From Scleroderma bovista (lineage: Eukaryota; Basidiomycota; Agaricomycetes; Boletales; Sclerodermataceae), in contig JAYMGJ010000172.1 of NCBI GenBank assembly GCA_037178675.1, forward strand, positions 124,001-188,000: a DNA stretch of 64,000 bases. Reading direction: 5' to 3'. Made by a program: the position numbers and the translations under genes. Under the pieces are notes generated by a model, which saw nothing but the letters and a program-made list of their open reading frames with translations, had not been told where the DNA came from and did not search any database. How positions within the stretch are numbered: the first letter of the stretch is position 1; each line of letters starts with the position of its first letter. Shown piece by piece: positions 1 to 64,000 of this stretch.

Positions 1-2
1 TT

Positions 3-1392
3 GCCGAGAAGGAACACTTCGATGATGAGCGCGCAGCAAAGCTTGCAAGAAAGGCCAAACGAGCTGCATCGCATAAACGAACAGCCAAGGATGCTGGGCT
101 ACCCGGTCCATCACGACCTGCAAAGCGTGCTGCAGTAGTAGCATCCCTCCTGAACAGCCAAACTTCTAGTATCAATGCCCAAGGCAGTGATTCTGTACCA
201 AACGCATTCTCTCACAATGGGGGAAATACAACAATCGACGTCGACTCATCTGATGATGATTCAGGTGATGATGAAGGCATGAGAAGTCCTACAGACGTAC
301 CTGCCATTCAAGCAGTCCCAAGTGATACTTCTGGAATCGAGGCCTTGCAGGACGCGATAACAAAAGGGAGCAGCTTTGACTTGGAAGGGGGGTATGTTGG
401 TAAACGAAGAAAGAGGGAGCTGGACCCTGGAGTCGATTTCTTGATCAACGCTGGAAGTCGGCCTGGTTTAATGTGTCGTCGTAAGATTTTTGATGTGTGT
501 TTTGAAAATTCTGCAGCCAGTGAGATATTTGCATCACCGCAGTTGATGGATAACAAATGCTTACTCTATCCCTGTAGAATCTGACCACGTTGAATGCAAC
601 CCTTACCACCCACAAGGGTGTACTCGCTGCCATATCATTGAACCGGTAGTCTGTTGCGACATCCACAACTCCGCAGAGTTTTTATCCCTCATACCTGATA
701 CACCCCTTCCAATACGCAGCACCAAACGTTCTCGTATACCCAAGTACGCAAAGGATAAGCACGACTTCATGTTACAAGAGGCCCTGGAAGACTGGCAAGA
801 GGAAAAAACCGTGACCATCTATGGCTGGGCAGCCCTCAATGATCTCGGTCCGTCACTCATCATGCCAAATGCAACGCTTGACCGCATTGTCGACTGTGCT
901 CACCATTACAAAATCCAAACAGTCCAGGACCTCCATAAGGAGACAGCATGGACGGACTCTGAAAGATTTGGAGCAGAGGTCATTGCTCTCATCCAAAAGC
1001 ACCGCATACCACCACAAACTCCATTTACTTCGACTCCCATCCAACGCTGCACGCTCACCAGTTCTGCAGTCAACATCAACACTCCTCCATCCGGGACCTC
1101 ACAAACCAGCACCAGTGCCCAGCCACTGGAAGTAGCAGTGAAGCGCCGCAATAAGTGTAGTGCGTGTGGTCGTGAAGGACATAATGGTATACTATATTAT
1201 TTTGTTGCAGTTACCTGATGATACCTAACATGTCCATTGCAGCACGGAATCGCATTTGCCCAAGCCACTCATCAAACAGTGCCGAGGCTGTGAATAAGGA
1301 AAATGTGGGTGTCCTTAGGCTCACTGATGTCGCATTCTCACTGATCGTTTGCCGTGGCATAGAAACATCTACTGTAATAGGTCTACTATAAT
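3..1392 (+). pseudogene. RecQ-like DNA helicase, C-terminal part (runs off left edge)
   Basis: The reading frame is open from base 3, so the helicase core lies outside the window. What remains is a basic, Ser/Asp-rich linker (about residues 1-95), then the conserved tail of the agaricomycete RecQ-like family, including CTRCHIIEPVVCCDIHN and LGPSLIMPN, and a terminal zinc knuckle CSACGREGHN..RNRIC. An intron at 1187-1242 (GTATAC..TTGCAG) splits the knuckle in phase. The frame shifts by one base near 550-557: the first part ends at 584 while the conserved tail continues in another frame. The copy is therefore probably dead, or a base is missing in the assembly. It ends with TAA at 1390-1392, overlapping the tail of the convergent DUF6589 gene by about 24 bp. 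Family assignment comes from remembered conserved motifs. Confidence 0.7.
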
Positions 1393-4068
1393 ATCATCCA
1401 TCTCTGTGCTTCCCCTTCCACTGTCATCGTCATCATCTTCCCTCGTAATCTCTATACCCTTCTCTGCTTTGTCCATCATTTCACGCCCTTTATCATGAAG
1501 ATCTTCCACTTTGTGTCGACTTCCTCTTCCTCGTGCTATTACATGTGGTGAGTTTACTGCTAGTCTTTCTTGTACCTGCTGAAATGTCTTGTTCATGTCT
1601 GGAGCTCTATGATTCAAGGTGGTGTGGGTTACGGCAAAGGTTTTCTGTACGAGCCCTTGAACATTACGGTACACTTGTACAAGGGGTGACTCGAGGATGA
1701 TCCGTTCAACTGAGCGGTTTGAATTCTTGCCCCCATTTTTTACCTAGAAATAACTGATTAGATCGTTTTCTGTTGCCAAGTAGATCGTTCACCTTTGTAA
1801 AGAGATTATTGAGCTCAACGCACCAGTCAACGGCTCGCCATTTCATTGGCTGGCCTGTGGGATTCACAAGGATGTGATAGCAGATTGCATGGCTGTCACA
1901 GGTAAGCAGTCATGTCTGCATATCATAGGCCCATGGAGTTACTAACCTGAGACCCTCTGGATAGACAAAGTGTACATTGATCAAGAAATTTGTCATGTAT
2001 GCTGCATACTTGTGCTTCCCAACGGCCTTGAGAATAGGAATCCAGCTAACTATGCAGTACTCAACCCGTCCAATGTCTCCGCAGTTCATCGCAAGTGACA
2101 ATTCCTCGTACAGAAGGAAATACTTGTTCAAGAGGAGTGCATTTTCAAATTGTAAGTCTCGTTCAGCTGTGGGTTTCAGGTGCATGCGTTGCAGGCGATG
2201 TGTAGCAACATATGTCCGTGAAATCTCACGAGCCATTTCTTGTAGGTCACTGAGTGCCGGTTGAAGAGCAGCAAAGCTTTCAAGGGTACCAGCAATATCC
2301 GGGTATTTTTTTTTGACATATGCCCTCCAGCAGTCGAGGCGCCGACAGATTCCAGCATGATTGACTAGTTGATGCATTCGACGGAAACCAGGTTTGGTAG
2401 CATAGATTCCTGTTTCTCGTGGTCGAAGCTGAGCAATGTCTCGCATCAGGCTAGTCTCGTCCTCTCGTGAGCTTGGTGGGAGGATAAAGCAGCGCCATAG
2501 GGCGTCTACACAGGCCATCTTCAGGTGAAACAGACCAGGGATGAACACAACATGCTGGAAGCGATTCCAGGGGGTCGCTTCAATTGAACGACGAAGCTGT
2601 ACGGCCTGGATTCGTTCGCCTGTGCCAAGATCTCCATGGACCAAAATCACGTATTGTGATATGTCTGGTGAGTCGGCACACTTGTCAGAGGGATCGGTAA
2701 TCCCACCCTGTTGGAGGAGTTCTATAATGGCTTGAATGTTTCCACTGACAGTTGAATTGTTGACATCCATTGCACGAGCTGCTAATATTGGTGTTTTCAC
2801 AAGGGGAATCTGTTCGATTGGGTCGGGGTCCACAATCCCGGTGCGGAACTGATGGAAATATTCAGGACCATAGGTGCAGAGGTCTCGGAGAAACATATGT
2901 GTGTTGAATTCATCGCGTCGTGACAGAGCTGATGCGTCTGACAGATCCTCGTGATGGAGTTTGACTACTAAGTCCCTCCATGTTCGCTTTGGGGGTAATT
3001 GGTGTTCATTGACATGTGGATTTAGTAGCGACTTCTTCCAGAGCTCCTCAGAACACCTAAGATGCTCTTGTGTCACTCCGTGAACAAGTGGAAACAGCAA
3101 GCCCGAGGTGAGGTGTTTCAATGAGTCGTTTGACTTCTCAACCGTGGGTACATGGGTTTTCAGGTCGACATCAAAGTTGTCGTATGCATACGAAGCAAGC
3201 CGCGACTGTCCAAGGTGCTGTAGCATGTCTTGTGACTCAACAGATAAAGATCGGATTGCCAGGTTGATCGCATCGGTGGATATGGAGATTCCGAGACGTG
3301 CAAGGACATCAATGACCTTGTAGGGTGTATGGGTGGATTGCAGGAAGAATGCAAGAACACACTGAAGAGCATTTGCTTTCTGGTTCGTGCCCTGCATGAT
3401 GATGCTACTGATGATAGTCTTTTTCTGATTAATTGTTACCACTAGTCACGAGCTCGGTGCAGAACGAAACCCACCATCATTCTAATCACAGAGTAGTGCT
3501 TTGCACGCTTCTCCTTTGGTGACAAGTGGCTGTGCCCTTCCCCAGTAAGCACATGAATTAACCCTTCGAGATCAAGCTCATCGACCTCGTTCCAATAGGT
3601 ATCCAATACTGAGTTGCCGAGCGCCTGCATTTCTTCGTCCACATCCATCTCAGTGTCATCTCTTGTCCTCTCCTGTGCCCCCTCTTCTCCGAACAGTGTA
3701 CCAATAAAGGCCCACCATTTTGGTGCATGTGCTTCCATCTGTTTTGCCATCTCTTCGAGACTGAAATCCTCCATTTGTTTCGTAGATGCGCTGCATGCTC
3801 CGAAGTGCCAGCCACTTTCCTCCGAAGCCAGACTATGTATTTCTTGAAGGCATGTACGACTAGCTGTGTTGAAGCAGAAGTCTACAACCTTTTCGCGAGT
3901 CGCAGGGTTTCCGAGGAATGTTCTGAAGATTTCCGATGACTGATCGACAAGCTGACTCGCAAACGGATGGTCCTTGTACTGTCGGCTGGTAAGCAATGTT
4001 GTTATCATTTCAACTGGGGTTATCTGACACTCGTGCAATGCTGCGAGGACAGTGTCGAGTGAGTGCAT
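1369..4068 (-). CDS. DUF6589-domain protein (possible transposase-like fold)
   Basis: Read leftwards from ATG at 4068. The first block (4068-3445) is an acidic helical region. The second (3442-1947) carries the DUF6589 core, with YAYDNFDVDL, HGDLGTGER and IPGLFHLKMA. Two introns follow, 1893-1946 and 1744-1792. The last exons hold the typical tail ILVNPTGQPMKWRAVDWCVE and NNLFTK..NGGKNSNRS, and end with an acidic stretch at 1369. The two large blocks lie in different frames and meet at 3443 with no room for an intron, so a one-base frameshift (mutation or assembly error) is likely. Function is unknown. The spaced acidic residues resemble a DDE/RNase H-like enzyme, which is inference. The gene faces the RecQ-like gene tail to tail. 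Confidence 0.75.
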
Positions 4069-4342
4069 TGTATGATGTCGAGTCCAAGATGTCAGCCACT
4101 AGTGCATACTCCCACTCAGTCTGACACCGGCACACTGCTATGTATGGGATGGTCACGGCGCGGAGCCCTATGCCAGATATATTGTACTCCTAATTTATAA
4201 ATGTAACCCTAGATCAAGTCTACGTAGTTTTTGTGTCTTCTTTTCCCAGTCCGCAGTGTGGCTGAGACTGTTTACCAATGTTTTCTTGCAGCCATCGCAG
4301 AGAGTGTGAGGGTGTTTAAGGTTGGCGGTCTTTGAATAATTG
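4069..4342. other. Left-hand flank of the inversion breakpoint, upstream of the DUF6589 gene
   Basis: No gene is visible in these 270 bases. They hold the presumed promoter of the leftward DUF6589 gene and end exactly where gypsy sequence starts at 4343. If the inversion is undone, this stretch would lie between DUF6589 and the DUF6532 gene, transcribed in opposite directions. Confidence 0.5.
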
Positions 4343-4370
4343 ATGTCACCCCATTGGACTCTGACTGTAA
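4343..4370 (+). repeat. Inversion-breakpoint inverted repeat, left copy (28 bp)
   Basis: Starts ATGTCACCCC and ends CTGACTGTAA. The reverse complement is identical at 25750-25777. It is the only part of the gypsy element present in both halves, as expected if staggered breaks at an inversion end were filled in. Confidence 0.8.
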
Positions 4371-7300
4371 GATCGTTCTCGGACACAACTGGCTCACCCA
4401 ATACAATCCGTCGATTGACTGGGTACTGAGCAGTATCGAGTTCAGAACATCCATGCAACAAGTGCCAACCCCGAGCTCACTCCCTGACCCTGTAGCGCCC
4501 TCACCGAGCGCGCTGAGACTCGACGACACGTCAGTCTCGTCTCCTTCCACGACCGACTTGCCTCAGGCTCCCGGTCTTCGGGCACCTCCTATCACTCTCA
4601 TCAACGCTGCAGCCTTTCTGAAGGCTTGTCAGCTAGATGGCTCTCAACAGTTCTCTATTCAGCTAAAGCCTGATGGCAGCTTTCACACTGCGTCGGTCGA
4701 CGCTGCTCCCGACCTTTCCTCTGTCCCCGAGGCATACCATGACTTTGCCGATGTCTTTAGTAAGGCGAAAGCATCGGTACTCGCGCCTCATTGGGAATAT
4801 GACCTCAAGATAGAACTGGAAGAAGGAGCGCCATTACCACCCAGAAGACTCTATTCTCTCTCCCCCATCGAGCTTGAAACCCTTCGGGCATTCATTGATG
4901 AAAACCTTCACTTTGGTTTCATCCGTCTGACCTCATCCTCCCATGCAGCCCCTGTCCTCTTCGTCAAGAAGAAGGACGGCTCTCTCCAACTTTGCGTCAA
5001 CTACCAAGGACTCAACAAAATATCAAAGAAGGATCAGTACCCTCTACCTCTCATCTCTGACCTACTCGACTCTCCGAGTTGGGCAAAGGTCTATACTAAA
5101 ATTGACCTGAGACATGCTTACCACCTGGTTCACATTGCTGAAGGCGATGAGTGGAAAACCACCTTCAGGACTCACTATGGCTCGTACGAGTGGCAGGTGA
5201 TGCCCTTCGGTCTCACCAATGCCCCTGCAGCCTTTCAGCGATTTGTCAACTCGGTCTTCGCAGACATGCTCGATGTCTGCGTCGTAGTCTACCTCGACGA
5301 TATTCTAGTCTACTCGGACAACATGGAGGACCATACCAAGCACGTTCGGGAAGTGCTTCAGCGACTGCGCCAGCACAAGCTTTACGCCAAACCCGAAAAG
5401 TGTGAGTTCCATTTGGACTCAGTGGAGTATCTTGGGTACTTCCTCTCCCCCGACAGTTTGACAATGTCACAAGACAAAGTCAAGACAATATGCGATTGGC
5501 CCGAACCTCGCAAGGTGAAGGACATTCAGTCCTTCCTCGGTTTCGCAAACTTTTACCGTTGATTCATCTTCAATTACTCCGATATAGTGGTTCCCTTAAC
5601 TCGGTTGACATGGAAAGATGCCCCCTGGGATTTCTCCGACGTCTGCCGATGGTCATTCAATCACCTGAAGGAGGCCTTCACCACAGCTCCCATCCTCACC
5701 CATTTCCAGCCAGGCACCCAACTAACAGTCGAGACTGACGCTTCGGACTACGCGATCGCTGGTATCCTATCCATCACTGGTTTGGATGGCGAGATACAAC
5801 CGATTGTGTTTTACTCTTGCACTCTGACCACGCCCCAGCTGAACTATGATACACACGACAAGGAGCTTCTTGCTATTTTTGAAGCCTTCAAGGCCTGGCG
5901 TCATTATCTGGAGGGTCCTGCCTTCCCGATCGACATCGTGACCGACCACAAAAATTTGGAGTACTTCTCCACCTCTAAGGTTCTCACCCGTCGGCAAGCC
6001 CAATGGTCAGAATACCTCTCCTCCTTTAACCTGATCATTCGTTTCCGACCTGGTAAACTTGGTGCAAAGCCCGACGCCTTGACTAGACGCTGGGACGTCT
6101 ACCCCAAAGAGGGGGATAGGGGCTTCGCCCAAGTCAACTCACAGAACCTCTGACCAGTGTTCACGGCTGAACAGCTCACCAATTCCCTTCATGCGACATA
6201 CCTACATGCCCCAGTACTCAGAGCTAGTGCACTCATGGACGTCGAGCGTCTTCACGCCGATATCCTAGCCAACCTCCTGACCGATCCAATCGCTAAAGCC
6301 CACCTCTCAGACACATTGAACCCCCGATGGTCGACCGATGAAACTGGTTACCTACGTCTTGATGGCTGCATGTACGTCCCCGAGGCCGATGACCTACGTC
6401 TTCATGTCCTCAGATACAAGCATGACCATCCCCTATCGGGACACTTCGGTCAGAACCGCACTCTAGAGCTCATCCGTCGCGAATACACATGGCCAGGAAT
6501 TCGTACCTACGTAAAAGACTACGTCAAGTCCTGCACGGCCTGCGCCTGAGCTAAGACGCCACGTCACCGACCCTATGGGATGCTCAAGCAATTACTGGTC
6601 CCCGACCGACCATGGAATTCCATCTCGATGGATTTCATTGAGCAACTCCCATCCTCATCCAGCTTCACAGCCATTCTGGTAGTCATTGACCGACTATCAA
6701 AGCAAGCCATATTCATCCCAACTCACGACACAATAACCTCCCCTGAGCTCGCACAGCTCTTCCTACTCCACGTCTTCGCTAAGCATGGCGTCCCCGCACA
6801 TGTAACGTCTGACTGAGGCTCAGAGTTCGTCTCGCATTTCTTCCGTTCACTCGGTAAGGCCTTAGATATGAAATTACATTTCACTTTGGGCTATCACCCA
6901 GAAGGTGATGGACAGACCGAGCGAGCTAATCAAACACTCGAGCAATACCTCAGGATGTACTGCAATTACCAGCAGGACAATTGGTCGGACCTACTACCTC
7001 TCGCCGAGTTCGCCTACAACAATGCCCCTAGCGCTACAACTGGTGTATCACCATTCTTCGTGAACAAAGGATATCACCCGAACCTTGCTGTGCACCCTGA
7101 GCGCGATCTTTCATCGGCTCGGGCAAGGGAATATGCAGTTGACCTAGAGTCATTGCATGAGTACCTACGTGAAGAAATGGCTGCTGCCCAGAAAAGGTAC
7201 CAAGGCCCTGCTGACGCCAGAAGATCACCCGCACCCGACTTCAAAGTCGGTGATCAAGTATTCGTCAAAGCCAAGTACTTTAGGTCTACCCAACCATCAA

Positions 7301-7716
7301 AGAAACTCTCTGAGAAGAATGTCGGCCCCTACCCAATCATCGCCCAAGTCGGCACTTTATCATTCACAATCCATCTCCCTGACTCTATGCATGCTGTCCA
7401 CCCCGTCTTTCATGTCTCACAGCTCGAACCCGCGACACCGAACACAATACCAAATCGGTCACAACCTCCACCACCTCCCATTGAAGTCGACGGCGAACCC
7501 GAGTTCGAGATCACTGAGATCCTCGATTCAAAGTTCGACCGACGTCGACACCAATGCCCACTCCTCTACCTAGTTAGATGGGCTGGTTACGAAGGTACCG
7601 ATGAGGAAAAATCTTGGTTGATCGTGACCGAGCTTGGACACGCATCAGAACTTGTGGCCGACTACCACAAGGCCTACCTGACTAAGCCAGGCCCCTTAGA
7701 AAGCCTCTCACACTAA
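4345..7716 (+). pseudogene. pol: Gypsy pol polyprotein: RT, RNase H, integrase, chromodomain
   Basis: One frame runs from 4345 to 7716, interrupted only by TGA at 5560, 6151, 6547 and 6814. Domains in order: the end of protease (LDSDCKIVLGHNW), reverse transcriptase with VYLDDILVYS near 5290, RNase H with TDASDYAIAGI and TDHKNLEYF, the integrase HHCC zinc region ending CTACA just before the third TGA, the integrase core (SMDFIEQLP, HVTSD then a stop then GSEF, GQTERANQTL), and a C-terminal chromodomain with YLVRWAGYEGTDEEKSW. All four stops fall where arginine is expected, which fits CGA to TGA. The N-terminal gag and protease lie at 25750-27500 on the other strand. The element cannot make a full polyprotein without readthrough, so it is probably dead. 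Confidence 0.92.
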
Positions 7717-7797
7717 GTCACTCAGATCACCGAACAAAAGCCTATTCACAGTGTACAAAACAAAGTAAAAAGAAAACTAAATACAAATACGGTCCGA

Positions 7798-8846
7798 CTA
7801 CTCGGACTCGCCCTCTCCGTCTTCGTCTCCCGACTCTTCGCCTTCCCCATCCGTTCTATCTGACTCCTCCTGCTCCTCACTCTCCTCGGGCTTCACCTTG
7901 CCCTTGCCCTTCAGGTCCCTCGCATCTGCGACCCTCTTCATCTCCCAGGCTACCCCTTCTACCTTCCAACTGAGCTTCACCAGCTCCCTGGTGTTGCGAT
8001 CAATCGCAGCCATGATCTCCCCGAGTCAGCGGTCCAAGACCAGTGCGACTGGGTCTGGCCGACTCGACGGCCCAGCCACCGAGAACCCACCCATTGCTGT
8101 CTCTATTTCCTCGGTACTCGCGGCATCGGCGATCGCCTTCTTCGTCCGTTTCCATTTCTCGCCCCCCCTTGGCGACGTTGTCACCATGGCAATCTTGCTC
8201 TCCTTCCGTTTCTCGCTGCTCGCTGCTATCTCCATCGCCGTCGTCGACACACTGAAGGTGCACTTGACTTTTGATCGTTGACACCGACCGCACGTCGGCG
8301 TGCGCGCTCCGTTGGCCAGCTCGCACCCACTGCTGTCACCGTTCCGCCTGCATTGGTCACAAGGGGGCCTGAACCCCATGATGCCCGTGTTGGAACAGGC
8401 AGTTGCCTGGGGGGGCTAATCAAATAATAAATCAACAAAAAGTCAATAAAGAATTACTAATGACGCACCTTGGGCTTCAGCCCCAGACCCAAACGTTCCC
8501 TCATTGCCTCGCCAGCCGCCAGCGACTCGGCCTTCTCTCTTGCCCTCACCTCCGCCTCAGCCTTGCGCCTCGCCTCGAAATCCGCTCGCACCTTAGCCTC
8601 GGTGACTCGCTTCGCCTCCTCTTCAGCGACCCTTCTCGCCTCTTCCTCAGCCTTCTTCCTGGCAGCCTCCTCCGCCAACCTCCTCGCCTCTTGCTTGGCC
8701 GCCTGCTTCATCAGTCGCTCCCATCGCCGACACGACTGTTCATCGAACTTGGTGATTTGGACTTGGATCGAATCGGTCGGCTTCCCTTCCAACTCGGGCG
8801 AGGGGGCACGCGTCCAGTTGACGTTGTCGGTGTTGCTAGCGGACAT
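7798..8846 (-). pseudogene. Antisense ORF of the gypsy element: coiled coil plus Cys-cluster protein
   Basis: This gene lies between pol and the 3' LTR and reads against pol. Exon 1 starts at ATG 8846 and encodes a long Ala/Glu/Arg-rich helix, a probable coiled coil. An intron of about 60 nt (GTGCGT..CCCCAG, roughly 8398-8459) joins it to exon 2. Exon 2 carries a cysteine cluster, CDQCRR....C then CGRCQRSKVKC, resembling a fungal DNA-binding zinc cluster. A TGA at 8026-8028 interrupts the frame, again where CGA would give Arg. The frame then continues with an acidic Glu/Asp/Ser tail to 7798. About 315 residues in total. Intron, zinc cluster and acidic tail would suit a regulator. A role in control of the element is inference. 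Confidence 0.7.
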
Positions 8847-9011
8847 GTTCAAATCAAGGATGTTATGAAGAAGAGAATTTGTTGGGTTACCGTCACCGAA
8901 GGCCAGTCTTATATACGCCCTAACCGATTTTCAAACCCAGACAATGGTCGCACACATTCGGTGTGGAATATGCATTGCAGCCTCGTGGGCTCGGCCCTAA
9001 GAGGGGGATAC

Positions 9012-9636
9012 TGTCACGACCGTGACATCCGATCACCCTGTACCCTATTATCTGATCGTGTCCACGCGTTCGCCATCCGTTTTATTGTATGTACTCCTGT
9101 TTCCATTTCTCTCTATCTGTCCTGTATCGCCACCGATCAGTGAGCACGTTGTCCGATCTGTCTCTCTGTACTATTACCTAATATGTTTCCTTTCTCGTTT
9201 CCGGTTACTATATGTTCCCGTCCCATTGCATTACTAATACGATACTCATCGGTAATCCGGTTATTGCACTTACCGTACTTACTCAGCACGCAGCGCGACT
9301 GCGCTCGTCATTCGTCGGTAATCCTGACTTCCTGTACATCGCCTCATCCGTTCCACTCAGTATAAATACCTAGATACTCGGTCTGTTGTAGTTTCAGTTC
9401 AAATATCATATAAGATACTTCTCATCTGTTCTCTCTTCGTGCTCTCCATCTCTATCCTCGTACAAGCACTTGGTCGTAGACCGTTTACCCTCAGACTCTC
9501 CGTCAGACCCTCGGTCAGCCTTCCTATTACTCGGGAAGCGCGACTACGCTACGTAGCATCCCGGTCTTACTGCTAGGCCAACCTCTGACCCCAGATCCCC
9601 TGTAGAGATCAGATCGGTGAAGAACCGGTCTTGACA
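9012..9636 (+). repeat. 3' LTR of the gypsy element (625 bp)
   Basis: Begins TGTCACGACC directly after a purine-rich tract and ends GGTCTTGACA. It is the same length as the 5' LTR at 27503-28127 and clearly homologous. Many differences between the two are C/T or G/A changes at CpG sites. Confidence 0.9.
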
Positions 9637-9944
9637 GCATCTGCGGATGTTGTCGTGTACAGTACCCCACTAAGGGGTTCGTCCTTTAAAGTAAGAGTGA
9701 TCTGCACGAGAGCTTCTCGGTCTCTCGAGAGCCAATCTTCGTGTTCGACTGGATGAGTTACTTTGTCCGGTTGGGCTTCGTCTCCAGTGATGACTTTCCA
9801 TAGACCTCTAACACCTAAGACCATGTGGACACGAAATTTCCACATCTGGTAACGACTTGTACCGATGGACTTGACTGATGCCGTCGAGGCTACAGTTGAA
9901 GCTTTCATTTTTCTGGCTGTCGAAGCAGAGGGTGGAGTAGACAT
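9637..9944 (-). pseudogene. gag: Copia E1 gag, N-terminal fragment
   Basis: About 103 residues of a UBN2-type copia gag, with MWKFRVHMVLGVRGLWKV and ITLTLKDEPLSGVLYTT. Compared with the E4 copy, a dozen residues are missing before MWKF. The reading is cut at SADA by the gypsy insertion. The remainder of the domain (SERYEGKGKQS, MAANDKLTTDAV) lies 18 kb away at 28128-28755 on the opposite strand. Confidence 0.85.
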
Positions 9945-10321
9945 CTTGCGAGTAGGAGTAGTAGTCTTGATAGCACAAGTAGTATTGTTGCTTGTCTAGT
10001 TTTGTAGGCCAACAGGGCTCATAACCTTTTGTTAGATGGCTTGTGCAGGGAACTAGCTCAGAGGCAAACTCAGTGTCTGGTTTGGAACACTGAATATATA
10101 ACTGACCTAGCTCAGAGGCAAACTAAGTAAGTTAGTACTAAGTAAAGGAAAGTGTGACTAGATGTCTTACCTCAGTGTCTGGTTTGGAACACTGAGGTGA
10201 AAAGAGTCCTTGAGTGGATGAAAAATCCTTTGTGCTTACATAAGGATACTCATCGCACAAATAAGGAAACTATCAGTAAAGCCTAGGAGCCCGTTCAGGA
10301 ACCCGAGAGGTTGTGAAAACA
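9637..10321 (-). mobile_element. Copia element E1, 5' part: LTR and start of gag
   Basis: The LTR spans 10321 down to 10030 (292 bp, TG..CA). A primer-binding-like GGTTATGAGCCC follows, then gag from ATG 9944. The gag reads to ..TSADA at 9637, where the gypsy LTR begins. Its continuation (WKKLSE..) starts at 28128 on the plus strand, beyond the other gypsy half. The family is the same as copia E4 at 21160, with an LTR of identical length. Confidence 0.85.
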
Positions 10322-10473
10322 AGGTGTGTGAGTTGTTGGCACACTCCAGACCAGTGGCTGGGTTAGAAGCTGAGTTTGAAGCTTGAACCTTATCCTTCAA
10401 GCCATGGCTGATCAATTTGAACACTCTGATCTTCGACGCATCTGGGCAGCCTTAGCATCTCTGCTGGTGCTGG

Positions 10474-10739
10474 TGTTGGAGATAAACAGACTGTTATGGT
10501 TTGTTTATATACTTACATAAGCTTTCATCGCACTAGAGTAGAGTTACTATTACTATAGTTCCCTCAGTAGCTTGCCAGCATACTGAGGGTGAGTACCATC
10601 TACTAACCACCACATTACTGATACCTTGTAGTTACCTACCATACAGTAGCTTGCCAGCATACTGAGGTTATCCTACAGGTCTCCTCCTTTTCCCTTCCTT
10701 AGGCTAGATCTTCCCTGTGCAGACCACCACCTTTCTATA
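10474..10739 (+). repeat. E2 5' LTR (266 bp)
   Basis: Runs from TGTTGGAGAT to TTTCTATA, immediately before GGTTATGAGCCC. It contains two copies of an AGTAGCTTGCCAGCATACTG motif. Confidence 0.85.
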
Positions 10740-10818
10740 GGTTATGAGCCCTGGCTCTGCCTAGCCAGGAGGATAGGAATACCAAGAGAAAAGGAACCCA
10801 CTGGATAAATCAAGTGAA

Positions 10819-12171
10819 ATGGTCAAAGTTCCCGCACTCGCAGAAGATGGACAAAATTGGAAAATTTACCACACGAAGTTACTTGAGTACGCAGCCACAT
10901 GAAATTGGCTAGATGTATTAGCTGGCGCATCGGACGACGGAACATATGATTGGGAAGGGTACAATGCTCTATTACATGAGCTACTCCATGACACAGTCCC
11001 TATCTCTATCTACATCCGACTTCGTCACAACACCGCGCATCAAGTCTTTAAATACCTCGCGAAACATTTCCGCGACCGCGAACCAATTGCGGACCCCCAC
11101 GTGAAGAAACTTGCGACCTGCACAAACGATGACAAATGACATCCATCAGCAGAAAGCCCTACGAGCGAGAATGCAGCCACTGGCGCAGATCAGGAAGAAC
11201 CATCTACCAAAGACCTCATCCGAGGCACCAAAGACATCAACAATGGAATTGTCAGATGTGAAGACCCACGCACGAGCTTAGAAGCATCGGCGAAGGGCAC
11301 CAGCACCGAGAGCGCAAACGGGACAACTGTCCTACTCACAGGCGAGCCACACGAAACGCAAAATGTACCGCAAAACTCACTGCCGCTGACACCGAGGCTG
11401 CCAATTGATGGCAAGCCAGGCGAGTGCAAGCAGGAGGTGGCGGATGGCGTTGTGATGGCAGAGCGCATGATCAAAATGATCGTGGACGTTGACGAAACGG
11501 CCCTGCTGGGCAAAGAACTGGCAGAGAGGGTCCATGTAGTCAATGAGGGTGACAAAACGGAGCGCGACAGTCAATCGCGACTCCAACAAACAAATCTACC
11601 ATATGAAGAAAGCTGTCAGTGCAATGAAAATGGACGAGAAAATGTACCTAGCGCACATGGAGTACTGCTTGAGGGGGAGTGGACAAGATGTGCGAGTGGT
11701 GAGGCGAGCGACCCAAAAAGCAGCGAGAACCCATCTAACACAGCTGTTGAGCATGCGGATGGTTCGTACGAGCGACTCGGGCTCGTAAACGTTGATGGTG
11801 TCGAGTTGGAGGGCTGCAAGGGTGGTACAAGTGGGCGAGCGAGCGTTGACAAGACGGCCAGTGGTCCAGACCGTGGAATCGAGCGCATAGACGCTCTGAA
11901 CGAGCTCATGCAGCTCCAGACCATGTCGATCCAGTTGGAGAGCCCAGACGGTGGTGGGATACCATGTGTGCACCTTGGAGGCATGAGATCGTGCACAGAT
12001 GACACGAACGGCACTGGAAACCGAACGGATGTGTCAACGGGTGAGATGGATGAGTCGAGAGGCTGGATGGACGCTCTGGATGCATCAAACGGAGCTGAAA
12101 CAGCTGGTATGAGCTGTTATGAGGGTGCAGAGATGTACCTGGGCATTTTAGGGACACGAAACGTGTCGTAA
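10819..12171 (+). pseudogene. E2 gag-like ORF with acidic tail
   Basis: ATG 10819 opens a frame reading VKVPALAEDGQNWKIYHTKL and GYNALLHELLHD, typical of the start of copia gag (UBN2-like). TGA at 10900 and 11137 interrupt it, both plausible CGA-to-TGA sites. The frame then stays open to TAA at 12169-12171. The downstream part is polar and Gly/Asp/Glu-rich (RLGLVNVDGVELEGCKGG). I recall similar proteins in boletoid fungi but cannot confirm it. No zinc knuckle or protease is seen. Confidence 0.6.
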
Positions 12172-12383
12172 ATGCGACGGATGGTGTTGGAATCTGCACA
12201 GACACGTTGAACAGGCACACAGACGTGCCAAGCATTCAGACGCATGTGATAATTCCTGCAAACGTACCAGAGACTGTCAGCATACCCTGAAAGCGAGAGA
12301 AACCACCAGACTTACCTAGTCAAGGCACAAGACAGGCCCCAGAGGAGCCAAACGGCTACAGGAACCGTGCGGATGGGTCGAGC

Positions 12384-12923
12384 ATGCATATGGACATGCA
12401 GAGCATTGGAAACGCAATGGGAACGACTGCAAACAAAGCGGAGAGCGTCAGAACGCGTCAAATCGGGTCAAGGACGCAAGACTCACCTAACGGACACAAA
12501 ATTGCGACGCCCGAGGTTGTTAGACGATGGAGAATGGTCAGCATCGATGACGGAAATGTCTACATACTGTTGAACATGCCAATCGCATTCCCAAGCTGAA
12601 TATTTGTCTTTGGACGAGTCAAGAGCAGAGATGAGGCGATTGCGCCAAGTGTTGAGGGCGAGAGGGCTGGCAATGGCAACAGTGATGGATACAGAGATGG
12701 CGGAGATGTTGGCGACATGGGCGACACGACTGGCGGCGGCGGCGTTCACTCGACACAAGTGAAAATAGCACTGCTAGCTGAAGAGAGTCAGCATATGCGC
12801 CAAACTCAAAGAACGCGAAGCAACGACTTACCAGTATCGTCAAGGCCACCCACCAATCACACAAACCATCCATATGGACTCGTCAGGCATCGACGGCGAC
12901 GTGGAAGGCTCAAGATTGAGTGA
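12384..12923 (+). pseudogene. E2 second ORF, unknown protein
   Basis: A frame from ATG 12384 to TGA near 12923 with one internal TGA (12597-12599), where Arg would fit. It encodes a polar protein with RRWRMVSIDDGNVYI, a Gly/Asp-rich centre and a basic end (GLVRHRRRRGRLKIE). It is out of frame with the upstream gag-like ORF. It may be the end of the same original protein, joined by a lost frame or by splicing. No function assigned. Confidence 0.4.
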
Positions 12924-13547
12924 ATAAACATCAGCCAAACAAAAAAAGTCGAAACAACTCACCTGAGACACGCACACGCGACGCAGCCACCCAGGAACAC
13001 CCCAAACCAAGCCTATGGGATCTATAGACCCAGGCGTCAACACAGTCATATCAAGATCGCAACTATAAACATCAGTTGAACACAAAACGGCCAAATCACT
13101 CACCTTGGACACACTATCGCGATGCAGCCATTTCAGAGACCTAAAAAGCAAATAAGAAGGAGACCTCGAAAAAAGTTGGCTCGTGCAGGGAACTAGACAG
13201 AAGTGCTTTGTCAAACAATAAACTAACCTAGACAGAGGCTATAAGCAGGATGTCTAAATGGGGGAGCATCAACGGGACGATTGAAGACCATGGCACAACG
13301 ACGGAGGATGAGATCCGCGCGCTGCAATCGGCGCAGACATATCATATGGCCACGATGCAACTTACCAAATCAGGCAATGACATGGAAGTCACACACCACT
13401 CAAACTTTCGCATTCCACAAGTCTCAAATTCTATTTGTATTGGACACATTCATTTGGAACAACATTTTATTGGATATAGCTAAGTACACTCATTGATTAC
13501 TTTTACTATACCTTTCTTTCCATCACACCACTCTGTTTATGGGGGAG

Positions 13548-13919
13548 TGTTGGAGATAAACAGACTATTATGGTTTGTATATATACTTACATAAGCTTTC
13601 ATCGCACTAGAGTAGAGTTACTATTACTATAGTTCCCTCAGTAGCTTGCCAGCATACTGAGGGTGTGTTGGAGATAAACAGACTGTTATGGTTTGTTTAT
13701 ATACTTACAGGCTAGACCTTCCCTGTGCAGACCACCACCTTTCTATAGGGTGAGTACCATCTACTAACCACCACATCTACCTACTGATACCTTGTAGTTA
13801 TCCTACAGGTACATACTAATATAAAGTAGCTTGCCAGCATACTGAGGTTATCCTACAGGTCTCCTCCTTTTCCCTTCCTTAGGCTAGATCTTCCCTGTGC
13901 AGACCACCACCTTTCTATA
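13548..13919 (+). repeat. E2 3' LTR (372 bp) with a nested mini-LTR
   Basis: Matches the 5' LTR except for an 87-bp insertion (13666-13752, the mini-LTR plus one target copy) and small changes. A purine tract precedes it. Confidence 0.85.
13666..13747 (+). repeat. 82-bp mini-LTR inside the E2 3' LTR, with TSD GGGTG
   Basis: Its first ~44 bases match the start of the E2 LTR and its last ~38 match the LTR end, with the middle missing. It is flanked by GGGTG at 13661-13665 and 13748-13752. It looks like a solo LTR of an internally deleted relative, inserted by integrase into the 3' LTR. Confidence 0.8.
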
Positions 13920-14619
13920 GCTGGCCATCCAATCCTCAGTCCCCCTTTCAATGGCTCCAAGAAACAACCCCCCGGGTTCACGGTGGTTCTTAGCAGAGGA
14001 AGAAGCACTTGTCAGGTGCCTTCATGAGCATCGTGCAGAGGCTTCAGGTGGATCAGGGAACTTCAAGCAACAAGTCTTCAATAAAGCTGCGGCTGCTGTT
14101 GCACCACACTGCAAAGATGGATCTCCAGCAAGGACAGCAGCACAGTGCAAGACAAAGTGGAAGGTGGTATGTTGCATTTGTATTAACTAGTACACTTTTG
14201 TATCGTACTGATCGTGTCTGATATTCAGCTCAAGTCCCTGTATGCTGAGGTCAAAAGATATTGCAAGACATCTGGAACCCACTGGGATAACGAGAACGGT
14301 GCTGGCATCGTTGGCACTGATGCAGAATCGGTCTGGGAGAATTACCTCTTGGTATGTATTGATCAATTATATTGTGACTATTCCTGACCAAGGGCCATCA
14401 ATCTGGCAGACCCACAAAACCCTCCGTCCATTCAAGGACAAGGGATGGCCATTGTACAATTGGATGTGTGAGATCATACCGAGTGGCATTGCAAGTGGTC
14501 ACCACTCGTTCGATGCCAGTGCTGCTCCCTCTACTACTCCTGCCGAGTTAGCTCCTCCCACCCCAGCTGCTCCAGGGACCAAAGAAGATCTCATGGGACC
14601 CACCGCTTCATCGACAATC

Positions 14620-14906
14620 TGTTGAAGTTGCATGTGCACCCGGCATAAACCGTCGACGAAGTGCGCACAAGACTGCGACCCATATTAGTGTAGACTTAGT
14701 AATAGTCCTCCTTAGAGTAGATGTTACATGTCACACGTCACGCGTCACAGTCACGCATCACACTATTTGTTGTATATAAACAGCATTCATCGCTTATATA
14801 ATATAACAGCTCTTAACCAGCTACCACTACCATCTCAGGTTGTGCACTCCACCAACAGGTGAGTTGGAGTAGCAGTTCCTCTATGTACATAGGTATTGCT
14901 TCAACA
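14620..14906 (+). repeat. E3 5' LTR (287 bp)
   Basis: Runs TGTTGAAGTT..TTCAACA. It contains TATATAA-like sequence and about 20 bp (a TCACGC-type repeat) absent from the 3' LTR. Most point differences from the 3' LTR are at CpG sites. Confidence 0.92.
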
Positions 14907-15289
14907 GGTTATGAGCCCTGTGAGCGCACTGTGTGCAGCAATGCACCAGACAGCGCTCCAGCTCCCTGAGCGTCGCTTTAACTAGCTTGATGCTGTGGAC
15001 CACAGTGAGCTCCTAGCTGAGCCCCTGCACAGCCACAAAGCGAAGTCGGTCGACGACTTGCGCCAAACAGTGAGCTCCTAGTTGAGCACCTGTATTGCCA
15101 CAGGCGAAGTTTGTCGATGACTTGCGCCAACCATGGTGAACATCATCAACGACTTGCGCTGGCATGACCTAGTCATGAGTTAGCTGTCGACAGAAGTGCT
15201 TTCACTAGCACTCAGGTGTTTCTTCTTTTCTTGCTTGTCCGTTGTCGCATTCATTTGCTGACTCCGTTGACACCCAACAGAATATCACC

Positions 15290-18200
15290 ATGTCCAGCGC
15301 TCTAGACAAGATGGTTCCTGTGTTCACTGGCTCCAACTGGCAGCAGTGGCACACCTCTATGCAGGCCTACCTCCGGGCACAAGGCCAATGGTACGTTTAT
15401 TTGACAACGCAACCCGCTGCTGGTCACGATGACCGAAAGGAGTGGGACGACAACACCGAGAGAGCGCTCGGTAACATCACCTTGCACCTCGCCCCCTCTA
15501 TCCAGGTCGCCGTCTTGAATCTCGACAACGTTAAGGACGTCTGGGACCACCTGAAGAAGAACTTTGGCACCCCCAGTATTGGCTCTGCCTATGCTGAGCT
15601 TAGCAAGCTCCTGGCGACTACCATCCCCACTGGCTCCCATCCCGCTCCGGCAATCACCAAAGTGCTTAGCCACTTTGCGTACCTCAAAGACGCTGGCTTT
15701 GAGTTCCCTGCCCCCATGCAGGCCATGATCATTCTGTGCAAGCTCCCTCCTACTATGGAGGTCGTAGCTCAAATTCTTAGCCAGACATCGCCTGACGAGA
15801 TCAAGAACCTCAAGCCTGACAGGATCGTCAAGGCTGCCATGCTCTCATTCGAGCAGAAAGGCGCCTCTTCACACGCCGGTGGTAAGGGCCCTCAGGCCAA
15901 CAAGCTTAGCACTGTGAAGCGCAAGCCGGCCGACCCTAAGTTCGCCCAACAGCAGCAGCAGCCCCAGAGGCAGCAGCAGCAGCAAGGCGGGTCCAACGGT
16001 GGTGCGAGCGGAAACGCTCCTGCCCAAGGACAAGGAGGCCGCACACGCCATGGTGGCAAGAAGGCTCGCGCTCGCCGCGAGAACGCCCAACAGGCAGCCT
16101 TCACCACTTATGTCCACTACGATGGACCAGAGCCCACCGTTGACCCTCGTGCCCTGGCTCACACTCCCGGTGCTGCCCACTACGGCCCCCCTGCATTCAC
16201 CAATACTATTAAGGCCTTTGACTTGGCACACCGCTTGGGGGTAGAGCCCTCCTGCCAGACCATCCGCACCCTCGACCAAGTTGTGTCGATGGCGAGTGCG
16301 AACCTGGACCAGCCCGAGGCAGGTCCCTCCTCGTTGAAGCGCCCTCGTCTCGAGGAGCGCATCACGATGTATGAGGAGGATGCCATCTCCCTTGGGGATG
16401 ATGAACCCTTCGCCCACGAGCCCTTCGCCGACGACGAGTTTGACGAAATCGACGCGATGGTCCTCAACCGCTACAACGCGACGTCGATGGCGATGGGCGC
16501 AGAGGCCAGCCTTTTCAGGCAAGTACCTTCTGCACGCGTGCTGATCGACACTGACACGCTCCCTTTACATGTGCGCTATACGCTGTCACTGTATATAGCG
16601 AGTAGTAACTATAATATGTCATGTTGTATCTCGAGTAAAGCATATATCTGTTCGTGTCTGAATGATGCACGCTGTGCTGGCTGTAAGGGAAAAATGGTCG
16701 ACGATAGCGAACTATATGGTGCCTTCTGGCTACTAGACTCTGGCGCATCACGCCACTTTACTGGTGACATAGGCGATTTCGCCTCCTACAACGCGCTAAA
16801 GTGAACACACTACGCCAAAACCGCAAATGGTGTAGCACTAATTGCTGGCATTGGCACGGTATTACTCCGGTGCCTAGACCACAACTCTGGGGATGAGAAA
16901 GTCATTACACTCACCCAAGTGCTCCATATGCCAGGTGCTACTGCACGCCTTATTTCTATGGGCGAAATGCTCCAGCGTAATTACAAAGTCACTGGCGATA
17001 AGCGAGGCATTAGCCTCATTCATAAAGCTGAACGCCTATGGTTTGGGCCAGACCCAGAAGACGATCGCAACGTCATTTTTGGGATTAGATCTATCCCGAT
17101 AATTAGATCTAACTACATTGCCTCTGTGAGCAAAGTCGATTACGACATTATGCACCGGAGATTTGGGCACCCCTTGAAGGAAGTACTCCGACGCGCGCAA
17201 AAGCATACGCAGCGCTTCCCGGAGATTTGCTTTCCAACTGAGGATTGTGTTTGCCCTAGATGTGCTCTTGGCAAGATGCCCAATCGAGCTTTCCCAGAGA
17301 AGGAAAGATGTGCTTCCAAGCCCTTCGAGCTAGTGCACTCTGATCTCAAATCCTTCCCGGTTACGTCGTACCGGAAGTTCAAATATGTTATTACCTTCTA
17401 CGACGACTATACCTCTCACGCCTGGACTATGCCTCTTCGCTCCAAAGCTGCAGCGATTACGGCTGCCAAAGATTTCCTTGAAATGGTGCGCGTCCAACAT
17501 GATACGCACGTCGTTGGATGGATGTCCAATGCCGGCGGAGAATATAAATCCGATCTGTTCGATCGAGCACTCCTTGAGAAAGGAATAAAAATATATCAAA
17601 GTGCTCCAAGAACCCCCATGCAGAATGGCCGCGCCGAGCGTTTAGGGCGCACTCTCATGGACAAAGCTGAGTCTATGCGGCATCAAGCCTGCATTCCTGA
17701 CTCCTGGTGGGAATTTGCGTTCGCTCACGCAACTCACCTTTACAACCGTACTCCAGTAGCTCGCCTGCGATGGCGCACCCCCCATGAAATGCTTAAGGGG
17801 GAGATGCCTAACATCGACCACCTCCGTGTATTTGGCTGTGGAGCCTTTGTCTACCTCCCAGCCTCGGCTAGAGCGAATAAGATGGCTCCCAAGTCGGAGC
17901 TAATGACTTATGTCAGTGTTGCCCCTGGCAATGAGCGCAACTTTCTGTTTATGTGCTCCACCAATGCAGTGTTTACCGCTGCTCATGCCGTCTTTGATGA
18001 GCGTCACTTCCCTCGCTGCCCTAAAAACAGGCGCGAACCTCTCAAGAACCCTTTCGGAAGGGCAAATCTGAAACCAGCCACTGATCGACCAGGGAATCCC
18101 CCTGATGATACCGACAGTGATGATGATGTGGAACACGACCATGGCTACCCACATCCCCAAGCGCAGGATGACGATCCAAAGCGCGAGGACCCTGAGGCTC

Positions 18201-20218
18201 CTGAGGAAGAGCCTAATCAAATAAATCCTCCCCGTACACCATCTCCAGTGCCTCCACTGGCACCGAGAACGCCTTCACCGGCGAGAAATCCGCCACCTCC
18301 GGCACCGCAGCGCCCTGGCTGAGCTGAACGCCGCCAGAATGCACCGCGACCTCCTGCAGTGAATATCCCTGCCTGCCCCCAACGTGAACGTAGAGCGCCA
18401 TTGCGCCCCAGTAACGTGTATGGTGAGCGGCGACATCCCGTTGAGCAACTCCGGGATATCGAAAGTGCCTCTCGATGGCGAGAAACAGTGGGTGAGGTCC
18501 CTAGACCCCCACAACTGGACACACCAGACCATGTTCCTGGTGGTTTCCCTGACACCTCTGCAACGCCCAGTGAGGAAGATGTGCAAAAGATGTGCGAGGA
18601 AGGGGGAGCAAACCTAGTCCGTTATCTGATGGGCAAAGCCCTCGAAACCCGCGACCCTCAATATGAGAGTGTCCGCAACTGGTCCTATAAGGACATTGCT
18701 CGCTTACCCCAAGCTGAGCAGAAACTCTGGCGACTTGCTTGCCAAGAAGAGCTCGACGTGCTGCGAAAGCGCAAGGTCTTTGAGCTAGTTGACCGTCCCC
18801 GAGACCAGAAGGTCATTAAGAATTGATGGGTCTTCAATGTAAAGTCGGATGGCCGCAAGAAAGCCCGCTTAGTAGCGAAAGGCTTCTCCCAGGTCGAGGG
18901 ATTAGATTTCGACCAGGTCTTCTCACCAGTTGTGCGCTTTGAAACAGTGTGCCTCATGCTTGCGCTTGCCGCACTTGAGAATTGGTATATCACTGGACTC
19001 GACGTTCGGAGCGCCTACTTGTATGGCAAGCTCGACGAAGAGATCTACATGGAACAACCCAAAGGGTTTGCAGTTCCTGGGCAAGAGCACAAAGTGCTCC
19101 GCCTTTGGCGTGCCCTCTATGGCCTCAAACAGGCCGGCCTAGCTTGGTGGCGCACACTCAATGAGTCTCTCAAAGAGCTCGGGTTTGAGTGCCTTAAGTC
19201 TGAAGCAGGCATCTTCTTCTACAAGAAGAAAGGCACCAACATTGTCATCGGGATTATCTACGTTGACGACGCACTATTCTGCGGCCCTAACAAGGCTGTT
19301 GTTGATGCCATTAAAGCGCAGTTCATGCGCAAATGGGAGTGCAGAGACCTTGGAGAACCTAAGGAGTTCCTCCGAATGTGAATCACTCGCAAGGGTCGCG
19401 CTATCCACTTGGACCAATGCACGTACCTACAAAAGGTCATCGAACGCTGCGGCATGCTCAATGCAAAGTCCGCAAGCACCCCACTGCCGGCTGGCTACTA
19501 TGCCGCCAAGAATACAGAGCCTGTTGATGCGGAACTCCGCTCCCATTTCCAGACAGTTATTGGGTCCCTTCTGTACCTTATGTTAGGCACTAGGCCCGAC
19601 ATTGCTTTTGCAGTCACCCATCTCTCGTGCCATGCCACGAACCCATCCCAGGACCACCTGTCCAAAGCACTTTATATCTGTCGCTACTTGATTGGTACAC
19701 CTAACTACTCCCTAGTGTACAATGGTGGATCCGGTGCTGGCCTGATTGCATGCACGGACTCAGATTGGGGATCAGACCCTATCTCTCGCCTCTCGCAGAC
19801 AGGTTTTTACCTGAAGCTTGCAGATGGCTTGATCAGTTGGACTTCTTGTGCGCAGAAGACTATTGCGTACTCGTCCACTGAGGCCGAATACATGGCTTTG
19901 AGCGATTGCGCTCGCCAAGTTACCTGGATTCGAAGTTTGCTCGGTGAGCTCGGCTATAAGCTGAAAGCTATCCCGATTTGCGGTGATAATCAGGGGTCCA
20001 TATTCATGGCATCCAACCCTGTAACGGAGCCTCGCTCCAAGCACATCGACATCTGCTACCACGGAATCCGCGAGTCAGTCGCGAAAGGTAATGTGGAGCT
20101 ATTCTTCATTGATGGTGCTGAAAATCCCGCCGATCTGCTCACCAAGAACTTACCCCGCGAGAAATTCGCGAAGTTCAGAGCTCAACTAGGCTTACAGTTT
20201 CCCTCTGGCAGCATCTAG
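15290..20218 (+). pseudogene. gag-pol: E3 copia gag-pol polyprotein with four internal TGA
   Basis: One frame of about 1,640 codons from ATG 15290 to TAG at 20216-20218, broken only by TGA at 16802, 18320, 18824 and 19379, each at an expected Arg. Order: gag (FTGSNWQQWHTSMQAYL, then a Gln-rich and basic stretch), a Cys-rich segment (CSCLNDARCAGCKGK), protease (WLLDSGASRHFTGD), integrase zinc region (HRRFGHP, CPRCALGK), integrase core (VHSDLKSFP, GRAERLGRTL), reverse transcriptase (KARLVAKGFSQ, IIYVDDALF) and RNase H (CTDSDWGSD, STEAEYMALSD). The second catalytic Asp of integrase appears as Asn (MSNAGGEY near 17528), again explained by a CpG change. No frameshifts, so the insertion is fairly young. 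Confidence 0.93.
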
Positions 20219-20264
20219 CGCCTTATTCGCTGAAGTGCTCTACGTGCAGCACAGCGAGGGGGAG

Positions 20265-20531
20265 TGTTGAAGTCGCACGTGCACCCAGCGTAAACCGTCG
20301 ATGAAGTGCGCACAAGACTGCGACCCATATTAGTGTAGACTTAGTAATAGTCCTCCTTAGAGTAGATGTTACATGTCACACGTCACACTATTTGTTGTAT
20401 ATAAACAGCGGACATCGCTTATATAATATAACAGCTCTTAACCAGCTACCACTACCATCTCAGGTTGTGCACTCCACCAACAGGTGAGTTGGAGTAGCAG
20501 TTCCTCTACGTACATAGGTATTGCTTCAACA
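20265..20531 (+). repeat. E3 3' LTR (267 bp)
   Basis: Starts TGTTGAAGTCGCACG after the purine tract and ends TTCAACA directly before target copy CAATC. Confidence 0.92.
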
Positions 20532-21159
20532 CAATCCCCGTTGATGCCAGTACAACTTCAATGTCTCAGTCACCTTCTCTGTCTAGCTTCCTTCAAAGTG
20601 GCTTAGCAGACAAAAATAGCAACAGCATCATGACTAGCACCAGTTATATGCGCCCCCCCCTTCCAATCCATCAAGCAAAGGCAAATGTCGCCTTGCAGAA
20701 ATCACTGATGGCGACCCTGTCGTCACATCTAACTTCAAGGAGCTACCATATGCCCAAACTGTCTCGTCTTCTGTGAAGACAGGGCCTGCCACAAAGAAGA
20801 GGAAGGAGAATGCCATGGTTGAGTCAGCTGCCACAATGTCAATGGATGATGTGATGGTGATTGCCGCAACACGGTCTTCCTCACGCCATGCTTGGGCAAG
20901 AGTGGCAGATGCACCTCAAGACCTGATGTTAGTGACCCTAGTTGGTGCTGTTTCTCACCTGGCAGGCTCCATTGAGCGCACAATGCAACCAGCAGAGGAG
21001 CACATGAGCACAAAGAAGCAACAAGCTATTCGTATTCTGGAGGACGAGCACAATGATTTGCTTATCAAACAATGGATTACTCTCCTCCATCGCATCGGAG
21101 AAGATGATTATTTAGCAGATGTTTTGACTTTAGTTCAGAAGGACCACTGCAGTGCATAC

Positions 21160-22195
21160 TGTTGAAACTCCTATCCTTTCACTACCATTCTTTAGGCTTA
21201 CTGATAGTTTCCTTATTCATATGGCGAGTATCCTTACATAAGCATGGACTATTTTTCATCCATTTGGGGATTCTTTTCACCTCAGTGTTCAAAGATGAAG
21301 CACTGAGGTAAGACACGTGCTCACATTCATTTAGTTACTCAGTACTAACCTACTTAGCTTATAGCCTCTGTCTAGGTTAGTTATGTAGTGTTCAAAGACA
21401 AAGCACTGAGCTTATAGCCTCTGTCTAGTTCCCTGCATGAGCCAACTCACAAAAGGTTATGAGCCCTGCTGGCTTATAAACTAGACAAGCAACAGCACTA
21501 TCTAAACTATTCCTATGTGAAACATGTCTGGCCCATCCTCAGCTTCGATGGCCAGGAAAATGAAGTCTTCAACTGTAGCCGCGTCGGCAGCAGTCAAATC
21601 TGTGGGTTCAAGTCGTTTGTACGACGTGCCTTCACTGGAAAACGACAGAACAAATTTTCAAATGTGGAAATTTCGTGTCCGAATGGTCTTAGGTGTCCGA
21701 GGCCTATGGAATATCGTTAGTGGAGACGAAGCCCAGCCGGATGAGACGACTCACCCGATCAAAAGTGAAGAGTGGCTTTCAAAGGATCAAGAAGCCCACA
21801 CCCAAATTACTCTTACCCTAAAGGACGAGCCCCTTAGTGGGGTGCTGTACACAACATCGTCTGCAGAAGCCTGGAGGAAATTGAGTGAGCATTACGAGGG
21901 GAAAGGGAAACAGTCCATCACCTACCTTATAAGCGAGCTCTTCTGCAGCATGCTCTCCAATGACGAGTCTATGGAGACCCAGTTAAACTCCATGCAGCAA
22001 AAGGCCAATGTATTAAAAACCCTTGGCCAGCTGCTTGAAGACTCCCTTATCGCGATAGCTATGGTAATCTCGCTCCCATCTTCATATTCCACCCTGTGGA
22101 CCATTTTAATGGCCGCCAATGACAAACTTACGACGGACGCTGTAATAAATCAGGTCCTGATCGAAGAAAGGTTTCTTCTACCCTTTCGGCTCTTG
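21160..22195 (+). mobile_element. Copia element E4, 5' part: LTR and gag
   Basis: LTR 21160-21451 (292 bp, same length as E1), then AAAGGTTATGAGCCC and a gag ORF from ATG 21524. Homology to E1 ends near 22195, and no pol follows, so the element is truncated. The LTR is inserted in the Myb/SANT-like gene, and its first six bases supply a Cys codon and stop. Confidence 0.85.
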
Positions 22196-22210
22196 CCGCT
22201 GTGTGCCTAA
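21524..22210 (+). pseudogene. gag: Copia E4 gag (UBN2-type), truncated
   Basis: About 228 residues. It starts MSGPSSASMARKMKSSTVAA, then MWKFRVRMVLGVRGLWN, LKDEPLSGVLYTTSSAEAW, RKLSEHYEGKGKQS and AANDKLTTDAVINQVL. It is open without internal stops through the domain. After VLIEE a small deletion shifts the frame, and it ends at 22208-22210 before the zinc knuckle that E1 retains (CTYCLKSGHTKDEC). It is the best preserved gag of this family in the window. Confidence 0.85.
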
Positions 22211-23174
22211 GTGGGGGAAGAGGTCAGAACAACCAACAACCAACACCAAATGACAGCAAAATGTGAGTGGTGGTCTTCCTTTGTGTTTCTGGTATTTAAT
22301 CTCCTCAGGGGGATGTGCTGCATGCCTTCAGGCAGGATGCAGGAGGGAAGGGAAGGGCTTCTGATGGGGATGGAATGTGACTGGGGATTGTATTGACTCC
22401 TCTTCAGCCTACCACAGTGGTTAGGAAGAGTCCTGGGATTGAGCAGCGATGATAGATTGATGATAGGGGTGGAATAGCAGTGATGGAGCAACAGGGAAGC
22501 AAGGGGACAGTTCCTGCTTCAAGAATGTGATGGACAGTGATGGGATGGAGTGGACAGAGATGCTAGACTGCGCTTCAGCCTAGAGAAATGATCAGATACA
22601 AGATATATCTGATAAACAACAATATAGGAGCTTTAGGCCAGCACTGGGTGACCTACAAGTCCAAAGACAGAGATAGAGCTTATAGACAGAGAGGGAGAGT
22701 GAATTTGGTCGCTTTATTGAGGGGGAAGCAGACACTTCCTTACAGCCTTTGGCTGCTGGTTTATATACAGGAGGGCTGTGGCCCTGTAAGCACAAATGAC
22801 TAAGTGCTTGGTAAGACATCAGCAAACCCACCCTCATGTGTCCAGACCTGGACAGTTCTGGGCAGAGCCCCAGGACCTCCAGAGTCCCCTAGCAAGGTAC
22901 CCAACTGGCTAGGAGTGTCCAGAACTGTCCCAGACTTGGACCAGAGCTTTAAGACACTGGAAAATCATAAGATGTTTGTGAGCAAGCCACACCAACAGAT
23001 CTGTCCATATCTGTGAAGGTCTAGAGTAACTGTGTTTCAAGTTTGTGCCAGGCTAGTAGTTGGTATAGCAGAATCAGACAGCTTGACAGCAGCAAATGAC
23101 ATCAATTACTAAAAGCGACAACAACAGAAAAAAACTACTGCAACGACGGATGAAGTACGATTAGATAAGCATGA
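22211..23174 (-). repeat. Gene-free stretch, possibly an LTR on the minus strand
   Basis: No convincing coding. 22211-22590 is purine-rich and repetitive. On the minus strand 23090-22590 has a TATA-like TATATAAACC followed by a CAATAAA signal, the layout of a retroelement LTR. I could not find clean ends or target copies. Confidence 0.3.
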
Positions 23175-25639
23175 TTAGTCAAGGTCCACATCAAAGTTTG
23201 TTGTTGCGGCCACGGCAGCGTCATTTTCCACCGTACCATTGCTATATCAATAGATCAGTAAAACAGAGTCATTCGATTTTATGTAATGACTCACCTCCCA
23301 ATCCTTGCCCACTCAATTCGAAGTGACCTTGTCTTCACTGCATGTGTTGGGGAAGTGTCACATTTCTTCATGAGGCCGAGAATCTCCAAGTAGACAGGCG
23401 TGTACGTGGCAACTCTGAATGTAACTTCGCCCTGCGAAGTTGCCATTTCATCGAGTACAACCTTCAGCTTAAGTTTAGTTAGTACATGTCCGCAACAAAA
23501 TGTGAAGTAAAACCAAAAGTACCGCCATGGCAGAAATGGCAACCGTAACTCTTGGGACCTCCGCTGCAAAGACCTCAGGAAATAGCTGCCCGACAGAGGA
23601 AGTACCACTATAAAAGAAATCTATAATCAGTCCCGAGAGTGCAGGATGTGCCAAGTTGTTGGTATGTCCCTGAAAGCAGATCAGACACGGGTAAATGAGC
23701 ACGTACTATGTGACTTACCTGTTCGTCTATGCCATCCCTCAAAAATGCTCCGCGGTCTCCCAATAGGTCCTTCGCAATGGCAGTATTCACTTCTCGGCGG
23801 TTGTTTGGGTCCCACTTGTAGCGTTGAGTCACGTACATGCGAGCTTTCTTCCTCAATGATGAACGCCAATTTCCGAGATCCTCCCAGAGCTGCAGAGCCT
23901 CATGTAAGCCATATATGTTAGACGAAGGTTTCACTTACCAGTTTGCATATATCATTAGAATGTTAAGGCCACCAACCTGGGAAAGGGTAACATTAGCTGG
24001 AATATTGGGTGCATGATACCATACCATCTGCAACAAACAAGCCCTGAGACTGTCTTTCACTGATCGCTTCTTCAACATACTCTGCAGCCTTGACGTTGAA
24101 CTGCGCACGAAGAGGGAAGGCATTAATAGATGAAGCATCGCAATGAGAAAACTGCTTTGCCCGTTCGAGTACGTCCCGAACTGCCAGCTCGTAAAATTGA
24201 ATCTGCGAGGGCTCTGAGCGTTCCATGCGCTCCACCGGAGGACCTGCACGAGGTTGAGTTGACTGGTTTGATACCTCCTTTTGGTTGTCAGCACGAGGTT
24301 GTGGGAGGGAAACTGAAGAGGCCGTCAGCTCCGGGTCTTCTTGCACATCGGGCATATTGGTATTTGTGGTCTTGTGAGACCGTGGTGGGATGGAAGATTG
24401 TTGTTGTCGGATAGTTTTCAATTGCGAAGTATTGGGGAGACGAGGAGCGCGGTTTCGTTGGTGATGCGCAACCACGACGTCTTCAGCAACGCGAGTATCT
24501 TCTACATGTGTGCTTGTCAGCTGATTGATTCTTGAGTAAAGTATGAATCTTACCAGCACGAGTGGCCGGACGGTCCCGATTCAAGTCTGTCCAAAGGTTT
24601 AGTGAAATCGGCAAGCGATGGCCATGATTGTATACCTTGAACGGGAGTGACATAGACTGCCGTGGGTTGAGAACCTTTTAGATGACATTAATCAGAAGTG
24701 CACACGAGCATTCAAACTAAATACCTCGGATGACAGCCTCTGCAAACCTCTCATCGTCACTCGGTGATGTCTCGTCGATGTATTGTCCTTCGTCTGCATA
24801 TTCTCTGGGTTGAGCACCAATTCCGCCACGATCTGGACTTGGGACTGCTAAAAGTGTGTGACCGCGACGAAGTTGGTGCCCGTCCAACGAGGAGTAAAAC
24901 GATGCTGTGTGCCGCAGGCCAGGAGGGCGAGGAGGAGAAGTCGGCCCATCTAATTCATCACGCTGGAAGGACAGTGGGATAACTGATATTTGAGATAATA
25001 AATCAGTGCGCGAATTCAAAACAATATAAGCTGACCTTCGGGTGGGTCAACGGGAAGATCAGGAGAGAGCGAGGTTGTCGTTCCAGACGACACTCGAGAG
25101 ATTCGAGCAGGAGCCTCGGAGCCGGACTGCGATGCTGATGCCAACCTTTTGAGGTGGGATGAGAGGCCATAGGCGCGGGGTTGTTGGCCAATGTCTGGAT
25201 CTCCTTGGGATGAGGGGCAGACAGAGGCTGCACGAGAAGTTGGGGCGGTGGAAGGACGGGAAGCGTTGCTGAAAGTAGTACTGACACGAGATGAAGATAA
25301 CTGAGAGTCTGCGCTACCGCAACTCGATTCGACCTGGCCTCTGGAAACTTGGCCAGTGCCTGGCAGCCTAAAACCGAACTGTTGATCCGGAGCTGCCAAA
25401 CTGAAGGTCGGTTGGGCAGAAAGTGCGACTTGTGAGGCGGTAGCACTGGGGGGAACATGGCGAAGTCTTGGTTGGGGTCTTCCAGAGTGTCGGTTTTCTA
25501 TGGTCTGAGAGCCAAACTCCTGGTCTAAATGAGAAGGGGCCATAGGATTTACCTCTTCTCCCTGGGTTGCAGAATCGAGATCCGTGAGTCGTCTAGGCCG
25601 CCGCGAAGCACTGGTCTGCGCTCGCTCAATGCTCCTCAT
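23175..25639 (-). CDS. DUF6532-domain protein
   Basis: Multi-exon gene reading leftwards from ATG 25639 to TAA at 23177-23175. The first ~350 residues are polar, Ser/Pro/Arg-rich and presumably disordered. The second half has the DUF6532 signature in pieces split by short introns: FYELAVRDVLERAKQFS, YVTQRYKWD, ALSGLIIDFFYSG, GQLFPEVFAAEVPRVTVA and EVTFRVATYTPVYLEILGLM. The last intron ends in GATATAG, and the final exon encodes NGTVENDAAVAATTNFDV and a stop. Function is unknown; this domain is expanded in agaricomycetes. The start codon lies about 110 bp from the inversion breakpoint, so its original upstream region may be the flank at 4069-4342. Exon joins are inferred by eye. Confidence 0.7.
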
Positions 25640-25749
25640 CTGTGCGATTTGACCTCCGGTACCTTTTCCACAGCGTGAGACTGCCTGACCGCAACATTTC
25701 CTTCTTCAACTAGATGGTTGAATGAGTGGAGAGATATTCAACAAGTAGA

Positions 25750-25777
25750 TTACAGTCAGAGTCCAATGGGGTGACAT
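25750..25777 (-). repeat. Inversion-breakpoint inverted repeat, right copy (28 bp)
   Basis: Reverse complement of 4343-4370. To its left, protease coding breaks off into unrelated sequence about 110 bp upstream of the DUF6532 start codon. Confidence 0.8.
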
Positions 25778-26119
25778 ACAATGTCATCGGGGTGACGTCG
25801 CCAGAGGGAAAACGGATAGGTAGATCGGTTGCTTCGGTGATTATGGTGGTGGTGGTGCCGTCGAATAGACGGAGAACGATTGGGGATACCGAGTAGCGTG
25901 AAAGAGTGTTCATATTGGCAAATGACGGATCTACAAAACAGTGGGTAGAACCCGAATCTACTAACACAGGAAAGGAAGGCATAGTATGGTCAACAATTGT
26001 TACAGAGGGTCGGAGAGAGTTTGGATTGGAAAGAGTGGCTGCATTGAGTCGGGCCTCCATAGGTGCACAGTTGGGAACAACGCAACTCCCACTCTGTGCG
26101 GAGTCTCGGGAGTTGCTAT

Positions 26120-27500
26120 CTATTTTTTTGCCTCGGTGGAGGCCGTCGGTTTGGCTTCAAACATGTTGTTCGTAGTAGTGGTGGTAGCTGCCCTAGCCTT
26201 GGCTGCTCGAGAGCCTGACTTGGGGCAGTCCTTGGCCTTGTGGCCAGTTGCACCACAGAACATGCACAGATTCATGTCGAACCTGCGCTTGTGTTCCTCA
26301 GAGGTCAGCTTGCCATCCTTGCCAAGCTTGTCCGAAAGCTCAGCAGTCTTGCCCGACTTGTTAGTTTTCTGAGTCGGGGTTGACGACGAAGAAGACTGGG
26401 CAGCGTTGCCCGAGGGTTTACCCTTATCGGTTTTACCTGACTTGGTGTTGGGGGTGTTGGTACTAGTGCTGGTAGAGGTCTTGTTCTGATGAGCGACCTC
26501 TTCCTTGCGTTCCCAATATTGGGCGTCGATCTCCTGGGTGAGGATGTGAAGACCATTCAGAGTGCACGGTTTACCGACGTGGCTGATCTCGTCCTTGATT
26601 TGGTCGGGGAGACCTGTGTAGAAGTGATGACGCAGGGCACCATCGCCATAGCCCCAAATCTGGGACGCGATATGGTTGAAATCAACCACGTATCTGTTGG
26701 CACAATGGTTTTCCTTCATGTGGAGGTGGTCAAGCTGATGCTCAGCGTCGGCAACAGGGTCGTGGGGACCGAAGGTTGTTTGGAGTTCAATAACGAACTC
26801 TTCCCAATCGGTCATCCAGATCGGACGGTTGTGGGGGTCTCCTGCACCGAGTAGGTCTGGCTCGAACCATTCAAGAGCCATTCCTTTGAGGTAGGATTGC
26901 GTGAATGTGACCTTGGTTCGGTCAGTGCGAAACACCTTCGGTCGGTCCTGGAAGTTGAGCTCACACTGGACTAGGAATGTGCGCAACTTCTTTGGATCGG
27001 TCCCATCGAAGGTGTCAGGTTCGCGCACCTTGGTGCGAGACGAAGACTCGGATGAGCGCGAAGATCGCACGAGTCTGTCGATAGCGATGGAGAGGTTATT
27101 GAAAATGACTAGACCAGCCTCTTCTTGGTCGGGGATACCCTCAATAGGGTCTTCACCACCATCATCAGGGTTTGGATCGTCGGGGTCATTGGGACCATCA
27201 CCACCGGGACCACCGTCACTGGGGCCATTGTCATCGGGATGGTCACCACCCAGGTCATCGCCGAGGTCTTCGACGAAAGCCCCAGGTGGGCGACACTGAG
27301 CAGGGGAGGAGGCTCTCCGAGCGGAGAAGCCTTGGAATTGGGAGACAGAGTCGGGTGAGCGCCTGAGGCTAGTCAGAGTGCTTAAGGCAGCAGCCCGACG
27401 AGTGTCGGATGCTGAGGGTTCTGGGTTGTTTGCGCGAGTGAGTTTGGATTGTCCTGGACATAGATGATTGTGAACTCGTACAAGACTTGAGTTCGAATAT
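26120..27500 (-). CDS. gag: Gypsy gag with CCHC zinc knuckle
   Basis: The frame is open from the end of the LTR to TAG at 26122-26120, with no internal stops. After a polar start and an Asp/Gly/Pro-rich acidic stretch, the retrotransposon gag domain follows: PDTFDGTDPKKLRTFLVQC, SYLKGMALEWFEP, HCANRYVVDFNHIA and FYTGLPDQIKDE. A basic Ser/Thr/Lys linker leads to the zinc knuckle CMFCGATGHKAKDC. The start codon is uncertain: no ATG is in frame near the 5' end, while an ATG at about 27463 (MSRTIQT) is in another frame, so a small frameshift there is possible. The stop comes right after an A7 run. Confidence 0.85.
26123..26129 (-). promoter_or_regulatory. A7 slippery run at the gag-pol junction (possible -1 frameshift site)
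   Basis: Gag ends GCA AAA AAA TAG. Slipping back one base reads on into the frame of the protease without another stop (KIDSNSRDS.. then the ATG at 26060). The layout fits -1 programmed frameshifting, but no downstream structure was tested. Confidence 0.5.
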
Positions 27501-27502
27501 AC

Positions 27503-28127
27503 TGTCAAGACCAGTTCTTCACCGATCTGATCTCTACAGTGGATCTGGGGTCAGAGGTTGGCCTAGCGGTAAGACCAGGATGCTACGTAGCGTAGTTGCA
27601 CTTCCCAAGTAATAGGAAGGCCGACCGAGGGTCTGACGGAGAGTCCGAGGGTAAACGGTCTACGACCGAGTGCTTGTACAAGGATAGAGACGGAGAGCAC
27701 GAAGAGAGAACAGATGAGAAGTATCTTATTCGATATTTGAACTGAAACTACAACAGACCGAGTATCTAGGTATTTATACTGAGTGGAACGGATGAGGCGA
27801 TGTACGGGAAGTCGGGATTACTGACGAATGACGAGCGCAGTCGCGCTGCGCGCTGAGTAAGTACGGTAAGTGCGATAACCGGATTACCGATGAGTATCGT
27901 ATTAGTAATGCAATGGGACAGGAACGTATAGTAACCGGAAACAAGAAAGGAAACATATTAGGTAATAGTACAGAGAGACAGATCGGACAACATGCTCACC
28001 GATCGGTGGCGATACAGGACAGATAGAGAGAAACGGAAACGGGAGTACATACAATAAAACGGACAGCGAATGCGTGGACGCGATCGGATACTAGGGTACA
28101 GGGTGATCGGATGTCACGGTCATGACA
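27503..28127 (-). repeat. 5' LTR of the gypsy element (625 bp)
   Basis: Reads TGTCATGACC..CTTGACA on the minus strand. Partner of 9012-9636. It holds a TATA-like stretch (TATAAATACC) and starts the transcript towards gag. Confidence 0.9.
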
Positions 28128-28755
28128 GATGCCTGGAAAAAGCTGAGTGAGCGCTATGAGGGGAAAGGAAAACAATCTATTGCCTACCTTATAAGCGAGC
28201 TCTTCCAAAATACACTCTCGGATGACGAATCTATGCACAGTTGAATTCCATGCGGCAGAAGGCCAATGTGTTGAAAACGCTTGGCCAACCGCTCGAAGAA
28301 TCTCTCATTGTGATTGCCATGGTAATCTCACTCCCACCTACCTATTCTACTCTTTGGACCATTTTAATGGCCGCCAATGACAAACTCACAACAGATGCTG
28401 TCATCAGCCAAGTCCTAATTGAGGAAAAGTCGAGGAAGATAGCCTCGACTCATTCGGCTCTCGCCGCGAAGACAACGGGATGATCTAAACAGAAAGGAAA
28501 GGGAAAAGTTAGTAAAGAGGAAAAAGGAAAAAAGGCATGCACTTACTGCTTGAAGAGCGGTCATACCAAGGATGAGTGTTGGGCCAAATGAGCCGCTGAA
28601 CGCTCATCAGAGAAAGATGATACATCAAAGGAGCAAGCTGATAAAAAGGAGTTAGCGGCTCGCATCACGAAAACGGGATCAACCCACTTACCACCACTCC
28701 GTCTATTCTTGGCACAACAGACCAGTATCCCTATTCAAAGGGACTGTGTCGTCGA
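28128..28755 (+). mobile_element. Copia element E1, remainder of gag (continues from 9637)
   Basis: Reads AWKKLSERYEGKGKQS, MVISLPPTYSTLW, AANDKLTTDAVISQVL, then the zinc knuckle CTYCLKSGHTKDECWAK and a trace of the protease region (DCVVDS). A small deletion near 28235 shifts the frame, and TGA at 28481 and 28589 fall at likely Arg codons. Element homology stops near 28755. Confidence 0.8.
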
Positions 28756-28849
28756 CTCCACTCATCAGCAAAACCAGAGGCAGCTGTCCAGAGCTGGCCA
28801 GCACTGGACAGTGTTATAGTATTCATAGCAAGGGTCCACCTGTGGAGTG

Positions 28850-29100
28850 CTTTCATAGAGCTATCACAGTTTCCACAGCCTGTTGTACTTCCATAGCACT
28901 GTCACAGTATCCACAGCCTGTTGTACTTCCATAGCACTGTCACAGTATCCACAGCCTGTTGTACTTCCATAGCACTGTCACAGTATCCACAGCCTGTTGT
29001 ACTTCCATAGCACTGTCACAGTATCCCCAGTATCTAGTATTTCCATAGCACTGTCACAGTATCCCCAGTATCTAGTACTTCCATAGAACTATCATTGTCA
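28850..29100 (+). repeat. 38-bp tandem repeat, about six copies
   Basis: The unit contains CACAGCCTGTTGTACTTCCA and TAGCACTGTCACAGTATC. Exact 38-bp spacing is seen at 28874, 28912, 28950 and 28988, and copies degrade to the right. Surrounding DNA (28756-29320) has no gene that I can support. Confidence 0.9.
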
Positions 29101-29339
29101 TGATATGCATAGTCTATCACAGTATTCAATGGCTATCACAGTCACATACCAGGGGTAGACACTGGATATAGCATGCATTTATTCTAGAATTCAGGTAATG
29201 ATATCTTACTCTAGTCTAAAATAATGCCAAATTTGCCATCACTTCCAGCATCTGCATCAGACACATCACCATGTGGGCCACTTCCACCAGCACTTTTAAA
29301 AACCAGTAAAATAAGCACAGTTAAAAAAACCCCCAATGC

Positions 29340-30451
29340 TTACATTCCAGAACGTGTGATTTCATGGCACATGTGGTTAAGCTTAGGGCCGTGCACACCA
29401 TGGCCCTCCAACTGTTGAATAAGATTGAGGAATTTGTTCCATTTCGAGTGATAAAGTGGTCCACTGAATGTAGGATATTTCGCCTTGCCATATGTCTTGT
29501 AGCCATCGAGGACGCATTGGACCTGTATAATACACATGGTAGTTTGGTGCACATCAGGTGTTGGGACTTACTGCAGTCATAGCAAGGGCCAACATCCCAT
29601 TTGGGACATGGCGCCCAAATTCTTCTTGTCGACGTCGTCATCATCGTCATCGTCATCGTCATTGTTGTCCTCTTCATTGACCTCATCCTCAAGTTGGCCA
29701 CCATCAGGCGTGACTCTTGATGATTTTTCCATGTTCTTTGAAGTATGAAGCTTCTGTGCGGCAATCATATCCTTTTTTTTTGTTCTTGATGTTTTCGTTC
29801 TTCTGCCATCAGCTTCATTCCAAAGGCAACGGTCATTGGTCTTGGATCGGATTTCGAGGCAAGTTGATCATGGGCTGGAACAGTAGATGGCTATCAAAGT
29901 TGAAAGATAGAATAAATTTGATGTACAAGTGGGACTCACTGTCAATTTGAAGCCAAATCTTTCACCAGCTTTCGCTACTTTGATTGACCTTGCGGCAAGT
30001 TTCGAGGATGGATCATCAACCTGTCAAAAGAGCTGCTGTAAGTAAGCACACGTATCAACAGAAAAAAATACATCGCGCTCTGGTTCATTGTCATCGCTTG
30101 GAATGGTCGCGGTCTTCTGTGTCTGAAAAGTTGGATGAAGGGTAGTGTCAACATGAGCCCACTGCAACTTAGCTTATGTACCTTTTTTACCCTTTTAGTC
30201 GGGGACTCGGGCGCCATTGGGTTAGGCACCTCCCTGGCATCCTTGAGTCTATCTTGCATCTTCTGAGATTGGACCGCAATGGCATCGCCAACCTTTCGAA
30301 GTTGCTCTGCAGCACCTCCAGTGCCCTTACCAACACGGTGGCTTCGGCGAGCAGTATTTGCAAGACTTTTTACTTTCTTCGAAGGTGGAGCTGGCGCAAT
30401 TTGCTCATCAGAAAGGTGCTGTTTGTGCGTCTTCAGGTTGTTCGGTGCCAT
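29340..30451 (-). CDS. Unknown multi-exon protein with acidic run
   Basis: Reads leftwards from ATG 30451 (MAPNNLKTHKQHLSDEQIAP). Early residues are basic with likely nuclear-localisation runs (KKVKS, TKRVKK). Probable exons join at TQKTATIPSDDNEPERD and VDDPSSKLAARSIKVAKA. Later exons include MTVAFGMKLMAEERKHQEQK, a Glu/Asp-rich run of some ten Asp, and a last exon CVLDGYKTYGKAKYPTFSGP to a stop near 29340. A nine-A run near 29770 may hide a frameshift. I do not recognise a domain. The composition suggests a nuclear protein, but that is inference. Confidence 0.45.
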
Positions 30452-30711
30452 GTAGTAGAAGGCACAGCAATGGAAAGTAGGCGGAAGCACACAACACGAA
30501 GCATAGACTGAAGCAAGAAATTAGTATTTATGTAGTACTAATCTTCTAAGTGAAGTACACGTAGGGTTCAAAATTCAAATACTATGTCCCTGTTTGGCTA
30601 AGTCATGTCGCCTCATGCCCACCCACAAAACTCAACAAGTGTGTAGTTTGATTCAACGATTTTGGAGATCATAGTCACGGAGTAGGTGTGGAATTTGAAT
30701 GGCACGACAAA

Positions 30712-33274
30712 CTATATGTGGTTGGGTTCCCATGCCGTTCCGACAGAGCCCAAACTAAAGCATTGTCGCCGCTTTGACAACTGCTTTGAAGGGAAGGGAG
30801 AAGGCCGCTTCAACGTGGCAGGGACAGCCAAGGAGACAGTTGATGGCAGTTGTGTTGAGGATTGCTGATACTGGTAAGGCGAAGAAGGGGGGTCGAAATC
30901 GGGGAGATTGTCAACATATTTATGAAGTAATTCAATAACATTCCGATGCACGTTGGGGGTGGAGGGCCCGGATTGTCTGTGTTGGTCTTCCCCCTTGACG
31001 AGCTCTTTCCATTCCTTGGTGAGGTGTTTCAAATTGTCGAAATACGGAGTGAACTGCTTGTCGATGATAGAGTTGGGTGAGTAAATGAAATGACTCTTCA
31101 CGTTCCGAGCAATGATTAGGCCACCTGGATGCATGGCACCCTCCCCCCACACGTGGATAATGAAATCGTCATCTTCTGGCTGCGTATGATTCGATCCATC
31201 TGGGCCGTCGTGGAGTATGCAGAGCCACATAAACACGTAAAAAAAAGATTCTAAGTCATCTGCAGCTACATGATTGATCGTGGACCCATTGCAGTCAGAA
31301 ATCTGACGTAGTATCTGTAATGACATGAAGGGCAATGTGCCCTGACAGTTTATCAGTACTTGCATTAAATAAGTGATAAATAAACATATGGTCCCCTTCG
31401 GGTACTTGACCTCACCTGGTTTCAGGTGCATTGCATAGTCGAAATTGATTAGATATAATTGACACAAGGTGCCTTTTCGGGCCCGCTCGAAGATAAGGTT
31501 GTTGGGGCTGATGTCACCATGCAGGACACTTTTGAGGTCAATGAGACGTTGGTGAACTGGTGGACATTAGTAAGAGGTGCAAGAGTGCTCTAAGACACTC
31601 ACTCTCGAGCCCGCTGATCAATCCAAGTAAGAGCTCCTTTTGAGACCAAAAGGTTGAAAGGGGACTACCCATGGGACGTAAAAGTTGACACCGGTGGACA
31701 CGATTTACAAATCTCGCAGACGGTTTCCAAGCAGCTGGTCTGTAGCACAAGGTCGAATCATCTTCGCCATTATATTGCACAGTCCACGATTTCAGGAGTA
31801 GCGGTACACCTTTGATGTCAGCGATGTGAGAAAGAATGGATGCTTCGTGGTCGGCCAGTGCTTCATCAACCCAGTTATCCTTCAACATGTAGTCATTGTC
31901 ATCTAGTTGCCCTTCATTCGCTTCACCAAGACCTGTGTCAACCGGACAAACATGGTAGCATACGGTACCACGTCCAATGAAGCCGCTGCTCGACAACAGC
32001 AGCTCAATAATATTGTAGATTTCGTTTGGCCCAAAGATAACTGTGCTGATAAAGTTATGATGGTTGACTTGTTTGGGAATGGAGGGGATGTGACATATGT
32101 TGATCGTCAGATCGTATCCCAGAAGATCTCTATTGGCATGGGCGAACGCATGGATTACCTCTGTTACATGCTGGAGGTCGCGATGAAAACTAAGGGGGGA
32201 CAAGACTTGTACTCCTGAGCGGTCGTAGAAGTGAACTCGCATGTGGAAATCGGCAAAGGAAATGGCGAGTACGTAGCGATGCCATGGCTGAGAGGATAAA
32301 AGCAAGTATGCCTTTGTATTAAGCGTCTTGATGAGAGTTGTATTTGCAGCGAGTGTACTATAGGTGAATTCGCCCAGGGCCTTGAGGCTTTTCCAAGTGA
32401 TGGGGCCACCATCCCGACCTTCGAGGAGGATAAGGTCAGGTTTGCGGCTCCAACAGGGCTCATCATCTAATGAGTCCAATTTTTTCACTGAGAAGTCACC
32501 GTACCACCAACAGAGAGCTTGTGTCTGCTTTTCACCATGTCCAAAGTGCTCCAACACTGTCATAGCGAGTGCGTTCAAGAACGCTGCAAATTGATTTTCG
32601 ACTAGCTTGCCCTTCTTCATCCTGTTTCCAGAAAAGTAGTGCTCATCCTTCGACGAATCCCCGTCGTATGCTGCCCCTTGGTGAGGTCGTCCATCCAGAA
32701 AGGAGGATCCCTCAGCGCTACTCGTGCCCACATCTTCGATGTCCGTGTCCGTTCCTCGTGCTGCCTGCCCCAACTCTGGCTTCTCTCCCCTTTGATGTCC
32801 CTGATTATTGGCAAATGGATAGCCAAAGTGATCGTCAGTGATGTGCACATTGATCTCTCTAGGTATGATCTCTTGCCACTTCCACTTCCTGGTTTTCATG
32901 TCATATAGTATGTCTTTTCTAGCAAGGGCGAGATCCGATTTCTTTGCTGATCGTGACTGGGAAGCAGATTTAAGTGCGTGAGCCTCCAAGCGAGTCAACC
33001 TACGAGGACCAAGTGCTTTAGAGGCAAGTGTTGATGTAGTAATCTTGCGATAAGCCTTGTTCAGATCTCCAGATGTGAAAGATGGAAGGGCGGGAAAAAT
33101 ACGATGTATGAGACCGACAAAGCTGCACGGAACCCTCAACTTATCCTCCTCAAGGGTCAAACCCTTCATTTCGTGGTTGAGAATTTCATCCATGTTGGGA
33201 ACAGTACGTCCCTTTGGAGGTGCGGCTGTAGAGCTAAGTTTTTGAAAGAAATCTGTGTGCCACTCCCTTTGCAT
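30712..33274 (-). CDS. FunK1-type (fungal-specific) protein kinase
   Basis: Starts at or near ATG 33274 (MQREWHTDFFQKL). The N-terminal half includes FAAFLNALAMTVLEHFGHGE and KPDLILLEGRDGG, and the kinase part has CQLLRPMGSPLSTFWSQKE. An intron at 31557-31602 leads to the catalytic loop HGDISPNNL and to LINFDYAMH. The usual metal-binding Asp of the DFG-like motif in FunK1 (DFD or DWD) reads Asn here. After it, GTLPFMSLQIL and DDLESFFYVFMWLCIL are typical. The bases between HLKPGE and GTLPF stay open but look intron-like, so this splice is uncertain. The C-terminal tail is Ser/Pro-rich, ending at 30712. The family is often expanded near transposons. Confidence 0.8.
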
Positions 33275-33419
33275 GGCAGCTATCAGACTCCTACCCACTC
33301 ACCCAAGAGGTCGTCGTGAATGCGAAGTAGCGCTTAGTCAGCAAGATAGCCTTGAAGTTATTGAAGTGCCGGATCTGATGGGGACTTTTGTGGTCATCAA
33401 TAAAGGTAAAATTTCAACT

Positions 33420-34965
33420 AATCATAGGTGGGACGAGTACAGTTAAGTGTATAGAAAAACTCCTTGTTCCAGTACTTGTTCAGCCAGAATTCCTCCGATA
33501 ATGCAATGGAATTCGTTGACAACAAACACTTGTTTGCGGTCTTTCCGAATCATGGGACCAAGTTAACTGGAGCTCGGAGGTGACTGAGGGGAATGACATC
33601 GCCAAGATATTCACCACTTGCTCGTTTTGCTCTACGCAGGATATGCATTGAAGTGACCGGGTCACATTCACTCCCATGTTGAGGTACAATATCGAGTCAT
33701 CTAACGTATGCCAAGAATCTGTCGTGCCAGTGAGGTCTTTGACCATGAGGTGGCACAGGATGGAAGATTAGTTGTATTTCACCAATGCAATGGCCTGCCG
33801 AGGTGGTGTTAGATCAACGTCCCGGTGAAGTCGTGAATATGGAATTACCTTCAAGCCCTGATGTGGGCCACTCCTTGCTCAGATCAGTATTGAATAGGAC
33901 TGGGTCATAACACCCATAGCGCCAGGTTGTAGAAGGTGGTGCAGCAATGACAGTGTGTGTGGGGTCGAGATCTCCCCCTGGGTGAAATGGTCTCTGCTGC
34001 AGGCAAACAGCGTGCCACACAGTGAGGTGGGAGAACGGGAGATTGCAAGTATTGGTAGAATGACGTTGCCCTGCAACCTGGTGTGACAACCTTTGCGCTT
34101 CCCGCTGGAGGTAGTCACCAATTGCACTGTGGAGATCAGGGATATTATGCTCGGTAGCGATAGTGTCGATGGGAGCGCGATTGATCTTCGGGTCCTTGAT
34201 TATGTTAATCACAGTGTTGCAAACAACAGACGTACGGAGAGGAATTGGGACTGATCCGCAAGGGGCAACCAACAGTTCCTGAGCTTTTGCGAAGTAGTCA
34301 GCTGGAGAATGTTTGGGCTGCCCTAGTTTGGCAACTGATTGGAAGAGTTGTGTGTCATCATCTGCGTTGACAGGGGTGAAGTCCTCATCATCTTCATCTT
34401 GGTGATGGTCCCACACCTCTTGCAGGGATGTAGCGAGCTCGAACCTCGAGAATTTCTTGAGACGGTCTAACTGGCGACAGATTTGAGGGTCAATGTCGAC
34501 ATTATTGCTCCTGCAAGCAGGATTTTTGACTACAACAATATGGGCATGTTCTGTTACATCGGCCGTCCATTGAGCAGGGGCACCAGAGGTTTGGATGGAG
34601 GGAACGACACTTTGCAGGAGTTCAAGCTTTGGAATGTACCAGTTATCAATTGCGTTCTTCTTTCCCTTTCTCCCACCGGCTGTTATGATGGATGCTTTGT
34701 TGTCATGAAATGCTTGAAGGGATGCGATGAGCATGGCGCAATCGTTGTCGTTGAGCTCAGGAGCTTGTGCGAGATAACGGAAGTCCAAAAGGGAGCGCAT
34801 TGCGAGGATGACACGGGGAGGGGCAGCACCAGTGATTACAGCGATCAGGTACTGCTGTACATCTCACTGTGTTCTGCCAGTGACCTTGGTCAGGTGGGAA
34901 ATACCCTCACCAAAGTGTCTGTAGCCAGTGGACAATTGTTCCCTTATTCATCCATATACTGCCAC
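33420..34965 (-). pseudogene. Plavaka-type DNA transposase, C-terminal fragment
   Basis: From 34965 leftwards: RHFGEGISHLTKVTG, a TGA, QQYLIAVITGAAPPRVILAM, then an open block (34800-33814) with RSLLDFRYLAQAPEL, GKKNAIDNWYIPKLELLQS, EHAHIVVVKNPACRSNN and QICRQLDRLKKFSRFELAT. A later piece near 33660-33430 reads DPVTSMHILRRAKRASGEY, APVNLVP, a TGA, FGKTANKC and FWLNKYWNKEFFYTL. The order is that of the tail of Plavaka transposases (CMC/CACTA-related). The catalytic N-terminal part is not present, so it is a dead fragment. The family name rests on remembered conserved motifs. Confidence 0.75.
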
Positions 34966-35660
34966 TTGGATGTATTTCATTATATACTTCTACCTGTGAT
35001 GGTAACCCTGGGATTAGACCGAAGCAAGGACCAATTCCTCTGATGCACCTTTCAATCAGATGAGTGGCAAGTGTTTGACGGCAGCAGTTGGAGGTCTGGG
35101 TAGCGCTTGCAGTCGGGAACTAGTAGTTTATCGTTTACCCCTTGCACCAAGGCGTTGAGTAACCAAGAAATATTTTATTCGTCTGGCTGCAGGGTCAAAA
35201 AATGTCAAGGTCATGTGGAGGTTTGGAAGTCCGAGTGTGGCAACAGGCCATCTTAGATAATTTAGCATATCAGGTAATCCGTAGGGAACCAAAACTAGAA
35301 CAGCGCCGCCGCAGACAGCAAACACCTTGTCTAACACATAAGGCCCACTGTACAGTTACATCGTCATCTACCGATTACCAACCATTTCACTCTCCACAAA
35401 TTAATAAGGCCTATTCTTTCTCCCCAAGAACCTTGGCCTGGCAAGCATATTCCTCCATGAGAGTGTCAGATTTGTATTTAGGTGAATTAGTGCAGACTTA
35501 TGAAGCATCCTCAATTACAGTGATCTGAGGAGTCAACAAAGCACACTCGGTATTGCAAACCATTCCTCCTAATATCCAACAAACATCCATACATCCGAAA
35601 CACACAAAAATGTCTTTAGAGGAAACAGACACACGAGGGAGTCTTTTTATATCCACCCAC
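34966..35660. other. No supported gene
   Basis: Short open frames only, with no conserved motif I recognise. It may include decayed Plavaka 5' sequence on the left side. Confidence 0.4.
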
Positions 35661-35665
35661 ATGCC

Positions 35666-36427
35666 TCATCCATCAGCCAGCATACGTGGCGATGTTTTGC
35701 ATGAGATGTTGTACTGATGCACTTCAGCACACTGGTTAATATAGCAAAAACCCCGTTCCGCGTATTTCCTTAGAGCATTAAAAGTGTTACGACCACAGCG
35801 ACCCACATATAAGGGTCCTGGATTAACCATTGAGAGGCCACGGAACGTGAGAGCCAGGTAAGCACAGAAAATGTGATCAGGCAAGATGAAATTCATAACT
35901 GCAGTGCTGTGGAAGTGAAAAATAGGTGGTAGACCCATGCTTTTTTGGGAGACCACAACATCAAGCCTTTGGATGCTGTTGGAGAGATTTAGTATGGTGT
36001 TGATTTTGGAATGGGAGTAAGGCGAGTTGTCAATAATGCCTTGGTGGACAAGTTGATACCCTTCATTGTTGAGCAAGGTCACTAAGTGATGCACATGGCA
36101 GCGAGGCACGTAGATGTCAAGATCCGTAGGCAACCAAGGGGTAGATTTGGCTAGGAGGAAATGAAGAGTGGTGGATCCAGAAATGACAGCATCACAAGAG
36201 CGCAATATCTCAAATAAAATATTGCTCTTTGCAAAGAATGGTATAGTGATTTCTTTTAGGCATTTTTCTAGGTAAAGATGCACAACAGTAGCGTTGCATG
36301 CACTGGAAGCTGCAAAGGAGGCAATGTCGCGAAGGTTGCTGTATGCGAATAATTCATCGACGAGATGACTGTTGTCCACGAACACAATAGCAGGTGAGAC
36401 GATACCATCCACAGGAATGTGGGGCAT
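35666..36427 (-). CDS. Nucleotidyltransferase-fold-like protein (GS..DLD)
   Basis: ATG 36427 gives about 253 residues in a single exon. The motif pair GSTTLHFLL and TDLDIYVP, 20 or so residues apart, resembles the GS-x-DxD core of polymerase-beta-type nucleotidyltransferases. Similar single-exon genes are common in agaricomycetes. The protein also has FIPDH-like and CGRNTFNAL segments that I cannot place. It starts only about 30 bases from the Helitron helicase fragment on the other strand, so the two could be divergent or part of one captured unit. Activity cannot be claimed. Confidence 0.5.
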   Translation of the reverse strand: MPHIPVDGIVSPAIVFVDNSHLVDELFAYSNLRDIASFAASSACNATVVHLYLEKCLKEITIPFFAKSNILFEILRSCDAVISGSTTLHFLLAKSTPWLPTDLDIYVPRCHVHHLVTLLNNEGYQLVHQGIIDNSPYSHSKINTILNLSNSIQRLDVVVSQKSMGLPPIFHFHSTAVMNFILPDHIFCAYLALTFRGLSMVNPGPLYVGRCGRNTFNALRKYAERGFCYINQCAEVHQYNISCKTSPRMLADG

Positions 36428-36459
36428 GTTCAGCAAAACTGAAAACAGGATGAGGAAGA

Positions 36460-37098
36460 AACTGTCGCAAATGGGCTGGACTGGCTGACGAAGTGGACAT
36501 TGCGATTGGCATGGAAGTAATGGTGACATTCAACATTTCCACAGACCTTGATGTTGCCAATGGAGCACGCGGACATATAGTGGATATTATTCTCGATGCT
36601 CGAGAGGAGATGAGCACTGTACCCTCACTCACGAAGGTGCTGCAATACCCACCTCTTTACATTCTTGTGCGAATGATATGCACCAAAGCCAACCCGCTGC
36701 CAGGATTAGAGACGGGAGTACTTCCGATTACGCCCCTGATGAGGACATTCAGCGTTGTGACATCTAGTGGCAACAAAGTTACAGTCACCAGGCAACAACT
36801 TCCAGTCACGCCTGCATACGTGTTCACCAACTATTGTTCCCCAGCCCAAACAATAGAGCATTGCATAATCGATCTCGGCACTCCTCCGACTGGCAAACTG
36901 ACTCCTTTCAACGCATACATCGCATTATCACGCAGTCGCGGAAGAAACACCGTGCACCTACTGCGTGATTTCGATGAACATTTATTTACCCATCACCCCA
37001 GCGAACACTTACGGATTGAGGACGAACGGCTTGATGTACTCGATAAAAGATCAAAAGAGAAATGGCAGGAAGCCATTACACAACAGGCATTAACATAG
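36460..37098 (+). pseudogene. Helitron/PIF1-like helicase, C-terminal fragment
   Basis: Reads IGMEVMVTFNISTDLDVANG, ARGHIVDIILDAREE, VTRQQLPVTPAYVFTNY, QTIEHCIIDLGTPPTG and FNAYIALSRSRGRNTVHLL to a stop at 37096-37098. This is the end of the PIF1-type helicase found in fungal Helitron RepHel proteins and free PIF1 copies. The Walker motifs and Rep domain are missing to the left, where unrelated sequence begins. I could not define a Helitron 3' hairpin or CTRR end downstream. Confidence 0.75.
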
Positions 37099-37600
37099 TG
37101 GTCGTAGTAAGAATGGATGTACAGCTAACCAATCGTGATTGAATCGGAGATGGCACGAATACCAACGGACAGTGAAATTCATGACATCGCGGACGTTCAA
37201 AATATGTTGACACATTTCGGGTGGGAGTGACCTTGTTAGACAAGGTGATATTTTAGATGAATGCCATGCCATCATACATATGCATATTTAGTATGCGCAA
37301 AAATCTTGTCAATGCAGGGTCATTCAATCATGAGCGTGGAGGCGATAAGTGGCAACAGGCTTGCTAGGTTGGCGGGATAATGAACTGCTGAAAGGGCACT
37401 CAATCTCTAGTAGGTGTCGCAGTAACCATTCCTCTTTCACCGCGTTGTGACGCGCACTCACCGCACTGCCCACTAATAAGATGCCGTATTGCCATTCTTA
37501 GTGTTAGGAAAACTCCTTTGGATTGGTGTTGCCTACCATTTAGTTCAGATACAGTGCAATCGCCGCTGAACCGGATTAAATTCCTTGAAAGTCCGAACTC
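37099..37600. other. No supported gene
   Basis: AT-balanced sequence with only short frames. It separates the helicase fragment from duplicated unit 1. Confidence 0.4.
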
Positions 37601-39666
37601 GGTTTGAAAGTGCCACAGTGGTTCGATAGGGTTCAGTAGCACATATGGTGTTTGTTCGAAGTATAATGTCGACAGGACTCTACAATGATATCTCATGTCC
37701 GCCTCAAAGCACTGAAATCCCTTTTCTGAATTCGTTTGCCATGGCCTGTAACTTCAGCTACTGCCGTAACTCTTGCTTTTCATGATGCAAAATAAAGTAG
37801 CAAATTGAACACCATGAGATTTGAAGCTTGAAGTCGTGACCATCTTCCGAATGAGTTGCTTCATATTGTCTGAAGCATGGTATTCGACTATGAATGCATG
37901 ATTTCCGCACTGTGAGATGTGCGGAGAGCGTCGGACCGTTTTAGTTCTGCTATTCTCCTTGGGTATCGGTGTCGCCGAGTCCAAACGACTTGCAGAAACA
38001 GAACGTGAACTGCTTCCCCATACGACTAGAACAAACTTCGAATTCCCGGGCGCAAAGAAATACAACGCTCACGACGCTCAGCACTTCAAGTCGTTATGTA
38101 TACATCCATACCTTTCTGATTCCTGAAAGGATAATTGTCGATCGGTGCTCCAACGTTCAACGTTAACGAAAATTTCAAGTTTCAATAGGATCAAAGGCTC
38201 CATGGAGGTGGCTGTTCCTTTTTGACTACGAAATGCACCCCTTGGAAAATATTTCGTATGCTCAGCGAATTTCAAACAAACCAAACGGGCAGCACCAGTC
38301 ACTGTCGATCTCCTTCCAAATATCTATCGTTGAAGCTGAAGCCTGCGCAGATAGGTAGGACAATTCATGTAGGGAAAAATAACGCTCCAATCAAATTCAA
38401 CACTCACGTTCATTCTGGTGCAGGCTCCTCTATTGAGACCCAGGCTTGAACGGAACAATATTCATCTTAACACGCGCAAAGCGTGTGCACGCTTTGAGTG
38501 GAAAGGCCCATGTAACCCTCGCTAACAATGACTGTCAGCACTCAAGGAGTAGTCGACAGTCTCGTAATATCCTTCAGAGGGGAGCGCCAGTGATTAGGGT
38601 CGTTCAGACCTCTATTTCGCCTGTCGATTCAACCCCAAGAGGTAATCAATGACCCTGCAGTGCTTTCAAGCATAGCAACCGTCCTAACCTAACGGTTGAA
38701 CGTCGTTTTAACTCGGGTAGGAAACAGGATCACGATCAGGCCACTCGTGCCCATCCTATAGTTGCGATTGAAGCGGATAGTCGATCAATAATCATCAAGG
38801 GCGCTCAGTCGGGATCCTCGAACTGTGAAGCAATTCCCCTCGTTCAAATATCCATCCATTAACAGGTAGGAATACTCGTACTCACGATTTACAACGCAGC
38901 ATCATCAACTAGTAAAGCCTGTTCCATCCAGCTCATATCACTCCTTCCATGCGGTGATCTGGGATAGTCAATGAGGCCGAAGGTGGCGGTCGCTCCTCTG
39001 CAACGCATAGCTCCACCAATCGCCTTTGTGAATGGTTTTTTGGATTTGTTGTGGCACCCGAATTACGAGAAGGGGGCATGGGTGATTGGCGCTGATTCCA
39101 GAAGATTGCACAGATACTTCCGTTTGTCCCATCTGGTAGTTCCTCTAACTTCCCGGGGTGGCCGATGACGCACAAAGAGGTACATAATGGAGAGTGATGC
39201 AGACAGTGTTTTCCAGGCTTAGGTGTGTCACTCTCAAGTTAGGCGGGCCCCCACGATCATTTACACTGACCGGTCCACTTCTGTGATGACCAACGGGGAT
39301 ACCCAATAGTACTGGAGCATAAGCAAGCTTTTGGGTGAACCACGGAAGTGCCTAGTTTGTGCGACACATGTTACTCCAAAAGCCCTCAAAAAAATGCAAC
39401 TGTTGCACAGTCGTCCGCGAACCCAGCTAACAGGTGCCTTTACTAGCACACATTTTATGATGACATCCCACATCATCTTCCGTTCTTGGAGAGAGGTCTG
39501 TCTCATACCCCCCCAAATTGGCACCCCTCCTGCACATTACCTCATTGGCAGCCCTCCCCTCCATACCGCTGCCTCCCGCCCTCCTTCAATCTCGCTTTTG
39601 GAGGTCGTTGGCCATCGATGAATAGTATATAAATGCCAATCCTGTACAAGGAATGGTTCAGTGGAA

Positions 39667-40277
39667 ATGTCTTCACAGGAGATAGGCCACTACGAGGGTC
39701 AACTGACCAGGTGCGTTGTCCTTACCTGTGTGCCATCGTCGCCAATCTTTATAGTACAAGCGCAAGCTCCTCATCGGACAATGTCTTCGGATATGGAAAT
39801 GTTTTCGAAGAAGCTCTCAGGGCTGGCCACTATGAGGGTCAACGAACCAGGTGCGTTGTCCTTACTTGTGCGCCATCGCCGCCAACCAGTCTTCATAGCA
39901 CAAGCGCAAGCTCCTCGCTGGCTAATGTCTTCGGAAATGTAAATGTTTCCGAAGAAGCTCTCAAGTGGGCCGTACGTCGTCTTACCTGTTACTTCACCAA
40001 CAAGTGCTGATCAAGTATCGTATCCCTTGAATGACAAAAGATGGCTATCTTCCCCAGAACGTATTGTCTGTGGTGGGGAACGGATACACTACTACCCTGT
40101 TGTAGCCTTATCAGTCATGATGAGGTGCCTGACCACTTTAAGACGGTCCATGGAATAAAAAACAAAGGACGGAAGGAGAAAATCCTTTGTCGGTGGGACA
40201 ACTGTGGAGAGATGATCGGCCGCCACAACTTTGTGCGGCACATTCGAGAAATCCACCTTGGTTCCAAGAGATCATGA
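39667..40277 (+). CDS. Small two-finger C2H2-type zinc-finger protein, copy 1
   Basis: The last exon (about 40041-40277) encodes a first finger CLWWGTDTLLPC..HFKTVH and a second CRWDNCGEMIGRHNFVRHIREIHLG, ending with TGA. The upstream exon begins at ATG 39667 and is followed by a donor GTGCGTTG. A 140-bp stretch containing this donor is tandemly duplicated, so the splicing of this copy is unclear. The paired CxW..C and HxxxxH spacing is shared by all three copies. It is a likely DNA-binding protein of unknown target. Confidence 0.6.
39685..39964 (+). repeat. 140-bp tandem duplication in zinc-finger copy 1
   Basis: CCACTACGAGGGTCAAC at 39688 recurs as CCACTATGAGGGTCAAC at 39828. The copy includes the donor ACCAGGTGCGTTGTCC and downstream sequence. 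It is not duplicated in copies 2 and 3. Confidence 0.85.
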
Positions 40278-40310
40278 ATTCGGGTTCTTCGAAAAGTTTG
40301 ACATTCACCT

Positions 40311-40350
40311 TTCTTCTTCTTCTTCTTCTTCTTCTTCTTCTTCTTCTTCT
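40311..40350 (+). repeat. (TTC)n microsatellite, about 13 units
   Basis: A pure run of TTC/CTT directly downstream of the zinc-finger stop codon. Confidence 0.95.
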
Positions 40351-40779
40351 GAATTTCATGCCAGAGATCATAAAAAATTTAGGATGGAAAGTACCCAAAA
40401 TGTATTATTTTAGACAGTATGGGGGGTTTTTTTTTGAAATGTTTCAATTTGTTCTAGGAAAGCCACCTTTTTTTTAGAGTGCTGCCACCTGCCCCATACT
40501 TGAATGCACAGAGTTCCAAATCCAGAGGATCCAACTTATGTTGACAGCAAGTCCTAGTGTTTGGCAGGGGTATACCCAAGAGGCCCACCCGTACCCGTAC
40601 CCGCAAATACCCGTTGCCCTTGTACCCGTATCATGCACGGGTACAGCACCAACCCTTCGTGGGTTTACCCCAGGGTATGAAATATATACAAGTCATTTGT
40701 TCCAACTGAAACCATGTATCATTACTTCAAATATGCTATGTAAATACATAATAGATCTATGTGAAAGTGATGGATAGTG

Positions 40780-41070
40780 GTGGACGAGCTGCGTGCATGT
40801 CGCCGTTGCCATCGTCATGCATGGTGTGGTGGAGTGGTGGCCGCAATCACGGCACTTATCGCCACCGACGACGTTCGTGCGTGCGGTAGTGGTGGTGGAT
40901 GCGAGAGGGAGGTGATGGAGAGGTGAAGTGGTGCTGGTTACAGCGCTCATTGCCGTCGCCATCGCCGTTTTCATTGTCGTGCATACGGGCGGTGGTGGTC
41001 GACGTGAGAGGGAGGTGGTGGAGTGTGCCAGTCACGGCACTTATCGCCGTCGTCGTTGCTGTTGTCGTGC
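40780..41070 (+). repeat. Imperfect GT/CG-rich tandem repeats
   Basis: Repeating blocks with CACGGCACTTATCGCC, TCGCCGTTGCC and GAGAGGGAGGTG at spacings of roughly 115-130 bp. No coding support. 40588-40640 also holds several TACCCG units. Confidence 0.6.
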
Positions 41071-41074
41071 GTGC

Positions 41075-41400
41075 GTATGGTAGTTGTGGCCAATGTGATT
41101 CTTGTGCTTGCGCTTGAACTCCTGGACGAAGTAGTTGTAGGGTGGTTGTCAAGGTCCTCACCAGCCAAGTGAATGTCATGTGAGGACGCGCTCACCAGAG
41201 ACCTTTGTGCCGAGACCGCATGCAATAAGCTTAGCAACAGCGGTAGACTTGTTGATAATATGAAGGACGTTCAAACCAGTAATAACACCCGCATCCTTGG
41301 TAGCCTGTCATCGCGAGTCGTTGAAATATGCGAGGACAGTGACAACAGCTTTTGTAACGGTGGTTCCTCAGCGATCTCCTTCATTTTGGTCTTGTTTGGA
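41075..41400 (-). pseudogene. Hsp70 fragment (pseudogene)
   Basis: Read leftwards in shifting frames: [38 protein letters not shown], then HLAGEDLDN and FVQEFKRKHK. These are consecutive Hsp70 ATPase-domain motifs. The segment between the VSGERVL and HLAGEDLDN parts, which normally holds the DLGGGTFD motif, is deleted. Several frameshifts and a stop show it is dead. It follows directly on the penta-EF-hand relic, giving a chimeric pseudogene. Confidence 0.8.
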
Positions 41401-41449
41401 GAAGTTTGTCGCAGTGAATTCTGGAGAAATGAAAACTTACCTCTGGAAA

Positions 41450-42535
41450 GCTTTGGTGAGCGTCTTGACCGTGATGCATGCGCGGATGAACTAGTCAAAG
41501 GTGATTCCGGGCGGCGGGCGTAGGACCATAGGCTGTCGCGGTCTCTGAAGCTAATAATAACATCCCCACAAATACCATCTTCCCACTACCCGGATCCTCG
41601 TCCTCGAATGCCATTTCACGTGACTTGTCGGCGAGAGAAATTTGTAAGCAAAAACACGCCGATGTTGGTTATCTGGTGGGACATTACATTTGGGCTGGAG
41701 GATGGAGTGGGCGAGAGACGATAGCCAAAGGTCCGCAAAGCTTCCGCCAGCTCTCGACCTTCGATGGTCTCTGAATGGTCTTTATCGAAGTGTTTGAAAA
41801 CACCTTGCCACTCTGCTATGAACTTCCATAGCCCAGCAAACTCTGTTTTGCAGTATGACGATCGTGAAGTTCAAAATGGTTACCCGGACAAATCATTGAA
41901 TCCAATTGTCCCATTGCGATCGACATCCTGGTCATCGATGTGACTAAACGAACCCAAAATACCTATTGATATGAAACTCACAAACATGTCATCAGCATCT
42001 TGACGGTGTCCAAATCGAATCCTATGAATTGCTGGATCAGCCGATCAGAGCCCCATGGGCAGACATGAACCAACTCACTGGACCGGTTTCTGGTCAACCA
42101 GCACCGCGATTAGCGCACAAAACAGCCAACGTTTTTAGATCGCACCATAGACCAACGCATTCTGTAACTTAGTCAAACTCAGAGCTCCTGAACGATGATT
42201 TCAACGATTCGTATCGACGGCATTGAATACTTGCCATAAATGCGGATCAGCTCCGGCTGGTGGGGCGACCATATACAGCACTCTCTGCTGGTGGTAATGG
42301 CTCGAGCCGGGCGGGGCATAAGAACTTGTATTGGAAGGGACACGGCGGATGGGAACGAGATCTCTTCATCTAATTAACTGATGTCATACAGCACGACTTA
42401 CCGCAGCACTGAACCTAGACGTAGCTTCTGGCCTACCGCCTTGTTGATGACCTTGGAGAGGAAGTGCTGGATCAGCCTGCGCTTACAGCGTCGTCGAACC
42501 TGCGGCTGCTGCAGTTGGCCGTGACTGTCTTCCAT
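41450..42535 (-). pseudogene. Penta-EF-hand (PEF/ALG-2-like) protein, decayed
   Basis: From about 42535 leftwards, pieces in several frames match the fungal penta-EF-hand proteins: PPAGADPHLWQVFNAVDTN, FDLDTVKMLMTCF, the calcium loop DQDVDRNGTIGFNDF, FAGLWKFIAEWQGVFKHFDK, the second loop DKDHSETIEGRELAEALRT and GITFD stop FIRACITVKTLTKAFQ. The last EF-hand is missing because Hsp70 sequence follows. Introns remain, so it is not a processed copy. Stops and frameshifts make it non-functional. Confidence 0.75.
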
Positions 42536-42679
42536 GTGCGTTGCTTCATTTCCTGGGTCATAAGTCTCATTCAACCATGACGATGAATTAGACGAAAAAT
42601 CTTGGTCAATGCGAAGAGCATCTTATATAAGCGCGTCGGATTAGCTCGGATTAGGGACTATTAGGGACCGCCTGTCGGT

Positions 42680-45060
42680 GTCCTAGTCATCCTTGAAAAT
42701 TTTACGGTCACTGCCTCTGGCCTGTAGAAATTGTATATAAAGTACGACCAGGAAACTTCTCCGTGTACCAAACAAATGCAACGCCCACGACGTTCAGCAC
42801 TTCAAATGGTTATGTATACATCCACACTTGACTCTGAAGCTTAGAGAACCATATGTCGATCGATGCTCGAACGTTCAACGTCAACAAGAAATTCCAAGTT
42901 TCAAAAGATCAAAGACTCCATGGAAGTGGCCGTTTCTTTTCGACTACGAACCCTTCGCGTCGGTCCGGGGAATGTGTTTCGTACGCCCAGCGAATTTCAA
43001 ACAAACAGCACGAACCCAAGACCGTCGTCAGCGATCTTACCGTGTACATCGTCATTGGTAACCATTGTCGTTTTGTTCTAAATATCAATCGTTGAAGCTG
43101 AAACCTGCGCAGGTAGGGAGGACAATTCATCATGGTAAGGATAGCGCTCCAATCGAATTCGATGCTCACGTTCATTCTAGTGCAGGCTCTTCTATCGAGA
43201 CCTGGGGCTTGAATGGAATAATATTCATCTCGACGCCCATAAAGCGGGTGCAGTTTTGAGTGGCAAGGCACATGTAGCCCTCGCCTGCAACGACTGTCAG
43301 CACTCAAGGAGTGATTGACACTACTGACAGTCTCGTAATGCCCTTCAGATGGGAGCGCCGGTGATTGCCAGTCCTTGGGGACAATCGATGGACCTGCGGT
43401 GTCTTCAAGAATAGTAACCGTTCTAACCCGATGGTTGCACGTCATTTTCATTCGGGAAGGGAGCAGGACAGCGATCAAGTCGCTCGTGCCCACAGATCAG
43501 TTGCGATTGAAGAAGATAGTCGATCAATCATTGTGGGTGCTCGGCTGGGATCCACAAACTGTGAAGCAATCTCCATTGTTCAAATATCCATCCACTAACA
43601 GGTAAGAATGCTTGTACTCACGATTCCACAAGGTAGCACCGTTGGCCAATAGAGCGGGTTCCACCAAACAAAATCAGCCCAAATCAGAGCACGTTCCTTT
43701 CATGCGGTGATCTGGGATAATCGATGGGGCTGAAGGTGGTGAGGCCCCCCTCTGCAATGCATACCTCCACCAATCGCCCTTGTGAACGGCTGGTCGGGGG
43801 CTGTTGGATACACAAGTTATGGGGTGGTTGGCGCTGATTCCACGAAAACTGCACAAAGACTTGGTTGATCGTTCCTCTGACTTCCGGGGTGTCCTTTGGT
43901 GTCCTTTTAAACGGTTTCATTCGGCTGGCCGGTGATGTACCAAGAGATGCGTATGGGCAAGCGGAAGGCAATGCAGAGTTTTTCTCTGATTCTCAAGTTA
44001 AGCAAGCCCTCACGGTCATTTTATAGATCCCCCTGAGACCCTGCATAAACAAGCGCCAGACGCCGGATTTATGTATTCAAGCCCTCCATGTACCCTCAAG
44101 GTTTATTGCACAAATGCATCGGATACATCGACATCGGACCCAGAGATGCCGAGTGAGCACAACCAAAAGCCTCTGGATAAATGTCACAGTTGCCCAGTTG
44201 TCCGCCAAACCAGCTAACAGGTGCTCTCCAGAGATTACTAACACGTTTTGCGAGGTTCTGATATATCCAGTTGGGTCTTTCCCGAATATGCGTAGTTCGC
44301 TTCTTTATCCGGCGAGATGTATGCGCCATGCCCTCCCATGAGACCTCCCACGATGGCTCGATGGATGCGCTCATGTATCAAGCTGTCCACTTGCTTCTTC
44401 GCTCAGTTGTGTGACAGAGACTCTTCCATGCAGCAGAATCTCTACTCCGTTGCACATAATGGTGCAACAAATGTGCAATTAACGCAGGAGACACAGCAGA
44501 CGTACCACGACTGGTCAGCTGCACAGAGTGGTGCGACGGAGGGGTCTCACTTGCATCAGCCACCCCAGTACAACTCTGTGCCAATTCCACCGAGTGGTAC
44601 GACGGGGGAGGTGCCCCACTACAACGGGCAAACGACCAGGTGGGTTGACTTCATTCGGCTTCATCGCCGCCAACTGATCTACGCAGCCCGTCTTCGCTGG
44701 CCAATGCCCCTGGAAATGTCCCGAGCGCTGTGCGTTGTCCTACCTCGTGCTTGACCATTAGGCATTGATGGAACATTGTCTTCTTGAATAACAGTATTTA
44801 ACCCATCCCATCACGGTATGTCAGTGGCAGGGCGCAAATGGAATGCTGTGCAACACTCCCATCACCCACGCCGGTGTGCCCCACCATTTTAAGAGGGTGC
44901 ACGAAATCAAGGACATGAAAAGAAATACCAAAATAAAATGTAGATGGCTCAACTGCCAAAGCACAGTTGTGCGTCATAATTTCGTGCGACACCTCCGTGA
45001 AGCACACCTTGGCAATAAGCGGCGTAAAGCCGCGAAGAATTGAAGAACCAGATCTTAATG
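42680..45060 (+). repeat. Segmental duplication unit 2
   Basis: Left edge near 42680 (CCTTGAAAATTTTACGGTCACTGCC), matching unit 3 at about 48923. It continues through the CACGACGTTCAGCACTTCAA and GACTCCATGGAAGTGG landmarks to zinc-finger copy 2. The first kilobase of unit 1/3 is missing here. Confidence 0.75.
44428..45043 (+). CDS. Small two-finger C2H2-type zinc-finger protein, copy 2
   Basis: ATG 44428 opens MQQNLYSVAHNGATNVQL, a Gln/Tyr/Pro-rich stretch ending with HYNGQTTRWVDF at a donor site. The last exon (about 44806-45043) gives YLTHPITVCQWQGAN..C..HFKRVH and CRWLNCQSTVVRHNFVRHLREAHLG, then a basic tail and TGA. It is the copy with the cleanest final exon. The first exon lacks the fourfold repeat seen in copy 3. 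The middle splice is not resolved. Confidence 0.6.
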
Positions 45061-45547
45061 TATGTCATTCATTGTTTTAGTGGAATTTTAAGTCTCCAAG
45101 TTACTACTACGCCTCTGTTGACGCGAGACAGGCTAAGGAGCTTTCTGATTAGTGTTAACGATAGCCTTAATGTAACGACTTCCGAATCTTAACGCCTCGG
45201 ATTTACTTACTCTCTTGTTTCTTTCTCCCCTTTTATGTAAATACTCGTTTATTCTCCTGCCGCACGAGAAAGTACTTACATAAGGACGTAGGATAGTTCT
45301 TCCTGAGCCACCCAAGAACAACCTCTAATCGAGAACGGACTACCGTGACTACCGACTTCCGTTACACCCAAATTCAGAACGTGCCATGTTCTTGTAAATG
45401 CTGCAGTCCACTGGTGTCACCACTGTGTACAGGGGAAATCTGGGAAGTCGCTCACAACTTTCGAGTCATGTTCGAGCCGGCAACTAAATCCGCGTTGAGA
45501 TACCAGCTCTGATGCCTGCTACGTAAGCAATATTCTCCAGAGAACTA

Positions 45548-46645
45548 ATGTTTCTCCTAGCACTGCTGCCCTTGTTTGTAACTCTGCACTTCTCCAGGGC
45601 AGAGACTACATCAGACGAATCCAGTCTTGTCTGGCCACCTGAGCTCTACTCCCCGCTTATCCCTCAGAAATTGCTCAACACCTCCTCTGTCCAACATACA
45701 CATGCGCGGTATCCCCAGTATTGAACTGACCACACTATCGGGAAGTGGAAATGGCTCTCTCCGGACCTGTGGGCGACAGGCTTTTTCCGGCGGTGCTGCC
45801 TTACGAGCTCAATACGCGGTTCGTCACACACCTGGCGCGGGCGACGCGGACACGGACTGAATAGTCGGACTGGGGCGAAGTTGGAGTACAGCAGATGTGC
45901 CACTGGAAGTGAAGAACCACCTCGAACGCGATGTGGGATTCATGACCGTTCGTGAATAGCGACAACAGTAGCTGGAGTCGGGGCCAGGCGCGGGGTATTA
46001 TCTATGGATTCGCGAACAGTACGTTGAGTCCCGATCTGTTATTATGGGGTGATCTTGGTAAAATTTTAAATAGTGTTTGCACATACCAAGAACATGAGCT
46101 ACTTGGAGATCTCGCGCAAGATGGCGACTTACTTCCTGGATAACCTTTCTCTTGACAGCGTAGTGCCATGGTGCGTAAAGTGTATTCCACCACTTTCATT
46201 TCCCATGATTTCATGATAGGGACTTTGATGCGCCGCTGGTGCCAATGCGTCCCGCTGATACCTCTACGGCGACGATAGTGTGCATGAACCCCCTACTCCT
46301 CGCACAACAAGAGAATTTCCCTTTCACAGGACCATTGAATTTCTGGCATGTGGAAGGTATTGACCCTCAGGTTGCACAATTAAACTGCGTTTACATAACC
46401 ACGTTTCCCCTGAAGATCATCGATGCGGTCACGCACCTTGCACGGAAGCCTTCCTGACAATCGCTCTTATCTAACGGGATGGTGAACAACCATTATCCTT
46501 CTGGGAACAATGATACAGGCGCCGTCTATGGTATGTTTCCATTCGTGGGTTTTACTGACAATCAGGAACTCCACTCATTTGCGACAGGCGACTACTATTA
46601 TGTGAAAGTGGGGGACGAGCTCGTCAAGATGGGATTTGCACATTC
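45548..46645 (+). pseudogene. GH88-like unsaturated glucuronyl hydrolase, copy A
   Basis: ATG 45548 starts a signal peptide (MFLLALLPLFVTLHFSRAE), so the ancestor was secreted. It continues LYSPLIPQKLLNTSSVQ, RYPQY, an in-frame TGA, TDHTIGKWKW and SPDLWATGFF. After frameshifts come SWSRGQA, YGFAN, RDFDAPLVPMRPADTSTAT, LLAQQENF and GDYYYVKVGDELVKMG. The order matches fungal GH88 family (unsaturated glucuronyl or galacturonyl hydrolase) proteins. Stops and frameshifts make it a pseudogene. Tyr-Trp-rich motifs and the intron relics are shared with copies B and C. Confidence 0.75.
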
Positions 46646-46899
46646 TGAGGGGATGGGTTCTTTCAGGGTCACTATGAGGATCATGAGATCGCCCCAGGAA
46701 GTGAACTTGGTTGCGGCAGTATCTCCTAATTCATGGGGATTTTCCTGTTCATTGGCCGGTGCGCCAATCGTCAATGTACTGGTTGATTTGATAGTATCGA
46801 TACGAACCAAAATGAAACATATGAACTGAAGATAGTACGGCCCACTGCATGGTCCAACAGACCTCGCCGGCACAAACAGAGACAAACAGAGATACTAAT

Positions 46900-47850
46900 A
46901 GGAGTACGTAACAGTAAAAATTTCAAATTTCGAAGTTCCGTTCAACGTGTCAAATGTCCCCGCAAATAGTGTCATGTGCCACCGGAATGCCAATGAGAAA
47001 CATAGGCGTTGACGGAGCCGAGCTGCCCCAGTGACTCCTTTTTACAAGCGTCTTTGCGCAATCGGATGACGATGACGCGGACGTTTCGATATGTTGAGAT
47101 AACGAGTGCGATACGGCTGAGCGATGCGGCTGAGGGGGTAAGGAGGATGGCTGGCAAGCTTAGGCACTCAGAGGTACAAGGGCGAAGGGACTCAACTTCT
47201 ATTCAATCAATTTACACTACGCAGAATATATACTCGCTGTACCTTGAAGCTTGAGGCTTGAAGGCTTAATACGGGACCTATCCGCACTCGGCGTCGACTT
47301 ACCACCGTGACTGGAGTCAGCTTCAACACGGTATGCACCTTTTCCCCCTATCACTTCAACTCATCTCCTTTTGTACAAGTATGATTCCAGCTGTTTCACC
47401 TGGTTCATCTTTTCACCCGCAGAAGGCCCAGCTCACCGGGCCACTTCTAATCTTCACTTCTTTCTCCCACCTAACTGTCCCAAGAGCCGCGGGCTGTTTT
47501 TCAATGACGTTCTGCATGACGGCTGTCCAAATCGGTGATCCATCTTCGCTGACCTTGTCATGTCATCTCTGCATGATAATTTGCAGCGATAATCATAGCG
47601 ATGTCACAAGATCCTGCAGTATGCACGGAACACAAACCTGAGATAGGATATCGAGTCTTCTGTACTATGTTCGTCCTGATTTCTCACATTGTGACCTTTA
47701 AGAACTGCCATTCAACCTTGCTGCGTACGCGGTGTCCACCTCGCCGCTAGCTCTGGAGGCCCGTGCCACCGGTGTAGTAGTAGCTCATCATTCTTGCGTC
47801 TGCGTCTGCGGAGTCATGCTAGGAGGTGTTGAGCAGGATCATCGGCAGAT
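46900..47850. other. No supported gene
   Basis: 46953-46990 resembles 53462-53500, so the duplicated block reaches at least here. The rest has short frames only. An antisense fragment near 47550-47400 is open but I cannot place it. Confidence 0.35.
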
Positions 47851-48310
47851 AGATGACACCTACGCGGTATCCCCAGTACGTTGACCACGTCATCGGACAG
47901 TGGAAGTGGTTCTCTCAAGACCTGTGAACAACAGGTACTTCCGGGCAATACTGTACGAGCTCGATGTGCGGCAGCAGCAGGACATGGCGCAGGGAATACG
48001 GCATTGGGTCAGACATGAAGTTGGGGCGTGCCGCTAGAACGTTCGTACAGGGCTTCAGACTTTGTTGCGCGATTCACCCCCATTGTGGGATGCACATGTA
48101 CCTGGGACAACCCCGAACCTGCGTTGTTCGTCCACAATACTATGATGAACCTGGAGGTGTTCTTTGTTCTCTATGCGTTGATAGGGATCCTCGTGTGATG
48201 TGGCATGCAAACAAGAGGCTGCTCGACCATGTAAGGCTGAACGGGCCATCGTTCCATGTCGTGGAGTACAATGCGGAGACAGTAGATGATCTAGGGGTAT
48301 AGCGACAGCA
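47850..48310 (+). pseudogene. GH88-like fragment, copy B
   Basis: Contains RYPQYVDHVIGQWKWFSQDL then TGA (47925-47927) where copy A has Trp, and later LNGPSFHVVEYNAET. No signal peptide. It abuts duplicated unit 3 on the right. Confidence 0.65.
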
Positions 48311-50700
48311 GTACTTGAGGTCGGGGTCAGGCATAGAGCAACACGCATTATTAGTCGTGGTATATCGTACGTTGGATCTTTCACCGCGAATCGGTTGTCA
48401 GTCTGTACACCATTGGCTCATCTAGAAGAGTAGTTAGCTTCCCATGCACTAAGCACGCTCTGGCCGGCTTACCGGGTTGTTGATCTATAGTACAACTACG
48501 CATTGACCGGAGAATAAACGGCGTACTAACTTGAATGGCGGATTAGCCCAGTGTAGCATAGTGTTTGTTCGAAGTACAGTGTACATCACAGTACATAATG
48601 CCGACGGACAGGACGACCCTACAACGACGATGCATGATGTCCACCTCAAAGCACTGAAATTCCTTTTCATGGCCTGTACACACTTCAGCTACTGCCGTAA
48701 CCCTTGCTTTTCATGATGCAAATAAAGTAGCAACTTGAACACCCTGAGATTTGAAGCTTGAAGTTGTGACCATCTTCCGAACGAGTTGCTTCATATTGTC
48801 TGAGGCACGGCATTCGACTATGAATGTAAGATTTCCGCAAAGTGAGATGTACGGAGCGTCGGATCGTCTTAGTTCTGCTATTCCCCGTGGGTATTGGTGT
48901 CGCCGAGTCACGACTCAGTCACCCTTGAAAATTTTCGGGTCACTGCCTCCGGCCTGCAGAAACAGAATTCGAACGCGAACTTTGCTGTCCCCCTCCCCCA
49001 TATGACCAGGACAAACTTCCCTTGTGCAAAGAAATGTAATGCTCATGATGTTCAGCACTTCAAGTCGTTATGTATATATCCATACCTTTCTGAAATGATA
49101 AGTGTCGATCGATGCTCCGAGATTCAACATTAACGAGAAATTTCAAAGTTTCAATAGAAGGATCAGAGACTCCATGGAGGTGGTCGTTCCTTTTCGACCA
49201 TGCACCCCTTCGCTTCGGTCTGGGAATATTTGTACGCCCCGCGAATTTCAGACAAACAGAACGGAATAAAGACCGCTGTCAGCGATCTCGCCGCGCGCAT
49301 CGTCATTGGTAGCCATTATCGATCTGCTTCCAAATACCAATCGTTGAAGCTGAAGCCTGCGCAGACTCGATAGGTAGGACAATTCATATAGGACAGCCGA
49401 ATAACGCTCTAATCGAATTCGAACTCACGTTCATTGTAGTGCTCCTCTATCGAGACCCGGAACAATAGTCATCTTCCGCGCTTTGAGTGGCAAGGCCCAT
49501 GCAACCCTCGCCCACGATGGCTGTCAGCATTCAGGAGTAGTTGTCAATCTCGTAATGTCCTTCCGATGGAAGCGCCAGTGATTGCCACCCCCCAAGAGGT
49601 AATCGACGGCCTGCGGTGTCTTCAAGCATAGTAACGTCCTAACCCGACAGCTGAGCATCATTTTAACTCGGGAAGGGAGCAGGACCGCCCGATCAGGTCG
49701 CTCGTGCCCACCCATTAGTTGCGACTGCAGCAGATAGTCGATCAATCATTGAGGACGCTCGGTCGGGATCGCCAAACTGTGAAGTGATTTTCCTTGTTCA
49801 ATTGTCCATCCATTAAGAGGTAGGAATATTCGTACTCACCATTCACAATGCGGCATCATCGACTAGTAGAGCCGATTCCATCCAACCAAATCAGCCCATA
49901 TCAATCCCTCCATGTGGTGATCTGGATAGTCGATGAGGCCAAAGGTGGTGGTCGCCCCTCCGCAATGCATAGCTCCACCAGTCGCTCTTGTGAATGATTT
50001 TTCTGGGTTGTTGTGGTGCCCGAGTTACGAGAAGACACGAATGATTGGCGCTGATCCCTGAAGATTGCACTGATACTTCGTTGATTTCCCATCTGATAGT
50101 TCTTATTTCCGAGAGTGACCGATATGCACCAAGAGATACATATGGGACGAAGATGCAGATGGAGGGTTTTTCAGGCATAGGTGTGTCACTCAGGTTAGGC
50201 AAGCCCCCACGATCATTTAGTACAGTAACCGACAGGTCCGGCGATAGAAAGTGAGTCGACGCGCATACCTCGTAAGCAAGTTTTTGAGACCTCCATGATA
50301 TGATTGTTCTTCAAGCCCTCCACGCTCCTGTGCGGCTTGATTCTCTATCTCACGAAGGCATCGGATGCACCAATCTGCGATAACGCTTGAACACGGGACC
50401 TAGTTATGTGACACATGTTACACCCAGAGCCCTCCAACAGATTCAACCTCGCTCAGTCCGCGAACTCAGCTAACAGGTGCTCTCTAGAGCTTACTAGCAC
50501 ATTTCACCATATCATCTGCCTTTCTTGGAGAGACCTCCCGGGTCTTTTCAGAAGCCTCCAGCCAGCCCTCCCGTACATTGCCATCTTGTCCGCCCTCCCC
50601 ATGATTACAACTTTATTTCTGGAGGTCCCTGATGGCGCGATGGATGCGCTCATGATTAAAGCTGACCACATTCACTGACTGATGCGACATAGACTCTTCC

Positions 50701-51466
50701 ATGCAGCGAAGAGTCTACTACAACCCACCAGTTGCACTGACTGGTGCGGCAGGCACGTCTTTCATGCAGCAGACACAGCAGATGCCCCACGACCACTGGC
50801 CAGGTGCACCGAGTGGTGCGATGGAGATGGTTTCCATGCAGCAGACACAGCAGGTGCCCTACGACTACTGGCCAGGTGCACCGAGTGGTACGACGGAGAT
50901 GGTTTCCATGCAGCAGACACAGCAGGTGCCCTACGACCACTGGCCGGGTGCACCGAGTGGTGCGACAGAGATGGTTTCCATGCAGCAGACACAGCAGATA
51001 CACCACGATTACTGGCCGGGTGCACCGAGTGGTGCGACGGAGGTGGCTTTCACGGAGCGGCCACAACACTACAATGGGCCACCGACCAGGTGCGTTGACT
51101 TTATTCGGCTTCACTGCCGCTAACTGACCTACGCAGCCAGTCTTCGCTGACCGGTGCCTTGAGAACTGTGCGTTGTCCTACCTCATAATTGATCAATAGG
51201 CGTTGATGGGGTATTGTCTTGAATGACAGAATTTCACCGGCCCCATCCCAAGATGTTGCCAGTGGAAGGGTGCAGATGATGCATTGCCCTGCTACCGGGA
51301 CATTGAAAGAAAAAAATTATCCACCCATTTTAAGGCGATACACGGAATCAAGGGTCAACGAAAGGAGGAGATCCGATGTCATTGGGGCGACTGCCCACTC
51401 ACAGTCTCGCGTCATAATTTTTTGCGTCATATACTTGAAGCACACTTTGGCGAGCGACGTCGGTAG
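50701..51466 (+). CDS. Zinc-finger protein, copy 3, with fourfold 24-residue repeat
   Basis: ATG 50701 (MQRRVYYNPPVALTGAAG) is followed by four copies of a 24-residue unit (core MQQTQQ..YDYWPGAPSGATE), then HYNGPPTRCVDF at a donor GTGCGTTG. The last exon, to TAG at 51464-51466, reads NFTGPIPRCCQWKGADDALPC, HFKAIH, and CHWGDCPLTVSRHNFLRHIL..H. The repeat is rich in Gln, Tyr, Trp and Pro, which would suit a low-complexity activation-like segment; that is inference. The middle exon or splice is unresolved. Confidence 0.6.
50764..51051 (+). repeat. 72-bp in-frame coding tandem repeat, four copies
   Basis: ATGCAGCAGACACAGCAG recurs at 50764, 50836, 50908 and 50980, exactly 72 bp apart. The period is a multiple of three, so the frame is kept. 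Copies are about 90 percent alike by eye. Confidence 0.92.
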
Positions 51467-51897
51467 GGCATGAAGAATCGAGGAAACTGATTTTCATGTA
51501 TGTCATTTATTTATTTTTCTCTCCTAGATCCATGTCAGACGTCAATTGTTTGCCTTCAGTATATTTTAAGCCTCCAAGTTACTACTGTACCTCTATTGAC
51601 CCGAGATGAGCTAGAGAGAGTTGCGTTGTTTGATAGCGCAAAAGAGGTTTACTTGTCACTTGCTAATTCCATCTTAAGTAACCATATCCCCTATATGCAT
51701 ATCTCATGCTCATGACGTTCTCTACTTGTAAATACTGTAGTATTGTGTGCAGGGAAAATATGGGAAGTCACTCGCAGCGATGCGCTACTTTCGAGCCATC
51801 GACGCAACATTCGAGCAGCGGCAAACCCCTAGGTCTGCGATGAGATCCGCGGTTTGATGCCTGCTACAACAATAAACAATGTTTTCGAGAGAATTGA

Positions 51898-53290
51898 TGT
51901 TTCTCCTAGCATTGCTGCCCTTCTTTGTAACTCTGGAACAGCATGTCTCCGGGGCAGAGACAAGACCAAACATATCCAGTGTCACCTGTATTCGCCGCTT
52001 ATCCCTCGGAAATTGCTCCTCTGTCCAACACACACCTGCGCGGTATCCTCAGTACACTAGTGACCGCACGATCGGGAAGTGGGAATGGTTCTCTATGGAT
52101 CTGTGAACGACAGGCTTTTTTCCGCCGATGCTGTATGAGATCAATGCACGGCAACAGCTTTGCCCTGGCGCGGGCGACGCAGATGTGGATTAGCCTCGGA
52201 CTAGGGCGAAGTTGGCGTACAGCAGAGATACCGCTGGAAGTGAAGAACCACGTCGGATGCGACCCATTCCTGCGGGCCCTCCTATTGTGCGTACCTTCCA
52301 TAAGTAGATAGCACCAGAGGCGGGCGTCTATCAGTCGCGTGCCTGACTTACCTATTCGGTTAAGAACCGAAGCAAAGATTAATGTACTCGAACCTCGAGG
52401 CGTTGAGTGCATTCGCTGCAGACCTTGCTGCGCGGTTCGACCACGCAGTGGGATGCAAGCGTTTGTAGGACAACCCAGACGCGACGCTGGTCCGGGTCAT
52501 TGGCATCGATAGTATGATGAACCTCTTTGCTTCGCGGTATCGCATGCAGGCAGGACGCAATGTTGGGCAACCACGTGAGGCTGAACGGGTCGTCGTGGAG
52601 TACAATGCGGCGACCGAAGAGGTAATTAGGCGAGTTACAGCGCAGAGGTATAGCGAGAATGGTACCCGGAGCCTGGGCCAGGCGTGGGGTATCCGTGGAT
52701 TTGCGAACAGTACGTTTCCGAATCTGTTATTATAGGGCGGTCTTGGTAAATTTTTGAAAGGTGTTTGCGCATACCAAGAACGGAGACCTCGCGCAAGATG
52801 GCGACTTACTTCCTGGATAACCTTCCTCTTGACAGCGTAGTGCCGTGGTGCGTAAGGTGTTCACAACACTTTGGTTTCTCATGGCTTCACGATAGGGACT
52901 TTGATGCGCCACTGGTGCCAATGCGTCCCGCGGATACCTCTGCGGCGATGACAGTGTGGATGGGTCTCCTGCTCAAGAGAATACTCTCTCATCAGGGCCA
53001 ATGCAGCTCGCTGAATTTCTGGCACGTGGAAGGTATTGATCCCCCACATAGACGCATGATTAAACTGCGTTGCCCCTGAAGATGATCGACGCGGTCAACG
53101 AACCTTGCAGAGAAGCCTTCCTGGCAATCGCTATCTAACGGGACGGTGAATAACCATTATCCGTCTGGTAACAATGATACGGGCACCATCTATGGTATGT
53201 TCTCCATTCGTGGGTTCTACTGACAATCATGAGCTCCACTCATTTGCGATAGGTGACGACTATTTTCTGAACGTGGGGAATGAATGGGCC
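51898..53290 (+). pseudogene. GH88-like unsaturated glucuronyl hydrolase, copy C
   Basis: ATG 51898 gives a signal peptide (MFLLALLPFFVTLEQHVSGAE). Then RYPQYTSDRTIGKWEWFSMDL, TGA (52104-52106, shared with copy B), TTGFFP, an intron relic, MYSNLEALSAFAADLAARFD, GIDSMMNLFASRYR, VVVEYNAATEEVIRRVTAQ, LGQAWGIRGFANS, RDFDAPLVPMRPADTSAA and GDDYFLNVGNE. The central Asp of the DxMMN motif, catalytic in the family, is kept. Several stops and frameshifts break the frame. Confidence 0.75.
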
Positions 53291-53499
53291 TAGCACAGGG
53301 AGGATGGTCACTATAGAGAGGATCAGCATGCTCCTCGGCTGCGACGGTATCTCCCAATTCATGGGGATTTGCTTGTTCATTAGAGGAGTTGCACGGTGAT
53401 TGATTCATTGGTCGCTGTGCTGGTCCATTTGATAGTATCGAATTGTTTGGCTCCCATTCTTCGTGTCACATGTCACTCCGCAAATAGCATGTGGTGCCA

Positions 53500-54087
53500 C
53501 TTTTGTGGCCTTATCAATTGTTGTTGCCTTGGAATCTAGGACCGAGGACAAGGTAAGTTCCGACGTGATGGCAGAAGGTAATTGCTGGCGTCACAGCGAC
53601 CACTCACAACGGGGGCAGCATTCTCGTCCACGCAGTTGGTGTTGGGATATGAAACGGACACACTGAGGCGAAGAATTCGAATATGGCGAGCGTTTGTCCA
53701 GAAGCGAAGTGCGAAGCCGAATTGCACATGCCTCGTGTTCCCTCCCAGGCAGTGCTCGTTTCCATCAGAGCGCAGGGCTCGATGCGGAAATGGACCATAG
53801 ATAGTTCCCTAACCAGGTACTCGTCCAAGAGGACTCCCCCACCTGCACATACCCGCAGGGATACTGCACCTCCTTGGGGGCTCGATACACTCCCCGAACC
53901 ACCGCGACTGAATGCGGTGGGCGCAAGAATATGCGGTGGTGTAATGATGTCAAGCAGCACGTGAGTTCGCGATGGTGTTGTTTGTCAGGGGCCAGCCTGG
54001 GTTGAGCCGAGTACATAAACCACTCGCTCGCGAACACCCCTCTTCCTTCCCCACCCACCCTCAGCACTCGTCTCTCTTCCACCCACC
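53500..54087 (-). other. Gap with one unrecognised antisense frame
   Basis: A minus-strand frame at 53960-53604 (118 codons) is open but unlike anything I know and has odd Gly/Val composition. The plus side near 54010-54087 is CT-rich and is the likely promoter of the next gene. Confidence 0.3.
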
Positions 54088-55137
54088 ATGGCAGAACGCT
54101 GGACGAAGGGCATCGTCCTCAAGGTGAGCCCACAACCGCACCTTGCCACTTAACCATATCGACCCTTCCCTGTCACCCAGGTCGTCAACATCCTCGTCTA
54201 TTTCCTCTTCCTGGGGTCGAACATATACACCGTTGCCACTTCGCACGACATCTACTATGCATCCAAAGAGACATATATCACTCCAGCACCCTGGGCATTC
54301 TTGATCTGGTGCGGGCTTCTCTCTCCATACTCATCCCAGGCGCTGACATGCTCTGCAGGACCCTCATTCACCTCTTGCTTCTGGGCACGATCGTTTATCA
54401 GTTCACCGAACAAGGAAATAAGGTCATCATCGATGGTGTCTCTTGGCGTTTCCCCTTGCTTGGGGTCCTCAATGCCGTTTACGTCAACCTATGGGTCACC
54501 CATCACTACGTCGTGGCCTTCATCTTCGCCTTGTTGGTCAGCAGCGCCGTCACGGTAAGTGGCAGGTTCCATGTTGCCGTTTAATGTGCAGTGCCTCTGC
54601 GACTCCATCTGATGCTATGCCCTGCCTTACAGCACATCTACTACATAGTGAAGAAGTACCACGCTTCCGTCACCGCAGGCGACGAGCTATTCGTGCACTT
54701 GCCCTTCTCTTTGTGGCACGGATGGACCACTGTCCTCGTCATCCTCAGTCTTTTCCAGGCCTTCGGCGTCGATGCTCACACCCACCCCGCAGGTGTGTGG
54801 ACCAAGGTCTTTGTCTTCCTCGCCTTGTGAGTTGCACACACCCGTCCCATCGGCTATCGTATAACACGTTCATCCCCCCAGGTTCTTCCTTGAGGGCACT
54901 GCTGGTGCGTATGCCTTCGCCTGTCCAGAAGGTGACCTCCCTGGCTCTGTTGCCATCACGTGGGCACTCTTCGCCATCTTTGCACACCAACCAGATCCCT
55001 TCATCCACTGGTCTTCCCTTGCATTTGCCATTCTCAGTACCCTCTGCGTGTTGAAAGGCGCCTACGGTCTGTGTGTCAAGTGCCAGCGTGGAACTATCCT
55101 TTTGTCCGATGAGGAACGTGCTCCGCTAATTGGATGA
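54088..55137 (+). CDS. Multi-pass membrane protein, DUF1774-like
   Basis: Five exons: 54088-54123, 54181-54308, 54359-54554, 54633-54826 and 54882-55137, joined by canonical GT..AG introns, giving 269 residues and a TGA stop. It begins [20 protein letters not shown] and has about six hydrophobic segments ([107 protein letters not shown]). The tail ends with a short acidic, likely cytosolic, stretch. The frame is intact and introns are clean, so it is a functional host gene. The DUF1774 label is from memory; function is unknown. Confidence 0.8.
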
Positions 55138-55526
55138 TGGAAGATGCCATGAGAGGCGCCGATGAAACGTATAACTCCCACTAACGTCTCATTTTCCTCT
55201 TCTGCCCCACTTGATTGTTCTACATCTTGATTCCTTTATGTTTGTAATTTCACATACGGCTGTACGACTTACTTCCTGATGACACCCTGTGATGTACAAT
55301 GAACTCTTTGACGACAGCAATTTAATCTAGTTTGGTGACTCATTGTGGTCCGTGGGAGAATGTCGACAGGTTGCTGCGCAATAGCGCCCAACTCAACCAG
55401 CCTCCAGGTTTCGACAACCTCGGTCTAGTGTAGCTTTCGTTGCAGGTGTCCGTGGGACCAGTGTGGACGCAGGTAACAGAGTGGCGCGAGCGGAGTTTCT
55501 TTTTGAGCGGAGATTTAATTTGGACA
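55138..55526. other. Intergenic region
   Basis: T-rich 3' region of the membrane-protein gene and upstream region of the TBP gene. No gene seen. Confidence 0.5.
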
Positions 55527-55534
55527 TATATAAG
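55527..55534 (+). promoter_or_regulatory. TATA box of the TBP gene
   Basis: TATATAAG about 80 bases upstream of the TBP start codon, in a short AT-rich island. Confidence 0.55.
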
Positions 55535-55609
55535 ACGGCTCACGACATGGTTGCTTCCCATTTTTCCCCGCAGATTTATTTTCCCACGCTAGTTTTTTTT
55601 CCAGCCATC

Positions 55610-56586
55610 ATGTCCTTTGCTCTGCCTGCACGACAAGTCACATTCGGACGGCCAGCAGCAGCGCATACTTTGGCACTACCAGGATCTGCACCTGCGCCAC
55701 CACTTGCAGCCATACCCGCGCCAGTGCTTGCACCTCCCCCTGCACCCGCACCCGCAGCCGTGCCAGCGCCAACCCCAGCACCTACTACTGCCACTCCTTC
55801 TGCACCATTAACGCTCGAGCAGCAGCACATAACCGCTGTCGAGGGCATCGTACCAACCCTCCAGAACATTGTCGCCACAGTAAACCTTGACTGCAAACTC
55901 GATTTAAAAACAATAGCCTTGCACGCCCGCAATGCTGAATACAATCCAAAAGTGGGTACTGCCCTCCCTCTCTCACTATGCACCTGTGCACTCCGATGCA
56001 CGATATAGCGTTTCGCCGCGGTCATCATGCGCATTCGTGATCCCAAGACCACCGCGCTCATATTTGCATCAGGGAAGATGGTCGTGACGGGTGCAAAGAG
56101 CGAAGACGACTCGAGGCTTGCATCACGCAAATACGCCCGAATCGTCCAGAAGCTCGGCTTCGATGCCAAATTTGCAGAGTTCAAAATACAGAACATCGTG
56201 GGCAGCTGTGATGTCAAGTTCCCTATACGTCTAGAGGGTCTTGCGTACAGCCACGGACAGTTCAGTAGTTATGAGCCTGAGGTGAGCCTCCGCTTTTTTT
56301 GTTGCCAGTTTTCGATGGCATGGCAATGGAGCGGCGGGGGCTGACGTGGAACAGCTGTTCCCTGGTCTGATTTACCGGATGCTGAAGCCCAAGGTTGTGC
56401 TTCTGATCTTTGTATCGGGCAAGATTGTGTTGACTGGGGCAAAGGTAAGAGGAAAACCCAGGCTTCCCCCAAGTCGGTGGAAGGTGTACACCTCCGCTGA
56501 CTTTTTATTTGCCGTAGGTTCGAGAAGAAATTTATACCGCATTCAACACGATATACACCGTGTTGTGCGAGTTCCGGAAACCATAA
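55610..56586 (+). CDS. TATA-binding protein (TBP)
   Basis: Four exons: 55610-55951, 56009-56281, 56355-56444 and 56518-56586, with introns of 57-73 nt, giving 257 residues. Residues 1-75 are an Ala/Pro-rich tail. The saddle-shaped core follows: [100 protein letters not shown] and the second repeat [19 protein letters not shown]. It ends FRKP. It binds TATA elements and nucleates TFIID, TFIIIB and SL1-type complexes for all three nuclear RNA polymerases. The core is intact with no odd residues seen, so it should be functional. Confidence 0.96.
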
Positions 56587-56899
56587 TGTCTTTGGTTGTC
56601 GGGGTTTTCTTTTGTTCTTCCGTTCTGTCGTGGTTGGACGAGCTGCCTACCACGGACGGACGAGGCGAGCCTTGCGGGTTCCTTGCCAATGGGGCCTGTA
56701 CTAGGTTCAAAATACTGGAGTCTTTGGATGGACTTTTTACTTTAAATAGCTTATATCCGACATAACAGCCCGCATGTGATCCATCCAACATTGTAGAAAT
56801 TCACGTACGATATATGTTTTAGTACGACAATACACTTTGCTAGAGCAGCATAAAAAATTCGAGCGTTTTACTTGCCCTAAATTGATCCTGTGTACTTGG

Positions 56900-57350
56900 G
56901 CGTACAGTGGCTGTCTTATCTTTTGCTTTATCATTAAATGTTGATAGCTATTGATGGCCGAATTCCTTGAATAACAAAAGCTGATTTCCCCCCATCGTAT
57001 TGTCTGTGGCAAAGCATCGATGAGGCACTATCGTGTTATGTACATGCCTATCAATTCTGATGATCAGTACCCAAGCACTTTACATAAGATGGCGCACAGA
57101 ATAAAAGGCATGACACATGGCGAAAATTCGACATGGATGGGACAACTGCATCGCCATCGCTTGCGGTGACGCTGACTAAGCACTGCCTCCTCGCTCCTAG
57201 TACCCCCCTACTACAGCGGCACGTAGTACGAATGAGGTGAGCTTTCTTATCTTTCGCTTTACCATTAAGTGCTGATAGGGAATGACCTTCCTTGAATGAT
57301 ATCATCCCCGCATCGTGTTATCTGTGGCGAGGCGTCAATGAAGAATACGA
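56900..57350 (+). pseudogene. Two decayed relics of the zinc-finger gene
   Basis: The pair of stretches near 56960-57175 and 57240-57345 resemble the last-exon region of the zinc-finger gene. Both have a CTTGAATGA/CTTGAATAAC acceptor-like start, CATCGTRTTRTCTGTGGC, and, in the first, weak matches to AAGATGG and CGGAATAAAAG. The zinc ligands are mostly lost. Confidence 0.45.
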
Positions 57351-57377
57351 CCATGTTTCATGCTCATCAGTTCCTGT

Positions 57378-57780
57378 AAGATGGCAAGACCGTGCATGAT
57401 TATACCACTGTCGTTGTGTAATTGTTCTTCAACAACTTGACAGATGCGTAAGCTACTGGCGAGGGCGTACACATTGGAGGATGGTGCATGGCAGGCACAA
57501 TTGGCACGTAGTCAATCCCTTGAGTTTGTCGCTTGGGTGACATGGCTCCGAGGGATTTCGACACTTCCTTCACATCACCCCCAGGTATCCTCTCAAGAAA
57601 ATCGGATAATACCGATGAGGCTAAACGTGAACGAGCGGCTATTGTATACCGATACATGCATGGGCAACCTACTAAAGAATAAGACACTGAACACATCGAA
57701 AGGCATGAGATAAGAGGAATTGTCGAACCAGGGTATAAATATGCACATTGAGCTTCATGGTTATTTGTCGGAAGAAATCT
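57378..57780. repeat. Duplicated downstream flank of transporter 1
   Basis: TGTAAGATGGCAAGACCG.. through CGTACACATTGGAGGATGG matches 62985-63395 in order. It is the right end of a tandem duplication with the next transporter. Confidence 0.8.
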
Positions 57781-57788
57781 CGGATAAT

Positions 57789-59737
57789 TTACACGTGTCT
57801 CCCCGATGAGCGTATCTTTTCGAGGGCCTCTTCGCCATCAAAAACAGCAGCAGTCTCTTCCAATGTTCTATTCTTGGTCTCGACGAGGAAGAACCACAAG
57901 AACACGAATTCGACCGCCAACAAGCAGACATAGACCAGCTACATTTGGGATCAGTTTGACAGAACACAGACGCACCAGCATAACGGACTTACATAGTACT
58001 TCCACCCGAGAGCGTCGAGAGCAAAAGGATTTATATACTGGTTGAAAATGACAGCAAGGAAAATGACGACACCGAAGACACCAAACCCTTTCGAGCGGAG
58101 GTGGAAAGGAAGGATTTCGAGGGTGTAAGATATAATTAGAGGAGTAAATGCGATATCGTACGCAGCGAAGAAGAGGAACACAAAGACAACAAACGCACGA
58201 GCTGCAGCTGGAGTACCATATTCAGAGTACTGAGCGAGGCAGACAGTCTGGGCCGTGTAGAACAGCATCATCAAGCCGGCAGAAGACAAGAAGAGGAATC
58301 GACGGCCAAGCCTGTTGACTAAGACGGCAGCTAGAACCGCCCAGAACAAATTCCAGAGCTGCAGGAGGCCGTTCAGCAGTAGCTGAGTGCTTGGATTCGT
58401 GATGCCGATTTGATTAAAAACCTTGTATAGATAGAACATAACGGGACCGCCTCCAGACCATTGGGAGAAAATTGCCAACGCGACAATGACACAAATGCGT
58501 TTACGATTGCCGGGTGTAGCAACCAGGGTCATCCATCCGACATTAGCAGCAACTAAAGAAAAATCATGAGCACAAGAAGTCAATATAGTACCTGATGAAC
58601 CGTACTACCTTCGGAGTCAAATTTGATTTCGGCCTTGATTTCCTCGAATTCGAATTGAACAAGGGGGTCCTGCCTTTCCGCATATTGGACAAGCACCCTG
58701 AAACATACGACGTACACTTACTCATTACTGTCAGCGTGGTAGTAGGCCAGTATCCGAAGTGCTTCAGCCTCTTTGCCCTTGCTGACCAACCAACGCGGAG
58801 ACTCGGGTGCCAAGAGGACAAGTGCAAACTGCAACACGGCCGGAATACCCTGGAACAAGGACGGGAGACGCCATGCCCATGTGCTATTGAACTTGAGTGC
58901 ACCATATGTAGTCCAAGCAGCACTGAAGAATCATCGATATCCATCAGATAAAAAAAGCGTAGCGAGTCTACTCACATGAGTGAGCCGGAGAAGAAAAGGG
59001 CGTTGTACAGAGACGTCAGTTGTGCGCGGTATTCAGGATATGCTAGTTCGGTGATTAGCATTGGGGCAGCATTTCCTTGAGCCGATGGTTAGTATCCAGG
59101 AATTACAAAACAGCCGCGAACACTCACCAGCGATGGCTAAGCCAAATCCGATCATGAACCTAGCTGCGATGAACATGCCCACAGACTGTGATGCAGTCTG
59201 TACTGCGGTGGCTGCAAGCATGATCACTGCACCGACGAACACTGTCTTCCGACGACCAATGCCATCAGAGAAGTATGGAGCGATGGGACAACCGACCAAA
59301 AGTCCAATGCTCTAAGATCACCAATGGGCAATCAGAAATCATGGTTGTCAATGATAAAGAGGACCGCCTACCTGGATGGCGTTCAGGAGGCCGAGCATTC
59401 CATTCGGGGGGTAATTGAAGGCCGATTGCCACTGGGGGAGGGATTGGAGACCGTTCATCATACTACTATCATAGCCAACAGTAGAAGAGGTGATCAAGCT
59501 GAAGGGTTGTGACTAAGGATCCATTGCTGCTGCAAGGAAATACAAGTGACGCACAACAGGACAATCCAGGCATCGAGGAGGATGAGCCTATAGAACACAC
59601 TGGTCAGTAGCTGTACAAGGTAGACGACAGGAAGTCCAGGCTGACCGCTTGTTGTTGTACCACTTCCTCTTGGGATCGAGGAGGTGTGCGAAGGACGCAT
59701 CTTGGACGCCGCCAGTAGCAACAAGCCCACCGCCCAT
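57789..59737 (-). CDS. MFS sugar transporter (lactose permease/hexose type)
   Basis: Reads leftwards from ATG 59737 (MGGGLVATGGVQDASF) to TAA at 57791-57789 through about eight short introns, giving roughly 530 residues. Family motifs in order: GYDSSMMNGLQSLPQWQ, the loop DGIGRRKTVFVG, RFMIGFGLAIAG, PMLITELAYPEYRAQLTS, APESPRWLVSKG, GPVMFYLYKVF, NRLGRRFLFL, PLIISYTLEILPFHLRSKGF, and the end VETKNRTLEETAAVFDGEE. It has about twelve hydrophobic segments and no internal stop once introns are removed. Role: proton-coupled or facilitated uptake of sugars at the plasma membrane; substrate not predictable. A partial tandem copy begins at 64000. Confidence 0.9.
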
Positions 59738-60575
59738 GTCGACTGTTTCACTAAGAGAGCGAGAGAAGGGGTGAGAAGCGAAATAGAAGCCCATATTTAA
59801 GTGGGCACGCGGGCGGTAGTGGAGATGAAGTCGACCTACCAGTGGGCATTGTAATCCCACGCGAATCTGGGGGTCATGGCCTGTCATGGCGCTGGCGGAT
59901 TCTGAAGAAGTACAAAGAAGGGCATCCCTATTCATTTACCTTAGACTCGGGCCTTATCACTGGAACGTCTTACTTACTCGACAGAATGTGTTTATGGAAC
60001 AGGACACTTGCCGAGGTCTTGGGAAACATTCGCCGTTCGGGGCTACATAGAGGCGATAGGGTCATCCACGCAGAATGCGCAGCCTCCGTTCCACTTCGAG
60101 ACAACATAGGGTAGAGTGATCAGATTGGCCAACTCGAGATCAACTTGTGAAGTAATTCCCTGCACATAGTTCTTCTCAACCAAAGGTAATAAGCAGATTC
60201 TTGTGTTCAAAGGTGGTAGCATACTTACTACATAGCACACATTTGTCCCATGCGTGAAATGAAAGGCCCTCAGCTGACAGGTTGTACTAGACCACAAAAG
60301 CAGTTACTTATGTGGTAACAGGCACCCGAAGTTACATGAGGCCTCGTTATTCCAACGCAATGTGTGTGGCATCTCTCCCCTCAACAAGTGGCCAAACTCA
60401 TCTCCCTCTGGAGTCTGAGGCACCCGTTCTGGATGCTACGCAACGTAAGGCACTCAGTGGCTACTCAAGCCAAGTACGATTAACACAGCGGCTCCTATCT
60501 TACGAATTTTCATGAACTTGAGGTAGGTACTCAGCATGTTACCCCTACCAATACCTATGACTTCTTCTCAGCTTA
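59738..60575. other. Intergenic region between transporter 1 and the CNOT1 fragment
   Basis: It holds the promoter of transporter 1 (a TATTTAAG-like box on the minus strand near 59793) and no supported gene. Confidence 0.45.
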
Positions 60576-62300
60576 CCACCTGGCACCTCAATTGTGCGAA
60601 CCTTGATCCAGTTGAGGCCAGACATCACTGGTGGCGCAGAGGTCGTTCATGCCCTACTCACGCGGTTTGGAATATCCGACGCGAGCCTTCCTCGGGACAA
60701 CCAAGTAGTGGAGATTGTGTCCAGCTTTACTCGTTTGGCTGCGGAAGGTACCGTCTTATGCGATGTTGGGCGCTCGTGCGAGCGCTGAGCAGCTTCGTAA
60801 GTCTTTCACTACGTTTATATCTTCGGTTGATCACGATCTGTCCAACATGTTAGGATTAAAACCCGCCATAGCGACTGAAACTCCTCGATGCTTTGTTGTT
60901 TCTACCTGGCGACACTTTCAATTTCGTGTCAGTCACTGTGGATGATGTGGCCATAGCGAGTCCGCCTATCAAATCGTTTGTAGCGAATGTACAGGGGCAT
61001 ACATGGAACTCTCATGATCTTTTGAGACCCTCGTGCGACTGGTGGACTCTGAGAATTCGGATATCCGTACACAAGTGCGAGAAATGCTTGACAAAGCCCT
61101 CAAAATTAGCGCCGAGCTCGTCCACATGGGGCTGTTGCAGGTGCCGGTATGTTGTCGATCTTTGCTTCTAAATGGCGTAGCCTGAAACAACATATAGAAT
61201 TCCAACTGGAACGACGACAGCCTGGAATACTCCCGCAAACTGTTGGCTACGTTCTTGGCTGGTCACCTCAATTACCATGTGGTATTCAAGCGCTTATGGC
61301 AAATCGAGCCTACATACCTTACTGATGCCTTCCGTGATTTTTACGTGGAGAGCCCCCGATCCTAGACATTGCGCAAAACCTCGAGGTCAGGCTTGGTTTG
61401 TGTGACATACCTAAATTAATACTCTAGGTATTGGAATGTTTGTTGGAAATGCGTCCTTTTACATTCGCCTTGGACGTTGCTGCTCTCGCGTTTTGTGAAG
61501 AATACCCTGCAACCCATGGCGCAGAATTCCTTTGCTCGATGATCGTTTTCTTGGAAGTCAAAATGAACAGTGAAAAAGCCTCAAGGGTTTCAGAACCTCT
61601 TGTGGGTAGTCGTACGGTGCCGTTGAGTCCTCGAATTGTGGCGATCGTCTTGTGTACCCTTCGTAATAAGTAGGTATTGCGACGTGCACGTACTTTTGTG
61701 TGACTGAGATGACATTGTTTAGCTCTGCGAAGATGCCCCGCGAGGACATCGATTACTGCCTCGAAGTCCGGAATTCGTGCTTGCAAATCCATCCCTGCCT
61801 CATGAACCTTACCCCTAGTGCGGATGCTGAACCGGGTTTCTCTGTCATTGGCTACACCGCAGGAATCGAATCGGAAGTGGACGCTATTTATAAACAAATG
61901 TACGACGACCAAACGACCATTGACGAAGTTATTGCTCTGTTACAGCGAAGCAAGGCCTCGGCAGATGGCCGAGATCACGAAATCTTCTCGTGCATGCTTC
62001 GTGCCCTCTTTGACGAGTACAAGTTCTTCTATTAGGTCCTGTTATCCCCCCCCCACGAACTTGCCATGACCGCTTATCTCCTCGGATTCCCTTTAGGTAT
62101 CGCTATTCGATACGTTGTCGGCGCTCTCACTTGCGCTCCTTAGACCAACCTTTTCAAGTTCGGTCTTCAAGCCCTCGCTTAATTCGAAAGCCGACTTAGG
62201 GTATGGCAACCTCTATGCTAGGCACTCCTTCGAACCCCTCATCTCATGGAAGCTCGCCCTGACCTTGCGACGAACTCATCGCGCCCTTGCAGCTAGGGCC
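60576..62300 (+). pseudogene. CNOT1 (NOT1) central fragment, decayed
   Basis: Pieces in order: VRTLIQLRPDITGGAEVVHA, RDNQVVEIVSSFTRLAAEG, LPGDTFNFVSVTVDDVAIAS, TWNSHDLFETL (after a one-base shift), VREMLDKALKISAELVHMGL, EYSRKLLATFLAGHLNYH, IEPTYLTDAFRDFYVES, EMRPFTFALDVAALA, MIVFLEVKMNSEKASRVSEP, DYCLEVRNSCLQIHPCLMNL, GIESEVDAIYKQMYDDQTTI and IFSCMLRALFDEYKFFY. These are successive segments of the scaffold subunit of the CCR4-NOT deadenylase. Only about 450-500 of over 2,000 residues are here. Introns remain (for example 61674-61728), so it is a genomic, not processed, copy. Single-base indels and stops show decay. Confidence 0.8.
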
Positions 62301-62984
62301 GATGGCTCGCGACGCACGGATTCGAAACAAGACGGGAACGATTTATCTACACAGGGAGAGCTTCGGAGTCAGATGTACGAACTCTTTCATTCTGTGGCAA
62401 TCGTTCTCATGCAAATTGACCAAAACACTAGTTTTTTGTTTTGCCACTGCCACCTGGTTCGAGAGCAGATAGCCATGCACTACAAAACCCGGACTCCAGG
62501 CCGCGGGAAAGCCGCTGGTTTTCATGGCTTTTTAAGAGAAACAAACGATTGCCGAATGTGCAAGCGGAAGAATGCCCTGCACGAGGCAAAGATGTGGACC
62601 TAACTGCATTGCAGCCTCTAGTCGTCGCCTCTTACGAAAAATCGAGGCAACACAGCAGCAATAGAACAATAAAATGGTATTGCGTCAGGTAGGCGTTTCA
62701 CATCGTTCGTATTATATATGCATATCAGCGTGCTCCTTTGGAGACTGAAACTTCGAGTACCGAGAGCGAAGGAAGATGATGGGAGCCTTGGATTCAGTTG
62801 TTTCAGAGGTGAGTTGTCTCGGCTTGGTACTGCGCCCCTTCGCTGACGCGTGACTACAGCACTTAGATCGAGGTTCCATATACATGTGGGTTCCATTGCA
62901 TGTGAAGACGTGAATCATAACGTCTTTTTTTTTGACATCGTCGGGTTTCCTTATCTGGGGAAATAAAAGGTGGAGCATATCCCC
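62301..62984. other. Decayed sequence after the CNOT1 fragment
   Basis: An open plus-strand frame (to 62603) may be out-of-family CNOT1 tail; I cannot align it. The rest has no coding support. Confidence 0.35.
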
Positions 62985-63395
62985 TGTAAGATGGCAAGAC
63001 CGCATGATTATACCATCATCGTTGCATAACTGTTCTTCAACAACTTAACAGATGGTATTGCTGGCGAGGGTGTACACGTTGGAGGACGGTGCTTGGCAAC
63101 CACAATCGGCGCGCAAATAATCCGTTGAGTTAGTTGCTTGGATGACATGACTCCGACTCCCGAGAGAAGTCGCTGTTATGGACATTTTCTTCACATCATC
63201 CCAGGTATCCTCTCAAGAAATCGGATGATACCGATGAAACTAACCGTGAACGAGCAGCTATCGTATACCGATACATGCATGAGCGACCTACTAGAGAATA
63301 AGATACTGTACACATCGAAAGGCATAGGATAAAGAAGTTATCAAACCACAGCATAAATATGCACGTTGAACTTTATAGTTGTTTGTCGGAGAACT
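62985..63395. repeat. Duplicated downstream flank of transporter 2
   Basis: Matches 57378-57780, with shared landmarks TGTAAGATGGCAAGACCG, TTCTTCAACAACTTRACAGATG and CATAAATATGCAC. Confidence 0.8.
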
Positions 63396-64000
63396 TTACA
63401 CGTCTCCTCCCGGTGGGCGTATCTTTTCGAGGGCCTCTTCGCCATCAAAAACAGCAGCAGTCTCTTCCAATGTTCTATTCTTGGTCTCGACGAGGAAGAA
63501 CCACAAGAACACGAATTCGACCGCCAACAAGCAGATATAGAGCAGCTACATTTAATATGAGTTTGACAAAACGTAGACGCACTTAACGGACTTACATAGT
63601 ACTTCCACCCGAGAGCGTCGAGAGCAAAAGGATTTATATTCTGGTTGAAAATGAGAGCAAGAACAATGACGACACCAAAGACGCCGAAGCCTTTCGAGCG
63701 GAGGTGGAAAGGAAGGATTTCGATGGTATATGAAATAATTAGAGGAGTAAAAGCGATATCGAACGCAGCGAAGAAGAGGAACACAAAGACGACAAAGGCG
63801 TGACCTGCAGCTGGAGTGCCATATTCAGAGTACTGAGCGAGGGATATAGTCTGAGCCGTGTAGAACAGCATCATCAGGCCAGCAGAAGACAAGAAGAGGA
63901 ATCGACGGCCAAGCCTGTTGACTAAGGTGGCAGCTAAAACCGCCCAAAACAGATTCCAGAGTTGCAGGAGACCGTTCAGCAGTAACTGAGTGTTTGGATC
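63396..64000 (-). CDS. MFS sugar transporter 2, C-terminal part (runs off right edge)
   Basis: The last two exons of a close paralogue of the gene at 57789-59737. It reads NRLGRRFLFLSSAGLMMLFY, ISYTIEILPFHLRSKGF, an intron with GTAAGT donor, and VETKNRTLEETAAVFDGEE to TAA at 63398-63396. The frame is intact. The tail ends with PPGGDV where copy 1 has SSGRHV, and GHAF replaces ARAF. The N-terminal two thirds lie beyond the window. Copy number and orientation fit a tandem duplication with a period of about 5.6 kb. Confidence 0.9.

What the first reader, a model, noticed from the sequence alone, without database searches (positions are those of the whole stretch)
4343..28132. A 21.4-kb inversion split one gypsy insertion and its host copia gag in two
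The 3' half of a gypsy element (4343-9636, +) and the 5' half (25750-28127, -) meet at the same 28 bases. Each half has its outer LTR edge followed by the same 5-mer (GCATC at 9637, GATGC at 28128). A copia gag stops at 9637 (SADA) and resumes in phase at 28128 (WKKLSE). Inverting 4343-25777 restores a full-length element with target duplication inside one gag gene. Independent events would not reproduce all three coincidences.
Basis: partly seen in the sequence, partly recalled or inferred. Interest (0 to 1): 0.88.

Follow-up and report, generated by a model that had tools for sequence, protein, structure and literature searches.

The report
Small fungal inversion cutting nested retrotransposons
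In a mushroom-type fungal genome a 21-kb stretch of DNA appears to have been flipped, cutting one retrotransposon (itself sitting inside another) into two facing parts and leaving a 28-base duplication and a probable loss of several kilobases at the breaks; this is a clear example of a known kind of chromosome accident.

Summary
One Ty3/gypsy insertion lies as 4343-9636 (+) and 25750-28127 (-). The parts share a perfect 28-mer in opposite orientation, carry the same 5-bp target duplication, and interrupt one copia gag in phase. Related copia copies have the site uninterrupted; in C39 GATGC occurs once. The parts total 7,644 bp; five of six other LTR-to-LTR spans are 7,655-7,679. The two LTRs are sisters in a tree with moderate support only.

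The inversion reading is supported, with a correction: only the gypsy side is clean. Opposite it, transposon T lacks the outer 79 bp of its right repeat. The sequence facing T (22817-25749) is the terminal 2.9 kb of an 11.66-kb Plavaka-type transposon, cut inside a gene. About 9 kb seem lost (inferred). Both joints are blunt.

Best explanation: one end-joining inversion with a staggered 28-nt break in gypsy that was filled in, plus a deletion at the distal break, as described in Drosophila. No reads, allele or sister strain could be examined, so a chimeric assembly is not excluded. New example of a known kind; modest interest.

The parts
1..4342 (+). Right part of DNA transposon T (starts left of the window at about C172:122502; 208 bp of right terminal inverted repeat at 4135-4342); DUF6589 ORF on - strand (1910-3445) and a further ORF (3442-4098). 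Truncated at 4342: outer 79 bp of the repeat missing
4343..4370 (+). 28-bp duplicated segment of gypsy at joint 1, blunt joint T|gypsy at 4342/4343
4343..9636 (+). 3' part of gypsy element (RT, integrase-end SH3 domain, 3' LTR)
9012..9636 (+). 3' LTR of gypsy, 625 bp
9637..9641 (.). Target site duplication copy GCATC
9637..9962 (-). 5' part of copia A gag (copia sequence recognisable on to about 10286)
21521..22199 (+). gag of second copia copy C2, cut by repeat R; uninterrupted at the gypsy target site (21866-21870)
22200..22816 (+). Repeat R, read as an LTR (starts TGTGTG), truncated after 617 bp; 27 of 27 other copies fetched run on past this point
22817..25749 (-). Terminal 2.9 kb of a Plavaka-type DNA transposon P; natural end at 22817, broken inside an intron-like stretch of its gene at 25749
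25750..25777 (-). Second copy of the 28-bp segment at joint 2, blunt joint P|gypsy at 25749/25750
25750..28127 (-). 5' part of gypsy element (5' LTR, gag with zinc-knuckle match just under the Pfam cut-off)
27503..28127 (-). 5' LTR of gypsy, 625 bp
28128..28132 (.). Target site duplication copy GATGC
28128..28762 (+). 3' part of copia A gag and following sequence, 92% to C39 copy
4343..25777 (.). Inverted block
   Evidence: inferred from all of the above

Best explanation
One inversion of about 21.4 kb by non-homologous end joining. A gypsy element had inserted long ago into the gag of a copia element (shown). Later two sites broke. In gypsy the two strands were nicked 28 nt apart; both overhangs were filled in, so each end of the block carries one copy of the 28 bp in opposite orientation (footprint shown, steps inferred). 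At the distal site the DNA between the right terminal repeat of transposon T and the interior of a Plavaka-type transposon was lost: at least about 9.1 kb if P, R and T were whole before (inferred). The block was religated inverted, with blunt joints (shown). No function is evident; the effect is that gypsy, copia A, T, R and P are all broken.
For: Perfect inverted 28-mer, none in 100 shuffles. Same 5-bp target duplication and in-phase gag, with the uninterrupted site in other copia copies. Sum of parts 7,644 against 7,655-7,679 bp in five of six other copies. LTRs sister (84/88) with two shared private bases; 28 of 33 differences are CpG transitions. T broken 79 bp inside its repeat: a query across the left repeat matches the right end only up to 4342. 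P broken at 25749 although its gene is continuous in C377, C19 and C373. P is a complete element in C377 with CATCAGCAAACC ends and a TT duplication. The 500 bp of P beyond the break occur at high identity only in C377 (other matches 68-70%); the outer T repeat occurs at 100% only at T's left end and at 95% in C196. No microhomology at either joint.
Against: No uninverted allele or strain seen; one inner stretch tested (11000-12200) has its best long match at 74% (query bases 107-1191 of 1,201), 77% over 703 bases and at most 89% over 203 bases, 40 of 70 candidates scored. The two window LTRs differ more (33/625) than seven other pairs (1-16); C525 is as close to the 3' LTR (32/625) and C373b, C421 and C372_3 tie at 33 for the 5' LTR; the best non-self match of the 5' LTR is an LTR on C373 (985 bits), not the 3' LTR (982). 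The 3' LTR shares three private bases with C588, all at CpG columns, more than the two it shares with the 5' LTR. Three of six other same-strand LTR pairs lack matching TSDs, so chimeric copies, real or assembled, occur here. The ancestral joint T...P was not observed.
Confidence: 0.8

Rival explanations
1. Assembly or library chimera: the flip is an artefact of joining pieces of repeats in a repeat-rich, 850-contig assembly.
For: Three of six other same-strand LTR pairs lack matching TSDs, and C558 has a gypsy 3' end facing the rest of a copy without matching TSD. No reads available.
Against: Both joints have no shared bases, so there is no repeat for an assembler to slip on. Two chimeric joins would have to fall on the same 28 bp of the same insertion. 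No N in the window.
Confidence: 0.12
2. Circle route: LTR-LTR recombination left a solo LTR in gag and a one-LTR circle; the circle, opened with a 28-nt stagger, patched a break between T and P; later recombination between the inverted LTRs flipped the block.
For: Gives the same end arrangement, explains the TSD and the 28 bp at both outer ends, and would fit the LTRs being more divergent than other pairs.
Against: Needs three steps instead of one. The LTRs are sisters with two private shared bases (moderate support), which fits one insertion without further steps.
Confidence: 0.04
3. Alternative transposition: the transposase of T or of the Plavaka-type element cut ends of the elements and rejoined them to make the inversion.
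For: Both elements lie exactly at the joints; a paper on maize inversions by alternative transposition came up (PMC8225341, search listing only).
Against: The breaks are 79 bp inside T and 2.9 kb inside P, not at their termini; the duplication at the gypsy joint is 28 bp, not the 2 bp of P.
Confidence: 0.03
4. Ectopic recombination between inverted repeats (LTRs or the two copia copies) made the inversion directly.
For: Inverted LTRs and inverted copia copies exist in or at the block.
Against: The joints lie in non-homologous sequence; 4343 is 4.7 kb and 25750 is 1.7 kb from the nearest LTR edge.
Confidence: 0.01

Closest known systems
Staggered-break (end-joining) inversions of Drosophila, e.g. 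O4, O8, O7 of D. subobscura (PMC5080602, PMC7584159; passages seen)
   Same: Segment single before, present inverted at both ends after; duplication from one breakpoint only also reported (O8); a deletion at the other breakpoint also reported (O7)
   Different: Fungal genome, 21 kb (those inversions are much larger, recalled), 28 bp against 58 and 534 nt proposed for O7, break inside nested transposons, only the derived state seen
Intra-chromosomal inversions of Dothideomycete fungi (PMC3516569, passages seen)
   Same: Inversions within fungal chromosomes are common there
   Different: Breakpoints there are associated with simple repeats; no 28-bp type duplication mentioned in the passages seen
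Inversions by ectopic recombination between TEs (PMC12368964, passages seen)
   Same: TE-rich breakpoints
   Different: No homologous repeats at the joints here
PlavakaB transposons (PMC12730594, passages seen)
   Same: Element P: CATCA..TGATG termini, 2-bp TSD, Plavaka transposase domain
   Different: P also carries a fungal protein kinase gene; the word kinase occurs twice in that paper and the passage shown concerns IS3EU, not Plavaka

Membership tests
Staggered-break inversion | Inverted copies of one segment at both ends of the inverted block | tested here: met
   28/28 identical
Staggered-break inversion | Segment single in the uninverted order | tested here: inconclusive
   Single in seven of seven related gypsy copies; no uninverted allele or strain available
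Staggered-break inversion | No homology between the joined sequences | tested here: met
   0 bp microhomology at both joints
Ectopic-recombination inversion | Inverted homologous repeats at both joints | tested here: not met
   only the 28-mer itself is shared by the two joints
Alternative transposition inversion | Joints at transposon termini with the element's TSD | tested here: not met
   breaks inside T and P
Ty3/gypsy LTR element | TG..CA LTRs, 5-bp TSD, gypsy gag and RT | tested here: met
   (Ty3_capsid, RVT_1, SH3_Tf2-1 above Pfam cut-off; chromodomain and zinc knuckle below it)
PlavakaB (element P) | Plavaka transposase, CATCA..TGATG ends, 2-3 bp TSD | tested here: met
   criteria from PMC12730594; tested on the complete copy in C377

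The most novel reading that the evidence does not exclude
The flip was one multi-break event set off by recent movement of the young DNA transposons T or P (a transposition-linked break with resection into both elements), so that active fungal DNA transposons reshape decayed nested-retrotransposon islands by inversion with loss of several kilobases.
Probability: 0.1. Interest if true: 0.45.

Novelty: new member of a known kind. Interest (0 to 1): 0.3.

Why it matters
It is a base-resolved footprint of an end-joining inversion in a fungus, readable because the broken sequences are nested transposons with other copies as references. It shows that a single assembly can be mined for such split insertions with TSD, LTR phylogeny and summed length as internal tests. 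The biology itself is expected.

Tried and rejected
Clean two-break inversion: rejected, since T and P are truncated at the distal joint. The idea that 4342 is the natural end of T: rejected, since the opposite end and the C196 copy run 79 bp further. The idea that 22817-25749 is a whole element or a repair filler: rejected after the complete copy in C377, its uninterrupted host unit (C650, C203) and gene continuity in C19 and C373 were found. T inserted inside P or R: no similarity of L029 (C172:114001-124000, T's left flank included) to L030 and L097 (P) or to two of the R loci, L043 and L052. Remainder of copia C2 left of T: a 7-kb stretch with a related copia copy (L094) has no match in L029. 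Allelic contig with the old order: one inner stretch tested, none found. LTR divergence taken alone as proof against one insertion: 28 of 33 differences are CpG transitions, so weak.

Rows dropped: of 24 LTR stretches fetched, chosen by me from the 40-row lists (L090 and L091 by expected position), L091 held no LTR and C235_3 (L090) aligned over only about 330 columns (its pair value 73/326 is not counted as a pair; it was left out). Other same-contig LTR pairs in those lists (for example C463, C686) were not examined for TSDs.

Papers: fungal precedent was looked for (0, 1 and 1 paper; PMC3516569 then searched for passages; PMC8225341 seen in listing only); some searches were not limited to fungi. 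Of those listed, PMC2773423 and PMC10085805 were searched for passages and held no like case in the passages shown. The library is partial; nothing is claimed about absence from print.

Full report
Setting. The window is G000:C172:124001-188000 in a 51.8-Mb, 850-contig genome. The best named relatives of the T protein are from Boletales fungi (Melanogaster, Boletus, Pisolithus, Suillus; 65-72% identity; one unnamed fragment is 95% over 53% of the query; best 120 of 908 listed), so the host is probably a member of that group; the order name is recalled and the species is not known. The region is a stack of nested transposons.

The gypsy insertion. The 3' part (4343-9636, +) holds RT and an integrase-end SH3 domain; the 5' part (25750-28127, -) holds a Ty3-type gag. 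Seven related copies (L002-L008) were compared with each part apart. In seven of seven the alignments of the two parts overlap by exactly the 28 bases, and in the three whose letters were printed at this point (L004, L005, L007) the 28-mer stands once between sequences matching the two parts. The 28-mer occurs twice in the window and in none of 100 shuffles. The parts sum to 7,644 bp after counting the 28 bp once; of six other copies five measure 7,655-7,679 bp between outer LTR edges and one 6,650 (from coordinates). So no sizeable gypsy sequence was lost at the break.

One insertion, not two. Both outer LTR edges are followed by GCATC. The flanks are the two parts of one copia gag. In the copy on C39 they are contiguous, overlapping by exactly the 5 bases of the duplication, and the reading frame runs through. 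Of 43 matches listed for the joined flanks, seven span all 654 bases, five of them at 87-89%. The other copia copy in the window (C2, about 21.2-22.2 kb) also has the site uninterrupted. As a contrast, C558 holds a gypsy 3' end facing the rest of a copy, without matching flanking 5-mers: opposite parts alone do not produce this agreement.

LTR evidence, for and against. The two window LTRs differ at 33 of 625 sites, more than seven other LTR pairs (1, 1, 4, 5, 11, 12, 16; the 12 is C558, an opposite-strand pair). Of the 33, 28 are CpG transitions, so decay by cytosine methylation would explain most of the distance. In a tree of 24 LTRs (2 window, 22 others) the two are sisters with support 84/88, which the tool marks as not shown and not rejected, and they share two bases seen in none of the 22 others; one of these sits at a column where two others have a gap. 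Against this, the 3' LTR shares three private bases with C588, all at CpG columns, where repeated change is likely; C525 is as close to the 3' LTR (32/625) and three LTRs tie at 33 for the 5' LTR; by bit score the 5' LTR matches an LTR on C373 slightly better than the 3' LTR (985 against 982). The LTRs favour a single old insertion but do not prove it; the TSD and gag carry the case.

The distal joint. T is a DNA transposon with a DUF6589 ORF; its left terminal repeat starts at about C172:122502. A query across that repeat matches the right end only up to window 4342, 79 bp short. Among 25 matches of this query the outer repeat is present at 100% only at T's left end, at 95% in C196, and at 89% or less elsewhere. 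On the other side, 22817-25749 is 99% identical to a stretch in C377. There it is the end of an 11.66-kb element with 12-bp terminal repeats CATCAGCAAACC/GGTTTGCTGATG and a TT duplication, sitting in a unit that is uninterrupted in C650 and C203 (the C377 copy of that unit also lacks about 1 kb present in C650). It encodes a Plavaka transposase, DUF6830 and a fungal protein kinase. Termini and TSD fit PlavakaB as described in PMC12730594 (passages seen). Position 25749 lies inside what looks like the first intron of its terminal gene (intron read from the sequence by eye): in two paralogous loci, C19 and C373, homology to C377 runs through this point without a break. So 22817 is a natural end, shared by three copies with different neighbours (window, C377, C280), and 25749 is a break. 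The element had inserted in repeat R, read as an LTR of about 930 bp, which is itself inserted in copia C2 and stops after 617 bp, where 27 of 27 other copies fetched run on. The 500 bp of P beyond the break occur at high identity only in C377; the rest of the missing 8.73 kb was not searched piece by piece. Adding about 315 bp of R and 79 bp of T, at least about 9.1 kb is missing if all three were whole before. This is inference.

Joints. T|gypsy and gypsy|P share no base at the junction with either continuation. Blunt joins, a 28-mer duplicated in inverted orientation and loss at the other side agree with what is described for end-joining inversions with staggered breaks (PMC5080602, PMC7584159, PMC12368964; passages seen). 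PMC7584159 also notes that such duplications could arise in repair rather than from staggered nicks; that cannot be decided here. Inversions are known to be frequent in some fungi (PMC3516569, passages seen).

Order of events. gypsy into copia A (33/625 between LTRs); R into C2; P into R (23 substitutions in 2,934 aligned columns against C377, 20 of them CpG transitions); T (1 difference in 208 bp of repeat); then the inversion, which cuts gypsy, P and T and is therefore younger than all of them. The relative order of the earlier insertions is partly unresolved.

Doubts. No reads, allele or second strain could be examined. One stretch inside the block (11000-12200) has only diverged relatives elsewhere in the candidates scored, so the assembly shows no second haplotype there. 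Three of six other same-strand LTR pairs lack matching TSDs, so either recombination between copies or assembly error is common in this family.

Noticed in passing
C377:8009-19669 (L030, L097); similar gene set at window 29975-34863: An 11.66-kb PlavakaB-type transposon carries a fungal protein kinase gene (PF17667) next to Plavaka transposase and DUF6830; the window holds a fungal kinase ORF (31538-33298) and a DUF6830 ORF (33814-34863) in a similar order.
   Followed up: partly
C558:25400-26381 and 26803-28500 (L098): Another gypsy copy whose last about 975 bp, including the 3' LTR, faces the rest of the copy, without matching target duplication.
   Followed up: partly
gypsy copies on C372, C645, C670: LTR pairs with 1-11 differences but non-matching flanking 5-mers (3 of 6 same-strand pairs), suggesting recombination between copies or assembly error.
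   Followed up: no
window 9012-9636 / 27503-28127 and 22817-25749: Divergence is mostly CpG transitions (28 of 33 between the LTRs; 20 of 23 against C377), as expected from cytosine methylation of transposons.
   Followed up: partly
window 10473-10740 and 13547-13920: Direct repeats of 97-98% about 3.1 kb apart around an ORF without Pfam match (11140-12171) with many diverged relatives in the genome; possibly a non-autonomous LTR element.
   Followed up: partly
window 14620-14906 and 20265-20531: Direct repeats (96%) enclosing copia-type integrase and RT ORFs: a further copia element inside the inverted block.
   Followed up: no
window 28809-29112: 38-bp tandem repeat array downstream of the copia A gag remnant.
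   Followed up: no
window 50763-51051 and 39685-39963: Tandem repeats of 72 bp (4 copies) and 144 bp (2 copies).
   Followed up: no
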